Origin: Psychrobacter sp. JCM 18902
GTDB taxonomy: Bacteria > Pseudomonadota > Gammaproteobacteria > Pseudomonadales > Moraxellaceae
Reading direction: 5' to 3'
Length of the DNA: 64,000 bases
NCBI RefSeq assembly: GCF_904846615.1
Contig: NZ_CAJHBK010000001.1
Location: 620,001-684,000 of the forward strand
Each line of letters starts with the position of its first letter. The stretch's first letter is position 1. A model generated the notes under the pieces. The model did no database searches. It was not told the DNA's origin and saw only the letters and a list, made by a program, of their open reading frames with translations. Both the position numbers and the translations under genes were made by a program. Positions 1 to 64,000 of this stretch are shown in pieces.

Positions 1-126
1 AGGTAGCCATAATAGCCCAAGCTGCTCGCCAAACTTTGACTGATCTGTCGTTGCAAAGGCGACCGAACAATTCGCTGTCGCGATGACCGTATTTGCCCCT
101 AACACTAACGTGGTTTGTGCTGTCAT
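1..126 (-). CDS. N-terminal fragment of a probable Ter-cluster protein (runs off the window)
   Basis: The start codon is at 124-126 on the minus strand, with a GAGGC ribosome-binding site about 4 bases upstream. The frame is open to position 1, giving 42 residues that begin MTAQTTLVLGANTVI. The start of the protein loosely resembles the opening strand of TerD-type domains (short beta segment, then LxLGxNT), and it lies just downstream of the ATP-grasp gene of the Ter island on the same strand. The product cannot be assigned from 42 residues; a TerD-domain protein is a guess from position. Another Ter-biosynthesis component is equally possible. Confidence 0.5.
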   Translation of the reverse strand, partial: MTAQTTLVLGANTVIATANCSVAFATTDQSKFGEQLGLLWLP

Positions 127-213
127 CGTTTGCCTCTTATTGAATATATTCGGTTGTGATTGATTTATTATTGTCGATTCATTGCCGTCAGCTTTTTATA
201 TGATTATTTTGAC

Positions 214-1401
214 TTATTCAGTGATGTCTTCTTCAACCTTTACACCGACCATAATAGAGCGTATTTGGCAGGGGGTTATTTGTTGCGCGATATCAGCCAG
301 TATCGGTTTATCGGTTAAGCCTAGCCAATAAGCAAATCCAACTTGGGTTAAATCCACACCGCTATGGGTGGTGTAGTCGATGCCACCAGAAGGGCGGCTG
401 TTAATCTCAAGCACACGGTGCTGACCGTCATCATCGGCTTTGGTTTGCACACTGACGATGCCATCGCAGCCAAAGGCTTTTATGAGTGGAATGACGACAT
501 CCATGACCGCTTGCTCGTAGCCGATATGCTGAATTTTCCCCGTTTTATAACGAGTGACAGCAGCCAGCACTTCGCCATATTCACAGACGACATCGATAGA
601 GTACTCTTGCCCTGACAAGTAAGGCATTAGCAGCATTGGAATTGGGCGTTCCTGCACCATGACACTGTTGGCATAGGCATTAATAAATTGCGCCGTATTT
701 ATTTTTTTCTCTTCGGTAAAGTATAAATGCTCAAAGCTGTCGTATTGCTCGTCTGTTTCTGTACCTGCTTCTCGACCCATCTCTTTAACTTTGCCCAGTC
801 GCCAAAATCCTTGTGCAAAGATACCCGTAACCGGTTTGACACATAAGGGCTGATCACCATATATGTCAAGTAACGCCTCAAGCTCTGCGACGTTATCAAA
901 GCGCCACGCCTCGGCAACGGGAATATCATGCTCATGACACTGCTGCATAAAGGCAAACTTATCATCTATTACTTCTAACGCTGCCACACTCGTTGCACCC
1001 GTCAATAAACGAATGCCAGCCGCGTCAAATGCCTCACGCTGGGCTTCGTAATCAATACCATTGCGTCCAGTGAGCAATACTTTTACGTTGTTTTTCTGCG
1101 CTTGTTCTAACACAAACTGCCACCGCGGCATCAATGGCTCAACAGATTCCAGCACTACTTGCTCATCGTTATCTGCGGTGCTAGTAGAAGGCTCGCGGTA
1201 AACGCTGTCAGCAAATTCAAAAATCTCAGGTCTATTGTGGCGGTGTGAAGCGATAATGTTGAACGGAGTATCAGCGCGATTTTTTAGGGTTTGCAGGCTG
1301 GCTAACATATCACGCTGGCTTGACTGACCTTCAGCTAACCAAACGGCAGGTGACGCGGCAGTTGATGTTATATGATCGTTATCGTTAGCAGGGGTTTTCA
1401 T
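214..1401 (-). CDS. ATP-grasp domain protein of the Ter island
   Basis: An ATP-grasp ligase-like protein of about 395 residues. The C-terminal half carries the ATP-grasp signature: a lysine-containing GRNG/CVKPVTG region, a GQEYSIDVVCEYGE strand pair, and the metal-binding end EINSRPSGGIDYT. Such enzymes join a carboxylate to an amine or thiol using ATP; the substrate here is unknown. ATP-grasp genes are recurrent members of the predicted metabolite-synthesis module found with Ter genes (comparative-genomics literature on Ter systems), which fits its place beside terA, terZ, terE, terC and terD. The frame is open up to a TTG at 1491. I prefer the ATG at 1399-1401 because GAGAG lies 4 bases ahead of it. 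It is divergent from terA and probably shares the 1402-1706 promoter region. Confidence 0.8.
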   Translation of the reverse strand: MKTPANDNDHITSTAASPAVWLAEGQSSQRDMLASLQTLKNRADTPFNIIASHRHNRPEIFEFADSVYREPSTSTADNDEQVVLESVEPLMPRWQFVLEQAQKNNVKVLLTGRNGIDYEAQREAFDAAGIRLLTGATSVAALEVIDDKFAFMQQCHEHDIPVAEAWRFDNVAELEALLDIYGDQPLCVKPVTGIFAQGFWRLGKVKEMGREAGTETDEQYDSFEHLYFTEEKKINTAQFINAYANSVMVQERPIPMLLMPYLSGQEYSIDVVCEYGEVLAAVTRYKTGKIQHIGYEQAVMDVVIPLIKAFGCDGIVSVQTKADDDGQHRVLEINSRPSGGIDYTTHSGVDLTQVGFAYWLGLTDKPILADIAQQITPCQIRSIMVGVKVEEDITE

Positions 1402-1706
1402 AATTCTCTCAGCATTATCGTAGGTTTTAGATATAATTGAATAATTCACTATCGTCATCGCAACACCACCAAGAATATAAGCAAGCCGCAATATTGCTAA
1501 TAGTAGGGGCTATTATATACAAATGCTAAGCGTTATAAATGCTGCTGACAAAATAGCATGAAGGATTTGTAAAAATATTTTTTAGGGTCATTGGCACGCT
1601 ATTGAACGGTCGTACGCTTTAAAAGTCAGCGGCCATCCATGCTACTATATGACAATTATTAGCATAACAAACACACGCACATAATAAATAATTCAAAGGA
1701 TGTATG
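1402..1706. promoter_or_regulatory. Divergent intergenic region between the ATP-grasp gene and terA
   Basis: About 300 bases separate two divergently transcribed genes, so both promoters should lie here. The stretch is AT-rich. No clear operator palindrome or convincing -35/-10 pair was seen. An AAAGGA ribosome-binding site for terA is at 1695-1700. Confidence 0.4.
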
Positions 1707-2996
1707 ATGAGCCAAATCCAACCTCAACAACTGATTGCGGGTGCCAATGCGCCACTGCCGACGGATCATATTAGCATTCGTATTTTAAGCCAAAACGCCA
1801 TTGATTGTGCCGCTTATCGCCTGACAGCTGACGGTAAAGTACGCGGCGATGGCGACATGATATTTTATGGGCAGACACGTAGCGATGATGGCAGTGTGAG
1901 TTTCCGTGGTCATGATAGCGATGGGTTTTTTGATATTAATTTACCAGCCCAGCCAGCCAATATTGAGAAGATAGCCCTCGCGTTTTCTAGCTCACAGACG
2001 CTTGCTCAAGTTGGCGATGTCGATATTCAGGTATTGCAAGGCAGCCAAGTGCTGATGACTTGCCAACTAAGTGCAGCTGGACGTAATGAAAAAGCCATTA
2101 TTTTAGCGGAATGTTATCGTCGCCAAGGTAGCTGGAAGTTTCGTTTTATCGCCCAAGGTTTTGAAGGGGGGCTGAAGCCTTTGTCTGAGCATTTTGGTGT
2201 AGAGATTGCTGATGAAGCGCCCGCTCAAAGCCCTGTACAAGACCAGTCACAAGGTCAAGCTCAGCCCATCAATACGCAGCGCCCAATTAATACGCAGAAA
2301 GCAGGTAGTGCACCTCAAACAAGCACGCCGCCGCCAATTCCTACAGCTTCTCCAAATCCGTCAATTAACCTAAGCAAAATCACTTTAACCAAAAATCAGT
2401 CTAGTATCAACCTAAAGAAACGTGATGACTTTGGTAAAATCTCTGTCAACTTAAACTGGAATCAAAATCCGACTGCCAATCAGCAAGCACCCACAAAAGG
2501 CTTGTTAGGCGATCTTTTCAAACAACATAAAGCGGGCGGTATTGACCTTGATGTTGGGGCGATGATTCATCTAAAAAATGGTGAAAAAACCTTGATTCAA
2601 GCCTTGGGTAATCGCTTTGGTAGCTTAACATCAGCACCTTACGTGTGTTTGCGTGCTGATGATAGAACGGGACAGGTGAGCGGCGGTGAGTGGCTAGATA
2701 TTAACGGTCAGCAGTGGTCGCAGATAGAAGAGGTGTTTATTTTTGCTTTCATTTATGAAGGTGCACCAAACTGGGCGCAGACCGATGGTGTCGTGACCAT
2801 TCATGTGCCCGACCAACCCCCGATTGAGACACGTTTGACAGAAGGTACAGGTAATTTGCCAATGTGTGCGATTGCGCGTCTGGTCAATCAGCAAGGTAGT
2901 ATTAACGTTGAACGTATTAATGAGTACTTCAAAGGGCATCAAGAGATGGATAAAGCCTTTAATTGGGGCTTTAGTTGGAAGCGTGGTAGTAAGTAA
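1707..2996 (+). CDS. terA: TerA-like tellurite/stress resistance protein
   Basis: About 429 residues with two TerD-type beta-sandwich domains. The first (about 1-165) ends with the usual ILAECYRRQGSWKFRFIAQGF block. A Pro/Gln/Ser-rich linker (about 166-225) follows, then a C-terminal domain (about 226-430) with IDLDVGAMIHL and ADDRTG, as in TerA of Ter operons. The calcium-binding [13 protein letters not shown] signature seen in TerD and TerE is not intact in either domain; only ADDRTG remains, as is usual for TerA. Two ATGs (1704, 1707) follow AAAGGA; the second has the better spacing of 6. It is the only Ter gene here on the plus strand and converges on terZ. Confidence 0.85.
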   Translation: MSQIQPQQLIAGANAPLPTDHISIRILSQNAIDCAAYRLTADGKVRGDGDMIFYGQTRSDDGSVSFRGHDSDGFFDINLPAQPANIEKIALAFSSSQTLAQVGDVDIQVLQGSQVLMTCQLSAAGRNEKAIILAECYRRQGSWKFRFIAQGFEGGLKPLSEHFGVEIADEAPAQSPVQDQSQGQAQPINTQRPINTQKAGSAPQTSTPPPIPTASPNPSINLSKITLTKNQSSINLKKRDDFGKISVNLNWNQNPTANQQAPTKGLLGDLFKQHKAGGIDLDVGAMIHLKNGEKTLIQALGNRFGSLTSAPYVCLRADDRTGQVSGGEWLDINGQQWSQIEEVFIFAFIYEGAPNWAQTDGVVTIHVPDQPPIETRLTEGTGNLPMCAIARLVNQQGSINVERINEYFKGHQEMDKAFNWGFSWKRGSK

Positions 2997-3025
2997 GTGC
3001 TTTAAAAATATTCTTTAGCACACGT

Positions 3026-3064
3026 AAAAAAACAGCCGATCTAATTATAGATGGGCTGTTTTTT
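3026..3064. terminator. Bidirectional terminator between terA and terZ
   Basis: An inverted repeat with arms AAAAAACAGCC and GGGCTGTTTTTT and an inner ATCTA/TAGAT stem. T-tracts lie on both sides, so it can serve both convergent genes. Confidence 0.85.
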
Positions 3065-3132
3065 ATCAATAACGTTGCTTCAATAGATTATTTTGACGGA
3101 TGAACGCTAATCGAACTAAAGCTTTGAATCCT

Positions 3133-3741
3133 TTACGCATGCGGCGTGATGGCAGGCATTAAGTCATGGAAAGTACGACCAGAAGCCGTTTCACCAATCG
3201 CATGCATTTTCCACTCATTATTATGACGATATACTTTTGCCATAATCATCGCGGTATGCCCACCTTGCGCTGATAAATTGTAGCGCGCGACTTCCTGATT
3301 GTTATTGGCATTGACGATACGACAAAATGCATTTTCTACCGTTTCAAAGGTTTGACCAGTGAAACTATTGACCGTAAATACTAGAGAGACGACATTGGCA
3401 GGGATTTTTGAAAGATCGACATTGATAACCTCGTCGTCACCATCGCCGTCGCCAGTGCGGTTATCACCAGTATGGACGATACTGCCATCTTTTGATTTCA
3501 GCTGACTGAACCAAATCGCATCGATGGCTTGTTTATTGGTATCAAACATGATGCACGAAGCATCTAAGTCAATCGAGTCGCCGCCGCTACCACCACCGAA
3601 TAATTTGCCCAAGAACCCACCTTTTTTATCTTGAGGGTTTTGAGCAACGTCCCAACCTAGACCCAGTTTTACTTGGGTAAGCTCGCCGCCCGCTTCTTTG
3701 CTTAGGGAGATTTTTTGACCTTTTTGTAAACTAACTGCCAT
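3133..3741 (-). CDS. terZ: TerZ-like TerD-family protein
   Basis: A single-domain TerD-family protein of 202 residues. It has the LGLGWD start block, then a Gly-rich insert GGFLGKLFGGG (about 41-51) that is typical of TerZ, IDLDASCIMFD, the calcium-binding signature GDNRTGDGDGDDE, and the C-terminal AMIMAKVYRHNNEWKM block. TerD-family proteins bind calcium and take part in tolerance to tellurite, phage and membrane stress (family knowledge); the biochemical role is unsettled. AAGGA lies 7 bases before the ATG. It is the last minus-strand gene of the terD-C-E-AIM24-Z run and ends at a shared terminator with terA. Confidence 0.87.
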   Translation of the reverse strand: MAVSLQKGQKISLSKEAGGELTQVKLGLGWDVAQNPQDKKGGFLGKLFGGGSGGDSIDLDASCIMFDTNKQAIDAIWFSQLKSKDGSIVHTGDNRTGDGDGDDEVINVDLSKIPANVVSLVFTVNSFTGQTFETVENAFCRIVNANNNQEVARYNLSAQGGHTAMIMAKVYRHNNEWKMHAIGETASGRTFHDLMPAITPHA

Positions 3742-3850
3742 GTGATATTCCTTATACTACAGTGTTATAGTAATTGTGAGTAGAGGGTTAAATAAAGTCT
3801 ACTATGACGAGGAGTCGTTGTAACATACAGCTTTAAAAACATAATAATAG

Positions 3851-4603
3851 CTATAAGATATTGCCAAGTAAGCCGCTATTGCCGCCGCGACCGCCTGAGC
3901 TAGTCCCTAAGACGCTTTGTAGCCAGCCTTGGTAGCTATCACGATTACGAGAGCAGATAATGACTTTGCCTGAGCCTGAGAAGTTTAAAACCATACCTTC
4001 GCCACTGGTGACCGAATTGATAATATTGCCCATGAAGCCTTTTTTCTTACTGGTGGCGACTGAGAGTTTGTATTCCAAACGCGAGTCCCAACAGACCACA
4101 TGACCGTTATCAATGATGACGTCTTTACCAGGTTCAACATCAATCTCAAACAATGAGCCAAAACCCGATACCACTACCTGACCTTGACCTTGCGTCTGCA
4201 TCACCATAAAGCCACCAGTATCACCAAAGACGGCGCCACCTAGATTACGTTGAATCTTAGCCTTCACATCGACACCCGTTTGCGCCGCGACAAATGCGCC
4301 GTCACTGAGCGTATATTGCTGTGGACCGCAATCAATGATTTGCATATCACCGTCGAGCGTTGGCGCAAGTAAACAATCGCCTTCACCGTTCACGGCTTCA
4401 ATCTGCTGCTGAAATAGTGACTCGTCGTTGGCAAAACGGCGCATAAGTGATTGCATCAGACCGCCTTGCAGCTTACCTTTTAGCTCAAGGTTTGATTCCA
4501 TCATCACCATTGCATTGGCTTCACAATAGATGGAGTCGCCTTTTTTGAGATTACAATGAAGAAATGGTTCAATGGTACCGATCAAGCTAAACGTGGCGGT
4601 CAT
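3851..4603 (-). CDS. AIM24/TIGR00266-family protein in the Ter island
   Basis: 250 residues, predicted beta-rich, with the AIM24 (TIGR00266) pattern: FLHCNLKKGDSIYCEANAMVMM near the start, a middle FGDTGGFMVMQTQGQGQVVVSGFGSLFEI, and VCWDSRLEYKLSVA. These proteins often accompany Ter genes in bacteria; the molecular function is unknown. The extreme C-terminus is Gly/Ser-rich and ends GLLGNIL, which resembles a short motif in neighbouring TerZ and TerA. An AAGGA lies about 10 bases before the ATG. It sits 110 bases upstream of terZ on the same strand and may be co-transcribed with it. Confidence 0.85.
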   Translation of the reverse strand: MTATFSLIGTIEPFLHCNLKKGDSIYCEANAMVMMESNLELKGKLQGGLMQSLMRRFANDESLFQQQIEAVNGEGDCLLAPTLDGDMQIIDCGPQQYTLSDGAFVAAQTGVDVKAKIQRNLGGAVFGDTGGFMVMQTQGQGQVVVSGFGSLFEIDVEPGKDVIIDNGHVVCWDSRLEYKLSVATSKKKGFMGNIINSVTSGEGMVLNFSGSGKVIICSRNRDSYQGWLQSVLGTSSGGRGGNSGLLGNIL

Positions 4604-4694
4604 AGGGTGCGAATCCTTATATCAGTATTCTATATGTTTGTGATTCATGTCTGTAAGTCGGCTTAACCATAGATTTTCGCTAGCCTATTACTTT

Positions 4695-4736
4695 TAAAGC
4701 CATCAAATGCGATAGTAGGGCACACTTGATGGCTTT
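4695..4736 (-). terminator. Hairpin between terE and the AIM24 gene
   Basis: Arms AAAGCCATCAA and TTGATGGCTTT surround a loop of about 18 bases. It lies just after terE on the minus strand. The T-tract after it is short, so termination may be partial. Confidence 0.55.
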
Positions 4737-4774
4737 TCGGGCTTATATTATTAGCGCTAAATGTTAGTCAGCTC

Positions 4775-5350
4775 TTAAACATTAACGCCATAAGAAGCTG
4801 CTAATGGTCCAAGACCACCGCTGAAGCCTTGACCGACGGCACGGAATTTCCAGTCACCACTATGGCGATATAATTCACCAAAAATCATCGCGGTTTCGGT
4901 GCTACCGTCTTCTGATAAGTCATAACGTGCGATTTCAGCATCGCCATTGTCGTTAACGACACGGATGTAAGCGTCACCCACTTGACCAAAGTTTTGATTG
5001 CGGCTTTGACCTTCATAAATAATCGCACAGATAGCGACTTTGCTTACGTCAGCTGGAATGCTAGCAAGATTGATTTTAATTTTTTCATCATCGCCGTCGC
5101 CTTCACCAGTACGGTTATCACCTGTATGCTCAACCGCGCCATTGTCTGACTTTAAGTTGTTAAAAAAGATGAAATCTTGGTCATTACGTACTTTGCCTGC
5201 TTCATTGACCAAAAAGCCAATCGCATCTAAGTCAAACTCTTGACCGTCAGTAGCACGTGGATCCCAGCCAAGACCGACTGTAATATTGGTTAAACCCGGC
5301 GCTTCTTTTGATAAGTTTACGTTGCCGCCTTTTGTTAAGCTAATAGCCAT
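4775..5350 (-). CDS. terE: TerE-like TerD-family protein
   Basis: 191 residues from the ATG at 5348-5350, which has AAAGGA 7 bases upstream. The frame stays open upstream to 5479, but that extension (many Ile/His/Tyr residues) does not look like protein. The protein has [60 protein letters not shown] and the [20 protein letters not shown] end block. The ending [11 protein letters not shown] matches TerE rather than TerD. It is a calcium-binding TerD-fold protein of the Ter stress system, presumably cytoplasmic. It lies between terC and the AIM24 gene, with hairpin terminators on both sides. Confidence 0.9.
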
Positions 5351-5819
5351 ATAAATATCCTTTTGATTAATAATTGAGTGGATTGAATGATAAAAAAAAT
5401 AAACTAAAATAGTGCAGTGGTCGATATATAAATGCAAACAATGAATAAATTTACTCGTATGCCACGCCCTGCATATCATTACGATTTACTATACTAAGCG
5501 ATTGCTTACTAAGCAAGGCGTATTTTGTGTGATTACGATATGATTACTAAGCGACATATCAATGCTGCAAGTCTGATACTTTTTAACCGTCCGAGCAACA
5601 GTCGTTAAGGTGTTGTTATCAAAAAGTAAATTAGATTGTCAGGTAGTGCAACATAAAAAAGCACTTATCCAACAGGTGTCAAATAAGTGCTTTAAAGCAA
5701 AGACGGGTCATACCAACTGCTTTGGTACAACCCGTCTATTTTTAAACTAACTTTATCTATCCACTTTGTACTGTTTGATATTAAAAATTTTTGCTTGGTT
5801 TTTTAACATCAAACGAGCA
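5351..5819 (-). promoter_or_regulatory. terC-terE intergenic region with two hairpins
   Basis: About 470 bases with no gene. Two hairpins lie near the terC end (listed separately); the rest must contain a terE promoter if those hairpins terminate. No specific operator was recognised. Confidence 0.4.
5655..5747 (-). terminator. Two consecutive hairpins after terC
   Basis: On the minus strand the first hairpin has arms AGACGGGT/ACCCGTCT with a nested TACCAA/TTGGTA stem (5702-5740). The second has arms AAAGCACTTAT/ATAAGTGCTTT (5658-5695). They sit directly downstream of terC and probably end its transcript. Confidence 0.7.
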
Positions 5820-6884
5820 TCAAGTAATTGATTTGGCTTCTCGCTTACGATAATTGAGTGAAGCGACAAACGCCCAACCAATAAAGGTAATACCAATCAG
5901 ACCAGTGATAAGCTCTGGTACATGGAATTTCACTGATAGCAGCATGATGATAGCTAAAGCACCGATAGCATAATGCGCGCCGTGCTCCAGATAGACATAT
6001 TCATCAAGGGTGCCTTTATCGACTAAGAAGATAGTCATCGAACGTACGAACATCGCACCAATAGCCAGACCTAGCATAATAACGATTACGTCATTAGTAA
6101 TCGCAAATGCGCCGATCACGCCATCGAAACTGAATGAGGCATCCAGGACTTCTAAGTATAAGAAACCGATAATACCACCTTTCATAATCGCGCTAGTTGC
6201 AGCACCAGTACTATTACCTTGAGCGTCTAGTTCTTCTTCAAGATCACCCTCTAACATACCAGAAACCACTTGTACGCCAAGGTAAACTAAGATGCCCCAT
6301 ACGCCAGCGATTAGGACCGCAGCTGATTGCTCAGGCTTGGCAAATGATACGGCAATCATCAAGACGATAAGCGCGACAAACACGCTCATGGCATCGACTT
6401 TGCCTAATTTTGCCAGACGGCTCTCAAGCCAATCGAACCAGTGTACTTCTTTTTCATCAAAGATGAAGTTTAAGAAGACGAGCAACAAGAAAATACCACC
6501 AAATGCTGAGATTTCGGCATGATGCGCCAATAGTCTGGCTGAGTATTCTTTAGGATCGTTCAATGCCAAATCTATAACTTGCATCATACCAAGGTCGGCA
6601 GTAACAGCGACGATAACAATAGGGAATACCAAGCGCATACCAAAGACGGCGATTAAAATACCCACCGTTAAAAATATCTTTTTCCAAAACTCGTCCCAGC
6701 CTTTAAGGACTGAAGCGTTGACCACCGCATTATCAAACGATAATGAAATCTCCATGACGGCCAAAATAGCGGTAATAGATAGGGTGGTTATCATACCGCC
6801 CATACCGCCATGTGAATATCCCCACCATGCCGCGACCGCTAGGGCGATGGCTGTGAAAATAAAGTCTAAATAAAAATGTCTCAT
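5820..6884 (-). CDS. terC: TerC-family (DUF475) integral membrane protein
   Basis: 354 residues from the ATG at 6882-6884, preceded by AGGA at 7-10 bases. The longer open frame to 7001 runs through a hairpin and is rejected. The protein has about eight or nine hydrophobic segments and the TerC/DUF475 hallmarks: EISLSFDNAVVNASVL in an early helix and LEVLDASFSFDGVIGAFAIT in the second half, whose paired acidic residues are thought to bind metal. TerC-family proteins act in the inner membrane in tellurite resistance and in metal (manganese) export or metalation. It sits between terD and terE on the same strand. Confidence 0.88.
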   Translation of the reverse strand: MRHFYLDFIFTAIALAVAAWWGYSHGGMGGMITTLSITAILAVMEISLSFDNAVVNASVLKGWDEFWKKIFLTVGILIAVFGMRLVFPIVIVAVTADLGMMQVIDLALNDPKEYSARLLAHHAEISAFGGIFLLLVFLNFIFDEKEVHWFDWLESRLAKLGKVDAMSVFVALIVLMIAVSFAKPEQSAAVLIAGVWGILVYLGVQVVSGMLEGDLEEELDAQGNSTGAATSAIMKGGIIGFLYLEVLDASFSFDGVIGAFAITNDVIVIMLGLAIGAMFVRSMTIFLVDKGTLDEYVYLEHGAHYAIGALAIIMLLSVKFHVPELITGLIGITFIGWAFVASLNYRKREAKSIT

Positions 6885-6941
6885 GACACATCCTGTCTGG
6901 TTGCATAAAGCTAAGGTCGGCCTACTATAGGCACAAACCAC

Positions 6942-6975
6942 AAAAAAAGCGGTTATCGCTAACCACTTTTTTTGC
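6942..6975 (-). terminator. Hairpin between terD and terC
   Basis: Arms AAAAAAAGCGGTTA and TAACCACTTTTTTT around a 4-base loop, with A/T tracts on both sides. It looks like an intrinsic terminator or attenuator between terD and terC. Confidence 0.65.
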
Positions 6976-7158
6976 ATAATTCTAAACGAAACATAAAGCA
7001 TTACTAGTCATTTAGCTATGAATAATTGTGACTATTTTGCAACCATATTTTACAGCCATTATCATTGATAATGGTGAGTACAAATAGAGGGCTAATACTT
7101 GCTTTATATTTTGAGTTTAATGGTCATATAGTAGTCTAAGCATGAATAAGTTATCACA

Positions 7159-7734
7159 TTAGATAACAACGCCATACTGTTGACACATGGCTTGCAAGCC
7201 GCCTGAATAGCCTTGACCAACGGCGCGGAATTTCCACTCACCGTTGTGACGATAGACTTCGCCAAATACCATTGCCGTTTCAACAGAGTAGTCTTCTGCC
7301 AAATCAAAACGTACCACTTCAGTGCCTGTTTCTTCGTTGACGACACGAATAAAGGCATTGGCAACTTGACCAAAGTTTTGACTACGAGCCGCCGCATCAT
7401 GAATAGTAACAGTGACGACAATTTTATCCACATCAGCAGGTACTTGAGTCAGATTTACTTTGACGACTTCATCATCTCCATCACCTTCGCCAGTGCGGTT
7501 ATCACCAGTATGCTCAACCGCGCCATTATCAGACTTAAGCTGGTTATAAAAGATGAAATCATGGTCGCCACGTACTTTACCCGCCGTGCTGAGCAAAAAT
7601 ACACTGGCATCCAAATCAAATTCAGCGCCAGAGGTTGCGCGTTCATCCCAACCAAGACCGATAAGCAGTTTGGTCAAATTTGGGTCAGTTTTGGTAAGCG
7701 ATAAGTTACCGCCTTTATTAAGTGATAAAGCCAT
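7159..7734 (-). CDS. terD: TerD-family tellurite/stress protein
   Basis: 191 residues, single TerD domain: [35 protein letters not shown], the calcium signature [30 protein letters not shown], and [22 protein letters not shown]. The ending MCQQYGVVI matches TerD better than TerE. The start has AAGGA at a good distance. This is the first gene of the minus-strand Ter run. A 109-residue open frame on the same strand inside it (7104-7433) is an overlapping-frame shadow. Confidence 0.9.
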
Positions 7735-7894
7735 AGGGTTATCCTTGTTATTAGAGTGATTAAGGGTTTGATAGTTAAGTTATATAAATAAAAATAATCG
7801 CAATAGTGGAATTAAAGCGCTCGTAAATCTACCCTTCACGGTTGCTTAGCTATTACCTAGCTAGTATTTAGTGACGCTCTATCATAACAACAAA

Positions 7895-7928
7895 AAATGA
7901 CCCAATCAAAGCCGATTGGGTCATTGTT
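7895..7928 (-). terminator. rlmKL terminator
   Basis: Arms ATGACCCAATC and GATTGGGTCAT around a 6-base loop, followed on the minus strand by TTTTTTG. It lies about 85 bases after rlmKL. Confidence 0.85.
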
Positions 7929-8009
7929 ATGTGTACGACAAGACTGACTATAAGAGAAGGCATCTAAATGCGGTGGTTAATATTCACATCCATCCATAAA
8001 CCGAAATTA

Positions 8010-10313
8010 TCAGCCCTGACGATGACGAATCTCAAAGCTTTGATGAATAGGCTTTTTAATATCAAAATCAAAACCAATGGTTTTTTGGGTGATATCAATA
8101 ATTTCATAACGCTCGGTTAACTGCTCATCGAGCTCAAAGCGGGTAAAGTTATTTGAAAAATATAAAATCCCGTCAGAGGTCAAGCGGTTCATCGCACGAT
8201 TAATGAGGGCAGAGTGGTCGCGCTGCACATCAAAGGTACCTTGGAACTTTTTCGAATTTGAAAAAGTCGGTGGATCGATAAAGATGATATCAAATTGTTC
8301 AGTATTGTCTTTAATCCATTCAAAGATATCAGCTGCGACGAATTGATATTTATTGCGGCTAACGTCCAGACCATTTAATACAAAGTTTTGCTTGCCCCAG
8401 TCTAGATAGTTCTGTGACAAGTCAACGCTGGTGACTTTTTTCGCGCCAGCCAATGCTGCATGGACACTTGCCGTACAGGTATAAGCAAATAAGTTCAGTA
8501 CGGATTTATTACGACTGTTGTCTTTGATACGGGCACGCATATTACGGTGATCAATGAACAAACCCGTATCCAAATAGTCCGTAAAGTTGACGTAAAAATA
8601 AGCACCATCTTCACGTGCAACATGAAATTTACCACGCTTTTCTGTGGTGTTCTGTTTGCTATATTGGTCATTACCAGACTGGCGTGCACGAGTCTTAATA
8701 AATATTTGTTCACGGTTAATACCAAAAACTTCACGAATACCCATTAATGCCAAGTTGAAGCGTTTTTTAGCCGTCTCAGGTGGAATGGTTTTTGGTGGTG
8801 CATATTCTTGCACGTGTACATAGTCGCCATATAAGTCGACGGCGACTTTGAAGTCGGGCAAGTCAGCATTGTAAACGCGCAAATTACTAACCTTATCTTT
8901 TTTAGCCAACTTCTTCAGCTTGGACAGGTTTTTTTGCAAGCGGTTGATAAAGTCTTGTCCCTCTTCCACTTCAATCTCACGTTTTTCGAAGCGGCTAACG
9001 AGATTGCCCGTTTGTCCCGCAATCAACGTGCCATAGCGGAAATAAACGGTGATAGCACCATTATGACAGCGTAAGGTTTTTGGTTCTTTGATAGGTAAGA
9101 TATCAACTTGCTCAACATTAGATGCCAATATGCCAAGCATTGGATCGATGCCGCTACCAGCAAAGCTGTCTTGCAAAATAAGTCCAATCGCTTGGTACAA
9201 TGGCTTAATCATCTCTTCGTCACCCAAACGCTCACCATAAGGTGGGTTGGTGATGATTAGAGGATTGCTTAAGCGACCGTCATCGACTAGTGGCTTCAAA
9301 ATAGTGCTCAGCTGGTCAAGCGCCCGCGTCTCAAGATCGAGTAGTGGTAGTAAATCTTGCAAACCTGCGGCAATCAGGTTTTTCTCTGTTGCTAAAATCG
9401 CGCCGCTATCGGCATCAAAGCCCAAAATCAGCGGTAATGTATCTGGTTGCTCATTGGCAATTGCTAAGGCTTCGCGGAAACGTGTCTGGGCATCATCGAT
9501 CATCTGTTGCCATAAGGCATCGTCATGATGCTGCCATTGGTAAAAACCAAATTGATTGGCGGCTTTATCGATACCCACAGCATAATCGCAATGCATGAGT
9601 AGTGCTTCAATAATAAAGGTGCCAGACCCACACATTGGATCAATTAGCGCATTATAAAAAGGTGCATTGCCAGCGTCATTTTTCTTGTGCCAGCCTGCAC
9701 TATATAGTAGAGCCGCTGCCAAGTTCTCTTTGAGTGGTGCTTCAGTCATTGCCACACGATAACCACGGCGATGCAAACTGGTACCTGATAAATCTAAATA
9801 CAGCTCAGCTTGCTTATCATTCACGGTTGCAAATATAGAAAAGTCTGGATTTTTACTATCGACGTTAGGACGGCTGTCATAAACTTCATTGAACGTATCT
9901 GCAATCGCATCTTTGATACGTAGCATCGCAAACTGTTGACTGACGGCCACACGCTTATCGACCGACAGACGAATGGCAAAGGTTTGCTCTAAACTAAACT
10001 GCTCAATCCAATTGACCGATTTTGCCAAGCCATAAAGTTGCTCAGCCACATCGTATTCGGCATTGATGTTTTTGCGTTTAATGAGCATTAATACCCGCGA
10101 GGCGACACGTGACCACAAACAAATGCTATATAAGTCACGCAAAGTACCAGTAACTGCCAGACGGCCTGTACTTTTGATTTCACTTGCAATACCAAAACTT
10201 GTCAGCTCAGTTTGTAGTGGTGCCTCAAGCCCATCGGCACAGGTGATAATAAGGTCAAGCGACAATTCTGGTGAAGCTGCTGTTAGAGGTGCGGGCGCGG
10301 TTGTTTCGGTCAT
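8010..10313 (-). CDS. rlmKL: Bifunctional 23S rRNA methyltransferase RlmKL
   Basis: 767 residues, somewhat longer than the about 700 of E. coli RlmL (YcbY). It methylates 23S rRNA at G2445 (N2, RlmL part) and G2069 (N7, RlmK part), using S-adenosylmethionine. Visible features are an N-terminal THUMP region (about 20-170), an SAM-binding DPMCGSGTF (about 225-233) and the catalytic NPPYGERLG (about 356-364) of the RlmL half. The C-terminal RlmK half has VLNLFAYTCTASVHAALAGA and IDPPTFSNSKKF. An AGG lies about 8 bases before the ATG. It is a single gene with its own terminator. Confidence 0.95.
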   Translation of the reverse strand: MTETTAPAPLTAASPELSLDLIITCADGLEAPLQTELTSFGIASEIKSTGRLAVTGTLRDLYSICLWSRVASRVLMLIKRKNINAEYDVAEQLYGLAKSVNWIEQFSLEQTFAIRLSVDKRVAVSQQFAMLRIKDAIADTFNEVYDSRPNVDSKNPDFSIFATVNDKQAELYLDLSGTSLHRRGYRVAMTEAPLKENLAAALLYSAGWHKKNDAGNAPFYNALIDPMCGSGTFIIEALLMHCDYAVGIDKAANQFGFYQWQHHDDALWQQMIDDAQTRFREALAIANEQPDTLPLILGFDADSGAILATEKNLIAAGLQDLLPLLDLETRALDQLSTILKPLVDDGRLSNPLIITNPPYGERLGDEEMIKPLYQAIGLILQDSFAGSGIDPMLGILASNVEQVDILPIKEPKTLRCHNGAITVYFRYGTLIAGQTGNLVSRFEKREIEVEEGQDFINRLQKNLSKLKKLAKKDKVSNLRVYNADLPDFKVAVDLYGDYVHVQEYAPPKTIPPETAKKRFNLALMGIREVFGINREQIFIKTRARQSGNDQYSKQNTTEKRGKFHVAREDGAYFYVNFTDYLDTGLFIDHRNMRARIKDNSRNKSVLNLFAYTCTASVHAALAGAKKVTSVDLSQNYLDWGKQNFVLNGLDVSRNKYQFVAADIFEWIKDNTEQFDIIFIDPPTFSNSKKFQGTFDVQRDHSALINRAMNRLTSDGILYFSNNFTRFELDEQLTERYEIIDITQKTIGFDFDIKKPIHQSFEIRHRQG

Positions 10314-10541
10314 ACGGATACCTGTGGGCTAAATTGATAAGTAATGCACATCATAAAATAAGATGTTTAACCGCCAATTTTACCATAATTCAGGGCAGGA
10401 TGGTTTAAAGTGGTGGTGTTTATCAAAGAGAGATTCAGCAACGCTACCTTTTACAAAATCATGCTTATCATACTGAGGATGAAAACCTTAAGCCTAAAAT
10501 TTTTGGGATAAATTGCTCAAGGGATAAATAATATAATGAGC

Positions 10542-11741
10542 TTATTTATCCGCTTTGCTCAGTGGTGGTGTTTCTGACACGACCTGCGTTGTAGTCGCAA
10601 AGGGTTTAGTGGCAATAGGATAATCCACGTCCTTTGGCATAAGCAAACGCATATGAGGATAAGGAGTAGAAATATTAGCGGCATCAAAGGCACGCTTGAT
10701 ATCTTCTTTTAGACCTTCTTTAATTTTGGGCATGCGCGCGACAGCAGCAGGCTTGACCCAAAAACGCACGATAAAGAACACTCCGTATTCACCAATTTCA
10801 TCCACGGTGGCCGAGGTTTCAGGACGGCTGAGTACCACATCGGTGTCAGTAAGCACCTGCAAAATTTCCTTGCGAGCAGTATCGACATCATCTTCAAAGG
10901 CGATACGCACACGAATATCGAAACGTATGAAGTTCTTGGAGGTTAAATTGGTCACCTCAGAGGAGGCAACGTTAGAGTTGGGAATAATGACGGTGATGTT
11001 GTCTCGCGTCAAAATATGGGTGGTGCGTAACGCAATGAGTACGACGCGACCCTCATTGTCATTGATATGAATCCAGTCGCCAACCTGAAAAGATTGTTCG
11101 AGTAAAATGGTAATACCTGCAATGAAATTAGCAAGCGTTGATTGGGCAGCAAAACCGACTGCCAAACCCACAATCCCTAAACCTGCGACCAATGAGACGA
11201 TATCGAAACCAAATTGCGCCATGACGCTGGCAAGTCCGAGTACCAATAGCAGCACTGACAAGATGTTTTGAAGCAGCTGCTCTATAGAAGCATTGAGACC
11301 ATAATGCTGTAACACCTTATGGATAATCTGTCCAGATGACGCCCAAAGTACATAATAAATCCCCGCCCATGTACTGGCTTTTGCAGTGGCTTTGATAGTC
11401 TCTGGCTCAAAGTAAATCTGACTCATAATGGCAATCAGGCTGGCAACTATCCAGATATAACGCAAGACTGAACGGACAATCTTAGTACGGCGCTCATTCA
11501 GGCGGATTTTTGTCCTACTTTGCTTAAGGATGTAAATGGCAAGCCAATAAAAAAATCCCAACACTGCCAGCAGTATTAGGATTTTGATGGCAGTACTAGC
11601 GAGCTCTACCGCTTGAGACGACCAATCAAGTGACTCTTCATCGACAGAGCCGCCAAGCGCAAGGTAGAGGCTAGTATGCAGGTCACGAACAATCTCTTTA
11701 AAAAAATCAGTAATACTAGCGATTGCCATTTTTTGGTCCAT
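10542..11741 (-). CDS. MscS-family mechanosensitive ion channel
   Basis: About 400 residues; E. coli MscS has 286. Three N-terminal hydrophobic stretches are followed by the pore-lining and beta-domain signature of MscS: VSLVAGLGIVGLAVGFAAQST, then NFIAGITILLEQSFQVGDWI and IIPNSNVASSEVTNLTS. It should open under membrane tension and release solutes in hypo-osmotic shock from the inner membrane. The start is uncertain: a GTG at 11786, ATG at 11741 and ATG at 11729 are all in frame, and none has a strong ribosome-binding site. It lies 60 bases downstream of the flavoenzyme gene on the same strand. Confidence 0.88.
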   Translation of the reverse strand: MDQKMAIASITDFFKEIVRDLHTSLYLALGGSVDEESLDWSSQAVELASTAIKILILLAVLGFFYWLAIYILKQSRTKIRLNERRTKIVRSVLRYIWIVASLIAIMSQIYFEPETIKATAKASTWAGIYYVLWASSGQIIHKVLQHYGLNASIEQLLQNILSVLLLVLGLASVMAQFGFDIVSLVAGLGIVGLAVGFAAQSTLANFIAGITILLEQSFQVGDWIHINDNEGRVVLIALRTTHILTRDNITVIIPNSNVASSEVTNLTSKNFIRFDIRVRIAFEDDVDTARKEILQVLTDTDVVLSRPETSATVDEIGEYGVFFIVRFWVKPAAVARMPKIKEGLKEDIKRAFDAANISTPYPHMRLLMPKDVDYPIATKPFATTTQVVSETPPLSKADK

Positions 11742-11845
11742 GCAGAGTTTTTTAAAGTACCTCAAGTCGTTAGTGCTACCAAACACAACATGAGTGATGA
11801 TTAATACGGTACATCCTTGTTTTGAAAGTGTAGCTGAGCTGATGC

Positions 11846-13342
11846 TTAAAAGCTATCTTCCTGTGTGTCTTGGTACTGATAAGGTATTGCCATTTTGTGT
11901 TGAACATCGCGTAACGCGGTACGTAAGCCCTCTAATATCGTAGGATGATAAAAAGGCGTATCGAGCATGGCCTTAACACTCAAATCATTGGTAATCGCTG
12001 CCGCTAAAATATGTCCAATATACTCGGCATCAGGACCCACCATACTAGCGCCTAAGATTCTATCAGTTTTTTTACAGCCATAGATATGTAGCAGACCACA
12101 GTTGACGCCCATCACGCGACTACGTCCTTGATTATCGAAGCTGACGCTACCGATGACATATTCTAAGCTTGTATCCTGCTGAATGTCTGGTAGAGACATG
12201 CCGACGTTAACGATTTGCGGTGAGCAAAACACAATCGAGAAGGGCGTGGCGGGCGGGCGAATATGAGCGGCGTCTTCATTCTCGCAGACCATACTTCCAG
12301 CGCTATAGCCTTCATCGCTGGCCACATGCAATAGTGGAAGGTTGGCGTTGGCATCACCAACGATATAGACATCTAAATCACCAATCTGACCTGTTTTTTT
12401 ATTCAGGTGCTTTGGACGGTCTTTGTCGTCAAGCTCAACGCCTAAATGTTCAACTCCCAGCGGTTTGATATTATTGCGGCGACCAGTGGCAACCAGTACA
12501 TACTCACCTTGCCATTGTTGCGACTCTCCAGCACTGTCTTCATAATCAATGAACGCGGCTGAATGGTCATTATCCGTGGCTGTTTGCACGCCGACATCGC
12601 TGATTTTGCTACCCAAATGCATGGTCAATTCGCGGCTTAAGCAATCGATAGCTTTGTTATTGATATCATCGTCTTTGAGACCTGCAACACGTTTGACACG
12701 ATTAAACAAAGTTACTTCTACGCCTAAGCGTTTAAAGGCTTGCGCAAGCTCTAATCCGATAGCACCTGTACCGACAACAGCCATTGTTTTTGGTAAATTT
12801 GTGAGCTCAAAGATCGTATCAGAGGTGAGCATGGCGTCACCAAGCTTATCTGCCCAGCCATCTGGAATAAATGGAGAGCTGCCTGTGGCGATAATGATTT
12901 TGTCAGCAGCAATCAGCGCATCATTGACTTCAATGAATCCTTGGTTATTGATATGAGCACGTCCTGAGATTTTTTTGTGATCAGGCCAGCTATCTACTTG
13001 AGCTTTGACGTAGCTAGCAAAATGAGCACGCTCGTCCCGAACGCGTTGCATGACTTGCTTGCCATCTATCTGGACAGTGGCATGGACGCCAAATTCAGCA
13101 GAGTGATTGGCTTCATACGCGCGATCAGCGGCGGCAATCAATAATTTACTTGGCATACAGCCGACCGCAATACAAGTGGTCGTCCAAAATCCGTCGTTAA
13201 TAATAACAACATCATCATGGGTTTTACTGGCTTGACGAAAAGCATTTTGCCCAGCAGTACCTGCACCGATAACGGCAACAGATACTTGGCGAGTAGCTTT
13301 GGATGCTGTGTTATCCGCTGCAGTATCGGATTGTTTATTCAT
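11846..13342 (-). CDS. Dihydrolipoyl dehydrogenase-like flavoprotein disulfide reductase
   Basis: 498 residues of the pyridine nucleotide-disulfide oxidoreductase family. FAD binding is shown by AVIGAGTAGQNA (about 24-34), and the redox disulfide is C57-IAVG-C62 in TTTCIAVGCMPSK. NAD binding is shown by AVVGTGAIGLELAQAF, and the C-terminal catalytic His-Glu pair is in FYHPTILEGL. It resembles the stand-alone Lpd-type enzymes with a GCMPSK motif rather than the E3 encoded in a dehydrogenase operon; no E1/E2 genes are nearby. The physiological disulfide substrate cannot be told. A GAG precedes the ATG by about 9 bases. Confidence 0.85.
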   Translation of the reverse strand: MNKQSDTAADNTASKATRQVSVAVIGAGTAGQNAFRQASKTHDDVVIINDGFWTTTCIAVGCMPSKLLIAAADRAYEANHSAEFGVHATVQIDGKQVMQRVRDERAHFASYVKAQVDSWPDHKKISGRAHINNQGFIEVNDALIAADKIIIATGSSPFIPDGWADKLGDAMLTSDTIFELTNLPKTMAVVGTGAIGLELAQAFKRLGVEVTLFNRVKRVAGLKDDDINNKAIDCLSRELTMHLGSKISDVGVQTATDNDHSAAFIDYEDSAGESQQWQGEYVLVATGRRNNIKPLGVEHLGVELDDKDRPKHLNKKTGQIGDLDVYIVGDANANLPLLHVASDEGYSAGSMVCENEDAAHIRPPATPFSIVFCSPQIVNVGMSLPDIQQDTSLEYVIGSVSFDNQGRSRVMGVNCGLLHIYGCKKTDRILGASMVGPDAEYIGHILAAAITNDLSVKAMLDTPFYHPTILEGLRTALRDVQHKMAIPYQYQDTQEDSF

Positions 13343-13535
13343 ATGATTCTCAAGTTATAAGATGTTTAATATTCAGGGCTGTTTTTTAGATGATTTTTTT
13401 AAGAGATTCCTCTGATAAGAGATTGCTCTAAAAAATTATTAAAAAACGACTTTCAGCCTCTGATATCCAGCGTTTATCGTAATGATTATTAGCGTCTATT
13501 TTAAAATGCTTTTTTATGATTCTTGGCTTTATTGG

Positions 13536-14033
13536 TTAAGATGCTAAGGTTTCAAGCAAACGTTCAGTGTAGCCTTTGGCACGTAAATTTCGCTGAGCAT
13601 GAGTCAGCTCGCTATCTTTGTTAAAGACAAAGGCTGAACGTACAAGACCTAAGCTGATTTTTCCATACATATTTTTTTCTTTAATAACATCAAAGTATTG
13701 GCATAATTTTTCGTCAGTATCGCTGATAAGGGCAATGTTTAAATCATATTTGGTGATGAATTTCTCATGAGATTCAACACTATCACGTGAGACGCCGATA
13801 ATGTCATAGCCTAAATCATCAAACTCATGGAGGTGAGCAGTAAATTCGGTTGCTTGAGTGGTACAGCCTGGCGTACTGTCTTTTGGATAAAAGTACAAAA
13901 TAAGCCCTTTATTAGTATTGGCAATCATCTCTTGGAGATTGATTTCATCATGGATAAAGTTGCCGGCAAGCTTTCGTACTATCGTCACTGGAAAGTCAGG
14001 TAAGGTTAGGTTTTCTGTGGTTGGTTTTGCCAT
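13536..14033 (-). CDS. bcp: PrxQ/Bcp-type thiol peroxiredoxin
   Basis: 165 residues. It reduces hydroperoxides using the peroxidatic cysteine C57 in DSTPGCTTQA. The usual Bcp resolving cysteine five residues later is absent; the only other cysteine is C111 in DEKLCQYFDV. It may therefore be a 1-Cys form or use C111. The start at 14031-14033 is preferred over the ATG at 14051 because AAGGA lies 7 bases upstream. It is a single cytoplasmic gene; no regulator site was recognised. Confidence 0.9.
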   Translation of the reverse strand: MAKPTTENLTLPDFPVTIVRKLAGNFIHDEINLQEMIANTNKGLILYFYPKDSTPGCTTQATEFTAHLHEFDDLGYDIIGVSRDSVESHEKFITKYDLNIALISDTDEKLCQYFDVIKEKNMYGKISLGLVRSAFVFNKDSELTHAQRNLRAKGYTERLLETLAS

Positions 14034-14174
14034 TATAAAATCCTTATTCATTTTTGTTTATGTCAGTACTTATATTCGTGCTTATGTCGATTGGTAATCT
14101 ATACTGTGTGCTTATTATAAGCAGATTAGCAGCGATTCATAATCAGTTTTACACTTTGCGCCTGTATTGACAAC

Positions 14175-14200
14175 AAAAAAGACTGGCAATAGCCAGTATA
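14175..14200 (-). terminator. Terminator-like hairpin at the left edge of the accessory island
   Basis: ACTGGCTATTGCCAGT on the minus strand is followed by CTTTTTTG. The 21-bp AAAAGACTGGCAATAGCCAGT (14177-14197) occurs again at 15696-15716. Confidence 0.7.
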
Positions 14201-14283
14201 TTTCACTTCTATTTATTCTGAGCTATGCTGAAGAAACCGTACACCTAAACTTGGTAAACTAACGACTCGATGAGGAGTTTACC

Positions 14284-14559
14284 ATGACTAAGAAAATCAG
14301 AACTTACAGCACAGAATTCAAAGCTGAAGCCGTCAAGAAGATAGCGGACAACGATGGGGATATTTCAGCGACTGCAAAGCAGCTTGGTATCGCCATGCAG
14401 ACCTTATCTAACTGGCATAACAAAGCCACTCAAGGCAAGCTTGAAGGGACTGAGCAGTACGATACACAGCTTATGGCCGTGATGGAAGAGAACAAGCGCC
14501 TCAAACGACAGCTTAAAGTGGCTGAAGAGGAACGAGAGATACTAAATGAGGAAGGATAA
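14284..14559 (+). CDS. IS3-family transposase OrfA
   Basis: 91 residues beginning MTKKIRTYSTEFKAEAVKKI, the classical HTH_Tnp_1/IS3 OrfA pattern. A DGDISATAKQLGIAMQTLSNW helix-turn-helix follows, then a charged coiled-coil tail ending AEEEREILNEEG. A GAGGAG precedes the ATG. In intact IS3 elements OrfA joins OrfB by a -1 frameshift to give the transposase. Here OrfB is broken, so the gene is a remnant that can at most make a DNA-binding OrfA. Confidence 0.85.
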   Translation: MTKKIRTYSTEFKAEAVKKIADNDGDISATAKQLGIAMQTLSNWHNKATQGKLEGTEQYDTQLMAVMEENKRLKRQLKVAEEEREILNEEG

Positions 14560-14825
14560 AGCGAAGCACTGTTTCGCCCCGATGCAAGATGAGAGCTATG
14601 CTCGAATGAGGCGACGGCGTACTTCGCCAAGCACGGCTAGTAAGGTATGCCTTTATAAAAACTAATAGACAGGTTTTTAGTATCGTCTCTATGTGCCGTG
14701 TACTAAGTATTAAGCCGTCAAGCTACTAGGACTGGATCAATCGTGATATCAGCGACCAACAGATACATAATAACCATTGCGAGCTACTAGTTAGAGCCGC
14801 TCACAGTGAAAGTAAAGAACGTTAA
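14560..14825 (+). pseudogene. Decayed IS3-family OrfB fragment
   Basis: Two pieces of OrfB can be read. At 14605-14637 the frame gives NEATAYFAKHG, the usual OrfA/OrfB junction (ILKEATAYFAK), then stops. At 14682-14825 another frame gives MCRVLSIKPSSY, a stop, then DWINRDISDQQIHNNHCELL and VRAAHSESKER, which matches the OrfB N-terminus. About 46 bases separate the OrfA junction from its continuation, and the DDE catalytic part is missing. The element is therefore dead. Confidence 0.75.
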
Positions 14826-14969
14826 GGGGAGTTTATGTCTCGAATGAAAGATAGTTTTATCATAATAACGATGCAAGCAATGAGGAGGCAGGAAGAAGCA
14901 AACTTGCCTAATGATTTAGATATCGTGTATTGTAGATTTATTTGAATGAAGCTGAGAGTAAACAATACA

Positions 14970-15365
14970 ATGAAAGCATTAAACCACTTATTCACATTCA
15001 TATCAGGCATTGTAGTTTTAACAGTTTGTTCTTTGGGAATAGCAAGTGCCAATAATGAATATGCCATGGTTGCAGCCGAACCATCTAGTGCAGAAGCATA
15101 CGCAAAAGCACAAGCAGCAGGAAAAGTAGCTAGGGCAGAAGCATACGCGAAAGCAGACGCAGCCATTGCAAAAGCAAACGCAGCCATTGCAAAAGCAGAA
15201 ATAGCTAGGACAGAAGAAAAAGCAGCTAGGGTAAAAGTAGAAGCAGCTAGGGCAGAAGCGTACGCAAAAGCACACGCAGCTTGGGCACAGTCCAGTGCAG
15301 AAGCAAAAGCAGATAGGGCGGTATCATTCAAGAGGATTGAGCTGAAGGAATTAAGCACACATTGA
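14970..15365 (+). CDS. Secreted Ala/Lys-rich repeat protein, function unknown
   Basis: 131 residues from the ATG at 14970; an in-frame ATG at 14946 is the alternative, and neither has a good ribosome-binding site. The N-terminus is a textbook signal peptide (MKALNHLFTFISGIVVLTVC, then SLGIASA) with likely cleavage before NNEY. The mature part is almost entirely helical low-complexity sequence built of imperfect repeats of AEAYAKA and AAIAKA (about residues 45-120), giving an alternating Ala/Lys/Glu coiled-coil-like rod. No catalytic motif is visible. A 178-codon frame on the other strand over the same DNA is explained by the repeat bias and is not annotated. It lies in the accessory island downstream of the IS3 remnant. 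An alternative is a non-functional low-complexity ORF. Confidence 0.55.
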   Translation: MKALNHLFTFISGIVVLTVCSLGIASANNEYAMVAAEPSSAEAYAKAQAAGKVARAEAYAKADAAIAKANAAIAKAEIARTEEKAARVKVEAARAEAYAKAHAAWAQSSAEAKADRAVSFKRIELKELSTH

Positions 15366-15405
15366 GCGACAGCTTATGCAGCGGTGCTAGCGACCTGATG
15401 CAAGT

Positions 15406-15579
15406 ATGCAAGCAATAAGAAAGCGTTTGAAGTGGCATGAAAACCCTTATCGAAAACCTAAAGGCATGCACTATGAAACCTATAATCGGTTATTCACTGA
15501 ATATCACGATATAGAAGATTATTATATGAGCTGCTTAACGAAGTTTGATGGGGTTACTAGTGTTAAGAGAATGAAATAA
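15406..15579 (+). CDS. Small ORF of unknown function (57 residues), possibly a fragment
   Basis: Reads MQAIRKRLKWHENPYRKPKG, then MHYETYNRLFTEYHDIEDYY and a basic end. The frame is also open for five codons upstream with no good ribosome-binding site, so this may be the C-terminal end of a larger lost gene. The basic KPKGMHYETYNRL stretch looks like protein rather than chance, but I do not recognise the family. It lies at the right end of the accessory island. Confidence 0.4.
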   Translation: MQAIRKRLKWHENPYRKPKGMHYETYNRLFTEYHDIEDYYMSCLTKFDGVTSVKRMK

Positions 15580-15695
15580 GGGGAGTTTTTCGGAGTGCTA
15601 TAAAGGAGAGAAAGCTACAGGTAACTATAAAAATGGCTACCAATAGATATAGTGTTTAATATATATGTAATAAAAACAATGGTTTAGGTATATAC

Positions 15696-15722
15696 AAAAG
15701 ACTGGCAATAGCCAGTCTTTTG
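15696..15722 (-). terminator. Terminator of the small periplasmic protein gene
   Basis: A perfect inverted repeat AAAAGACTGGC/GCCAGTCTTTT with a short loop, 20 bases after the gene's stop. It carries the second copy of the 21-bp sequence found at 14177. Confidence 0.85.
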
Positions 15723-15742
15723 TATATCAAACGAGATGTGTA

Positions 15743-16072
15743 TTACGCTGGTTTTTGTGGCTGTTTTAAATCTAAGCCAACAGTGCATTGCTGCAAATCT
15801 TTTTGCATTTTTTTGACGTAAGGCAGTCCAGAAGGATCTTTTTTGTCTTGAGCATAGCTCTCAATTTCCCACATTTGACCGATGGTCATGTTGCTACGTA
15901 CACCAATAGTGCAATTGCATAGTTTGGTCGCATCGCCTTTGTCAGCGACTTTATATTTGACCGCACCATTAACGCAGGTATTGATGTTATTTTGCTTAAT
16001 ATCGGCAGCGTTTGCTTGTGGCATCACAAAAATGGCAGCTAAAGCTAGGGGTAATAATGGCAACAACTTCAT
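15743..16072 (-). CDS. Small exported cysteine-containing protein, function unknown
   Basis: 109 residues with a clear signal peptide (MKLLPLLPLALAAIFVMPQA, cleavage near ANA-AD). The mature part of about 87 residues has four cysteines (CVNGAV, LCNCTIG, QQCTVG), consistent with two periplasmic disulfides. AGAGGA precedes the ATG at good spacing. No known domain was recognised. It has its own terminator and lies next to the accessory island, but it looks like core sequence. Confidence 0.75.
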   Translation of the reverse strand: MKLLPLLPLALAAIFVMPQANAADIKQNNINTCVNGAVKYKVADKGDATKLCNCTIGVRSNMTIGQMWEIESYAQDKKDPSGLPYVKKMQKDLQQCTVGLDLKQPQKPA

Positions 16073-16308
16073 AAATATCCTCTTACGGGTAGCATCAATT
16101 TTCTAAATCTTGTACTCAAAGTAAAGCAAAAGTACTCATAGCTCGTTGACTAATGTGGTTACTTATATCTTGTGATAAATACAATCGCTCATACCATAAC
16201 AAGTATGTGAGTTAAAATACAACGGCGGCGTGCTGTGTTAATGCAAGCGAATGTTTCGCTAATGTTGATTGCTATCACGCTTTCATGCAAGTGCAATTCT
16301 ATCATTAA

Positions 16309-17088
16309 CTAAGATTGATAATGGGTTGGGTCAGTGATGCCTGCCTGAGCAAAGCCTTGACGGCGTAGGGCACAGCTATCACATACACCACAAGCAAGAC
16401 CTTGTGCATCGGCTTGGTAGCAAGATATGGTTTGCCCATAATCGACGCCCAATGACAATCCAAGCTCAATGGTTTTTGCTTTTGACAGTTGCTGTAATGG
16501 CGTTTGAATGGATAAGTGATGACCGGTAACGCCCGCTTTGGTGGCAAGATTGGCCATATGCTCGAAGGCGGCAATATACTCTGGACGACAGTCGGGGTAG
16601 CCTGAGTAATCGACTGAGCTGACGCCAATGACAATATGATTGGCATCGGTCACTTCAGCAACGGCTAGCGCATAAGACAAAAATATCGTATTACGTGCAG
16701 GCACGTAGGTGTTAGGAATAGCGTCGTTATCGATCTCATCACGCTTTTTATTAGGGAATTTATCCGTATCGCCATCAGGAACAATCATACTGTGATCTGT
16801 CAGTGAAGAGCCACCAAGCTGAGCGATATCAATATCAATGATTCTGTGATTGACCTCGGCAGTCTCAGCGATAGCTTTTGCCGCGACCAGTTCACTATTG
16901 TGGCGTTGACCATAGTTAAAACTGACCGCAGTCACCGACGCATAACGTGCCTTTGCCCAATACAAACAAGTCACCGAATCAAGCCCGCCTGACAGCAGCA
17001 CAACGGCATTTTGGCTTTTATGCAGAGCATTTAAGTCAGTATCGAAGGCTTGATTATTAGAGGTACTTTGCGAAGTAACATTAGTCAT
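16309..17088 (-). CDS. queC: 7-cyano-7-deazaguanine synthase QueC
   Basis: 259 residues; E. coli QueC has 231. It converts 7-carboxy-7-deazaguanine, ATP and ammonia to preQ0 in queuosine biosynthesis. The ATP pyrophosphatase P-loop SGGLDS is at about 33-38, followed by SFNYGQRH, PARNTIFLS and the zinc-binding cysteine cluster CYQ...CGVCDSC near the end. The first about 25 residues are an extra N-terminal stretch. It is divergent from ttcA. No preQ1 riboswitch was recognised upstream. Confidence 0.95.
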   Translation of the reverse strand: MTNVTSQSTSNNQAFDTDLNALHKSQNAVVLLSGGLDSVTCLYWAKARYASVTAVSFNYGQRHNSELVAAKAIAETAEVNHRIIDIDIAQLGGSSLTDHSMIVPDGDTDKFPNKKRDEIDNDAIPNTYVPARNTIFLSYALAVAEVTDANHIVIGVSSVDYSGYPDCRPEYIAAFEHMANLATKAGVTGHHLSIQTPLQQLSKAKTIELGLSLGVDYGQTISCYQADAQGLACGVCDSCALRRQGFAQAGITDPTHYQS

Positions 17089-17455
17089 AGTGGTATCTAT
17101 TATTGGTTTGCGAAATGGGTTTGCGAAAAACGCCTATTTTAGCAAAAATACGCTCATTACAGAACCACGAAGCCATTATAAATACGATATGAAACCTTAA
17201 TCAGCACAAAAGAGAAATTTGTTTATAAAAGTATGGAGCTATCAGCAGTGCTATGGTCGAATATTTAGCATGCCTTAAGCTAAGCCATAAAAAAGACTGA
17301 ATATTTAATCTGATAGTTTAATCTCATCTTTTCAATCTGTTAGCAAATTTTGTTATAATCGCTGCTTTTAGAGCCACTGTGCTATTACCTCCTTGCTAAA
17401 GGCTTTATCCTTCCATTTTTTAGCAAAATTCCCTTGTAAAGATATTGAGTAACTT
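17089..17455 (+). promoter_or_regulatory. queC-ttcA divergent region with an extended -10 for ttcA
   Basis: A TATAAT at 17354-17359 preceded by TGT gives a good extended -10, about 95 bases ahead of ttcA. The -35 (around TTCAAT) is weak. No other structure was noticed in this 367-base gap. Confidence 0.5.
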
Positions 17456-18616
17456 ATGACCGCAGCAACCTTGTTTACGCCACAAATTACGCCTGAAATC
17501 GATGATATGTCAGCTGATACAGGTTTGGATAATCATGCTTGGGACACTGATGGTGATAGCATGGAATATGAGGATGTTGCTGACGATCATACAAATGAAA
17601 ACAGTATCGCCGCTGCACCGTCAACGTCTACTGAATCAGCAGAGTTCCGTAAATTACAAAAGAAGCTGCGTAGACAAGTATCATGGGCGATTCGTGATTT
17701 TAATATGATCGAAGACGGCGATGTAGTCATGGTCTGTGTTTCAGGTGGTAAAGACAGCTATACCTTGCTGGATATTTTACTATTACTCAAGCGTATCGCC
17801 CCGATTAACTTTGATATCGTCGCGGTCAATCTCGATCAAAAGCAACCCGGTTACCCTGAGGATATTTTGCCAGCGTATCTAAACGAGCAGGGCATTGCTC
17901 ACTATATCTTAGAAAAAGACACTTATAGTATCGTTAAGAGCGTGGTGCCAGAAGGCAAAACTTATTGCTCGGCGTGTTCACGTCTGCGCCGCGGCTCGTT
18001 ATACGGTTTTGCTAAGCAGATTGGCGCAACCAAAATTGCGCTGGGTCATCATCGCGATGATATGTTGGCGACTTTCTTTTTGAATTTATTTCATGGCGGT
18101 ACTCTTAAATCGATGCCACCGAAATTGCTCAGTGATGACAAGCAAAATCTACTTATTCGTCCATTGGCTTATGTCGAAGAAAAAGACATCATCGAATATG
18201 CTCGCTTAAAAGAATTTCCAATTATTCCATGCAACTTATGTGGTAGCCAAACCAACTTACAAAGAGCCATTATCAACGATATGTTGCGGGAATGGGATAA
18301 TGCTCATCCGCAGCGTTTGGCCTCTATTTTTAAAGCCATGCAAAACGTCGCACCGTCGCAACTAGCAGACCGTGAATTGTTTGATTTTGAGCAGTTAAGT
18401 CTTGATCGTGATGACAATGAGCGTTTGTTTGAAGGAGATAACATTCAAGCTGGGCAGACCGAGAGCTTGGCTGAAATTGGCTTACCTGTATCGCCAAAAA
18501 CTCAAGCGTTCAATCCGAAGTTTATGAGTGATAAACAGCAACTGCCAGAATCAGATAAAGCGACAGCAGATAATCGTATCACGCAAAAAATCCCAACGAT
18601 TAATCCGGTTATTTAA
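17456..18616 (+). CDS. ttcA: tRNA 2-thiocytidine synthetase TtcA
   Basis: 386 residues against 311 in E. coli. It thiolates C32 of certain tRNAs using ATP and an iron-sulfur cluster. The PP-loop SGGKDS is at 96-101 and the cluster cysteines are in CSAC (171-174) and CNLC (259-262). HHRDD and [14 protein letters not shown] also match. The extra length is an acidic N-terminal tail (about 1-60) and an about 60-residue C-terminal tail without motifs. It is a single gene followed by a strong terminator. Confidence 0.95.
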
Positions 18617-18677
18617 CGATTCGCTTATTCGATAATATTAAGTGACATTTATAAAAAATAGCATAAACCGTTAGTGT

Positions 18678-18717
18678 AAAAAACCAGCTCATTATTGATA
18701 AATGGCTGGTTTTTTTA
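18678..18717 (+). terminator. ttcA terminator
   Basis: Arms AAAAAACCAGC and GCTGGTTTTTTT around a loop of about 16 bases, downstream of ttcA. The A-tract also allows use from the fixH side. Confidence 0.85.
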
Positions 18718-18769
18718 CGTGTTAATAAATCAATTATTGGTCATGCTTATAGCAGCCAGATTGGTAAAA

Positions 18770-19351
18770 TCAACTTTCTGCAAAAACAGGTAATGGGTCA
18801 AAGCTAACTTTTGAACGTGGTAATTTCGCCACATCTTGCATACGCCAGTCATCTTTACCATCACTACTTACTTGTAGATAATATTTTGCTTTTAGAGGAT
18901 CTATATCTACTTGCGCACTGTATTTATTGCCTTCGACATGTTGAAGTACGACATCGTGATCTTTTTTGATGTCGGTTGCATGCGAGATAGACAGATCTAG
19001 TTTTTCAGGATAAGCCAAAGGATTACCATTCAGCAGTTTACCTGATTGCAGACTCTGTTCAGGATAATTTAGATAGAATACAACGTCACCATTATCTGCA
19101 AACTGCATTTCGCCGTGCAAATCTAAGTCATAAGTCAGCTTGTCACGTGACACATCATGATAAAGCGTCTTACCATCCATATACCAGTCGTCACGTACCA
19201 CGCTATCCCGAATTTGATAAGAGTAATAAACAAAAAAGATACAGGCCACTACGACAAATGCTGGCATGCCAATAACAAAAATAACCACCATGTAATTCTT
19301 ATACCATGGCTGAGTATCTTGATGCTTAAAATTTGATGCTGGAGTAGACAT
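18770..19351 (-). CDS. FixH-family protein
   Basis: 193 residues with one N-terminal membrane helix (about 20-48, MVVIFVIGMPAFVVVACIFF) and a periplasmic domain. Matches to FixH are PWYKNYMVVIFVIGMP, VVRDDWYMDGKTLY near the helix exit, and the KYYLQVSSDGKDDWRM end. FixH-type proteins accompany cbb3 oxidase genes and are linked to copper handling or assembly of the oxidase (family knowledge). It lies downstream of ccoG on the same strand, separated by a MITE-like element that may uncouple it. Confidence 0.82.
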   Translation of the reverse strand: MSTPASNFKHQDTQPWYKNYMVVIFVIGMPAFVVVACIFFVYYSYQIRDSVVRDDWYMDGKTLYHDVSRDKLTYDLDLHGEMQFADNGDVVFYLNYPEQSLQSGKLLNGNPLAYPEKLDLSISHATDIKKDHDVVLQHVEGNKYSAQVDIDPLKAKYYLQVSSDGKDDWRMQDVAKLPRSKVSFDPLPVFAES

Positions 19352-19686
19352 AAAATACCTATTAATCAGATATCTGTTTATCAGATATCTATAAACTGTA
19401 TCAATGGATAAGCTGACAGCGAAATAGCTGCCAGTTTAATGATAAATCGTCCACCTGCTAGCCACTGACTCACAGGTGAAATATAGAATTATATACTAGG
19501 GCGCATCCTCAGTCTGAATGAAAGCACCTAAATGGATTAAAAATGGTTAAATTTTGCCAAACAGCTGGTTAATATGCCGATATTATCTGCACTATTTTCC
19601 TAGTTTGGCTGCCATTTATCGCATTTCTATTACCAATTTTAAAATGAGGACCCGCACTAGCTAAGCTATTAATTGCTTATAAAAAC
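19352..19686. other. fixH-ccoG gap
   Basis: 335 bases between two same-strand genes of the cbb3 locus. Half of it is the MITE-like element listed separately. The rest has an ATC/GAT-rich repeat TCAGATATCTGTTTATCAGA near 19366-19385 and no recognised promoter. Confidence 0.4.
19499..19657 (-). mobile_element. MITE-like palindrome-ended element, copy D
   Basis: About 159 bp flanked by TA (CTAG at both sides). Read on the minus strand it aligns along most of its length with the copies at 36955, 44188 and 45531. It is more diverged than those, with ends GGGCGCATCC/GGACCCGCAC. Confidence 0.8.
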
Positions 19687-21096
19687 CTACTGCCCTTGAG
19701 TAGTAAATACGTTTTGTTTACTGACTTTATACTGACCATCTTCACTGGTCACATTTAGGGTCACTGATGTTTGTTCAAAATCGATGACCTTAGGATCGCC
19801 ATAAATACTCACAGGCATATCAAAGCTTTCACCTGCTTCTAATGGTACATCGTTGAATCGCAGCGCCAAGCTCAAACCTTCTTGTGGAGCAAGGGTTATT
19901 GTATAGGTATGCGGCTCTTGTGTCTTATTAGTCAGCTTGACGATATAGCTGTTTTCAATCATGCCTTGATTATTCACTGAGGACAACTGGTTACGGTCAC
20001 GGCGAATATCAATTTCTAACGGTACACGGTCCGTCAATGCATAAATAACGCCACCACATAAAATAGTAATAACAGCTAAATAAGCAAATAGACGTGGACT
20101 GATGACGCGGGTATTTTCTTTTTCTGACAACTGTCGTTCTGTTGTATAACGAATGAGTCCACGTGGATACCCGACTTTATCCATAATTTCATTACAAGCG
20201 TCAACACAAGCCGCGCACTGTATGCAAGCGACTTGCAAGCCATCTCGAATATCAATGCCAGTCGGACATACCTGCACGCACATGGTGCATTCAATACAGT
20301 CGCCTAAATGTTCAGGATGGGTGCCTTTTTTGCGTGCCCCGCGAGGCTCACCGCGCTCATAATCATAAGATACGACCAAGGTATCTTTATCAAACATGAC
20401 ACTTTGAAAACGACCGTATGGGCAGATTTGGATACACATCTGCTCACGCATATAACCTGCATTGACGTAGGTAGCAAAGGTGAAAATAAACATCGACACC
20501 CATACCCATGTTGGCCAATCAGGAATAGGAATAAAACCAATGGTTTGCCAGCTTTGATATAAATAATCTGTTCCAGCGACATAACTGACAAAGGTTGCCG
20601 CAGTAATCACTGAAAATACCAACCAAATAAAATATACCAAAGAACGTTTAAAGGCTTTTTTTGCGCTCATCGGTTCTTTGTCAAACTTGATACGTTTGTT
20701 GCGATCGCCAATCACCCATTTTTCAACATATTGATAAAGATGTGTCCAAATCGTCTGAGGGCAGGCATAGCCACACCAAACACGCCCCGCATACACAGTC
20801 ACCATGAATAAAGTGAATGCGGCAATAATCGCAAAGGCGGCAATGAAGTAAAAATCTTGGGTCAAAAAAGTCATGCCAAAAATATAGTAATGCTGCGAGG
20901 GAACATCAAGCCATATTGCTTGCCTACCATTATAACGTAACCATGGCAAAAGCAGAAAAGCGGCTAAAAGCGCATACATCGTGACGATACGAATGTTTTG
21001 ATAAAAACCGGTGACAAACCTAGGGTGAACTCGATGCTTGGTCGCATCAAGGTCAATTTGCTGTACAGGGATTTTATTGGGTTGTGGTGCTGACAT
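19687..21096 (-). CDS. ccoG: Cytochrome c oxidase accessory protein CcoG
   Basis: 469 residues. CcoG (FixG/RdxA) is an inner-membrane iron-sulfur protein; in studied species it reduces copper for assembly of cbb3 oxidase. Membrane helices occur near 33-52, 80-105, 155-180 and 190-212. Two ferredoxin-type clusters are visible: CIECTMCVQVCPTGIDIRDG and CIQCAACVDACNEIMDK, and GYACPQTIW is typical. A C-terminal Ig-like domain (about 360-469) follows another helix. GAGG lies upstream of the ATG. It follows ccoP on the same strand, beyond a strong terminator, so it probably has its own promoter in the 480-base gap. Confidence 0.95.
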   Translation of the reverse strand: MSAPQPNKIPVQQIDLDATKHRVHPRFVTGFYQNIRIVTMYALLAAFLLLPWLRYNGRQAIWLDVPSQHYYIFGMTFLTQDFYFIAAFAIIAAFTLFMVTVYAGRVWCGYACPQTIWTHLYQYVEKWVIGDRNKRIKFDKEPMSAKKAFKRSLVYFIWLVFSVITAATFVSYVAGTDYLYQSWQTIGFIPIPDWPTWVWVSMFIFTFATYVNAGYMREQMCIQICPYGRFQSVMFDKDTLVVSYDYERGEPRGARKKGTHPEHLGDCIECTMCVQVCPTGIDIRDGLQVACIQCAACVDACNEIMDKVGYPRGLIRYTTERQLSEKENTRVISPRLFAYLAVITILCGGVIYALTDRVPLEIDIRRDRNQLSSVNNQGMIENSYIVKLTNKTQEPHTYTITLAPQEGLSLALRFNDVPLEAGESFDMPVSIYGDPKVIDFEQTSVTLNVTSEDGQYKVSKQNVFTTQGQ

Positions 21097-21500
21097 AAAC
21101 GTGCCTCTTTTAAAAAAGAATCAGTTTGCTGGCATGATGAACAAACATCTTTAATCATCAGATGTATGAGTGTGTGATGTTATCAATGTCAGTAAGTAGC
21201 GGATAAAATATTGAACAGAAAAATATTTTAACCCATCTACCAAATGATCGATTGCAAATAGCTTAATGAGAATGGGTGATTATCTTCTAAATTAGCCACT
21301 AATAAGTGGTTTTTAGGTATTATCATTTTAGCATTCTCCCTATTATAAATGGGGTAATAATCTTAAAAACCAATCAATATATCAGCATAATGATCGATAT
21401 ATTGGTCGTGCTCTATGCAGTATTAAACTGCATTTCATTTGCTACTCAAATTTTGACAATGCGGTAGCAGTTAATAAACTCTCATCAAAGAATTTATAAA
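21097..21500. other. ccoG-ccoP gap
   Basis: About 400 AT-rich bases between the ccoNOQP terminator and ccoG. It should hold a ccoG promoter. No FNR-type TTGAT-N4-ATCAA box or other named site was recognised. Confidence 0.3.
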
Positions 21501-21533
21501 AAAAGGAGAACTGCAATAACAGTTCTCCTTTTA
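21501..21533 (-). terminator. ccoNOQP terminator
   Basis: Arms AAAAGGAGAACTG and CAGTTCTCCTTTT around a 6-base loop, with a T-tract on the minus strand. It is about 45 bases after ccoP. Confidence 0.9.
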
Positions 21534-21575
21534 TCAAATCCTATCAACTGATGCTATGACAACCATCTTTAAATA

Positions 21576-22712
21576 TTAGTTAGTCGTCGTTTCTACAGTG
21601 GTTGCTACTTGAGTAGCGGTTGGTGCTTTAGCAGCAGGTTGAGGGGTTTTATCTGATAATGAGTAAACATAAGCTGCAAGCAGCATAATACGCTCATTAC
21701 CCAGTTTGGTTTCCCACTCAGGCATCACACCAGCACGACCATAACGTAAGGTTTCGCGGATGGTCTCACGATCACCACCATATAACCAAATGTCATCTGT
21801 CAAGTTTGGCGCGCCAGTAGAAGTCATACCTTTGGCATCTGCACCATGACAAAGTACACAGTTAGTCGGCTCATTAAAGATTGCCTCACCTTGAGCGACT
21901 TGAGCTTTATCAAGCTCGTAACCAGGTTGGTTGCCAGATATTGATAGCACGTATTCAGATACCGCACGTACCCCATCTTCACCGATTTGATCACGCCATG
22001 CAGCCATACCACCAACTCGACCTTTATGTAGCGTGGTCAAAATGTTTGACGCTTCTCCGCCATATAACCAGTCATTGTCAGTTAGATTTGGATAGCCTAC
22101 TGCACCTTTGGCGTTAGAGCCATGACAGACCGCACAGTTCTGTAAGAACAAACGACTACCAACTTTTAAAGCATTCGGGTTTTCTGAAAGCTTTTCTACA
22201 TAAGGGGATAGTTCTGCAGTTTTCTCATCAATTTGAGCTTGCAGATCTGCTGGTGGTGTTTCACTGCGGCGCATCGTTGCCTGTAACTCAGCAAGTGCCG
22301 CTAAGGTCTCTGTCGCACCACTAGCATCCGCTTTTGCTAAGATGTTTTTCTCAAAGTTATCCGTAAATACTTTGTTATTACTCTCAAGCTCGCTATATAG
22401 CTCGTTCTTAGAGGTCCACGGTACCGTTTCGCCATCGACTTCTACAGTGGCAATACCTTCCCATTTTGATGGGAAAATACCTGGGAAAAATACCCAATAG
22501 GCAACACCCCAAGCGATAGAGCCAAAAAATATTACGAGCCACCATTTAGGTAATGGCTTGTCGTACTCTTTGATACCATCATAAGCGTGGCCTGTCGTAC
22601 CGTCATCTTCTAGTTCTGGCTTGTACTTCAATACCATTAGTAAGACACCGAGGATAGCAGCCCAACACATGATACTTAGTATGGTAATCCAAGAACTCCA
22701 AAAAAATGTCAT
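21576..22712 (-). CDS. ccoP: cbb3-type cytochrome c oxidase subunit CcoP
   Basis: 378 residues, a membrane-anchored dihaem cytochrome c that passes electrons to CcoO/CcoN. It has two N-terminal membrane helices (about 8-28, 57-78) and haem motifs CAVCH (193-197) and CVLCH (285-289). Axial methionines are likely in GGMAAW and GVMPEW. It is longer than the usual about 300 because of an about 80-residue Ala/Glu-rich insert (about 100-180) between the second helix and the first haem domain. It overlaps ccoQ by four bases. Confidence 0.95.
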   Translation of the reverse strand: MTFFWSSWITILSIMCWAAILGVLLMVLKYKPELEDDGTTGHAYDGIKEYDKPLPKWWLVIFFGSIAWGVAYWVFFPGIFPSKWEGIATVEVDGETVPWTSKNELYSELESNNKVFTDNFEKNILAKADASGATETLAALAELQATMRRSETPPADLQAQIDEKTAELSPYVEKLSENPNALKVGSRLFLQNCAVCHGSNAKGAVGYPNLTDNDWLYGGEASNILTTLHKGRVGGMAAWRDQIGEDGVRAVSEYVLSISGNQPGYELDKAQVAQGEAIFNEPTNCVLCHGADAKGMTSTGAPNLTDDIWLYGGDRETIRETLRYGRAGVMPEWETKLGNERIMLLAAYVYSLSDKTPQPAAKAPTATQVATTVETTTN

Positions 22713-22891
22713 CGTTTATCCTTATTGCGCTGCTCTTCAGACAGAGATTTTATATCCTCGTCATCAAGCGCAAGTTGTGCATCTTCTTCGAAGCGTTTTT
22801 TGTTTTTTGGCGAATACGCCCACCATGCAACACCTACGAAGGCAACAAAGGCAGAAACGGTCGCAATTGTTTGTAATTCACCAATACCCAT
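22709..22891 (-). CDS. ccoQ: cbb3-type cytochrome c oxidase subunit CcoQ
   Basis: 60 residues: one membrane helix (about 8-27), then YSPKNKKRFEEDAQLALDD, the typical CcoQ/FixQ tail. CcoQ stabilises the cbb3 complex. It overlaps ccoO by one base and ccoP by four, so translation is likely coupled across the operon. Confidence 0.92.
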   Translation of the reverse strand: MGIGELQTIATVSAFVAFVGVAWWAYSPKNKKRFEEDAQLALDDEDIKSLSEEQRNKDKR

Positions 22892-23529
22892 TAGCGCTGT
22901 CCTTCCATCGCGGTGCCCAGTTGCTGTAGATAAGCAACCAAAGCATCAAGTTCAGTGGCACCAAGTACAGCATCTGGTGCTCCTTCGATATCCTCTTCAG
23001 TGTAAGGTACACCAAAGCGATCACGGAATAGACGCATTTTAGTTTGAACGTTTTCACCATTCACTTCGTTGGTAGCAAGCCACGGGAAGCCAGGCATTAC
23101 TGATTCAGGTACTAGTGAACGTGGCGCAATCAAATGCTGCTTTTGCCAGTCTTCAGAATAACGACCGCCAACACGTGCTAGATCAGGTCCAGTACGTTTT
23201 GAACCCCAAAGAAAAGGGTGATCCCACGTAGATTCAGCAGCACGTGAGTAAGGTCCATAACGTTCAACTTCAGCACGTAGTGGACGAATCATCTGAGTAT
23301 GACATACGTGACAACCTTCACGAATATAGATGTCACGACCCTCAAATTCTAGTGCAGTCCATGGCTCCATAGAGGGCAGGGGAGCATTCACCCCACCTTC
23401 TTCAGGACCCTTGTTGTCATATATCAATGGTACGATTTCAACTAGCGTTGCAAAGCTAATAGCAATAACGATACCGATAACCAACAAGCCTGTATTTTTT
23501 TCAATAATTTCATGCGGTGTACCAGACAT
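22891..23529 (-). CDS. ccoO: cbb3-type cytochrome c oxidase subunit CcoO
   Basis: 212 residues. It is a monohaem membrane cytochrome c with one N-terminal helix (about 14-36) and the haem motif CHVCH at 73-77 ([17 protein letters not shown]). The downstream [24 protein letters not shown] is a CcoO signature. GGAGCGATC precedes the ATG. It is co-transcribed with ccoN (9-base gap) and ccoQ. Confidence 0.96.
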
Positions 23530-23538
23530 GATCGCTCC

Positions 23539-25020
23539 TTATACGTTAGCTGCTGAAGGTTTATCAACACTAGGTTCATGATCAGTAGGATCTGCGATAT
23601 CGACAGGCTTACCTTCTGGCATTTTAAGTGTTTTATAAACGTTATATGCCATCACAAACATACCCGATACATACAATAGGCCACCAAAAGCACGACCAAT
23701 ATATGGGAAATGTGAGAACTCAACTGTATCAACGAAGCTATATACCAATGTACCGTCTGGATTAGTAGCCAGCCACATCATGCCTTGGCCAATACCAGAA
23801 ATCCACATAGATACGATATAGAAAATAGTACCCGCTGTCGCTAACCAAAAATGCGTGGTGATTAAGCTGATAGAATACATCTTAGGTTTGTTATAGATAC
23901 GTGGTAACAGTACATATAGCGAACCAATGGTAATCATACCTACCCAACCAAGTGCACCTGAGTGTACGTGACCGACTGTCCAATCCGTATTATGCGATAA
24001 CGCATTCACTGTCTTAATCGACATCATTGGACCTTCAAAGGTCGACATCGCATAAAACGACAATGCCACAATCATAAAGCGAATGATCGGATCGGTACGT
24101 AATTTATCCCAGCTGCCCGATAGTGTTAGCACGCCGTTAATCATACCACCCCAAGATGGCGCAAATAGGATGATTGAGAATACCATTGCTAGAGACTGCG
24201 TCCAATCTGGAAGCGCTGAATAATGCAAATGGTGACCACCAGCCCACATATATGACGCAATCAATGCCCAAAAGTGAACGATAGACAAACGGTAAGAATA
24301 AATAGGACGACCAATCTGTACTGGAACGAAGTAATACATCATTCCTAAGAAAGCTGCCGTTAGATAAAAACCTACCGCGTTATGTCCGTACCACCACTGC
24401 ACCATCGCATCAGTCGCACCACCAAATAACGAGTAAGACTTAAATGCGCTAACAGGAATCGCCATGCTGTTTACGATATGCAGTAATGCAATCGTAATAA
24501 TAAAGGCTGCAAAGAACCAGTTAGCCACATAAATATGTGAGGTTTTACGTTTGATGAGCGTACCGAAGAAAACAATGGCATAAGAGATCCATACCAAGGC
24601 AATCAAAATATCGATTGGCCACTCAAGCTCAGCGTATTCCTTGGTCGATGTTAAACCTAAAGGTAGGGTAATAACCGCTGATACGATAACGGCTTGCCAA
24701 CCCCAAAAGGTAAACCAAGCTAAATAAGGCGCAAATAACCTTGTCTTACAGGTACGCTGAACAATATAGTAAGACGTTGCGAACAGGGCAGAGCCACCGA
24801 ACGCAAAAATGACCGCATTGGTATGTAGCGGTCTTAAACGACTAAATGTCAGCCATGGAATGTCAAAGTTAAGTGATGGCCATGCTAACTGTGAAGCAAT
24901 GAACACACCAATACTCATGCCGACGATGCCCCATACCACGGCCATTATCGTAAAGAATCTTACGATAGTAATTTCGTACTCACGGTCAACTGGGGCGACT
25001 GCTGTGTTTTGTAAACTCAT
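23539..25020 (-). CDS. ccoN: cbb3-type cytochrome c oxidase subunit CcoN
   Basis: 493 residues, the catalytic haem-copper subunit that reduces oxygen to water at the inner membrane with high oxygen affinity. It has about 12 membrane helices. Recognisable blocks are [16 protein letters not shown] (low-spin haem histidine), [10 protein letters not shown] and HHLHYSA (copper and haem region), and [13 protein letters not shown]. An AGGA lies upstream of the ATG. It is the first gene of ccoNOQP. The upstream 860-base gap should contain the operon promoter; no FNR/ANR box could be read with confidence. Confidence 0.97.
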
Positions 25021-25881
25021 TGGATGATTCCTTTACAGCCCGAATTATCAACAGAATTAACTAACTCTCCGCGCTATCTGCATCATAAAAGTAATAGTCA
25101 GATAAAAATAGAATCGCGGCACATGCTGTTTTTTTTCTCGCTTATCACCATAATATTATTAACTATCAATCTAAGCTTTCGCTTTATATCAGCTGGTATT
25201 GAGGCATAAAAGCGTTTTAAACGCACGACACTCACAGCTGGTCGATAGTAGGATTGTTAATAAATCATTAAGGTGAATAAGAAGATGCGCCGTTTTTGAG
25301 CATCAAACATCTAAAGAGGTGAAGTATTTATCTTAATTATTACCAAAAATTCTGTACTAATGAAGATAGATACCAATATCCATAGGGCCATAAAAATGTA
25401 CTGACCATAGACGTATGCTAGCGGCGGCTGACAAAAAAACATGTTTGCGTAATGTTTAGTTAAAACTCCCGACTCTGTTTAAGGGTATTGTAACGCAATC
25501 CTAATCAAATATCATCAGAACTATGCGGCAAAATACAAACTCTTTGGTAAAAATCTTAGCAAGCAACTTATTATAGCTGTGCAATTTGTCTATTTTATAC
25601 CCAATTTTATCACGATTCTAGAAATACATTTTGGTGATAGAGGGACAGTAATTACTACGCTTAGATATCATGACCAGCAGCATTTTTGTAACAATGGCCG
25701 CATGAGCACTCTAAATAAGTTTTACTTATCATCAAGTCGACCTCTATAATGAGACTAAATATAAGTGATGATAGCAGTTTTTGTACTGCTATTATGAGCA
25801 ACTATTTTATCACTTGATATCCAGTCAGGCGAGTGAGCCAAACAACGGTAGCCTGAAATAACACCAATTAAGGACAATAAT
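25021..25881. promoter_or_regulatory. Long divergent gap between ccoN and the SCP2 gene
   Basis: 860 AT-rich bases without a supported gene. It should hold the ccoNOQP promoter. A hairpin with arms ATAGCAGT/ACTGCTAT lies at about 25769-25795, ahead of the SCP2 gene. A 61-codon plus-strand frame at 25024 has poor codon character and was not accepted. Confidence 0.4.
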
Positions 25882-26271
25882 ATGGCAGTTTTTTTGACAG
25901 ATGAGTGGTTTGAGCAAGTTGAGAAAATGGGTAATGAGGCAGGCGAGCTAAATTTGCCGCCAGCACTGGCGAATATGATCGTCAATCTAAAAGTATCTGA
26001 CACTGAGCAAGACATCGAAGCGAACTTTGCAAACGGTTTATTGCATCGCGGCTTGAACGACGCCGCGACAACCACATTGTTGCTTGACCGCAGTATCTTG
26101 CAATCAATCATCACTGATTTCGATACCAATGAAATTATGGGTGCTTTTATGGGTGGTAAAATTCGCGTTGAAGGCGATATGTCACAACTGATGGCAGTAC
26201 AAACGGCCCGCCCAAGTGCTGAACAAAAAGAGCTATATACTCGTATTAAATCAATGACGACCATGGCTTAA
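25882..26271 (+). CDS. SCP2 sterol-binding-domain protein
   Basis: 129 residues, a single SCP2-like lipid-binding fold. The C-terminal part MGAFMGGKIRVEGDMSQLMAVQ is the conserved SCP2 block. AAGGA precedes the ATG at good spacing. Proteins of this family bind hydrophobic ligands; the ligand and pathway are unknown here. It is a single gene with a strong terminator. Confidence 0.85.
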   Translation: MAVFLTDEWFEQVEKMGNEAGELNLPPALANMIVNLKVSDTEQDIEANFANGLLHRGLNDAATTTLLLDRSILQSIITDFDTNEIMGAFMGGKIRVEGDMSQLMAVQTARPSAEQKELYTRIKSMTTMA

Positions 26272-26313
26272 TTCTATATTCGCAGGGTTTTATACTGACA
26301 ATTGTAAGAAGAC

Positions 26314-26346
26314 GAAAAGCCCCTAATGCTTATTAGGGGCTTTTTA
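26314..26346 (+). terminator. Terminator of the SCP2 gene
   Basis: Arms AAAAGCCCCTAAT and ATTAGGGGCTTTTT around a short loop. The symmetric A/T tracts make it usable also for the convergent minus-strand gene. Confidence 0.92.
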
Positions 26347-26401
26347 TTTGATGATACATTTAATTATCATTCTTAAAAGTAGCGGATGACTCGTAAAGTA
26401 G

Positions 26402-27376
26402 TTAACTGGCTTTTGATTGCTGCGCCGCACTTTGCTGGTTTTCTTTATAGATGGCAGCTTGTAGCCAGACGTTCGCTTGTACGTAGTCATGCACTTTAAT
26501 AGAAGCCGTCTCTGGCGTGTTGAGCGCACCGATACGAATCACGAAAGGATCGGCATCTTGTTCGCGTAGTATCACGACATCAAACAGAATAATGGATTTA
26601 TCATTAAATGTTGTTTCTTGCTTGCCGAGCACCTGACCTTGGCACCATGCTTCATCTTCTTGTCCCAAAGTATCACCAAATAGATAGGCACACATGTGAC
26701 CCAAGTTGATCTCAACTGGCGCCATTTGCGCTTTGGTCTCTGGTCTCCATTCTTTGATTTGCTCTTGCAGATCATCGGGTATTTTTCCATCATTGGCGGC
26801 AACGATGTCGTTAAATGCACGGTGGTAGCGGATCGCTTCTTGATCTTCAACCATGATGACTTCGTTTTGCTCACTTAGCTTAATCTCATGTGCCCAAGCG
26901 CTAAAGTTCACAAAGTAAGACGTGTCTCGCTGATATAAATGGCGATTGGTGGTGTAGAGCTGGTCAAAGGCGTAAATAATACTGCCATCAGCGGTACGCA
27001 AGCGTAATACAGCATCGTGTGAATTGTCATTGGCAATGATGCGCTCAATCTTACAATTGAGTCCATATGGGCTATCGACACAAGGATAAGCATTGATAAA
27101 GCATTCAGGCTTGCCATTTTTCATGGCTAATACTTGATTGATATGACAAGGCTGATTTTCAGACAGCAATAGGCAGCTGTCTTGAGCGCTGACATTGCTA
27201 TTGAGGCCTTTAGGCATGGCCGCCTTTTCGATCATTTTTTGTAGCCATTCTGGCACGTCATGACTCATGTCATCGGTCAGAATACGCCAATGATCGGCGT
27301 GACCTGCAGATTGTTCATCAGTCATGGTGATTTTGGTGGGAGATTGGACGTTTTTATATTGATAATTAATGGTCAT
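26402..27376 (-). CDS. Conserved-looking protein of unknown function
   Basis: 324 residues from the ATG at 27374-27376; a TTG twelve bases upstream is the alternative. Soluble, slightly acidic, no signal peptide or membrane helix. Several Cys and Trp residues are scattered (CLLLSENQPCHINQVL, CFINAYPCVDSPYGLNC). The C-terminal 80 residues (SIILFDVVILREQDADPFVIRIG, then VHDYVQANVWLQAAIY) alternate in a beta pattern that could be an OB-like barrel, which is inference only. I do not recognise the family. It converges on the SCP2 gene. Confidence 0.8.
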   Translation of the reverse strand: MTINYQYKNVQSPTKITMTDEQSAGHADHWRILTDDMSHDVPEWLQKMIEKAAMPKGLNSNVSAQDSCLLLSENQPCHINQVLAMKNGKPECFINAYPCVDSPYGLNCKIERIIANDNSHDAVLRLRTADGSIIYAFDQLYTTNRHLYQRDTSYFVNFSAWAHEIKLSEQNEVIMVEDQEAIRYHRAFNDIVAANDGKIPDDLQEQIKEWRPETKAQMAPVEINLGHMCAYLFGDTLGQEDEAWCQGQVLGKQETTFNDKSIILFDVVILREQDADPFVIRIGALNTPETASIKVHDYVQANVWLQAAIYKENQQSAAQQSKAS

Positions 27377-27829
27377 GAAGATACTCAAAATTAGTCAGCG
27401 TGAGGTTTGGACCTGAAACGGCTATTGCTGGCTATCATAAGGCTCTATTTGACACGATAGATTTATGATAGTTGGCAACGTTGTCATCAGTAAAGGGTCA
27501 ACAAACAACAATGAATGGTTAATGACAATTGTCCTTAGCATACAATATATAGGTATTGACGCAAGTAATAGCAAGCCCCTCATAAAAAATAGTAACAAAA
27601 GCCAGTTTTTTATTAAAAAATACGCCCAGTTTTTGCTAATGACTGGCACATATCAGCCAAATTGTGTCAAACTAGCTCCCTTTTGACGGCTGTCTTTGGC
27701 TCGTCTGAAACCCTGTTTTTGTGTTCGATTTATATGTGACTATGGCAAGTGCAGGTGTGAGATGCATTTGCTGTTGCTCGTTTTATAGTATATATAAAGT
27801 CGCACGTAGATAAGATAAAGAGTTTGAAT
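27377..27829. other. Gap upstream of lolC
   Basis: About 450 bases between divergent genes. Nothing coding is convincing. An AT-rich TATAGTATATATAAAG run at about 27785-27800 may belong to the lolC promoter. Confidence 0.3.
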
Positions 27830-29065
27830 ATGTTTCGTCCTTTAGCGTTGTTTATCGGCTTACGATACACCCGAGCAGAGCGTAGTAATGGTTTTATCTC
27901 CTTTATCTCGCTTATCTCGATGATTGGTTTGACTCTTGGGGTTGCCGTATTGATCACGGTGCTATCAGTCATGAATGGTTTTGATCGGGAGTTAAAAACC
28001 CGTATTTTGGGTATGGTCCCGCAAGCAACGGTCGTTTCCACCGAGATTATCAGTGATTGGAAGCAATTGGCTGATAAAATTAAAGAAGATCCTGAAGTGG
28101 CAGCTGTAGCGCCCTTTATTCAACTGCAAGGGATGTTGACGTCAAACGGTCAGGTTGCAGGGATTATGGTCACTGGTGTCGATCCTGAATACGAAAAAGA
28201 TGTCTCTATTATCAATGAACATATGGTTCAAGGCAGCATTGATACTTTACAAAGTGGTGAGTTCAATATTGTGCTGGGTGAAGAGATGGTACAGTCTCTA
28301 GGGCTGCAACTGGGTGATAAAGTGACGCTAGTGCTGCCAGAGGCATCGCCTTCACCAGCTGGCGTGATACCACGATTCAAGCGCTTTACCTTGACAGGTA
28401 TTTTTACCATCAGCCCAGAAGTGGATAGCCTCATGGCATTTATCCCGATGGGTGATGCGGCAAAACTGTTGCGTCTGCCAGATGGCGCGCAGGGTGTGCG
28501 TATGAAGCTCAATGACATCTTTACCGCTCCGATGGCAGCAGAAAAAGCCGCCGCTATTGCCCCTCAGCAATTGTATCCTAATGATTGGACACAAACACAT
28601 GGCAACCTATTTGGCGCGATTCAGATGGAAAAAGCCATGGTCGGCTTGCTGCTATTTTTAATTATCCTAGTGGCTGCTTTCAATATTGTCTCCAGTCTAG
28701 TGATGCTCGTTACCGACAAAAAAGCGGACATTGCGATTCTAAAAACTTTTGGTGCGTCTCCTCGTTTGATTACCCAAGTGTTTATGGTGCAAGGTGTGGT
28801 GATCGGTGTGATTGGTACGATTGCTGGTACGATACTGGGCGTGATATTTGCGCTTACAGTGAGTGATATTTTAGGCTTTATTAATCAAGTCTTTAATTTG
28901 AACTTGTTTGATGCGTATTTTGTTAATTATTTGCCATCAGAGTTGCGTGTACTGGATGTGGTATTGATTACAGGTGCGTCTTTCGTACTGAGCTTTTTGG
29001 CAACTATTTATCCAGCACGCCGAGCGGCTAAGATTCAGCCAGCACAGACGTTGCGTTATGAATAA
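27830..29065 (+). CDS. lolC: Lipoprotein-releasing ABC transporter permease (LolC/LolF type)
   Basis: 411 residues. It is an inner-membrane permease that extracts outer-membrane lipoproteins and hands them to LolA. An N-terminal helix (FISFISLISMIGLTLGVAVL) is followed by a periplasmic domain of about 200 residues and three C-terminal FtsX-type helices. A Hook-like hairpin with VIPRFKRFTLTGIF is visible. The ATG at 27830 with AAGAG upstream is preferred over the TTG at 27824. lolD follows after 155 bases. No second permease gene (lolE) is present, which suggests a LolF-type homodimer; this is inference. Confidence 0.9.
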   Translation: MFRPLALFIGLRYTRAERSNGFISFISLISMIGLTLGVAVLITVLSVMNGFDRELKTRILGMVPQATVVSTEIISDWKQLADKIKEDPEVAAVAPFIQLQGMLTSNGQVAGIMVTGVDPEYEKDVSIINEHMVQGSIDTLQSGEFNIVLGEEMVQSLGLQLGDKVTLVLPEASPSPAGVIPRFKRFTLTGIFTISPEVDSLMAFIPMGDAAKLLRLPDGAQGVRMKLNDIFTAPMAAEKAAAIAPQQLYPNDWTQTHGNLFGAIQMEKAMVGLLLFLIILVAAFNIVSSLVMLVTDKKADIAILKTFGASPRLITQVFMVQGVVIGVIGTIAGTILGVIFALTVSDILGFINQVFNLNLFDAYFVNYLPSELRVLDVVLITGASFVLSFLATIYPARRAAKIQPAQTLRYE

Positions 29066-29220
29066 ATGATTTTATATGCCGCTTAAGTTTTTATATACAG
29101 TTTAAGTTATCACCAATGCTTGTTAGTTAAAATTAATTTTAATGCAAGTTTAGGCTGATAAATTATTTGTAGCGCTGAATAAAGCATCAATACCAGTATA
29201 AATAGAATAAAGGAAAAGCC

Positions 29221-29901
29221 ATGTCTGCCATTTTAGAGGCGAAAAATATCAACAAGATATATGATGAAGGGGCGGTTAGTACGCAAGTACTGACTGGCTT
29301 GGATTTGACCGTCCATGCTGGCGAGCGCATCGCCATCGTTGGCACCAGTGGTTCAGGCAAGAGCACTTTGCTACACTTGCTTGGTGGTCTTGATACGCCA
29401 ACCAGCGGCGAGGTCTGGCTACATGGTCAATTGTTAAACAGTATGAATGAAACTGAGCGCGGTGCCATGCGTAACAAGCATTTGGGATTTATTTATCAGT
29501 TTCACCATTTATTAGCCGAATTTACTGCCATTGAAAACGTTGCGATGCCGTTACTGATGCGACCAGAAGTCTCAACGACTTCAGCAAGAGATCAAGCAAT
29601 TGCGATACTAGAAAGTGTCGGACTTGAGCACCGTCTAGCGCATAGACCTGGTGAGCTATCGGGCGGCGAGCGTCAGCGTGTGGCTATTGCCCGTGCTTTG
29701 GTTACGAAGCCGTCGCTTATTTTGGCAGACGAGCCAACTGGTAATTTGGACTATGACAATGCGCAAAGCGTGTTTGGATTATTATCAGAGCTGCAAAATA
29801 CCATGCAAACCGCACTATTAATGGTGACACATGATCGCAATCTAGCAGCGCTGGCGGATCGTCAGTTATTGCTACGTAATGGTCATTGGGAGCAGTATTG
29901 A
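29221..29901 (+). CDS. lolD: Lipoprotein-releasing system ATP-binding protein LolD
   Basis: 226 residues, the usual length. It powers lipoprotein release by the Lol permease. Walker A is GTSGSGKST (about 42-50), the ABC signature [15 protein letters not shown] (about 142-156), Walker [14 protein letters not shown] (about 164-176), and the His switch MVTHDR. The upstream AAAGGA is strong. It is downstream of the permease gene on the same strand. Confidence 0.96.
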
Positions 29902-29987
29902 TTGTTTTTTAACGCTGTATTTTTTAGCGCTGCATTTTTTAACGTTTTATTTTTAATAGTGTAAATGGTTATGGTTGCTAACTAGTA

Positions 29988-30153
29988 GGGTGTGTCCTGA
30001 TTTAAGTCAATTGATATCTACATGGGCTAAACTTTATCAAACGTCGTTGAACTGAACTGCTGATTCATATTTACTATGATCTGTGTTATTTCTCTTGTTT
30101 AACGGCAATTTGTCTTGCTTTTATCATCATTATTATTAAATGAGGATATACCC
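29988..30153 (-). mobile_element. MITE-like palindrome-ended element, copy E (diverged)
   Basis: About 166 bp flanked by TA. Termini are GGGTGTGTCC and GGATATACCC. Read on the minus strand, the interior follows the other copies (…AAACAAGAG…, …GATAAAGTTTAG…) but with many substitutions. It is probably the oldest copy. It lies after lolD. Confidence 0.7.
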
Positions 30154-30253
30154 TAGAACGATAATATTATGTTCAACAGACACGAAGTTTTTAATAAATA
30201 TAAACGCAAAATGGGGCTGCAAAATGCCACCAATTTATTAAAGAAGGACTATT

Positions 30254-30565
30254 ATGATGGATAGAGATGACGACCCAATCGCTGCTTTTGGCAGTGCCGA
30301 AGAAGGCAATGAACCTTTAACACCCTATATGGATGTGACGTTATTCGAAACAATTGATAAACAGGCACAAATAGATTTATTAACACCAGTTTTTGATGCC
30401 ATTACTTTGGCTGGCGTTGATTATGATCTAAAAGCTCAAGACAGTGCAACGGGCAAACGTTATACATTGCTTAAAGATGAAAAAGTGGTTGAAGTTTTCG
30501 TGATGGACACTAGCCTTACGGACAACATCCTCGCTGCCATAGAAAAGAATAAAGAAGCAGAGTGA
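30254..30565 (+). CDS. Small acidic protein of unknown function
   Basis: 103 residues, acidic ends. The middle resembles a small alpha/beta fold: LLTPVFDAITLAGVDYDLKA, then TGKRYTLLKDEKVVEVFVMD. It could be a DUF2007-like stress or signalling domain, but I cannot confirm that. AAGGA precedes the ATG by five bases. It is free-standing between MITE copy E and the DUF2062 gene. Confidence 0.7.
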   Translation: MMDRDDDPIAAFGSAEEGNEPLTPYMDVTLFETIDKQAQIDLLTPVFDAITLAGVDYDLKAQDSATGKRYTLLKDEKVVEVFVMDTSLTDNILAAIEKNKEAE

Positions 30566-30748
30566 TGGGTATCAGCAAAGAAAATGGCTTTTGTTTTTAG
30601 GTCATAGCCAGCTTAAGGTGATATCGAGACATAGCATAGAATAATCGAGGGTAGATGGTGACCTAGATTGCTATCGTTAGCGAATGGTTAGCAGTAAAAG
30701 GTGGTTCGCTACGTTAAGGTTACCATGACTTGATAACAGCAGCATATA

Positions 30749-31324
30749 TTAGATTTTAGGCGGTTTATCAGAAGGTTCTTGCTGACGTTTTTGCCAGCTC
30801 ACGACGGTTTTATAGCGCCAAACAGCCTTAAATGCCAGTCCACAAACGATGCTGGTCACAATCGCTAAGATCGTCAAGCCTATGCAAAAAGCAGCAATCG
30901 ATACCGTGCCGCGATAGGTAATAAATGGATTTGCACCATCTGACAGTGCCCATAAGCTAAAATCAGCAATCATCCTGCCGATAAGCCGCAGACTAATCAT
31001 CGGTACGTCAAGGATTTTGGCACCGATATAATAGCCTGCATAAAAGATGGGCAAGCTCGTGAGTGGATTGGTAATCCAAGTCAAACCGAGTGCCATGGGA
31101 ACATTGGCACGGAAAATTAATGAGCCAACTAGAGCCAGTAGCATTTGCCCTGGCAATGGGAAAAATGCACTAAGCACCCCGATATAGACCGCTTTATTTA
31201 AGCTATGTCGATTAAAGTGCCATAATCGTGGATCAGCCAAATGCGGTGCGAACAGTTTTAAGGTGCGACTTTCTAAGATTTTCTCTGGCGTAGGAAGCAG
31301 GTCTTTTAGACGTTTTTGGGGCAC
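30749..31324 (-). CDS. DUF2062 membrane protein
   Basis: 191 residues. DUF2062 features: ADPRLWHFNRHSLNKAVYIGVLSAFFPLPGQ, RANVPMALGLTWITNPLTSLPIFYAGYYIG, and a final helix (ISIAAFCIGLTILAIVTSIV-like). Four membrane segments are likely. The function of the family is unknown. It is divergent from comEC. Confidence 0.88.
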   Translation of the reverse strand: MPQKRLKDLLPTPEKILESRTLKLFAPHLADPRLWHFNRHSLNKAVYIGVLSAFFPLPGQMLLALVGSLIFRANVPMALGLTWITNPLTSLPIFYAGYYIGAKILDVPMISLRLIGRMIADFSLWALSDGANPFITYRGTVSIAAFCIGLTILAIVTSIVCGLAFKAVWRYKTVVSWQKRQQEPSDKPPKI

Positions 31325-31647
31325 AGGATCGCCTTTTGTAATCGTTAGCTACAGTCCGCTCAATCGCATTGATGGTCTGCTATAAAGTAATATTATTCAT
31401 AAAGTGTACAGCTGAGAATATATAGGATAATGATGTCAGATTATCATCATCGCAATATGTCAGTCAGTATAGGGTAATAGTTATATAAATGCTATTGCAT
31501 GACGTATCAGTTGTTGTTGCTGGTTCAAGTATCAATCTGTGTTTTGGTGTTCCGGTACATTTTCGTCATATTAAGTGGCTATTTATCATAATAAATGGCT
31601 TTATTTAGGCAAAAACTAATATTCACCTCATCAAGCAAGGAGCGCTG
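31325..31647. promoter_or_regulatory. Divergent gap between DUF2062 gene and comEC
   Basis: About 320 bases that must hold both promoters. AAGGAG at about 31637-31642 is the comEC ribosome-binding site. No operator was recognised. Confidence 0.35.
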
Positions 31648-34629
31648 GTGTACTGGTTGATTGGTAGCTTGATTATTATCGCCATGATGGGCGTTTTGGC
31701 AGTCGCAGATAGTATGGCGATACCCACTAGTTCATCGTTAATGGATATATTGAATACTCCCATCTTATCTTTGTCGCTCATTATTTTTGCTATTATCCTG
31801 ATTGTTATTGCCCAGTTTAATGTACCTTCTGCAAAACCTAGCCATTTATCGCAACATACGGCTGGTCTCTCTTCACGTAATCCTTCATATAATACTTCAC
31901 ATAAATCTAAACTCTTTTTTCGTATTTTGACTCATGTTTTAGTTGCTGTATTGGCAATTGGATTAATCATTGGCAGTGCGTTGCAAGCCCTGATTAGCCA
32001 TCAACAAGCAGAATTAACAGAAATCACTGAGCCAATGCGTGTGCAAGCATTAGTCACTATCGAAGGGATAAGTGACAGCGTTTATGACGTCGCCACGGAC
32101 AGTGGCTATCGACAAGTTGCTGTCATTAGTGATATATCACCCTTGGTGTCGGCGCTGGCGGTTGAAGATTTAGATGCCATGACCAGTAACTTTCTAATAG
32201 ATGAAAATAATAGCCTAAGCAATAATAACCTATATAAAAATAACTCAAATAACAATAACGACAAAGATGGCACGTACCGTGTATTGCTCAACGCTTATCC
32301 AAAAAATTCATCAAAACAATCGTCCAAGAAAAATTTGGACAATAATCCGTTTGACCGCTTAAATTATTTACAACCTGGCGATCAGCTGTTTATAAGTTTA
32401 GCGCTTGCACCACTGGCGACTTCTGAGCAAGCGTTGAGCAATCCATCTGGTTTTGACAGTTATCGCTGGCTGCGAGGTCGTCATATTGATGGAGTCGCTA
32501 ATATATTGACCGTTGGCACATCAAATGTAACCAATACTGAGGTATCAAAGCCAGCGTTTGCCTCTTCTTCATATCTGCAGCGTTTTCAGACTTATATTAA
32601 TCAAGGACGTTGGCAATTACGCCAGCATTTTTATCAAGATTGGTCAACACAGACCACAGCAACGCAACAGGCAAAAGCGGTCACTTTAAGTTTGCTCACA
32701 GGTGATCGCAGTTTAATCAATCGCGATACCAAGGATTTGTATCAACTGGCTGGTATTTCACATTTGCTGGCTATCTCTGGCACCCATGTATTGTTTTTAG
32801 CGATTATGCTGGCAGGTGCGGCGGTGTTGCTTTTTGATCGGCTATGGCCAAGGATTTATCGTTATGTACCGTGTTGGCAAGTGCGCTGGTGGGTGATGAT
32901 CGCTGCTGCTTTTATTTATGCGCTATTTACTGGTTTTGATGTACCCGCTGCTCGTACCGCATGGATGTTATTCGCGATAGGTTTGGTACGTTTAACATTA
33001 TTGCCGGTTAGTACGATGCGGGTGTTGTTTGCATTGGCAGTGTTGATGGCATGGCTTGATCCCTATGTATTATGGCAGGCAGGGTACTGGCTATCTTTTA
33101 TCGCAGTGGCATTGCTCCTTAAATATGATGATACGTCATATACGCAATCAGCTGTCGTATCAGAAACGGCACCTGCTCATAATGCCAGTGTAGTAGAGAC
33201 TGCGTTCAAGCGTGTTTGGATAATAGTCAAACGTGTATTCAAATTACAATTTTGGCTATTTATTGCTTTATTACCTATTACATTGTTATTATTTGGCAAG
33301 GCGTCGCTGTGGGGTCTTGTCATCAATCTGTTTGCTATCGGTTTATTTGGTTGGGTGATTGTGCCGCTTAATCTGTTAGCAGGGCTGTGCTATCTTTTAT
33401 CACCTGCTATTGCTGATAGTATTTGGCTGCTCGTTAGCGCCATTGTCGCGAAATTGCATGAACTGATAACGTGGTTAACTTCATTACCTGCATTGTCAGA
33501 AGCGTGGCTTTATACTCCTGTGAATGTCGCCATATTACTGATGGTACTATTAAGTATGTTGCCATGGCTACTACCACGAGGATTTATCAGTCGTTGGCTG
33601 GCACTGCCGCCGCTAACCTTATTAATGATGACGGTATATGCCAATCAGCAATCACTCACGACGATACCGACCTTGTATATCTTACCAACGGGTGATCCCT
33701 ATATAAGTGCTGCTTTGTTGCAGTATCCTGTTGTCAATAATGAGCAGTCATCCACAACAGATACGCATAAGAACAACATCAGCTGGCTATTTTTATCTGA
33801 CCACAGACCCAATGTCGCACGAACGATGCCAAGTAATCTAACGGCGAATAAGCTATCGATGACATTAGCGCAGCAGCTGGGTAGCTTGTCAGTTGATACA
33901 CTAGAAGGTATAGTCGTGCAGAGTAGTAGTGCTGGATTGACGGATACGCTTAGTACTGATAAGAAGTATTTAGCTTCTAATGCTTCTGCGCTGTTACCTT
34001 TGACGGTTTTTCAGCTTAATCAGCGTTTACCTATTAGTCAGTATTGGCAAGCAGGACGCTCTGATCGTTGGTCTGCATTTCAGCAAGCCTATAAAGTCAC
34101 TAGCCAACCCAAGGACATGACCAATATCAGTGTGCAACGCTGTGAACAAGGCAAAACATGGCAGTTGGGCAATGGTGACTTGTCCATACAAGCATTGACA
34201 GGATGGAGCAACATAGACAGTCCCAGCGTGTGGGATTGTACGGTGGCTATAGATACTAGCTTGCCCATAAGGGTATTAAAATATAATGCGGCTGATCCAC
34301 TCAAATCAATACCTGCCACTGCGCAAACACTCACATCAAGTAGCCAGCCACCGACTCATCAAGCCAATATGCCTCAGGCACGTCTGATATTAAATGCAGA
34401 TACTCATCAGCGCATTTGGCAAATGTGGACATTATTATGTTCAGCTGAACCAGCTGAGCAATCACTCACTTTTCGTAATGTGACATGGCTTGGACATAGC
34501 ACGTCACAGATAACTACCGATGTGATAGAGCGGCAAACAATAAATGAAATGATCACTTATGATGACAAAATGCCAGAAGCAACGTTGTCTCTCAATGCAG
34601 CAGTAGATACTACCAATACGACGCCATAA
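31648..34629 (+). CDS. comEC: DNA-uptake channel protein ComEC/Rec2
   Basis: 993 residues, starting at a GTG with AAGGAG eight bases upstream. ComEC carries single-stranded DNA across the inner membrane in natural transformation. It has N-terminal helices (1-20, 33-56, 91-113), an OB-fold region (about 128-300) interrupted by an Asn/Ser-rich stretch (about 186-235), then the Competence domain with the motif HLLAISGTHVLFL (372-384) and about ten helices up to 660. The C-terminal about 330 residues occupy the place of the metallo-beta-lactamase domain but lack an HxHxDH motif. This suggests transport without that nuclease activity. Confidence 0.93.
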   Translation: MYWLIGSLIIIAMMGVLAVADSMAIPTSSSLMDILNTPILSLSLIIFAIILIVIAQFNVPSAKPSHLSQHTAGLSSRNPSYNTSHKSKLFFRILTHVLVAVLAIGLIIGSALQALISHQQAELTEITEPMRVQALVTIEGISDSVYDVATDSGYRQVAVISDISPLVSALAVEDLDAMTSNFLIDENNSLSNNNLYKNNSNNNNDKDGTYRVLLNAYPKNSSKQSSKKNLDNNPFDRLNYLQPGDQLFISLALAPLATSEQALSNPSGFDSYRWLRGRHIDGVANILTVGTSNVTNTEVSKPAFASSSYLQRFQTYINQGRWQLRQHFYQDWSTQTTATQQAKAVTLSLLTGDRSLINRDTKDLYQLAGISHLLAISGTHVLFLAIMLAGAAVLLFDRLWPRIYRYVPCWQVRWWVMIAAAFIYALFTGFDVPAARTAWMLFAIGLVRLTLLPVSTMRVLFALAVLMAWLDPYVLWQAGYWLSFIAVALLLKYDDTSYTQSAVVSETAPAHNASVVETAFKRVWIIVKRVFKLQFWLFIALLPITLLLFGKASLWGLVINLFAIGLFGWVIVPLNLLAGLCYLLSPAIADSIWLLVSAIVAKLHELITWLTSLPALSEAWLYTPVNVAILLMVLLSMLPWLLPRGFISRWLALPPLTLLMMTVYANQQSLTTIPTLYILPTGDPYISAALLQYPVVNNEQSSTTDTHKNNISWLFLSDHRPNVARTMPSNLTANKLSMTLAQQLGSLSVDTLEGIVVQSSSAGLTDTLSTDKKYLASNASALLPLTVFQLNQRLPISQYWQAGRSDRWSAFQQAYKVTSQPKDMTNISVQRCEQGKTWQLGNGDLSIQALTGWSNIDSPSVWDCTVAIDTSLPIRVLKYNAADPLKSIPATAQTLTSSSQPPTHQANMPQARLILNADTHQRIWQMWTLLCSAEPAEQSLTFRNVTWLGHSTSQITTDVIERQTINEMITYDDKMPEATLSLNAAVDTTNTTP

Positions 34630-34835
34630 AAATATCGCTTATCTAATCAATGTTACAATATAGTGATATTTCCCAGTTATACTATTGAACCATGATTGAA
34701 ATACCACCATACTTAGCAGCCTATGAATATAGATGACTGTGACCGTATTTGGAGTGAGAAGCAGCTCCTTATTACTGACTGTATTTCTATCTTCTCTTTT
34801 TATTGCTTTAGACTGTTTCTGACTTAGGAAGTTAT

Positions 34836-35891
34836 ATGCCCAACTGGCCACCAGACCCTAATAAACGTCCTGACAATTCGGCAAATCAGCCAGTACCGAT
34901 GTCGCCGCCAAGCCAACCGAGTGGACAAGAATGGCGATTGCTTGAAAACACTTTATTGGCTAGTGTGGTCGAGCAACGCCGCGCCCGTCGCTGGAGTATC
35001 TTTTTTAAACTATTGACCTTTGGTTATATTTTACTGATATTTCTGACGCTTGGTCGTAGTTGCAGCAGCAGCGCGCCAACGGGTTTAGATGGTGTTGACA
35101 CGAGCAAGCCGCATTTAGCTGTGGTTGAGCTACAAGGTGTCATTAGTAGTGGCGATGTGGCCAACGCTTATGATGTCAATGAGGCATTGACCCGTGCTTT
35201 TGAAAATAGCAATTCAAAGGCGGTAGTATTGGATATCAATTCACCTGGTGGCTCACCGGTACAGTCTGATGAGATTTGGCAGACTATGATGGATTTGCGT
35301 AAAGAATATCCAGACAAAAAACTCTATGCGGTGATTGGTGATATGGGTGCTTCTGGTGCGTATTATATTGCTTCTGCGGCGGATGAGATTTATGTAAACC
35401 CGTCAAGTTTGGTTGGCTCTATCGGCGTGATTATGCCAAGCTATAACATCAAAGGTTTGATGGATAAAGTTGGCGTAGAAGATCGTACGATTACTGCTGG
35501 TGAATACAAAGACATCTTAAGTTTGTCACGTCCGTTAACGGATTATGAAGAAAAACATGTGGAAAAAGTCTTGGACAACACCCACAAGCATTTCATTAAT
35601 GCAGTGAAAGAAGGTCGCGGTGATCGTCTCAAAAATCCTGAACAAAATAAACTGTTCTCAGGATTATTCTGGACAGGCGAGCAGTCGATTGAGCTTGGCT
35701 TAGCCGATAAGAAAGGCAGCATCGCTAGCTTAGAAAAGCAGTTAGAGCTGGATAATGTCATCAATTATAGCCCAACAGATCCGTTCCAATTATTCATGGA
35801 CCGCTTTGCTGTTAAATTGGGGGCGGGCATTGGCTCTAGTGTCAGCCTTGATGTTTTACCGCAAGAACAAGGTAATGCGCAGATGCGTTAA
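34836..35891 (+). CDS. sppA: S49-family signal peptide peptidase (SppA)
   Basis: 351 residues. It degrades cleaved signal peptides in the inner membrane. One membrane helix (about 55-74) precedes the S49 domain. The likely catalytic dyad is S173 in DMGASGAYYIASAAD and K225 in AGEYKDILS. LDINSPGGSPVQSDEIW is also typical. The length suits the half-size SppA type. AGGAAG precedes the ATG. Confidence 0.93.
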   Translation: MPNWPPDPNKRPDNSANQPVPMSPPSQPSGQEWRLLENTLLASVVEQRRARRWSIFFKLLTFGYILLIFLTLGRSCSSSAPTGLDGVDTSKPHLAVVELQGVISSGDVANAYDVNEALTRAFENSNSKAVVLDINSPGGSPVQSDEIWQTMMDLRKEYPDKKLYAVIGDMGASGAYYIASAADEIYVNPSSLVGSIGVIMPSYNIKGLMDKVGVEDRTITAGEYKDILSLSRPLTDYEEKHVEKVLDNTHKHFINAVKEGRGDRLKNPEQNKLFSGLFWTGEQSIELGLADKKGSIASLEKQLELDNVINYSPTDPFQLFMDRFAVKLGAGIGSSVSLDVLPQEQGNAQMR

Positions 35892-36025
35892 GCGTTTTAT
35901 GTTTGAGATTTACTGTGTATGATTGTTGAGGCTGAGCGTATGATTATGCTCAGCCTCAATTGTATATGAAATTCAATGGTTATAAAAACACCCTAAATAG
36001 CGACTTAAATCGAAGAGAGCTTGTC

Positions 36026-36916
36026 ATGAGTGATAAAATTAATTTGCCAACTTTTACTGCTTTACCTGTCTCTACAATAACCAACAAACCTGTCCTGCAT
36101 TTTGCTCATGCTAATGGGATGCCAAGTGCGGTTTATCAACCATTTTTTGAGAAGTTAGCAGAATTTTTTACTATTGAATATATTGCCATGCTGGGTGCAA
36201 CGCCTGATTATCCAGTCGATGATCATTGGCGCAGCCTTACACAGCAGATTATTGATAGTGTCAAAAATACCTGTGAGAAGCATGGCGTGTCGCAAGTAGT
36301 GGCAGTGGGTCATTCGCTGGGTGCGATGTGTACCTTGCAGGCATTGTATCGTGCGCCGCAGCACTTTGCCCAAGCGGTACTCATGGATCCGCCTTGGATT
36401 TATGGCAAAGTGAGCTTGCTATGGCATTTGGCAAAGACGGCGGATAGATTGCCGATGATGAATAACCGCCTGATGGATAAATTGTCACCAGCTGGCGTGT
36501 CTAAGCATCGCCGTGATGTCTGGGAGAGCCGCGCAGATGCGTACGATAAGATGCGGCATAAAGGCTTTTTCAAAAACTTTGATGAACGCAGTTTTCAAGG
36601 CTATATCGAGCATGGGCTACACGAACGTGCGGATGGCAAAGTGACATTGGCGATTCCGAAAGCCAGTGAGGTCGCTGTCTTTCGCACCAATCCATCTTGG
36701 TATTGGCTGGCACCAAATCATGGACCAAAGCCGCCTGTTACTTTGATTATCGGTCAAGACAGTATCTTTTTAAAACGCCGATTTCCGCAACAAATAAAGT
36801 CGCGTTTGAATATTCCTTATGAGATCCATGCCGGTGGTCATATGTTTCCACTTGAGTATCCAGAGTCGGTCTCTCAGCAAGTATTATCATTGATTGAGCA
36901 GCAACTACCAACATAA
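36026..36916 (+). CDS. Alpha/beta hydrolase
   Basis: 296 residues from the ATG at 36026 (GAGAG upstream); the frame is open 66 bases further. Nucleophile elbow GHSLGA with S97, oxyanion region HFAHANGMP (about 25-33), and a C-terminal histidine in HAGGHMFPLEYPES. It has no signal peptide. The substrate cannot be predicted; the fold covers esterases, lipases and haloperoxidases. Confidence 0.85.
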   Translation: MSDKINLPTFTALPVSTITNKPVLHFAHANGMPSAVYQPFFEKLAEFFTIEYIAMLGATPDYPVDDHWRSLTQQIIDSVKNTCEKHGVSQVVAVGHSLGAMCTLQALYRAPQHFAQAVLMDPPWIYGKVSLLWHLAKTADRLPMMNNRLMDKLSPAGVSKHRRDVWESRADAYDKMRHKGFFKNFDERSFQGYIEHGLHERADGKVTLAIPKASEVAVFRTNPSWYWLAPNHGPKPPVTLIIGQDSIFLKRRFPQQIKSRLNIPYEIHAGGHMFPLEYPESVSQQVLSLIEQQLPT

Positions 36917-36954
36917 TCGCTGATGACTATTTCTGCTCATTATTGCTTATGCTA

Positions 36955-37124
36955 GGGCGTGTCCTCATTTTAAAAATGGTCATAAAAATGAGATAAATTG
37001 CCGTCAAATAAGGAAAGTAGCGCAAATAATATCGAGATATTGATAAGCTATTTAACGATGTTTGGCAAAATTTAGCCATTTTTAACTCATTTAGAGGATA
37101 ATCGATTGAATTGAGGACACGCCC
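36955..37124 (+). mobile_element. MITE-like palindrome-ended element, copy A
   Basis: 170 bp flanked by CTAG-type TA on both sides. Termini are GGGCGTGTCCTCATTTT and AATTGAGGACACGCCC. It shares most of its bases with copies B and C. It contains no ORF. Confidence 0.88.
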
Positions 37125-37165
37125 TAGATGCGAGCTAACAAAATATCCGTTTGAGTAATGACTTT

Positions 37166-37954
37166 ATGCTAAAAAATGCTACTGGTTCGCACAATCTTAA
37201 TACGCCGCCTAAGCGCACGCCGCTATTTTCAAGGTTGGGTGTCTTTCTACTGACTGTTGGTATGCTGATGGCATTTTTTATCAGTCAGCTGCTAGGCGTG
37301 TATATCGCTGGCAAGCTAGTCTTACCAGCTTCTAAAAATTCAACCATGGCTGATATCTTCTTTTTTGGTAGTAACGATGGCACCGTGGTCAGCCTCTCTA
37401 TTATTATAGGCTGCGTGTTATTGATCGCTATTAGCCTTTTGGTGATCCGTGTAAGAGGCGGCGATAGTCGGCAGTATTTAGCGCTAAAGCCGTTCTCATT
37501 TGCGGTGGGTATGGGATTGCTTGGGCTGCTATTGATATTTATGATTAGCAGTCAGGCATTGACTTATTTGCTTGATAAATCGCCACTGCTCTTCGTCGAC
37601 CCTTTATATCAGTCTGTCAGCTCAGTATGGCTGTTGATATTTGCAATGGTCATTGTCGCGCCAATCTACGAAGAGCTGATATTTCGTGGTCTATTATGGT
37701 CAGCGATCGCAGAGCAATTTACCTCGTCAACTTATTCAAAGCATCGAGGGGCGATCGTAGCAAGCGTCTTGACCAGCTTGATATTTGCGGTGATCCATGT
37801 GCAGTATGGTATTTATGAAATCAGTACCATTGTGGTACTGGCATTGATATTTTGCTACGCGCGTATCAAGTCAGGCTCGCTGTTGCTGCCGATATTATTG
37901 CATATCGTGAATAATGGGGCGGCGATGTGGCAATATATTGCGCAAACCGCCTAA
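37166..37954 (+). CDS. CPBP-family intramembrane glutamic protease
   Basis: 262 residues from an ATG at 37166; a TTG at 37151 is an in-frame alternative. About eight membrane helices. The CPBP (Abi/Rce1) motifs are visible: EELIFRGLLWSAI (EExxxR), FAVIHVQYG and HIVNNGAAMW. The family includes prenyl-protein and bacteriocin-related proteases; the substrate here is unknown. It lies 40 bases after MITE copy A. Confidence 0.87.
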   Translation: MLKNATGSHNLNTPPKRTPLFSRLGVFLLTVGMLMAFFISQLLGVYIAGKLVLPASKNSTMADIFFFGSNDGTVVSLSIIIGCVLLIAISLLVIRVRGGDSRQYLALKPFSFAVGMGLLGLLLIFMISSQALTYLLDKSPLLFVDPLYQSVSSVWLLIFAMVIVAPIYEELIFRGLLWSAIAEQFTSSTYSKHRGAIVASVLTSLIFAVIHVQYGIYEISTIVVLALIFCYARIKSGSLLLPILLHIVNNGAAMWQYIAQTA

Positions 37955-38014
37955 ATAAATAAGGGCTATTTCGGCATCATTACACTTTTATAGCTATCAT
38001 AATAATGAATTTTC

Positions 38015-38986
38015 TTAAGCATCAGGATTTAGTAGTAACACCTCATCCGCTGCCCGTTTAATATCGTCGATTGTTAGCTGAGGTTTACCACTTAACGCCT
38101 GTCGCCATTTGCGCGCACCCGTCAGTCCTTGAAACAACCCTAAATAATGTCTTGTCATCGTTGGCAGTGCTTCACCTTTAGCAATCTGCGCCTCCATATA
38201 CGGATACAGCTGCGCTAAAATATCTGAACGCTTAGGTGCTGGTTCGTTCCATAAGCTATTGGTTTCTGCTAATAGGTAAGGGTTGTGATAAAACGCGCGA
38301 CCAATCATCACGCCATCCACATGCTGCAAATGTGCTTCGATGTCTTTAACAGTATCGATGCCGCCATTAATCTCGATATCAAGCTGTGGAAAGTCTTGTT
38401 TGAGACGATAGACATCCTCATAACGTAGCGGTGGTATCTCGCGATTTTGCTTGGGGCTAAGCCCTTGTAGCCATGCAGTACGTGCATGGACAATAAAGCG
38501 TGTACAACCTGCTGCTGCCACTTTTTCTACAAAATCCACCATAAACTCATAACTGTCAAAATCATCGATACCAATACGATGCTTCACGGTTACTGGGATA
38601 TCGACCGCCGCTTGCATGTGTTTGACCAAATCGGCAACCGTGTGCGGCTCTGCCATGAGGCAAGCACCAATCTTATTATGCTGTACGCGATCAGAGGGAC
38701 AACCAACATTGATATTGACCTCATCATAGCCATGCTGCTGCGCAAATTCAGCACATTGCGTCATCTCGCTAATATCTGCGCCGCCCAGCTGTAGTACAAG
38801 CGGATGCTCAAGCGTATCAAAGCGCAGATGCCGTGCTCGATTGCCATGTATCAGCGCGCCCGTACTGATCATCTCGGTGTACAAATAAACATGCGGATTA
38901 AAAAGCCGAGCGAAATAACGATAATCCGTCGTTGTCCAGTCGATCATGGGTGCAACGGAAAGACGTTTGTTGGTCATATCAACCAT
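38015..38986 (-). CDS. dusA: tRNA-dihydrouridine synthase DusA
   Basis: 323 residues from the ATG at 38984-38986; the frame is open further, to 39037. It makes dihydrouridine at positions 20/20a of tRNA, using FMN and NADPH. Motifs: SVAPMIDWTTTDYRYF at the start, the catalytic cysteine in NVGCPSDRVQ, KHRIGIDD, ARTAWLQGLSPKQNR, IEINGGI and VMIGRAFYHNPY. The HARTAWLQGLSPKQNREIPPL block is DusA-specific. It is a single gene. Confidence 0.95.
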   Translation of the reverse strand: MVDMTNKRLSVAPMIDWTTTDYRYFARLFNPHVYLYTEMISTGALIHGNRARHLRFDTLEHPLVLQLGGADISEMTQCAEFAQQHGYDEVNINVGCPSDRVQHNKIGACLMAEPHTVADLVKHMQAAVDIPVTVKHRIGIDDFDSYEFMVDFVEKVAAAGCTRFIVHARTAWLQGLSPKQNREIPPLRYEDVYRLKQDFPQLDIEINGGIDTVKDIEAHLQHVDGVMIGRAFYHNPYLLAETNSLWNEPAPKRSDILAQLYPYMEAQIAKGEALPTMTRHYLGLFQGLTGARKWRQALSGKPQLTIDDIKRAADEVLLLNPDA

Positions 38987-39033
38987 GGTTTTGAGCCTTA
39001 ATATTTTATAATATTGGTGTCTTAAATAAATGA

Positions 39034-39074
39034 ACAAGGTGCAATGTATGAGACATACGATTGCACCTTAATTT
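39034..39074. terminator. Long hairpin upstream of the MFS gene's end
   Basis: Arms AAGGTGCAAT and ATTGCACCTT with a nested GTATG/CATAC stem, followed on the plus strand by AATTTTTT. It lies between the end of the MFS gene (minus strand) and dusA; the minus-side T-tract is poor, so the direction is unsure. Confidence 0.6.
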
Positions 39075-39118
39075 TTTAATTTCAATCGTTAAGCAGATAA
39101 TAGGCAGCTATTAACTAG

Positions 39119-40420
39119 CTAAATAATGTGGTCGATTTTTTTAAATTCAGGCAAATTATAAAAATAAATACCCATTATTATGCCGATAAAACCGATAAAT
39201 GCAATGTAGAGCGCTGGTGAGAAACTCACATACAGAGTGGCATAACCCAGTCCAAAAGGCACAAGCACTCCAACAATACCGTAGGCGATATTATAACAAA
39301 AAGCCATTCCTGTTAGTCGTACATTGGTCGGAAATAACTGTACAAGGATGGCAGGTATCATCCCAACGATGCCAGCACAAAAGCCTAAAAGCGCATACAT
39401 AATGAGGATGTAGTCACCGCTGGCTTGCAGATGGTAAAAAAAGGCAAACATCTGAGCGATCAAAAGAATAGAGCCAACCGTCAGAATCTTACCGAAGTTT
39501 TGGTGGTTGGATATTATCCCATAAAAAATACAACCAAAAACCATGAACACAATACCCAGACTGTGTGAGAATCCAAATAAATCGCTGTCTAAGGTAAAAC
39601 GTAATTCAATCAAATCGGGTAGCAATAGCACAACAACGGTCGTGATGCTAGAAACAATAAGCGTGAGAACCATGCCGATAAATAGCGAATGCTTGCAATG
39701 CTTAAAGAGTAAATTGAAGGGTTTGGCAACATAATCGCTCGGCTTTGAGTTTTTCATTTCTAGGAAAAAGGGTGACTCATCTATCCATCGCCACGCTAAT
39801 AATGGTAATAAACTTAGAATGGCCGCGATGAAAAATGGCAAGCGCCAGCCGTAATTAGCCAATTGCTCAGTCGTCATAGAATTGGTTAACCAAAGAAAAA
39901 AGGCATTAGAAAACAGCACGCCTACATAAAAACTGGCGGTGACATAGCTACAAGATACTGACGAATATTGGCGCGGCACATGCTCTGCCACAAAAACCCA
40001 AGCGAGTGGCACATAAAGACCAAATGCCATGCCTTGTATCAGCCTCAAGACTATAAATAAGGTTGGTGCAATCAACCCCCATTGCCCATAGGTAGGTAAG
40101 CAAGCCATCGCCAACAAGCTGACCGCCGTCACTAATATACTGATCAACAGTATCGGTTTTCGGCCTTTGATATCACCATAACGACCAAAGATGATACCGC
40201 CAAGTGGGCGTGCCAAATAGCCAATTGCAAATAGCCCAAGCCCTTGCACCTTTGTAATAGCTGGATCAATATTAGCAGGGAAAAAAGCGGTCGCCATGAT
40301 ATCTGCTAGATATAAATAAATCAAAAAATCAAAAAACGCGACTGCGCTGCTAAAGCAGATAAACAGTACGGTGTTTCTGTCTTTAGAAGACATCATTGCA
40401 TATTGAGAACGAGAAGGCAT
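39119..40420 (-). CDS. MFS transporter, metabolite:proton symporter type
   Basis: About 433 residues with 12 membrane helices. The loop between helices 2 and 3 is GRYGDIKGRKPILL, and RLIQGMAFGLYVPLAWVFVAEHVP marks the metabolite:H+ symporter (MHS, ProP/KgtP-like) group. It probably imports an organic acid or osmolyte; the substrate is not determinable. In-frame starts are GTG 40438, ATG 40420 and ATG-ATG near 40396, none with a strong ribosome-binding site. Confidence 0.85.
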   Translation of the reverse strand: MPSRSQYAMMSSKDRNTVLFICFSSAVAFFDFLIYLYLADIMATAFFPANIDPAITKVQGLGLFAIGYLARPLGGIIFGRYGDIKGRKPILLISILVTAVSLLAMACLPTYGQWGLIAPTLFIVLRLIQGMAFGLYVPLAWVFVAEHVPRQYSSVSCSYVTASFYVGVLFSNAFFLWLTNSMTTEQLANYGWRLPFFIAAILSLLPLLAWRWIDESPFFLEMKNSKPSDYVAKPFNLLFKHCKHSLFIGMVLTLIVSSITTVVVLLLPDLIELRFTLDSDLFGFSHSLGIVFMVFGCIFYGIISNHQNFGKILTVGSILLIAQMFAFFYHLQASGDYILIMYALLGFCAGIVGMIPAILVQLFPTNVRLTGMAFCYNIAYGIVGVLVPFGLGYATLYVSFSPALYIAFIGFIGIIMGIYFYNLPEFKKIDHII

Positions 40421-40573
40421 AATAGGTCGCGCATCCACATATAATAGTATTCGTTAAGCCGATTATTATCTGGATAACCGGCTATAATAAAAAACGACAA
40501 ATCAATATGAAAAATAATGATTTGCCGAAAAAATAAAGACGTTTGAGCTAAAAGTTATTGAGCAATAAGCATC

Positions 40574-40665
40574 GGAGTTAAAAGCACTTGAATGAATAGT
40601 GCTTAAATGAAAAGCACTCCAACTAAAAAGTATTCAAACTAAAAAGTATTCAAACTAAAAAAAAT
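40574..40665 (+). repeat. Degenerate 16-bp tandem repeats
   Basis: AACTAAAAAGTATTCA occurs twice head to tail (40621-40636, 40637-40652) with a partial third copy after it. Upstream are decayed units of similar length (TTAAAAGCACTTGAAT, AATGAAAAGCACTCC). It lies between the PLD gene's end and the MFS gene's start. Confidence 0.75.
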
Positions 40666-40741
40666 TGGGTCAAAGAATCACTCAATAGCGCTGTTATTAT
40701 GTAAATATGACCAAGTTTTAGAGTGTTTTTGATGATGGCAG

Positions 40742-42382
40742 CTATAGCAACCAATCAATAGGTAGCCATGACATGATGGTCAGCCAGACATGATCGCTGA
40801 TATCGACGCGTGGCTCTGAATCGTAAACCACTTTTTTATCGTCTTCCATAGTATGCCACTGTAGCTTACCATTATCTGATAGTTTGACTTCATAAGCTTG
40901 GTTTAGCAGGTCATCGCTCAGCGCACCATGCAATTGTTTTGCCAGCTCATCATCATTGATGATCACACCCATTTCTGTATTGATATTGGCAGAGCGAGGA
41001 TCGACATTATAGGAGCCAATGAATACTTGATAGTCATCAACGGCAAACGTTTTTGCATGTAAACTGGTTGAGGATTGACTACGAGCTTTCCAAAGCTTGT
41101 TTTCGCGTTTTTCCTCAGAGGCGGTGGATTTTAGCTCGTAGATTTTGACACCAGCGCGCAGCAAGTTAGGTCGCCATTGACTATAGCCAGAATGCACAGC
41201 AGTCACGTCGGTCGCATCAAATGAATTGGTCAAAATCTTAATCTCGATACCAGCTTCAGCCAATTGCACTAAAGTATTGACACCATCTTTGGTGGGTACA
41301 AAGTAAGAGGAAATGATGGTTAGCTTTTTGGTTGGACTGCCTAATAAGGTACGCAATTGATGCACCAAATTGGTATCCGCTGGTACCGTTTTGGTCAGCT
41401 TGCCCACATCATCACTCAAAAACTGCATATCTGTCCAGCGAAAAGGCACGCGTTTATTGACCAAGTCACTGTCTATCGTTGACTCTTCTAGCGCTTCTTT
41501 ATACACCGTCAAATGATTGTCGCTACCTTTTTCATCCTGACCGAGCTTGTCCAGTGCCGCTAGGAAATCAGGCGCTGTATTGTTGTCAGGCTTCACTAGC
41601 GTTTCAATGTCAAATGACAAAGGCGACGACCAATAGCTTGAAAAACTGTTGTCAATATCTGCGACGACTTTACCGATGAGTAAAACATCCAAATCCGCAA
41701 ATTGACTATTTTGGTCATTGCTTAAATATTCATTGCCAATATTACGTCCCCCAATGATGGTAATCTGCTTATCAAAAGTCATGCTTTTATTGTGCATGCG
41801 GCGATTGATACGTGGCAGACCTGTGACGTAGTTTAATGTTTGAAACTTACGGTGCATCAGCGGATTGATGATTCGTACCGCGATATTCGGATGACTGGAA
41901 AAACGTAATAAATGCTGATCGAAAGTGGCATCATTATTAAAATCATCTAATAGTAAGCGTACAATGATGCCGCGTTCAGCCGCTTCCCACAGATCTTTCA
42001 ATAGTAGCTGACCAGCTTGGTCATTATGCCAAATATAATACTGCGCATCGATATTACGTGTGGACATGTCCGTTAATATGCTGCGAGAAGCAAAAGCATT
42101 GGCACCAGTTACAATGGGGTGATAGCCAGATAAATCTGGGTGAATATCATTCTGCTCGCTAATCGATGCTACCAAATCAACGTCATTGGTTGCTACTGTG
42201 TCACTTTGTCCAGTTTCTTGATTGTCTTCTTGCTGATATAAGTCATGTACTCGTGCTGATAATGCTTGGCTCTCAGGTAAGTGTGGCTGTTTTGGCAAAA
42301 CCTGACATCCACTAAGACCTAAGGTTAGTCCGAGTGTTAGACTCAACGATAAGTTGCTTGGTTCTATACTGAACATCGACAT
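40742..42382 (-). CDS. Phospholipase D-family lipoprotein
   Basis: 546 residues with two PLD catalytic HKD motifs: HNKSMTFDKQITIIGGRN and HAKTFAVDDYQVFIGSYN. The N-terminus is a lipoprotein signal ending LSGC with lipid on C26, so it should be membrane-anchored. The arrangement resembles the cardiolipin synthase-like/PLD lipoproteins of Moraxellaceae; the reaction may be cardiolipin synthesis or phospholipid hydrolysis. AAGG lies about 10 bases upstream. Confidence 0.87.
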   Translation of the reverse strand: MSMFSIEPSNLSLSLTLGLTLGLSGCQVLPKQPHLPESQALSARVHDLYQQEDNQETGQSDTVATNDVDLVASISEQNDIHPDLSGYHPIVTGANAFASRSILTDMSTRNIDAQYYIWHNDQAGQLLLKDLWEAAERGIIVRLLLDDFNNDATFDQHLLRFSSHPNIAVRIINPLMHRKFQTLNYVTGLPRINRRMHNKSMTFDKQITIIGGRNIGNEYLSNDQNSQFADLDVLLIGKVVADIDNSFSSYWSSPLSFDIETLVKPDNNTAPDFLAALDKLGQDEKGSDNHLTVYKEALEESTIDSDLVNKRVPFRWTDMQFLSDDVGKLTKTVPADTNLVHQLRTLLGSPTKKLTIISSYFVPTKDGVNTLVQLAEAGIEIKILTNSFDATDVTAVHSGYSQWRPNLLRAGVKIYELKSTASEEKRENKLWKARSQSSTSLHAKTFAVDDYQVFIGSYNVDPRSANINTEMGVIINDDELAKQLHGALSDDLLNQAYEVKLSDNGKLQWHTMEDDKKVVYDSEPRVDISDHVWLTIMSWLPIDWLL

Positions 42383-42394
42383 AAATGAATTACC

Positions 42395-42604
42395 TTAGTG
42401 AGCCTTACATAAAGAAGTATTTGTTAGAAAGTAAGCGTGAGGGCATGTCCTCATTTTTAGTCCATTAAAAAGACTATCAATTGAATGAAGGACATGCGCT
42501 AGTGCATCGTTTATTTTACCGATGATAGCACTGATTACGAAGCGTATAACAATATCGCCCAAGGCAAAAATTAAATCGCCGCTAAGCTTATCAGCTGTCG
42601 TCAT
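42395..42604 (-). CDS. Small ORF whose 3' half lies in a MITE relic
   Basis: 69 residues. The first about 35 (MTTADKLSGDLIFALGDIVI, RFVISAIIGKINDA) look like a real protein start with a hydrophobic segment and an AGG upstream. The rest (from about LAHVLHS) is encoded by the shortened MITE at 42441-42499 and what lies past it. It is best read as a small gene truncated by the element, possibly non-functional. Confidence 0.35.
   Translation of the reverse strand: MTTADKLSGDLIFALGDIVIRFVISAIIGKINDALAHVLHSIDSLFNGLKMRTCPHAYFLTNTSLCKAH
42441..42499 (-). mobile_element. Internally deleted MITE-like element, copy F
   Basis: 59 bp that keeps only the two ends: GGGCATGTCCTCATTTTTAG and ATCAATTGAATGAAGGACATGCGC, with TA after the right end. 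The interior of about 110 bp is missing. Confidence 0.7.
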
Positions 42605-42861
42605 CTATGCCTATTATAAATACGTTATTTTTGTTAGATTCAGCGACTTATCCAGTCATTATTTACTTATCGTCTCTCTTTCATCTGTTGTTGAGAAAGA
42701 GATAGATGTGTATTCAAAAATAATATTTAGCCATCGCTTGAAACCAGCTGTGTGGAATAAGTTGACATGATATGATAACGCTAATGAATTCGGTCGATAA
42801 TCAGAAGAATAAGCAGTCATTTTATATCAATCAAAATACCAATCAAAGCAACGGAATATTT
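42500..42861. other. Gap upstream of metZ
   Basis: About 360 bases, partly the minus-strand small ORF. No SAM- or SAH-type riboswitch was recognised ahead of metZ, and no other structure. Confidence 0.3.
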
Positions 42862-44151
42862 ATGAGTCAGTCGCAAGCCCATGATGATAAAAATGTAGAT
42901 AAATTAGATCCAAACTGGCGCAGTGACGCGCTCAATTTAGATCTCGATTATGGTATGCAAACCATTGCTGTACGGGCAGGGCAACATCGTACCGATGAGG
43001 GTGAGCACTCAGAGGCTATTTTTACTACCAGCTCGTACGTTTATACCTCAGCGGCAGATGCCGCGGCACATTTTAATGGAGAGAAGACGGGCAACGTGTA
43101 CTCACGCCATACCAATCCGAGTGTGCGTACCTTTGAGCGTCGTTTGGCAGCGCTTGAAAACGGTGAGCGCGCAGTGGCGACAGCCTCTGGCATGGGCGCG
43201 ATTTTGACCATGTGCTTGGCATATCTAAAAGCGGGCGATCATTTGCTTGCTGCCAATCAATTATTTGGCTCATCGATTGGTCTATTTAATAATTATATGG
43301 CAAAGTTCGGTGTGGAAGTCAGCTACGTTGATTGCTTCGATAATGAGGCGTGGGCAAACGCCGTTCAACCAAACACCAAAGTCATTTATTGCGAAAGCCC
43401 TAGCAATCCATTGGCACAGATTTGTGATATCGGCTTTTTAAGCCAGCTGTGTAAAGCCAATGGTATCTTATTGGTCGTTGATAATTGCTTTGCCACCCCA
43501 GCTTTGCAGCGTCCGCTTGATTTGGGTGCCGATGTGGTGATTCATTCTGCAACTAAGTATCTAGACGGTCAGGGTCGAGTACTCGGCGGCGCATTGGTCG
43601 GCAGTGATAAGCTCATGCAAGAGGCGTTTACCGTGGTACGTTCAGGCGGTATCAGTATGAGTCCGTTTAATGCTTGGGTATTTACCAAAGGGTTAGAGAC
43701 GCTGAAACTGCGTATGCAAGCGCATTGTCAAAATGCCAATCAAGTGGCAGAGTTTTTGGTCAATCATCCCAATGTCAGTGCCGTACATTTCTCAGGTTTG
43801 AGTGATCATCCCGCTCATGAGCTTGCGACGCGTCAACATCATATGACAGATGGCTATGGTGCTATCATGGGTTTTGAGGTAAAGGCTTCTGACAGCACCG
43901 ATTCAAATAGTCGTGATTCGAAATCTGCCGCTTGGCATGTCATTGATTCCACCCAAATGGTTTCTATTACTAATAACTTGGGTGATGCTAAAACCACCAT
44001 TACTCATCCTGCGACCACCACCCATTTTCGTTTGAGTGCAAAAGAGCGCGCAGAAGCGGGCGTCAAAGATGGCCTTATTCGTTTGTCAGTAGGCTTAGAA
44101 GATGTAGAAGATATCATCAAAGATTTGGCGCGTGGTTTAGACAGTTTGTAA
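42862..44151 (+). CDS. metZ: O-succinylhomoserine sulfhydrylase MetZ
   Basis: 429 residues from the ATG at 42862 (GGA upstream); the frame is open 90 bases further. It makes homocysteine from O-succinylhomoserine and sulfide with PLP, in methionine biosynthesis. Motifs are VYSRHTNPSVRTFERRLAAL, ATASGMGAI, VIYCESPSNP, VVDNCFATPALQRPL, and the PLP lysine in VIHSATKYLDGQGRVLGG. The ending RLSVGLEDVEDIIKDL is typical. The N-terminus fits MetZ better than MetB, but specificity was judged by eye. Confidence 0.9.
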   Translation: MSQSQAHDDKNVDKLDPNWRSDALNLDLDYGMQTIAVRAGQHRTDEGEHSEAIFTTSSYVYTSAADAAAHFNGEKTGNVYSRHTNPSVRTFERRLAALENGERAVATASGMGAILTMCLAYLKAGDHLLAANQLFGSSIGLFNNYMAKFGVEVSYVDCFDNEAWANAVQPNTKVIYCESPSNPLAQICDIGFLSQLCKANGILLVVDNCFATPALQRPLDLGADVVIHSATKYLDGQGRVLGGALVGSDKLMQEAFTVVRSGGISMSPFNAWVFTKGLETLKLRMQAHCQNANQVAEFLVNHPNVSAVHFSGLSDHPAHELATRQHHMTDGYGAIMGFEVKASDSTDSNSRDSKSAAWHVIDSTQMVSITNNLGDAKTTITHPATTTHFRLSAKERAEAGVKDGLIRLSVGLEDVEDIIKDLARGLDSL

Positions 44152-44187
44152 AGATAACGGTATAATCGCGGTTAGCACTTTATATTA

Positions 44188-44356
44188 GGGCGTGTCCTCA
44201 TTTCAAAAATGGTGATAAAAATGAGATAAATTGCAGTCAAACGAGGAAAATAGCGCAGATAATATCGGGATATTAACCAGCTATTTAACGATGTTTGGCA
44301 AGATTTAACCATTTTTAGCCCGTTTAGATATGATCAATTGAATTGAGGACACGCCC
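44188..44356 (+). mobile_element. MITE-like palindrome-ended element, copy B
   Basis: 169 bp flanked by TA, with termini GGGCGTGTCC/GGACACGCCC. It is near-identical in layout to copies A and C and lies between metZ and ybaB. Confidence 0.88.
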
Positions 44357-44402
44357 TAGTAAAATATCAATCATTTATGATTAAAAAACAAAAGAGGCAA
44401 CT

Positions 44403-44732
44403 ATGAATATTCAAGCATTAATGCAACAAGCACAAACGATGCAAAAGAAAGTCGAAGCAAACGTTGAAAATGCTAAAAAAGAGCTTGCGAATAAAGAAGT
44501 ACAAGCTGAAGCGGGCAGTGGTCTGGTAAAAGTTACCATGACGGGTCGCCATGTGGTTAAGCGTTTAACCATCGATCCAAGCTTGCTAGAAGATGAGCCA
44601 GATATGATCGAAGATCTTATCGCTGCTGCTATCAATGACGCCGTTCGTCAAGCAGATGCGCTATACGAAGAAACCATGGCTGGCGCGACCTCAGGCATGG
44701 GTCTACCACCAGGTATGCAAGGTATGTTCTAA
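44403..44732 (+). CDS. ybaB: YbaB/EbfC nucleoid-associated protein
   Basis: 109 residues. It is a small DNA-binding dimer often encoded with recR. It has [38 protein letters not shown] and the Gly/Met-rich tail [14 protein letters not shown] precedes the ATG. recR follows after 119 bases. Confidence 0.95.
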
Positions 44733-44770
44733 GTCGTTATTTTTTAAGCCAAACACGACATATTAAAGAC

Positions 44771-44809
44771 AAAATGGGGTTGTTATCGATACGATACGAC
44801 CCCATTTTC
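44771..44809 (+). terminator. Hairpin between ybaB and recR
   Basis: Arms AAAATGGGGT and ACCCCATTTT with a nested GT...AC stem. It is followed by CAT, so the T-tract is only four bases and read-through into recR is likely. Confidence 0.65.
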
Positions 44810-44851
44810 ATAGCTACGATTTATAAATTAAGTTAAATAAAGGAAGATGCT

Positions 44852-45445
44852 TTGCTGACAGCCAAATTTGATCAGCTGGTTAAACAGCTGCGTATTTTGC
44901 CGGGTGTGGGTCAAAAAAGTGCCCAACGTATGGCACTGCATTTGCTCACCAAAAAACGCCCACAAGGCATGGCACTTGCCCAAGCTCTTGATGAAGCGAT
45001 GCGCGATATCGTCGAATGCCAGCGCTGCCACAGCTTCAGTGATGATCGCATCTGTCCGCTGTGCCAAGACCCAAGGCGTGATGATGCCTTATTATGCGTG
45101 GTCGAAACGGCAGCAGATGTGATGGCTATCGAACAAACCGCAGGCTACCGTGGCCGCTACTTTGTATTAGGTGGTCATTTATCACCGATTGATGGTATTA
45201 GCGCTGATGATTTGAATATTGAACAACTGGTCTGGCGGGTCAAGCAAGAGCCTGTTGAAGAGTTGATATTGGCGACTGGTACGACTGTCGAAGGGCAGAC
45301 CACCGCGCACTTTATCAGTGCAGCGGTTAGTCGTCATGTTAATAAGGTCACACGTTTGGCACAAGGTGTACCAATGGGCGGCGAGCTTGAATATCTTGAT
45401 AGCATGACCCTTGGACAAGCGATGCAAAATCGTTCATTTTTATAG
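44852..45445 (+). CDS. recR: Recombination protein RecR
   Basis: 197 residues. It acts with RecF and RecO in gap repair. The start is a TTG, with AAGGA seven bases upstream; no ATG fits. It has an HhH region ([20 protein letters not shown]), a zinc finger [16 protein letters not shown], and a Toprim domain with [14 protein letters not shown] and [17 protein letters not shown]. It is downstream of ybaB, the common arrangement. Confidence 0.95.
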
Positions 45446-45514
45446 CACACTGGCATTTTTTCTATAACTTCTTTATAAAAACCAAGTCTTGTCCATTTTA
45501 TTTCATGAAATTGT

Positions 45515-45530
45515 TATAATTGATTCACTA
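45515..45530 (+). promoter_or_regulatory. Likely rnd promoter -10, immediately before a MITE
   Basis: An extended -10 TGTTATAAT (TATAAT at 45515-45520) lies 11 bases ahead of MITE copy C. Transcription would start near 45527 and pass through the element to reach rnd. Confidence 0.45.
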
Positions 45531-45700
45531 GGGCGTGTCCTCATTTTAAAAATGGTGATAAAAATGAGATAAATTGCAGTTAAACAAGGAAAATAGCGCA
45601 GATAATATCGAGATATTAGTCAGCTATTTGACGCCGTTTGGCAAGATTTAGCCATTTTTAACCTATTTAGATAACTATCGATTGAATTGAGGACACGCCC
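45531..45700 (+). mobile_element. MITE-like palindrome-ended element, copy C
   Basis: 170 bp, TA on each side, with termini GGGCGTGTCC/GGACACGCCC. It separates the likely rnd promoter from the rnd coding region. Confidence 0.88.
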
Positions 45701-45775
45701 TAGTATTTTATTATTTACTTTTATTGAGACGCCCTTTAGCGTTTTATTTTTTCCTATTTATGCAGGTATCTGCCC

Positions 45776-47110
45776 GTGTCCAACCATGCTCCAACAGCTT
45801 CAACTGCTGCCATCCAATCAAACCTTGCAGACAACATTGACATTGCTGCTTCTGATGATTTATTAGCACAATCAATTAATTCTAAAATAGAGTCAGCAGA
45901 TATACCTTCAGAGCCAGATATTGATGCACTGCTAGATAATGCCGATGAAGCTGCTGTCACGTGGGTGCGTGAGCAAAATGGTTTGGCTGAAGTTATCGAT
46001 GCATTGGCAACTTGCGGTCGGGTGGCGTTAGATACCGAATTTATCAAACGTGATACTTACTATCCGCGCTTGGCATTGGTGCAGCTGAATACTGGCAATC
46101 ATATTTATTTATTAGATGCCCCGCAGTTGCAACTGACCGAACTGTGGCAGGCACTGGCCAAAGTTGATGTAGCGATTTGGCATGCCTGTGGTGAGGATTT
46201 AGGGATTTTTTATCTACTCTCTGGTTGTCCGCCATTGACCAATATATTTGATACGCAAATTGCGTTGTCTTACTTAACGGGTCAATTGCAAATGGGCTAT
46301 CAGCAAGCGCTTGACGACCAGCTAGACATGCACATTGATAAAGAACAAAGCCAGTCGGACTGGCTACAGCGTCCGCTCTCAGATGAGCAAGAGCAATATG
46401 CGATTGATGACGTACGTTTTTTGCCAGCGCTTTATTTAAGTCTTGAATATGCGTTAAAAAAGCAAGGTTTATACGATTATGTATGGGCAGATTGCCAGCT
46501 TTATGCCAGTGATTTGTATGATGCTCAGCATGTTGAAGACAATGTAATGTACCTAACAATGGCAGATTATCGTTATACTTCACAGCAGATGGCGATACTG
46601 CAAGCGGTTGCGACGTGGCGCGAGGAGCTGGCACGTTCGACCAATCAGCCACGTACGTTTGTGATTAAAAAACAAGCAGTACGCGAGATCATCACTGAAA
46701 AACCAAGCAATATGCGAGAGCTTGCGCACAAAACCACGATGCATCGCAGTATGTTACGCTTATACGGCGAAGAGCTGCTAAAAGTGATAAATCAAGCAAA
46801 AAACTTGCACCCTGCTGAATATCCTGACTGCCTATTACCGCCGTATCGCTCAAAAAATAAAGTACTGTCAAAAGCAGTGCAGCAAGCGATCGATGATCAC
46901 GCACGAGCTATCGGCGTACCTGACAATGTATTGATGCGTAAGAAGTGGCTCGGGCAATTGTATGAAGTAATTGCTTTTGATAAAGATTTAAGCGAGTTGC
47001 CAGAAGGCTTAAAAGGCTGGCGGAATGACTGGGTCATGAACACCCTGATTCCAGTCATCAAAAAACATAAAACTGAGTTGCAGCAGGGTATGGGTATCAA
47101 TGTTAGATAA
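45776..47110 (+). CDS. rnd: Ribonuclease D
   Basis: 444 residues from a GTG at 45776 (AGG nine bases upstream). It is a 3'-5' exonuclease that trims tRNA and other RNAs. The DEDD active site is seen in VALDTEFIKRDTYYPRLALVQL, IWHACGEDLGIFYLLSG and YAIDDVRFLPALY (DEDDy). The C-terminal part carries HRDC-like helices (REELARSTNQPRTFVIKK, then LLKVINQA). The acidic first about 60 residues are an extension absent from shorter homologues. Confidence 0.93.
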   Translation: MSNHAPTASTAAIQSNLADNIDIAASDDLLAQSINSKIESADIPSEPDIDALLDNADEAAVTWVREQNGLAEVIDALATCGRVALDTEFIKRDTYYPRLALVQLNTGNHIYLLDAPQLQLTELWQALAKVDVAIWHACGEDLGIFYLLSGCPPLTNIFDTQIALSYLTGQLQMGYQQALDDQLDMHIDKEQSQSDWLQRPLSDEQEQYAIDDVRFLPALYLSLEYALKKQGLYDYVWADCQLYASDLYDAQHVEDNVMYLTMADYRYTSQQMAILQAVATWREELARSTNQPRTFVIKKQAVREIITEKPSNMRELAHKTTMHRSMLRLYGEELLKVINQAKNLHPAEYPDCLLPPYRSKNKVLSKAVQQAIDDHARAIGVPDNVLMRKKWLGQLYEVIAFDKDLSELPEGLKGWRNDWVMNTLIPVIKKHKTELQQGMGINVR

Positions 47111-47149
47111 GCCATAAGATTCTATCATTGATAAAAGATGATGCTTTTC

Positions 47150-47839
47150 TCAAGACGTAAGCTTGTTATGCTCGAATTGTCCATGTTGTAAAAAGTATTT
47201 GGTTTGCGCGGCTACTGTTTTATCGACCAGCATCCCAGTATGCGAGACTGGTAAAACTATATGATCCGTGGCTGCCTCTATTTTGGTTTCTGCTACATAT
47301 ACGGTGCCATCATGTAGCAGATGTTCTACTGATGGCATATTATTTGTCTTACGCAATTTTCGATTATGATACTGTAAAAAAAGCTGACCCAAACCGTAGG
47401 GGCGATTACCCGCAATCACCCCAAGGGTAATATGTTTGGGTAGTGGCGCTACGGTGCCATCTAACGCATCGATGTATGAGCGACCCACTACAGCTGGGGT
47501 CAAGCGCCATATATAGTCAGCACATACACTGCCTACATGCGGTGTCCCAAGTGTCACGCAGCGTCCTATCTGCCACTGCGGATATGCAGTGACAAAATCA
47601 CGAATAATCAGACCGCCCAAACTATGACCGACCAAATCTATCGGTTGGTCAGGGTGATGATGGTTTTCTAGCCAGCTATTTAGGCGGGCACTATTGGTTT
47701 TGATACCGTCACGCATACTACGATAACCGAATTGATGAGTATCAAATCCTGTTGCTTGCAAGCGTTTGGCCAGTGGTCGCATGATCCAAGCGGTTTGGTG
47801 CAGACCATGGATGAGAATGACAAGATTGTTTTTCTGCAT
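47150..47839 (-). CDS. Lipase-like alpha/beta hydrolase
   Basis: 229 residues. It has HGLHQTAWIMRPLAKRL at the start (oxyanion region), GHSLGGLIIRDF as the nucleophile elbow, and LGTPHVGSVCADY, a block shared with PGAP1-like and lipase families. There is no signal peptide. The substrate is unknown. It converges on rnd. Confidence 0.85.
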   Translation of the reverse strand: MQKNNLVILIHGLHQTAWIMRPLAKRLQATGFDTHQFGYRSMRDGIKTNSARLNSWLENHHHPDQPIDLVGHSLGGLIIRDFVTAYPQWQIGRCVTLGTPHVGSVCADYIWRLTPAVVGRSYIDALDGTVAPLPKHITLGVIAGNRPYGLGQLFLQYHNRKLRKTNNMPSVEHLLHDGTVYVAETKIEAATDHIVLPVSHTGMLVDKTVAAQTKYFLQHGQFEHNKLTS

Positions 47840-47915
47840 AGTTAATTCTAACCAAGTAAATAATGTGAATAGATTGATAGCTATTTTATTATAGCGCTAA
47901 ATATTAGTGGCAAAA

Positions 47916-47957
47916 TAAAAACCTCCAAATCAGCTGCTGACTTGGAGGTTTATTTTT
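47916..47957 (-). terminator. gcvP terminator
   Basis: Arms AAACCTCCAA and TTGGAGGTTT with a nested GTCAGC/GCTGAT stem, followed on the minus strand by TTTATTTT. It lies about 30 bases past gcvP. Confidence 0.85.
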
Positions 47958-47985
47958 ATATCAACTGTTCATGCTTATTTGAAAA

Positions 47986-50883
47986 CTACATATAGTTTTC
48001 GATACTTGGGCAAGAACACATGAGGTTTTTATCACCATAAGCGTCATCGACACGTGCTACGCTTGGCCAGAACTTATGGGCGCGGATATAAGGCAGTGGG
48101 AATGCTGCTGTATCACGGCTGTATGGGTGCGTCCATTCACTGTTGGTGACCATCGCCGCGGTATGCGGTGCGTTGACCAGTGGGTTGTCTTCTAACGTCC
48201 AACCTTCCTCGCCAGCTTTGGCTTTCATTGCTTCGGCTTTGATAGATTTTAGGGCACTGATGAAACGGTCTAATTCTTCTTTAGATTCAGACTCAGTTGG
48301 TTCAATCATCAAGGTACCCGCAACTGGGAAGCTCATCGTTGGTGAGTGGAAACCGTAATCCATCAAGCGCTTAGCAATATCGCTTTCACTGATGCCCGTC
48401 TCTTCTTTCAACGGACGAATATCGATGATACATTCGTGCGCGACGCGACCATTTTTGCCCGTATAAAGGACAGGGTAGTGGTCTTTTAATTGAGCAGCGA
48501 CATAGTTAGCATTTAATAGCGCAAGCTCAGTCGCTTTCAGCAGACCATCACGGCCCATCATGGCAATGTACATCCATGAAATTGGTAGGATGCTTGCTGA
48601 ACCATAAGGGGCTGCCGATACGGCCGAGCAGTCTTTTTGCGCATTATGCACAGGGCTCAATGTATGGTTGGCCATAAAGGGTGCTAAATGCGATTTCATA
48701 CCGATAGGGCCCATGCCTGGACCGCCGCCGCCATGCGGGATGCAGAAGGTTTTATGCAAGTTCATGTGCAATACATCAGCGCCAACGTCAGCAGGTTGCA
48801 TCATGCCAACCTGTGCATTCATATTGGCACCATCCATATAAACTTGACCGCCATGCTTATGAATGAGGTCACAGATCTTACGGATGCCTTCTTCAAACAC
48901 GCCATGCGTCGATGGATAAGTAATCATCAATGCACCTAGATTGGCGCTGTTTTCTTCACACTTAGCAGTTAGATCATCGATGTCAACGTTACCATTGTCA
49001 TCAGTTTTAACCACGATTACTTTCATACCCATCATTATAGCTGTCGCAGGGTTGGTACCGTGCGCTGACTGAGGGATTAAACAAACATCACGGTCAGTTT
49101 CACCCAATGATTCGTGATAACGGCGAATCGCTAGCAGACCAGCATATTCACCTGAAGCGCCAGAGTTTGGCTGCATAGACACATCATCAAAACCGGTAAT
49201 GGCTTTCAGCTGGTCTTGCAAGCTATCAATCATGGCAACGTAGCCTGTGACTTGGTCACGTGGTGCAAAAGGATGCACGTTAGCAAATTCAGGCCACGTA
49301 ATCGGTAGCATCTCACTGGTGGCATTCAATTTCATGGTACAACTACCCAATGAAATCATGCTGCGGTTCATTGCCAAATCTTTGTCTTCAAGTGATTTTA
49401 AATAACGCAGCATTTCGTGTTCAGTATGATGCGAGTTAAATACTGGATGCGATAAAATAGCATCGGTACGCAAGTGTGCACTATCAAGAGAAACGCGAGC
49501 GTCTTTTGGTAGGTCATGTGCTTTACTGACAAACAGTTGAGTTAATACATTAAAGTCATGCTGATCGCTGGTTTCACTAAACGCGACGCTTAATTTGGTT
49601 TCACCAAGACGCCATAAGTTATAGCCTACATTGTCAGCATTTTCGAAAATTTGAGTAGCCAGTTTTTCTGAGCCACAATCAACGACGACGCTGTCAAAGA
49701 ATTGGTCATGTACCACGGTTAAATTACTGTCGTTAGCATTTTTGATGACATCAGCAAAGGCAGTCGCAAACGCATGGATACGAGTAGCGATACGCTTCAC
49801 GCCACCTGGACCATGATAAACGGCATACATACCGGCTAGGTTGGCGAGCAATACTTGTGAGGTACAGATGTTTGAGTTGGCTTTTTCGCGGCGGATATGC
49901 TGCTCACGAGTTTGTAGTGCCATACGTAGGGCAGTATTGCCTTGCGAATCTTTAGAGACGCCGATGATACGACCAGGTGCTGAGCGTTTGGCTTTATCAG
50001 AGAAGGCAAAGTAGGCGGCATGTGGACCACCAAAGCCCATTGGAATACCAAAACGCTGCGTGCTACCCAAAGCGACATCTGCGCCCATATCTGCTGGTGA
50101 TTTTAATAGTACCAAGCTCATGATGTCACTGACGACACTCACATAAGTTTTGTTTTTCTTCACGGCAGCAATGACGTCTGTTAAGTCTTTAACATCGCCT
50201 TCAACACCGACGTATTGGAATAGCGCACCGAAATAATCGCCTGATTTAGCCAGTTCAAAATCACCAACCACCACTTCCCAACCAAAGTACTTGGCACGGG
50301 TATTAATAACATCTAATGTTTGTGGATAGATACGGTCATCAACAAAAAACTGCGTTGATTTGCTTTTGCTGACACGCTTTGACATTGCCATGGCTTCTGC
50401 GGCAGCGGTTGCTTCATCAAGCAATGATGCGCCAGCAAGCTCAAGACCAGTCAAATCAATACATACTTGTTGGAAATTAAGCAAGGCTTCTAGACGACCT
50501 TGGGCAATCTCTGCCTGATAAGGCGTATAAGCGGTGTACCAGCCTGGATTTTCAAGGACGTTACGCTGAATGACCGCAGGCATACGTACTGGCGAGTAGC
50601 CTTGTCCGATATAGCTCTTATTAACAATGATGTCATCTGCCATGGTACGCAATTTGGCAAGCGCGGCATGCTCACTCATCGCCACTGGCAAATCTAGCTC
50701 TTTATGCAAGCGCACGGGCTCAGGTACAGTATCGTTAATAAAGCTAGCCATATCTTTATAGCCAACAGCACTGAGCAGGTCAGCTTGTTTGGCATCATTG
50801 GAGCCTAGATGACGATAGACAAATTCAGCTTCGTTGAATAAACCTTTAAAGGTATCAAACGTTGGGTTTTGCGAGATAGTCAT
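47986..50883 (-). CDS. gcvP: Glycine dehydrogenase (decarboxylating), P-protein
   Basis: 965 residues, a full-length fused P-protein; E. coli has 957. It decarboxylates glycine with PLP and passes the aminomethyl group to GcvH. It has FIGQGYSPVRMPAVIQRN-type start blocks, MGADVALGSTQRFGIPMGFGGPHA, EYAGLLAIRRYH, and the PLP lysine in HMNLHKTFCIPHGGGGPG. An AAGGA precedes the ATG. It is the last gene of the gcvT-gcvH-nitroreductase-gcvP series, all minus strand and probably under the glycine riboswitch. Confidence 0.97.
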   Translation of the reverse strand: MTISQNPTFDTFKGLFNEAEFVYRHLGSNDAKQADLLSAVGYKDMASFINDTVPEPVRLHKELDLPVAMSEHAALAKLRTMADDIIVNKSYIGQGYSPVRMPAVIQRNVLENPGWYTAYTPYQAEIAQGRLEALLNFQQVCIDLTGLELAGASLLDEATAAAEAMAMSKRVSKSKSTQFFVDDRIYPQTLDVINTRAKYFGWEVVVGDFELAKSGDYFGALFQYVGVEGDVKDLTDVIAAVKKNKTYVSVVSDIMSLVLLKSPADMGADVALGSTQRFGIPMGFGGPHAAYFAFSDKAKRSAPGRIIGVSKDSQGNTALRMALQTREQHIRREKANSNICTSQVLLANLAGMYAVYHGPGGVKRIATRIHAFATAFADVIKNANDSNLTVVHDQFFDSVVVDCGSEKLATQIFENADNVGYNLWRLGETKLSVAFSETSDQHDFNVLTQLFVSKAHDLPKDARVSLDSAHLRTDAILSHPVFNSHHTEHEMLRYLKSLEDKDLAMNRSMISLGSCTMKLNATSEMLPITWPEFANVHPFAPRDQVTGYVAMIDSLQDQLKAITGFDDVSMQPNSGASGEYAGLLAIRRYHESLGETDRDVCLIPQSAHGTNPATAIMMGMKVIVVKTDDNGNVDIDDLTAKCEENSANLGALMITYPSTHGVFEEGIRKICDLIHKHGGQVYMDGANMNAQVGMMQPADVGADVLHMNLHKTFCIPHGGGGPGMGPIGMKSHLAPFMANHTLSPVHNAQKDCSAVSAAPYGSASILPISWMYIAMMGRDGLLKATELALLNANYVAAQLKDHYPVLYTGKNGRVAHECIIDIRPLKEETGISESDIAKRLMDYGFHSPTMSFPVAGTLMIEPTESESKEELDRFISALKSIKAEAMKAKAGEEGWTLEDNPLVNAPHTAAMVTNSEWTHPYSRDTAAFPLPYIRAHKFWPSVARVDDAYGDKNLMCSCPSIENYM

Positions 50884-50959
50884 GACAATCCTTGGTTAAG
50901 GGAGTAATAAAGGGATGGCTAAAATAACTAGTAATAATAACTAATGACGGTTTAAGATT

Positions 50960-51754
50960 TTATACGTAATGAACAAATTGCTTTTGGTCAAAGCGGAACT
51001 GGCTGTTGTAAATGCCATTATCAGCGCGTTCGCCAGCACCAATCATCATAATGATATGTTGATCGTCGCTTAAATTTAATAAGCGCTTCATGGCAGGCTC
51101 ATCAAAGCCACCCATCGGACAGCTATCAAAGCCATGCGCGCGTAGTGCAAGCATTAGGTTTTCAGCCGCAAGGGCGGTATTGTTGGTCGCCCAGTTTTTG
51201 GTGTCTTCAAAAGTATAATAAGGTGATTTAATCGGACCTTTTACCCGTCTGACCACTTGAGTCGCACCCCATTTAGCCGCTGATACCACATTGACAGGTC
51301 CTCGTAAGAAGTCCATGGCAACGACTTTGGTGTAGTAGTCTTTGACCTTTTTGGGTACTGGCTTATCAGGGTATTCGCGCAATATTTGCTTGGCATGGTC
51401 ATGCCACACATCGGTGCGAGCAACGACTGCGATTAAACGAGCGGCGGTTTTCGCTGCATTTTGATTCATGCAGTTTTTCACCGCGCGTTTGCGCTTGTCC
51501 GCCTCATCAATCACATAAAATTCCCACGGCTGTAGATTGCTAGAGTTTGGCGCAAGCATGGCCAAACGCAGACAGTCTGCTAACACATCGTCAGGTATCG
51601 GTGTGTCGGTAAAGCGGCGGACTGAACGACGTGATTCAACCACCTCACGAAACGCTTGCAGCTGCGGGGTATTATTAGGCGTGGCAAATTTTTCTTGAGA
51701 ACTTGCTTGAGCGTTTGCTTGATTATCAGTGTCAGGGGTCATATGAGAATCCAT
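50960..51754 (-). CDS. Nitroreductase-family FMN protein in the gcv cluster
   Basis: 264 residues from the ATG at 51752-51754. An ATG at 51742 and a TTG at 51817 are alternatives, and none has a strong ribosome-binding site. Nitroreductase features are ESRRSVRRFTDTPIPDD, LAPNSSNLQPWEFYVID, and the C-terminal GFDSCPMGGFDEPAMKRLL and IIMMIGAGERADNG. It should bind FMN and use NAD(P)H; the natural substrate is unknown. It lies between gcvH and gcvP on the same strand, with gaps of about 70 and 250 bases, so co-transcription is possible. Confidence 0.85.
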   Translation of the reverse strand: MDSHMTPDTDNQANAQASSQEKFATPNNTPQLQAFREVVESRRSVRRFTDTPIPDDVLADCLRLAMLAPNSSNLQPWEFYVIDEADKRKRAVKNCMNQNAAKTAARLIAVVARTDVWHDHAKQILREYPDKPVPKKVKDYYTKVVAMDFLRGPVNVVSAAKWGATQVVRRVKGPIKSPYYTFEDTKNWATNNTALAAENLMLALRAHGFDSCPMGGFDEPAMKRLLNLSDDQHIIMMIGAGERADNGIYNSQFRFDQKQFVHYV

Positions 51755-52000
51755 GCTGGAGATTAAGTGATCAACTTGGGGCAGTATTGAGTACGTCTCT
51801 TTAATAGCGCCTGACAAGTAATTGATATGAATAAATCAGATAGCGATTGGACGCAATAAATTGAGCGATAAACATTCTAAGAAAAAGCGTACAGATATCA
51901 GCTGACGCCAATATCTGTCATAACAAGCTATGTTTTTTAAGGTTATAAGTAGCGGCATGTAAATAAAACACCGCTTTTAAGCGAGAGAGTGAAGATTAGA

Positions 52001-52381
52001 TTACAGCTCGTTTTCGTACTCATCAGCGGTTAGCAGTGCTTCATAGTCAGCGATGTTGTCAGGCTTCATTCTAAAGAACCAACCTTCGCCATATGGGTCA
52101 GAGTTGATGATTTCTGGATCGTCTTCTAGGGCTTCGTTGATCGCAACGACTTCACCTGAGATAGGTGCATAAACGTCAGAAGCAGCTTTTACTGACTCAA
52201 CTACAGAGATTTCGTCATCAACGGCGATGATGTCGCCCACGTCTGGCAATTCAACAAACACCACGTCACCCAATAGGTCTTGAGCATGGTCAGTGATACC
52301 AACAGTGATAGTACCGTCGTCTTCTAAGCGTAACCACTCGTGGCTGGCGATGTATTTTAGTTCTGCTGGGATATTGCTCAT
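52001..52381 (-). CDS. gcvH: Glycine cleavage system H-protein
   Basis: 126 residues. It carries the aminomethyl group on lipoyl-lysine. The lipoylated lysine is K65 in [31 protein letters not shown] and the end [10 protein letters not shown] also fit. A strong GGAGAGAG precedes the ATG. It lies 69 bases downstream of gcvT. Confidence 0.97.
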
Positions 52382-52450
52382 GGTCTCTCTCCTAAGTGAT
52401 AGAGGATGGTTAACAAAAATAGTGGACGTTAATAATAGGGTTTATAATGC

Positions 52451-53638
52451 CTACGAGTCAAACTGCTGTTTGCCATTACGGACAAACGGTAGCTTAAGAA
52501 CACGCACATCAACGAACTTGCCTTTGCCGCGCAGATCGACCTGAACGCTATCATCATCTGATACGCTGGCAGGCACACGGGCAATCGCAATTGAATTTTT
52601 TAGACTAGGGGAGAAGGTGCCACTGGTGATAATGCCAGTTTGCTCATTGTCCGTGCCTTGATTGATGGTGACTGTCATGCCTTCACGCAATACGCCGCGT
52701 GTCGTTAGCAACAAGCCAACTTGCTTCATGGCAGAGCTATCGTCTTTTGACTGTTGACGCTTGCTGACCAAAGCGTCACGACCGACAAAATCACGATCGT
52801 CTTTAAGCGCGAGTGTCCAGCCCATGTTGCACTCGTAAGGACTGACGTTGTCGTCCATGTCATGACCATAAAGGTTCATGCCAGCTTCCATACGCAAGGT
52901 ATCACGCGCGCCAAGACCGGCAGGTTTAATGCCATTGGCTTTCAATTGCTCAAAAAACGCTGGTGCATCATCACCATGCATGATGACTTCGACGCCATCT
53001 TCACCGGTATAGCCAGTCCGAGCAACGAACCAATCTGTGCCTTCGATGTCTGTTAAATCAGCACCAACGAAAGGCTTAAGACCAGCTAAAGTATCTGCCC
53101 AGCTAGGTTTGGTTTGCGCGAGTTTTTCAACAGCGTTTGGTCCTTGCACGGCAATCATGGCAAGCTCTGGACGCTCAGTGATGCTGATGTCAAAACCTTC
53201 GGCGACTTTATCAAATTGTGCCATGTCTTTATCACGAGTAGCAGCGTTTGAGACGATACGATATTCAGTGGCGTCTTCGTTCATCAGGTAAACGATTAAG
53301 TCATCGATGACGCCACCTTGCTCGTTGAGCATGCCAGAATATAACGCTTTACCGACGGTTTTGAGTTTATCGACATCATTGGCCAGTAGCTTTTGTAGCC
53401 ATGCTTTGGTATCGCTACCTGTGACATCAGCGACGACCATATGTGAGACATCAAACATACCAGCATCAGTGCGCACCGCTTCGTGCTCTTCGATTTGCGA
53501 ACCATAATGGATGGGTAATTCCCAACCAGAAAAATCCACCAGCTTGCCGTCACTATCAACGTGAGACTGATAAAGAGGTGTGCGTTTAGGGGCTGAAGTG
53601 TTGGCGCTTTGAGCAGTATTATCTTGAGTAGTGGTCAT
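52451..53638 (-). CDS. gcvT: Glycine cleavage system T-protein (aminomethyltransferase)
   Basis: 395 residues, slightly longer than E. coli GcvT (364). It transfers the methylene group to tetrahydrofolate and releases ammonia. It has a [20 protein letters not shown] start, [49 protein letters not shown] and the C-terminal [26 protein letters not shown] precedes the ATG. It is the first gene behind the tandem glycine riboswitch, about 190 bases after the second aptamer. Confidence 0.97.
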
Positions 53639-53827
53639 AACAAATCCTTATGTGGACATCAGCTGCATTCGATAACCAGTCGTAAAAACAAGTATCAAAG
53701 TATGAGGGCTGATGTGCCTTATCATAGTAGCGAGAAGCAATATTGCAAGGTGCAAACATTGCAACCAAGGGTAGCACAGAAAAATAGCGCAATCCGCCAA
53801 ACAGACGCTGAACGTCGGTTTAAGCAA

Positions 53828-54175
53828 AAGCCCTATCTGTCCTGTAACCTGAGATTTTCAACACGAACAATCATTGCACGTTTTTAAAAGCATCAGCCTT
53901 AAAAAACCAAATTAAATGATGTCGCATTTTCTCCCCTTCGGTGGGTAAGGCGTCGTCCGTCCTTACCGCTCTCCAGATTTGTTATGCCTTATGTTTGGGT
54001 GTGCTACGCAATTGATGGTAGACAGCGAAACAGTCGTGACATGTGTTTTTCAGTCCTTTTACCTGAGCGATTGGCAGGGTGGATGCGCCTTCGGTGGTCA
54101 AGTAGCAACTATCAGCACTAGCTCATTAATATGAGCGCACCTGATATTGTGCTCAAGACTCTCTCCTGAAAAACG
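53828..54175 (-). promoter_or_regulatory. Tandem glycine riboswitch upstream of gcvT
   Basis: On the minus strand two glycine-aptamer signatures lie in series. Aptamer 1 (about 54175-54048) starts with GGAGAG (54166-54161), has CACCGAAGG, and ends with CGCTCAGGTAAAAGGACTGA. Aptamer 2 (about 53982-53828) has GGAGAGCGG, CACCGAAGGGG, and AATCTCAGGTTACAGGACAGA. The GGAGAG, CCGAAGG and CTCAGG...GGAC blocks are the conserved core of the gcvT RNA element. Glycine binding normally switches on the cleavage operon. A 92-codon plus-strand frame (53609-53887) crosses it and is not a gene. The expression platform (53830-53640) was not resolved. Confidence 0.93.
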
Positions 54176-54413
54176 CTTTTATTATGAAAGGTTCAAGGCG
54201 CTTTTACAAGCCATCTAGGCGATTAAAGTGAATAATTTTGGCAAAAATGATTTTTTGTGAGAATAATCAATACCGTATCGATAAGCAAAGCGTTTTACGT
54301 TTGGTAGGTAGTAGTCAATTTAGCACGAATGCCCATCGTAAAACGTAAAGCGACTACTGATATTCACCCAAAATATGCTAATCTATGGCGATAGTTTCTG
54401 ATAGGTTATTATT

Positions 54414-54734
54414 ATGCATTGTGATATTTATAAATTCCCCAAACATAACGATATGTATGTCTATATTGCCCGTCCTGATTATCCTGACGATACCGACGAG
54501 CTTAAAGATTGGCTTGGCGTATTACCAAAAGATTTTCGTGCCAGTTTAGGGCGCAGTAAATTTGTGATGCACTTGGACTTAGCCAATACGCCGACGCTTG
54601 CGCGCGTTGATAAAGCAGAGGTACTGGCAAAATTACAGTCGCAAGGGTATTTTGTACAAATGCCACCGCAAGATGTGATGCGTCGCCAAGCGGAATTACG
54701 TGCGCGCGAAGCACAAGACAATATTTATGATTAA
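54414..54734 (+). CDS. YcgL-domain protein
   Basis: 106 residues of the YcgL family, with MHCDIYKFPKHNDMYVYIARPDYP, LPKDFRASLGRSKFVMHLDL, and LKLQSQGYFVQMPPQ-like ends. YcgL is an uncharacterised gamma-proteobacterial family often encoded near rnd; here rnd is 7 kb away. It is a single gene, divergent from the riboswitch leader. Confidence 0.9.
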   Translation: MHCDIYKFPKHNDMYVYIARPDYPDDTDELKDWLGVLPKDFRASLGRSKFVMHLDLANTPTLARVDKAEVLAKLQSQGYFVQMPPQDVMRRQAELRAREAQDNIYD

Positions 54735-55041
54735 TGGGTATTTTTGAAGCGAGTTTTTAATCAGCCTCTTTTGGCTATGTTGCATGACAGCCAGCAAGAA
54801 AAAGTTTACGACACATTTGCGCTCATGCATTTTGGTAGAAAGTCGTGATAAACTAGCAGGCTATATGAGTGACAAGACAAAAAATACGTGGCGAGGCAAA
54901 AGTTCGTGTTTCAAGTGCTTATGTCTTAAGGGCTTTTGATGATAATGTATTCAATATTATGGTTCGTTGAAACAGCACACTGTCTATCGTTAAGCGCGTA
55001 AACGCGCTGCACAATTTATAAACGCAGGTAACTACACACGC
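54735..55041. other. Gap between ycgL and the membrane protein gene
   Basis: About 300 bases. Small inverted repeats GCGCGTAAACGCGC (around 54997-55010) and AGCCTCTTTTGGCT (around 54762) are visible, the second a weak terminator candidate for ycgL. Nothing else was recognised. Confidence 0.35.
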
Positions 55042-55683
55042 ATGGACTGGTTAAAAGGTATTATAAACAGCTTACCGCTGGAAGCCATTAGTGATATTCT
55101 CGGTGAAATTGCTATTTGGTGGGGACAGTTGGTAAAAGACGTGCCACCCGCAGACTTACCGATGTATGCGTATCTGGGTGGTGTCGTTATTGTGTTGGTA
55201 TTGTGGTTGCTGGTCGCTCGTATGCTGCCGCGGCCGTTGGGCGGTATGAGTTGGATGATATTGTTTGCTGTGTTATTGGCACCAGGTACTGCCCTTGGCG
55301 ATCCAAGTGTGATTGCCCCCGCTAGTATCGCCGTGGTTTATGCGATTATGATGAAGGACACGGCTGGCGCGATTACCAATATGCTGCCGATACTTGTCGT
55401 GTTAGTGGTTGGCTTGTTTGTGGGCTTCGTTTGGCAGCTTATTCGCGGTGCTTTTGAGTCAAGTCTAGACAAAGCGCGGAGTCGTACTGCAGAAGATACA
55501 CAATCTACCATGCAGCTGACGACTGGCAATTATTTGACAGAAGGCACGACTTTAACCGACCAAGCCACTGTTGCTGAACCGTCTAATAAAACGCCTTTAG
55601 CGGCTAATCCTAAAGCAGACGTTAGCTTAAAAAAAGACAGTAGTTTAGCTAAAAAGCCTAATATGGAAAAGCTTGATAAGTAG
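55042..55683 (+). CDS. Integral membrane protein of unknown function
   Basis: 213 residues. Four hydrophobic segments at about 43-61, 70-87, 91-104 and 114-136, followed by a polar Thr/Lys-rich tail of about 75 residues that ends AKKPNMEKLDK. AGG lies upstream of the ATG. No family was recognised. It is followed by a strong terminator and lies upstream of the MoxR/VWA pair on the same strand; a functional link is only a guess. Confidence 0.8.
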   Translation: MDWLKGIINSLPLEAISDILGEIAIWWGQLVKDVPPADLPMYAYLGGVVIVLVLWLLVARMLPRPLGGMSWMILFAVLLAPGTALGDPSVIAPASIAVVYAIMMKDTAGAITNMLPILVVLVVGLFVGFVWQLIRGAFESSLDKARSRTAEDTQSTMQLTTGNYLTEGTTLTDQATVAEPSNKTPLAANPKADVSLKKDSSLAKKPNMEKLDK

Positions 55684-56054
55684 TAAAGTAACATCAATAA
55701 AGTGACATCAGTAAAATGATATTAAAGTTTTGCTAGCGATGATTGGCTCTGTGCTTTAGGTTTATGATAGCTATATAAAAGACGCTATCAATAAAAATAC
55801 TGTGAATGAAAAGCACCATAAAAAAAGACACCATGCGTGTCTTTTTTTATGAAAAAACGTTTTATAACTGTGCCGACCAACCGTCAAAAGGCGTTCAAGG
55901 TATCTATTATTTTTCAACAACTGCGAACGCATGAGTATTTTGGCAATCAATCATGCTGTGCTAATCTAAATGATTGTTTATTTGCTATCAATTGCGTTTA
56001 AGCCTTTTCTGGCTCTTGATAGCCCTAATCTATAACAATAACTGAGACTTGATT
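55684..56054. other. Gap before the MoxR gene
   Basis: About 370 bases: the terminator at 55818-55850, then AT-rich sequence that should contain the moxR promoter. No specific site was recognised. Confidence 0.3.
55818..55850 (+). terminator. Terminator after the membrane protein gene
   Basis: Arms AAAAAAAGACAC and GTGTCTTTTTTT around a 5-base loop, about 135 bases after the stop. Confidence 0.9.
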
Positions 56055-56918
56055 ATGAGCACGACTGATAAAACGAAAAAAAGCTTTACTGGTACGCAAA
56101 ATTATATTGCCACTGACGATTTGCAGTTGGCGGTCAACGCCGCGATGACGTTACAAAAACCACTATTGATTAAAGGCGAGCCGGGCACTGGTAAGACATT
56201 ATTGGCGGAGGAGGTCGCTGAAAGCTTAGGGATGCCGCTGATTACGTGGCACATCAAGTCAACCACTAAAGCGGAGCAAGGGTTGTATGAGTACGATGCC
56301 GTATCGCGCTTGCGTGACTCGCAACTGGGTGATGATAAGGTTTATGAGATTGGCAATTATATCAAGCCCGGTAAGCTATGGGAGGCATTCACCAGTAACG
56401 AGCGCAGTGTGTTGCTGATTGATGAAATTGATAAAGCCGATATCGAGTTCCCAAATGACTTGCTGCATGAGCTTGATAAAATGTCTTTTTATGTCTATGA
56501 GACGGGAGAAACCATCACTGCTGCGCAGCGTCCAGTGGTAATTATCACTTCAAACAATGAAAAAGAGTTGCCCGATGCTTTCTTGCGTCGCTGCTTTTTC
56601 CATTATATTGATTTTCCAGAAGAAGAGACCATGCGTCAAATCATTGACGTGCATTTCCCTAATATCCAAGAAAAACTGGTCAATGATGCGCTCGATATTT
56701 TTTATAAGCTGCGTAATGTCCAAGGGCTTAAAAAGCCACCATCAACCTCAGAATTGGTCGATTGGTTAACGTTGCTACTGGCTGATGATATGGCACAAGC
56801 AGAGTTAGAAGAGAACTTGCGCGGTGAGAAGTCTATTCCACCGTTATATGGCGCGCTGCTTAAAAATGAAGCCGATGTGAGCTTGTTGCAACGCTTTGCT
56901 AATATAATGCGCCGTTAA
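56055..56918 (+). CDS. MoxR-family AAA+ ATPase
   Basis: 287 residues from the ATG at 56055; a TTG two codons earlier is in frame. Walker A GEPGTGKT (41-48), Walker B VLLIDEIDKAD, sensor VVIITSNNEKELPDAFLRRC. MoxR ATPases act as chaperone-like partners of VWA proteins to mature or activate enzyme complexes. The next gene encodes such a VWA protein, so the two probably work together. The client is unknown. Confidence 0.92.
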   Translation: MSTTDKTKKSFTGTQNYIATDDLQLAVNAAMTLQKPLLIKGEPGTGKTLLAEEVAESLGMPLITWHIKSTTKAEQGLYEYDAVSRLRDSQLGDDKVYEIGNYIKPGKLWEAFTSNERSVLLIDEIDKADIEFPNDLLHELDKMSFYVYETGETITAAQRPVVIITSNNEKELPDAFLRRCFFHYIDFPEEETMRQIIDVHFPNIQEKLVNDALDIFYKLRNVQGLKKPPSTSELVDWLTLLLADDMAQAELEENLRGEKSIPPLYGALLKNEADVSLLQRFANIMRR

Positions 56919-56929
56919 GCAACAGACTA

Positions 56930-56951
56930 TTTTCAAAATGACGACACGCCC
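56930..56951 (-). repeat. Possible solo MITE end in the moxR-VWA gap
   Basis: TTTTCAAAATGACGACACGCCC, then TAAT, matches the outer end of copies A-C read on the minus strand, but only one end is present. Confidence 0.45.
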
Positions 56952-57004
56952 TAATAAAATGGTTTCACTCGTCACCATATCAGCTAATAAGCGATGCGAC
57001 TCTT

Positions 57005-58228
57005 ATGTTTATCAAATTGTTCTATACCTTACGTACTTATGGTGTGCCAGTCAGTACGCGTGAGCTGCTTGACCTAAATGCCGCATTAGATCAAGGGCTG
57101 ATGATGCAGCCGCATCCTGAAAATCCAGAGTTGTCTACCTTTGCCAGTCGTGAGGATATGTACCGGCTGATTCGGCTTTGTATGGTCAAAGACGAGCGCC
57201 ATTTTGATAAATTCGATCGAGCAATGGCAGATTATTTCGAAGGCGTCGACAGTCTAGATATGGATGAGCTATTGGCTAAATTGACGGACATTCCTAAAGA
57301 ATGGCTCGATTTAAAGCTTGATCCAAAAAACCTAACCGAAGAGCAGCGCCGACTGCTCAAAAAATACGGCTCGTTAGAGGAGCTAATGAAAGCGCTTGAA
57401 GAACGACTTAAAGAGCAAAAAGAGCGTCATCAAGGCGGTAGTAAGTGGGTTGGTACAGGCGGTACATCGCCATTTGGTGCCTATGGTGACCATCCAGAAG
57501 GCGTGCGCGTTGGCGGTGAATCGCGTAAACGTAGCGCGGCTAAAGTCTGGGAGCAGCGTAAATACCGCAACCTTGATGATGACAGTCAGCTTGGTACCCG
57601 TCAAATTCAAATGGCACTACGAAACTTGCGCCAGTTTGCCCGTACCGGTAGCGCCGATGAGCTAGACATTCATGAGACTATTAAACGCACGGCAAAAAAA
57701 GGCGTGCTCGATATTCATATGCAAGCTGAGCGCCGTAATCGCGTCAAAGTACTAATGCTGTTCGATGTGGGCGGCAGTATGGATGTCCATGTTGAAGCCT
57801 TAGAAAAGCTATTTTCAGCGGCTAGAAATGAATTTAAAACTTTAGAGTTTTTTTACTTTCATAACTGTTTATATGACTATGTTTGGAAGGATAATAACCG
57901 TCGCCATAGTGCGCCGATGCCAACGTATGAGCTGCTCAATAAATACGGTCGTGAATATCGCGTTATCTTCGTCGGCGATGCGTCAATGTCGCCATATGAG
58001 CTGATGACAGTTGGTGGCAGCGTTGAATATATGAACAATGAGGCGGGTATTGTTTGGCTCAAGCGGGTGCTCGCGCATTTCGATAAAGTCGCTTGGCTCA
58101 ATCCTGAAGATCCAGCGTACTGGCAATATACCCAAACTATCGTTGAAATTAAGAAACTATTCGACAATAAAATGTATCCGATGACCTTACATGGGGTAGA
58201 AGAGATGACCAATTATCTAGCACGTTAA
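57005..58228 (+). CDS. VWA-domain CoxE-like protein, partner of MoxR ATPase
   Basis: 407 residues. The N-terminal half is helical and charged (a Lys/Glu-rich stretch at about 108-145). The C-terminal VWA-like domain carries DVGGSMD (254-260) in place of the MIDAS DxSxS, with the later VIFVGDASMSPYEL. The Gly at the first Ser position is usual in this CoxE-like group. It lies 86 bases downstream of the MoxR gene and probably acts with it in activating an unidentified complex. A strong terminator follows. Confidence 0.85.
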   Translation: MFIKLFYTLRTYGVPVSTRELLDLNAALDQGLMMQPHPENPELSTFASREDMYRLIRLCMVKDERHFDKFDRAMADYFEGVDSLDMDELLAKLTDIPKEWLDLKLDPKNLTEEQRRLLKKYGSLEELMKALEERLKEQKERHQGGSKWVGTGGTSPFGAYGDHPEGVRVGGESRKRSAAKVWEQRKYRNLDDDSQLGTRQIQMALRNLRQFARTGSADELDIHETIKRTAKKGVLDIHMQAERRNRVKVLMLFDVGGSMDVHVEALEKLFSAARNEFKTLEFFYFHNCLYDYVWKDNNRRHSAPMPTYELLNKYGREYRVIFVGDASMSPYELMTVGGSVEYMNNEAGIVWLKRVLAHFDKVAWLNPEDPAYWQYTQTIVEIKKLFDNKMYPMTLHGVEEMTNYLAR

Positions 58229-58234
58229 TTTTGA

Positions 58235-58255
58235 CGTTTGGATAAAGATACGCCC
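58235..58255 (-). repeat. Weak MITE-end-like sequence after the VWA gene
   Basis: GGATAAAGATACGCCC, then TAAC, resembles the degraded outer end of the MITE family. The match is short and may be chance. Confidence 0.25.
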
Positions 58256-58294
58256 TAACTTAAGAAACCTGTTAATCCCCATATTTTTTTATAG

Positions 58295-58331
58295 AAGCAG
58301 CCGTTATGACAGCATAGCGGCTGCTTTTTTG
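58295..58331 (+). terminator. Terminator after the VWA gene
   Basis: Arms AGCAGCCG and CGGCTGCT with a nested loop, then TTTTTT. Confidence 0.9.
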
Positions 58332-58387
58332 TCAAAAATAATCAGTTTTGCAGTCATACGGCATTGGTATAAGCAGCAAAATATGAT

Positions 58388-58410
58388 AACATTCATTTTA
58401 AATGAATCTT
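58388..58410 (+). promoter_or_regulatory. NsrR-like operator upstream of hmp
   Basis: A 23-bp palindrome: left arm AACATTCATTT, centre T, right arm AAATGAATCTT. It matches the E. coli NsrR consensus (AAGATGCATTT-N-AAATGCATCTT) at all but three of the 22 defined positions. A candidate -35 TTGGTA (58364-58369) and -10 TAACAT (58387-58392) with 17 spacing would put it over the -10. It is about 256 bases before the hmp ATG. Confidence 0.7.
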
Positions 58411-58665
58411 ATAGAAGCGTTTTGACTGGTTCGGCGAAAAATTTGATGACAAGAATTTGATAATCGTTTGTAAAAATCAGTCGTCGTTGCTTATTTAAGT
58501 ACTTCATTTTTCATATGTTAATCAACCAATCAATGTAATAAACTTATGCCATTTTCAACCATTTTAGTAGCAAAAAAGCGCGTGCAAGTACTACATTCAG
58601 TAGACTAAACGAGTTTGACATCGCTCCTCACATGTTTTGGGATTGGTACTAATAAGAGAGACAGT

Positions 58666-59862
58666 ATGGCTTCACCAAAGACTTTAGAAATCGTCACCGC
58701 AACTGTTCCTGTCCTTGAAGAGCATGGAACGGCAATCACCACGGTGTTTTATAAAAATATGTTTGAAGAGCATCCCGAGCTGTTGGACATATTTAACGAA
58801 ACCAATCAAAAATTGGGTCGTCAACAGACGGCTCTGGCAACGACCGTGTTAGCCGCTGCTAAGCACTTGGATAAATTGGCGACGTTATTGCCACAAGTCA
58901 CGCAAATCAGCCACAAGCATCGTGCTTTACAAATTTTGCCTGAGCATTATCCTATCGTTGGTAAGCATTTAATCGGTGCAATCAAGGAAGTGCTGGGCGA
59001 GGCGGCCAATGACGATATTATCAATGCTTGGACTGAAGCTTATGATGAGATTGCCTCAGTATTTATCCAGATTGAACATGGCATGTATGAGGAGGCGATG
59101 TGGCAGGGTTTTGCGCCTTTTGTAGTGACTAAAAAGGTAGCAGCTGCTACGGATATTGCTGCTTTTACAGTTGTACCAGTCAGTGATAATGCAGAAAGTC
59201 ATCAAGAGATCGACCTGAGCAAATTGACTTTAACCGCAGGTCAGTACATCACAGTGAAAACAGATCCAAAAGACAGTGACCATGTTGCGCTGCGTCATTA
59301 CTCTTTGTACTCTGCTAGTACCGATGCAGGCATTCAGTTTGCAGTCAGACGCGATAACCGCAATGAGCATCATGGTTTGGTCTCTAACTATATGCACGAC
59401 CAATTAGAAGTGGGTGACACGGTTTTATTATCGGCACCAGCAGGTGACTTTGCGCTCAATCCAGACTTGGTACAGCAAAATGAGATTCCGCTAGTATTGA
59501 TGAGTGCGGGTGTTGGGGTAACCCCTGTGCTGTCTATGTTGGAGGCACAAGTATTAGCCAATCCGAAACGACCTATTATCTGGGTTTATGCTTGCCAAAA
59601 TGATGCGCATCACGCTTTCAATACTGAAGTGGAGACGCTGTTAGAAAAGGCTGAGACTGTAGAAAAGCATATTTTCTATTTTGAGTCTGGACAACTATTA
59701 GATGAGGCGTGGCTTGCTCAATTACCTAAGCCTGCTGATATTTATGTCTGTGGCTCGATGCCATTTATGGAAAGCATGATTGATGGGCTAGTGACGCTAG
59801 ATCACGGTGTTGATAGCGTTCATTATGAACCGTTTGGTCCCAAGATGAGTTTGGGCGGTTAA
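58666..59862 (+). CDS. hmp: Flavohemoprotein, nitric oxide dioxygenase
   Basis: 398 residues from the ATG at 58666 (E. coli Hmp 396); the frame is open upstream to 58615 but that part is not Hmp-like. It turns nitric oxide and oxygen into nitrate using NAD(P)H, FAD and haem. The globin domain carries the haem-proximal histidine in SHKHRALQI. The FAD domain has LRHYSLYSAS, and the NAD domain has MSAGVGVTPVLSMLE and VCGSMPFMESM. An NsrR-like operator lies upstream, so nitric oxide induction is likely. Confidence 0.95.
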   Translation: MASPKTLEIVTATVPVLEEHGTAITTVFYKNMFEEHPELLDIFNETNQKLGRQQTALATTVLAAAKHLDKLATLLPQVTQISHKHRALQILPEHYPIVGKHLIGAIKEVLGEAANDDIINAWTEAYDEIASVFIQIEHGMYEEAMWQGFAPFVVTKKVAAATDIAAFTVVPVSDNAESHQEIDLSKLTLTAGQYITVKTDPKDSDHVALRHYSLYSASTDAGIQFAVRRDNRNEHHGLVSNYMHDQLEVGDTVLLSAPAGDFALNPDLVQQNEIPLVLMSAGVGVTPVLSMLEAQVLANPKRPIIWVYACQNDAHHAFNTEVETLLEKAETVEKHIFYFESGQLLDEAWLAQLPKPADIYVCGSMPFMESMIDGLVTLDHGVDSVHYEPFGPKMSLGG

Positions 59863-59898
59863 TTTTAGCTATTGTTAGCCATTAACTGTTGCTATTAA

Positions 59899-59944
59899 CA
59901 AAAAAAGCACTTGGATGGCAAAGTCGTCTCAAGTGCTTTTTATT
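59899..59944 (+). terminator. hmp terminator
   Basis: Arms AAAAAAGCACTTG and CAAGTGCTTTTT with a loop of about 18 bases, about 40 bases after the stop. Confidence 0.85.
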
Positions 59945-59974
59945 CAGTGCAATTTATCTTATTTTTATCACTAT

Positions 59975-60010
59975 TTTAAAAATGGATACATCTTTAAAAA
60001 TGGATACATC
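59975..60010. repeat. Two tandem copies of an 18-bp unit
   Basis: TTTAAAAATGGATACATC is repeated exactly at 59975-59992 and 59993-60010, just past the stop of the convergent glycosidase gene. Confidence 0.85.
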
Positions 60011-60012
60011 GC

Positions 60013-60828
60013 CTAATCTTTATTTTCAACCAATCCAACCATCACACCCATCTCTTTTTTATCATGCTTATCAATGCTAGGCGCATATAATGCCGAAGCA
60101 ATCCCGCCATCTAAAAACAGAGCATTCGGACAGTTTAAGTCATTCTTAAACAACGATGCAAATTGATAAAATGTCACTGGCTCATCGCTATTGACAAATT
60201 TTATGTGGCCGTCATCGCAAACACCTGCGCCATTACGAATCTTGAGTGAGGTGCTATCAGGATTAAACTGTGGATGTATCTCGTTATTGATAACCAACAT
60301 AGGACCTGATTGGGTGGCATACCAAGGCTTCGCTTCGCCGCTGTTAAGCTGCTCGTTTAAGGCGTTGCTTTCTGTGATATGTACGTTTCCAACTTTATCC
60401 CACCACAGCACACCATTGGGCAATAAATGGAAATTGCCACCGCCTTCTTTGAGATTTAGCGATTTGATCTCTTCACCATCAATGATGGTATAGCCAATCG
60501 GTGCATAGTTCTCATTGTACATGCCGGCATTCATGGCAAAGTTCAGCGCTTGATTGGAGGGTAAAGTCGCTAATAACGTATCAAAGGTTAGCAACGATTT
60601 CGTACTATCAGGCTGCTGCCAAAATAATTTTAATGAATAGTGACCATTCATCAAGGCTTGAGCATCAATGCTACAAACACTATAAGAAAATAGTGCATCC
60701 TGAGTCTGGCACGACCAGTTTTGTGTCTTGTTGTCAGCAGCATCAGTGCTTATCGGTTGGCAAGCACTGACACTTATCAAGAGTAGGGCGACTGCTCCTA
60801 AAGGTAAGGGAAGAGCGAAATTTGGCAT
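60013..60828 (-). CDS. Phosphodiester glycosidase-family lipoprotein
   Basis: 271 residues from the ATG at 60826-60828; a TTG directly before it is also in frame. A lipoprotein signal ends VSAC, with the lipid on C23. The NAGPA-like domain shows MNAGMYNENYAPIGYTIIDG, WYATQSGPMLVINNEIHP, and NALFLDGGIASALYAP. Family members remove N-acetylglucosamine from phosphodiesters in animals; the bacterial substrate is unknown. It converges on hmp. Confidence 0.85.
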   Translation of the reverse strand: MPNFALPLPLGAVALLLISVSACQPISTDAADNKTQNWSCQTQDALFSYSVCSIDAQALMNGHYSLKLFWQQPDSTKSLLTFDTLLATLPSNQALNFAMNAGMYNENYAPIGYTIIDGEEIKSLNLKEGGGNFHLLPNGVLWWDKVGNVHITESNALNEQLNSGEAKPWYATQSGPMLVINNEIHPQFNPDSTSLKIRNGAGVCDDGHIKFVNSDEPVTFYQFASLFKNDLNCPNALFLDGGIASALYAPSIDKHDKKEMGVMVGLVENKD

Positions 60829-60900
60829 CAATGATATATCTTTTATAGTATGGAGTGAGATATAAATAGTCAGGGCTCACGGATTTTTAATCGCTAAATC

Positions 60901-62703
60901 TCAATCATTGTTAAGTGGAACATCGCGAAAAGTATTGTTGACGTTGCCGATTAATTGCCCACCGCCAGTGATACTTGCAAAGTTGCCAAGGCTCTGTTCC
61001 ACCGATGTGGTGGTTTCCCTACCTTTATCCCGTGAGTCTTTATTATAAGCAATGAGGGCATCATCATTGGCTAAAAAGCTATCTGGGTTCGCCATGACCC
61101 ACATCTGATTAAACACATCTGCGCGGGCGCTATTATTGAGTAGCGCTCCCTTATCGGTAAAATAAAAGAACTTCGATAATAGTTTTATCTGCCCATCATC
61201 GAGGCGGCGCGCGATATGATAAGGTTGTAATTGGCTTGGGTGTTGTAAGCCGACCGCACCAACGATACTGGCTAGGGATTTCAGAGTGTTTTTATGGAAG
61301 CTTGCGACACGCTCAGCTTTGCTTGGTACATCCAGCGCTTTTTGACGATACGGGTCTTGGGTGGCAACGCCAGTCGGGCAAGTGTTGGTATGGCACGAAC
61401 GTGATTGAATACAGCCAACGGCAAACATAAAGCCGCGCGCTGAATTACACCAGTCTGCGCCCAAGGCAATCATACGGGCAATATCGAAACCAGAGACGAT
61501 TTTACCGCTCACGCCAAGTTTGATTTTATCGCGAATGCCTGCGCCGACCAAAGTATTGTGTATTAATAAAAATCCTTCAACCATTGGCATGCCGACATTG
61601 TCCATGAATTCGACAGGAGCCGCGCCAGTACCGCCTTCTGCGCCATCGATGACGATGAAATCAGGATAGTTGTTGGTTTCGATCATGGCTTTCACAATGG
61701 CCATAAACTGCCAAGGCTGACCAACACAAAGTTTGAAGCCCACAGGTTTGCCGCCTGACAACTCGCGCAGTTGTTGCCAAAAAGCCACCAATTCTCGCGG
61801 GGTATTAAAGGCTGTATGCGACGAGGGCGACACACAATCTTGACCTGTCGGTACTTGACGGGTATCAGCGATTTCTTGGGTGATTTTCTCCGCGGGTAGC
61901 ACGCCACCTTTACCAGGTTTTGCCCCTTGAGATAATTTGATTTCAATCATTTTTACTTGTGGATCAACCGCTTTTTCGGCAAAAGACTGCGGGTCAAAAT
62001 TGCCACTATCATCACGGCAACCAAAATACCCTGTACCTAGCTCCCAAATCAAATCACCACCGAACTTGCGATGATAAGGGCTGATAGCCCCTTCACCCGT
62101 ATCATGAGTAAAGCCGCCCATTTTTGCGCCTTGATTGAGCGCCATAATCGCGTTAGCCGATAAGCTGCCAAAGCTCATCGCCGAGATATTAAATACCGAC
62201 ATATCATGCGGCTGTTGACAACGCTCACCGCCAACCATAATACGAAAATCTTTGTTTTCTAGAGGTTGGCTAATCGCTGATTGTAAAAACCATTCTTTAC
62301 CATTGGTGTATAAATTATCTAACGTACCAAAGGCATTGGTGTCACTGACGTTCTTAGCACGTTGATAGATTAGCGCACGCTGCTGGCGTGAAAACGGTAC
62401 TTGCTCTTTGTCATTTTCTAGTAAATATTGACGAATTTCAGGACGAAAGTCTTCAAGCACATAACGAATATGTCCGGCAACTGGATAGTTTTTCAAAATA
62501 GCATGCTTTGATTGTATGACGTCATAAATCCCCAAGCATACCCCAAACCCACCGAGAATAATTAACCACCAATTTAGCAGTAGTAGACCTGCTAAAAATA
62601 TTAATATAGCAGCGCCAAAGGTGCTATAACGCAGCAATAAGCCGACCAAATACGGAGAGTTGGTTTTAGGTTCAGGATTTAGATTGGTACGAGATTGGGG
62701 CAT
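60901..62703 (-). CDS. FMN-binding glutamate synthase-family protein
   Basis: 600 residues from the ATG at 62701-62703; the frame continues to 62754. An N-terminal membrane anchor (about 20-60) precedes the GltB FMN-binding domain: GERCQQPHDMSVFNISAMSFGSLS, GAISPYHRKFGGDLIWELGTGYFGCR, IEIKLSQGAKPGKGGVLPAEKIT, and the iron-sulfur cysteines CIQSRSCHTNTCPTGVATQDP. It lacks the amidotransferase and GltD parts, so it belongs to the stand-alone FMN group. Its substrate is unknown. Confidence 0.9.
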   Translation of the reverse strand: MPQSRTNLNPEPKTNSPYLVGLLLRYSTFGAAILIFLAGLLLLNWWLIILGGFGVCLGIYDVIQSKHAILKNYPVAGHIRYVLEDFRPEIRQYLLENDKEQVPFSRQQRALIYQRAKNVSDTNAFGTLDNLYTNGKEWFLQSAISQPLENKDFRIMVGGERCQQPHDMSVFNISAMSFGSLSANAIMALNQGAKMGGFTHDTGEGAISPYHRKFGGDLIWELGTGYFGCRDDSGNFDPQSFAEKAVDPQVKMIEIKLSQGAKPGKGGVLPAEKITQEIADTRQVPTGQDCVSPSSHTAFNTPRELVAFWQQLRELSGGKPVGFKLCVGQPWQFMAIVKAMIETNNYPDFIVIDGAEGGTGAAPVEFMDNVGMPMVEGFLLIHNTLVGAGIRDKIKLGVSGKIVSGFDIARMIALGADWCNSARGFMFAVGCIQSRSCHTNTCPTGVATQDPYRQKALDVPSKAERVASFHKNTLKSLASIVGAVGLQHPSQLQPYHIARRLDDGQIKLLSKFFYFTDKGALLNNSARADVFNQMWVMANPDSFLANDDALIAYNKDSRDKGRETTTSVEQSLGNFASITGGGQLIGNVNNTFRDVPLNND

Positions 62704-62910
62704 GGCTACACTCAACAGTAATACATAAATATTAAAAAGGTGACAATGATTCAAAGAGAGAGTAGGGTAAAAACCACCCTCTTAGGACCATTATTGTTAG
62801 ACACTGACAAAGCGCTCAGATTTATCGCCTACATCATACACATATGATATCACTGCATAGCAGTAATTGGGTAACAGAGTGCTACTGTTGATGTTGCTAG
62901 TGGCGTGATT

Positions 62911-64000
62911 TTAACAGACAACTTGTACCAAAGTTTTCTGCTCGTCGATCACTGTAAGCTTAATCTCAACGGGCAAAAATTGCTGAATGAGCCATGCTTG
63001 GGTTTCAGCGTGCTTACTAACGACACGCGCGGTAAACTCGCCACCGCCTGCTAACGCCAACGGTAAGAGTAATTGGTCGGTTAAGTATTCATCGACCAGT
63101 GAGTCGGTGTTAAATACATAACGTTTGACTAAGCCTGATAAACGACAACCTATCTTTTCCGCCGAGCTGCGTTTTTCTCCTAGTAAAGTAAACACCTCGG
63201 AGTGATATTCTTTATGATTTTGGGTGTCAGAAACCTCATGAGTGACTTGTGCATAGCAGCTATTGCCTTCACCAATGCCTTGTAATTTAAAGCTTTTAGT
63301 CGTAATTAGTGTCTTATCAATACCTGCTTCAACCAATGATACTTTTGCGCTGGCAAGCTCACGTTTGCAAATGTCGTACTCTAAATTGAGCACGCTCGCG
63401 ACCAGCTCTATACCGATAAGCTCTCCACGCTTGGTTAGCTGTAAGGGTAGCGTATTCGCACGGCGCATAAATGGCGTTATCGTCGCTTTAATCATGCCGC
63501 TACCAATAGGCGCAAACCCTGCTTGTACACACTCGATATCCACGTGCATACCCAATTTCCCTAATGCAGGGACGAATGCTTGCTGTAGGAAGTCCGTGGT
63601 TGGCGCGAGTGGATTGTGCGTGCCGCCTTTTATTGTTACGGTTGATACCGTTTGCGTGTTGGTATTGGCAAACAATAACGTTGGCAATAGTGTTTGCAGC
63701 ACCAAACTGGTACTGCCAGCTGAGCCAATATCAAAATGATAATCACCTGATTTGATGGCACTCGGCATAAAGGTGAACGCCATACTGCCCAAATGTGCGC
63801 CTGTCACGGTGGCATTTGATATTTGCTGCGAGGCTTGTACACACATCAAGTGCTGACGCATCAATCCTGATTTGGCTCGCCCAGCGCGAATATTGGTAAT
63901 CTCGATTGGTGTGCCTGTGAGCATGGATAACGATAGGGCAGTACGGATAATTTGTCCACCGCCTTCGCCTGTACTGCCGTCGATTTTTAGCGGTTTGTGT
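62911..64000 (-). CDS. rtcA: RNA 3'-terminal phosphate cyclase RtcA (5' end outside window)
   Basis: At least 363 codons; the start lies beyond position 64000. It turns RNA 3'-phosphates into 2',3'-cyclic phosphates using ATP. The N-terminal signature KIDGSTGEGGGQIIRTALSLS reads into the window edge. RAGRAKSGLMRQH, GAHLGSMAFTFMP and the His-containing GGGEFTARVVSKHAETQAWLI end (nucleophile near the end) confirm the family. No rtcB is in view. Confidence 0.95.
   Translation of the reverse strand, partial: HKPLKIDGSTGEGGGQIIRTALSLSMLTGTPIEITNIRAGRAKSGLMRQHLMCVQASQQISNATVTGAHLGSMAFTFMPSAIKSGDYHFDIGSAGSTSLVLQTLLPTLLFANTNTQTVSTVTIKGGTHNPLAPTTDFLQQAFVPALGKLGMHVDIECVQAGFAPIGSGMIKATITPFMRRANTLPLQLTKRGELIGIELVASVLNLEYDICKRELASAKVSLVEAGIDKTLITTKSFKLQGIGEGNSCYAQVTHEVSDTQNHKEYHSEVFTLLGEKRSSAEKIGCRLSGLVKRYVFNTDSLVDEYLTDQLLLPLALAGGGEFTARVVSKHAETQAWLIQQFLPVEIKLTVIDEQKTLVQVVC

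Follow-up and report, generated by a model that had tools for sequence, protein, structure and literature searches.

The window, that is, the whole stretch of 64,000 nt analysed here, corresponds to positions 620001-684000 of contig C1 in a Psychrobacter genome of 3.31 Mb and 5 contigs (G000, the own genome in what follows). It contains six short elements, five with lengths of 159-170 bp and a sixth of 59 bp, all lacking a transposase gene and bounded by inverted ends of the GGGCGTGTCC/GGACACGCCC type, together with a degenerate remnant of the same family, named M1:

36955..37124, + strand: M1 MITE of 170 bp, CTA on the left and TAG on the right
44188..44356, + strand: M1 MITE of 169 bp, TTA on the left and TAG on the right
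45531..45700, + strand: M1 MITE of 170 bp, CTA on the left and TAG on the right
19499..19657, - strand: diverged M1 copy of 159 bp, flanks CTA/TAG
29988..30153, - strand: diverged M1 copy of 166 bp, flanks TA
42441..42499, + strand: micro-copy of 59 bp, apparent internal deletion, TA on the right side only
59943..59984, - strand: degenerate M1 remnant, roughly 42 nt long, with 86-88% complementarity to two of the window copies

Six elements had been described in an earlier note on this DNA, and a check of the sequence agrees with it on their coordinates, on the kind of termini and on the presence of the two diverged copies on the minus strand. The three close copies also lie where it placed them, while the term near-identical does not apply, the pairwise identities of the 36955, 44188 and 45531 copies being 88.8%, 88.8% and 91.7% (substitutions). 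Similarly, the 59-bp copy is in its place and has the look of an internal deletion, whereas the TA flanks ascribed to it hold for the right side and not for the left, which ends in GTGA. A repeat search grouped the three close copies into a single family of direct repeats, with the 19499 copy as an inverted repeat of them; the 29988 and 42441 copies were confirmed from their own sequence, and the former was included in the alignment A1 described below. The 19499 copy has orthologues in G044 and G054, and no orthologue of the 29988 copy is found among the copies compared in three genomes.

According to Pfam matches of the neighbouring genes, window copies are flanked by FixH-like and FixG-like genes, by hydrolase and CAAX-protease-like genes, by a Cys/Met-metabolism PLP enzyme and YbaB, and by RecR and a ribonuclease-D-like gene; a copy also follows an ABC ATPase gene. 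Other features of the window are a tandem pair of Rfam glycine riboswitch aptamers at 53827-54178 on the minus strand (55.4 and 41.1 bits), a diverged block present in three repeats 1.6-2.4 kb apart at 3190-7678, for which tellurite-resistance paralogues are a guess, and a 178-aa Ala/Ser-rich ORF at 14822-15358 on the minus strand, which spans a 45-nt repeated stretch, has no Pfam match and adjoins an HTH_Tnp_1 (PF01527) ORF at 14284-14559.

Abundance and distribution of the M1 family

When up to one mismatch is allowed, the 13-mer GGGCGTGTCCTCA has 49 + 54 occurrences in the 3.31-Mb own genome and the reversed pattern used as control has 0 + 0, so that chance is excluded as the origin of the 103 TIR-like 13-mers. 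At least 43 M1 copies above 100 bits were obtained from fetched stretches of the own genome, where the best 40 of 114 candidates were scored; in general, copy numbers per genome are lower bounds, the best 40 or so matches being scored in each. Blast copies in G000, G008, G044 and G054 amount to 46, 41, 41 and 38, and to 43, 40, 39 and 37 after those below 100 bits are dropped; copies with less than 80 nt of flank and the G054 copies C1:604830 and C2:996381 were left out of the copy set. The alignment A1 retains 90 of 151 copies after identity thinning. The earlier note had proposed more than one burst of transposition, an idea that the data do not support: across 43 copies, divergence from the consensus spans 3.5 to 19.7% without a break, and by distance to the nearest paralogue the private copies are no younger (permutation 3443/5000).

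M1 was matched in 108 of 299 family-level genomes, 91 of the 105 inside the genus and 17 outside it. Among these 17, G132 alone gives a strong match; in the remaining 16, putative matches reach best E-values between 6.5e-10 and 9.4e-4. G132, which belongs to another genus of the same family, carries M1-like elements at C108:2727-2896 and C122:4486-4655 (73-74%). A scan of named genomes with a degenerate 38-nt pattern returned at least 120 stretches, and 80 of 80 among the matches listed are from Psychrobacter. Spread of M1 on plasmids was rejected, as a distant blastn search, which may leave very near records outside its reach, gave no matching plasmid record. Judging from these comparisons, M1 is a MITE family common across the genus Psychrobacter.

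The family is undescribed in the titles and abstract openings among the matches listed for Psychrobacter MITEs and repeats, a scope that leaves aside subscription papers and supplements. The 'mite' matches in the available portions of two Psychrobacter papers (PMC12953519, PMC4754876) are author names, 'miniature' and 'MITE' are absent from the accessible part of PMC6514802, and the TIR letters used as a literature query gave unrelated titles among the matches listed. As a family M1 is new; elements of its kind are well known.

Target duplication and empty sites

Target sites were defined on 137 insertions derived from 159 copies, with both ends aligned and identical rows removed; the count was made separately in each of four genomes, and an orthologous site therefore enters more than once. 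TA is present on both sides in 132 of the 137, the others being four TG/TA and one TA/TC. Position -3 is C (0.67) or T (0.33) and position +3 is mostly R (G 0.61, A 0.37). The target is YTAR, with duplication of the TA.

The insertions are polymorphic among relatives, and the single-TA empty sites for which the earlier note suggested looking do exist in exact form at 44188, 45531 and 36955. The 44188 copy has orthologous copies in G008, G044 and G054, and an exact empty TTAG is found in G019, G007 and G017 (3 of 24 loci examined, the remaining ones being diverged, occupied or not spanning). At 45531, 16 genomes comprise five exact empty sites, five occupied ones, three empty with a nearby TA, two empty and diverged, and one too weak. 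At 36955, G044 has an exact empty CTAG, and in G008, G046 and G039 the site is empty too, with one TA but differences in adjacent bases; it is occupied in G059, G054, G045 and G057, and the remaining 12 of the 20 loci have diverged or give too weak a match for scoring. Since empty sites exist, a spread of M1 by means other than IS ends is largely refuted.

Insertion sequences with matching ends

A search of the genome for an IS5-family element with the same termini, also advised in the earlier note, was successful: three DUF4096 matches of the own genome correspond to insertion sequences of 838-840 bp, with TA flanks and ends reading TA followed by GGGCGTGTCCCTAAT, whose first 10 nt are identical to the M1 end in all three. 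None of them is inside the window, which, as the earlier note had observed, is devoid of a transposase copy. No IS framed by TIR-like 13-mers was found among pairs from 100 of the 103 own-genome occurrences; three pairs are 700-1700 nt apart, namely two pairs of MITE copies and one with an end devoid of IS similarity.

Longer matches come from relatives, where paired ends were obtained at 37 of 53 IS loci examined. In particular, IS5-family elements of 844 bp (L306/L307, 3' end) have 18 nt in common with the M1 right end and those of 835 bp (L291/L292) 16 nt; in all four, the transposase-3' end starts with GGGCGTGTCCTCAATT, matched by the M1 left end for 13 nt. Elements of 835-844 bp encode the transposase in two frames; on the IS5-family model NF033580 (cut-off 110) two C-terminal ORFs of the own-genome elements score 186 and 185.6 bits, and one N-terminal ORF alone scores 86.7 bits, below the cut-off. 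The own-genome IS proteins are also above the cut-offs for PF13340 and PF01609. The MITE is probably moved, to judge by the shared termini, by the enzyme of a full-length IS with the same ends.

A second IS type, called TCATCA, has GGGCGTGTCATCA ends in thirteen loci (L264, L266-L276, L297) and corresponds to a second MITE subfamily, M2, of 170 bp with GGGCGTGTCATCAATTAG ends, present at least four times in the own genome, where three copies were read. The ends of M2 agree with this subgroup over up to 18 nt on the left and 22 nt on the right; the IS 5' ends share with the M2 right end 19-22 nt in 12 of the 13 loci and 14 nt in L264. The crossed comparisons give 9 nt only, both for M1 with the TCATCA type and for M2 with the L306/L307 type. 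Each of the two subfamilies, M1 and M2, has ends that agree with those of a different IS subgroup. M2 used as a query finds matches in 86 of the 105 genomes of the genus, some of them possibly M1 cross-matches through the core.

ISPssp5, from a Psychrobacter plasmid, is described in the accessible part of PMC6514802 as a member of the IS427 group of the IS5 family, 837 bp long, with two overlapping genes, TA repeats and a right end reading GGGCGTGTCATCAATTA. Seventeen nt of this right end equal the ends of L266/L270 and of M2, and the TCATCA subgroup has in common with ISPssp5, as far as the excerpt describes it, the 17-nt ends, the length and the TA repeat (two of thirteen loci re-read). This likeness supports a putative assignment of the TCATCA subgroup to the IS427 group. 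The L307 and L270 elements have 58% identity, and by this comparison the subgroup matching M1 is different from the ISPssp5-type one. The IS427-type label of the earlier note is therefore supported for the M2-matching subgroup and is applied by similarity only to the M1-matching one.

These IS elements and ISPssp5 carry a transposase; the MITEs have none, and the M1 interior is unrelated to the three IS bodies compared. Against these, on both strands, this interior scores at best 22, with a shuffled maximum of 24, so its derivation from those tested was rejected. A simple internal deletion of a resident IS, which would account for the match between MITE and IS ends, is thus a very improbable origin of the MITE.

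Taken as a whole, the repeats are, with high confidence, genus-wide non-autonomous DNA transposons (MITEs) with a YTAR target of which the TA is duplicated, moved presumably in trans by IS5-family transposases; the MITE reading of the earlier note is borne out by single-TA empty sites in relatives and by IS5-family elements with the same ends. Transposases made by separate insertion sequences would recognise the common terminal inverted repeat and, acting in trans, would insert the MITE at YTAR with duplication of the central TA. Against this explanation, the own-genome IS copies match M1 over 10 nt only, no pair among the 100 TIR-like 13-mers compared frames an IS, and DUF4096, present in 74 of 105 genus genomes, has no match in G054 or G019, though M1 has at least 41 and at least 14 scored matches there, so that the enzyme is either gone from these genomes now or of other domain make-up.

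The M2 core is homologous to the M1 core (local score 87, with a maximum of 33 in 1000 shuffles), hence cores of common descent are combined with ends of two different IS subgroups, and these ends may have been exchanged or may have drifted together with those of the IS. Size variants occur as well: of nine TIR pairs with a length of 29-59 bp, one is in the window and eight are at other loci, and these micro-copies look like internal deletions of full copies. The one at 42441 has a 59-bp counterpart with few substitutions at the same place in G008 and is absent at the G001 locus.

Palindrome, RNA reading and orientation at orthologous sites

The M1 element is a full-length palindrome, and the sole one folded, 45531-45700, gives an extended hairpin on each strand (-57.6 kcal/mol, z -7.7; -45.5, z -5.6). 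This hairpin, the location of 41 of 43 own-genome copies between ORFs and the genus-wide occurrence of the family would also suit a REP-, ERIC- or structured-RNA-like repeat with RNA or terminator function, spread other than by IS ends. In the covariation analysis of A1 (90 sequences), three measures are above all 500 shuffles, in agreement with such a repeat, and two of five are within range. Paired cells are 92.4 vs 92.0% in shuffles, cells changed on both sides 39 vs 24.1 and the covariation score 0.128 vs 0.122; pairs changed on both sides (19 vs 16.0, with 80 of 500 shuffles as high) are within the shuffled range, and relatedness alone can exceed shuffles according to a warning of the tool. 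RNAalifold on the 90-sequence alignment gives no consensus pair and Rfam no family at gathering score within the window copies. By gene orientation, 29 copies are tandem, 8 divergent and 4 convergent, and the YTAR sites in intergenic DNA of the window are 227, 38 and 28 respectively; the copies resemble this background and no bias is evident (ORF-length gene calls only). An RNA function was rejected owing to the Rfam and RNAalifold results and to a covariation that is slight and mixed. Considering also the TA duplication, the single-TA empty sites and the IS-matched ends, a repeat spread in such a way is extremely improbable. Neither an IHF consensus site nor a promoter-like pair below 3 mismatches is contained in the M1 consensus, an IHF consensus site being present in 15 of 159 copies; a promoter or IHF function was rejected for want of a convincing site in the consensus.

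To return to the MITE as a mobile element, 42 orthologous sites are occupied in at least two of G000, G008, G044 and G054, and at two of them the copies have opposite orientations. At 45531, the occupied relatives are opposite to G000 in five of five cases (16 genomes examined), at the same TA. The G000 copy differs by one substitution from its opposite orthologue in G045 and by two from that in G054, and by three or more from the nearest copies elsewhere. At C1:1474035 (L040), three relatives are opposite to G000, nine hold a short left-end remnant and four are unscorable. The nine remnants (L519-L527) represent the element left end in the G000 orientation, and the same 16 nt that they contain are carried by the right flank of the intact copy, which suggests that the remnant is the product of a deletion between 16-nt direct repeats.

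The MITE may sometimes turn around in place: an inversion is rather probable at 45531 and less so at C1:1474035, and it would result from an exchange between the inverted ends or from template switching between them. Two independent insertions into the same TA, rather than inversions of one insertion, have an appreciable probability, somewhat below even. The target at 45531 was free for insertion, as it is empty in many relatives, and G006 and G001 have M1 copies at other TAs of the same intergenic regions, which are therefore hit repeatedly. Variants private to the site were discarded as proof of inversion, since T26 and T51, both carried by the 45531 copy, are found jointly in 19 of 159 copies; its T134 is common to other own-genome copies and is in none of four readable orthologues, a point in favour of a separate insertion. 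The C1:1474035 copy of G000 is nearer its paralogues (0.976) than its orthologues (0.953), which favours an independent insertion there. Against independent insertion stand the use of exactly the same TA at both sites, the greater closeness of the 45531 copy to the opposite G045 and G054 copies than to any other compared, and the remnants in own-genome orientation in nine genomes at C1:1474035.

By analogy, in-place inversion of such elements has a precedent in the Correia elements (CREE) of Neisseria. An inversion of CREE is mentioned as reported in the available part of PMC10969869, the primary paper on it being Elbeyioglu 2017. The excerpted text of PMC2649163 describes CREE as elements of 104-108 or 153-157 bp with inverted-repeat ends around a conserved core, a target duplication, size variants by deletion and no known protein, able to form promoters and, in the longer form, to hold an IHF site; their mobilising mechanism is given there as undetermined. 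The Psychrobacter elements resemble CREE, as portrayed in that excerpt, in being short, with inverted ends, a core, target duplication, deletion variants and no protein; in contrast, they differ in sequence and genus and have candidate IS partners. Two core-end words of CREE taken from the same excerpt (PMC2649163) have an exact match in 0 of 159 M1 copies.

The element is ordinary in kind. Also among the closest known systems is MITEAba12, whose host Acinetobacter (Moraxellaceae) belongs to the same bacterial family as Psychrobacter. In the accessible part of PMC6382973 it is 111-114 bp long, with the TIR GGCTTTGTTGCACAAA and 9-bp duplications, and is ascribed to IS elements by matching TIRs, to which the IS identity is confined. 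M1 differs from it, so described, in its length of about 170 bp, its GGGCGTGTCC ends and its TA duplication, and the word 'Psychrobacter' is absent from the main text of PMC6382973.

A broader picture, tentative and on the whole unlikely, is that a palindromic core of about 120 bp is kept and its ends are exchanged to follow IS types, M1 pairing with the L306/L307 type and M2 with the ISPssp5 type, and that copies flip in place at a rate high enough for the flips to show between species. If this were true, the core itself would be selected as a substrate for transposition or recombination. M1 accounts for dozens of intergenic palindromes in Psychrobacter genomes and its insertions are markers for comparing Psychrobacter strains; M1 and M2, in turn, have candidate IS partners that can be identified, and so lend themselves to tests of in-place inversion and of the switching of partners by MITEs.
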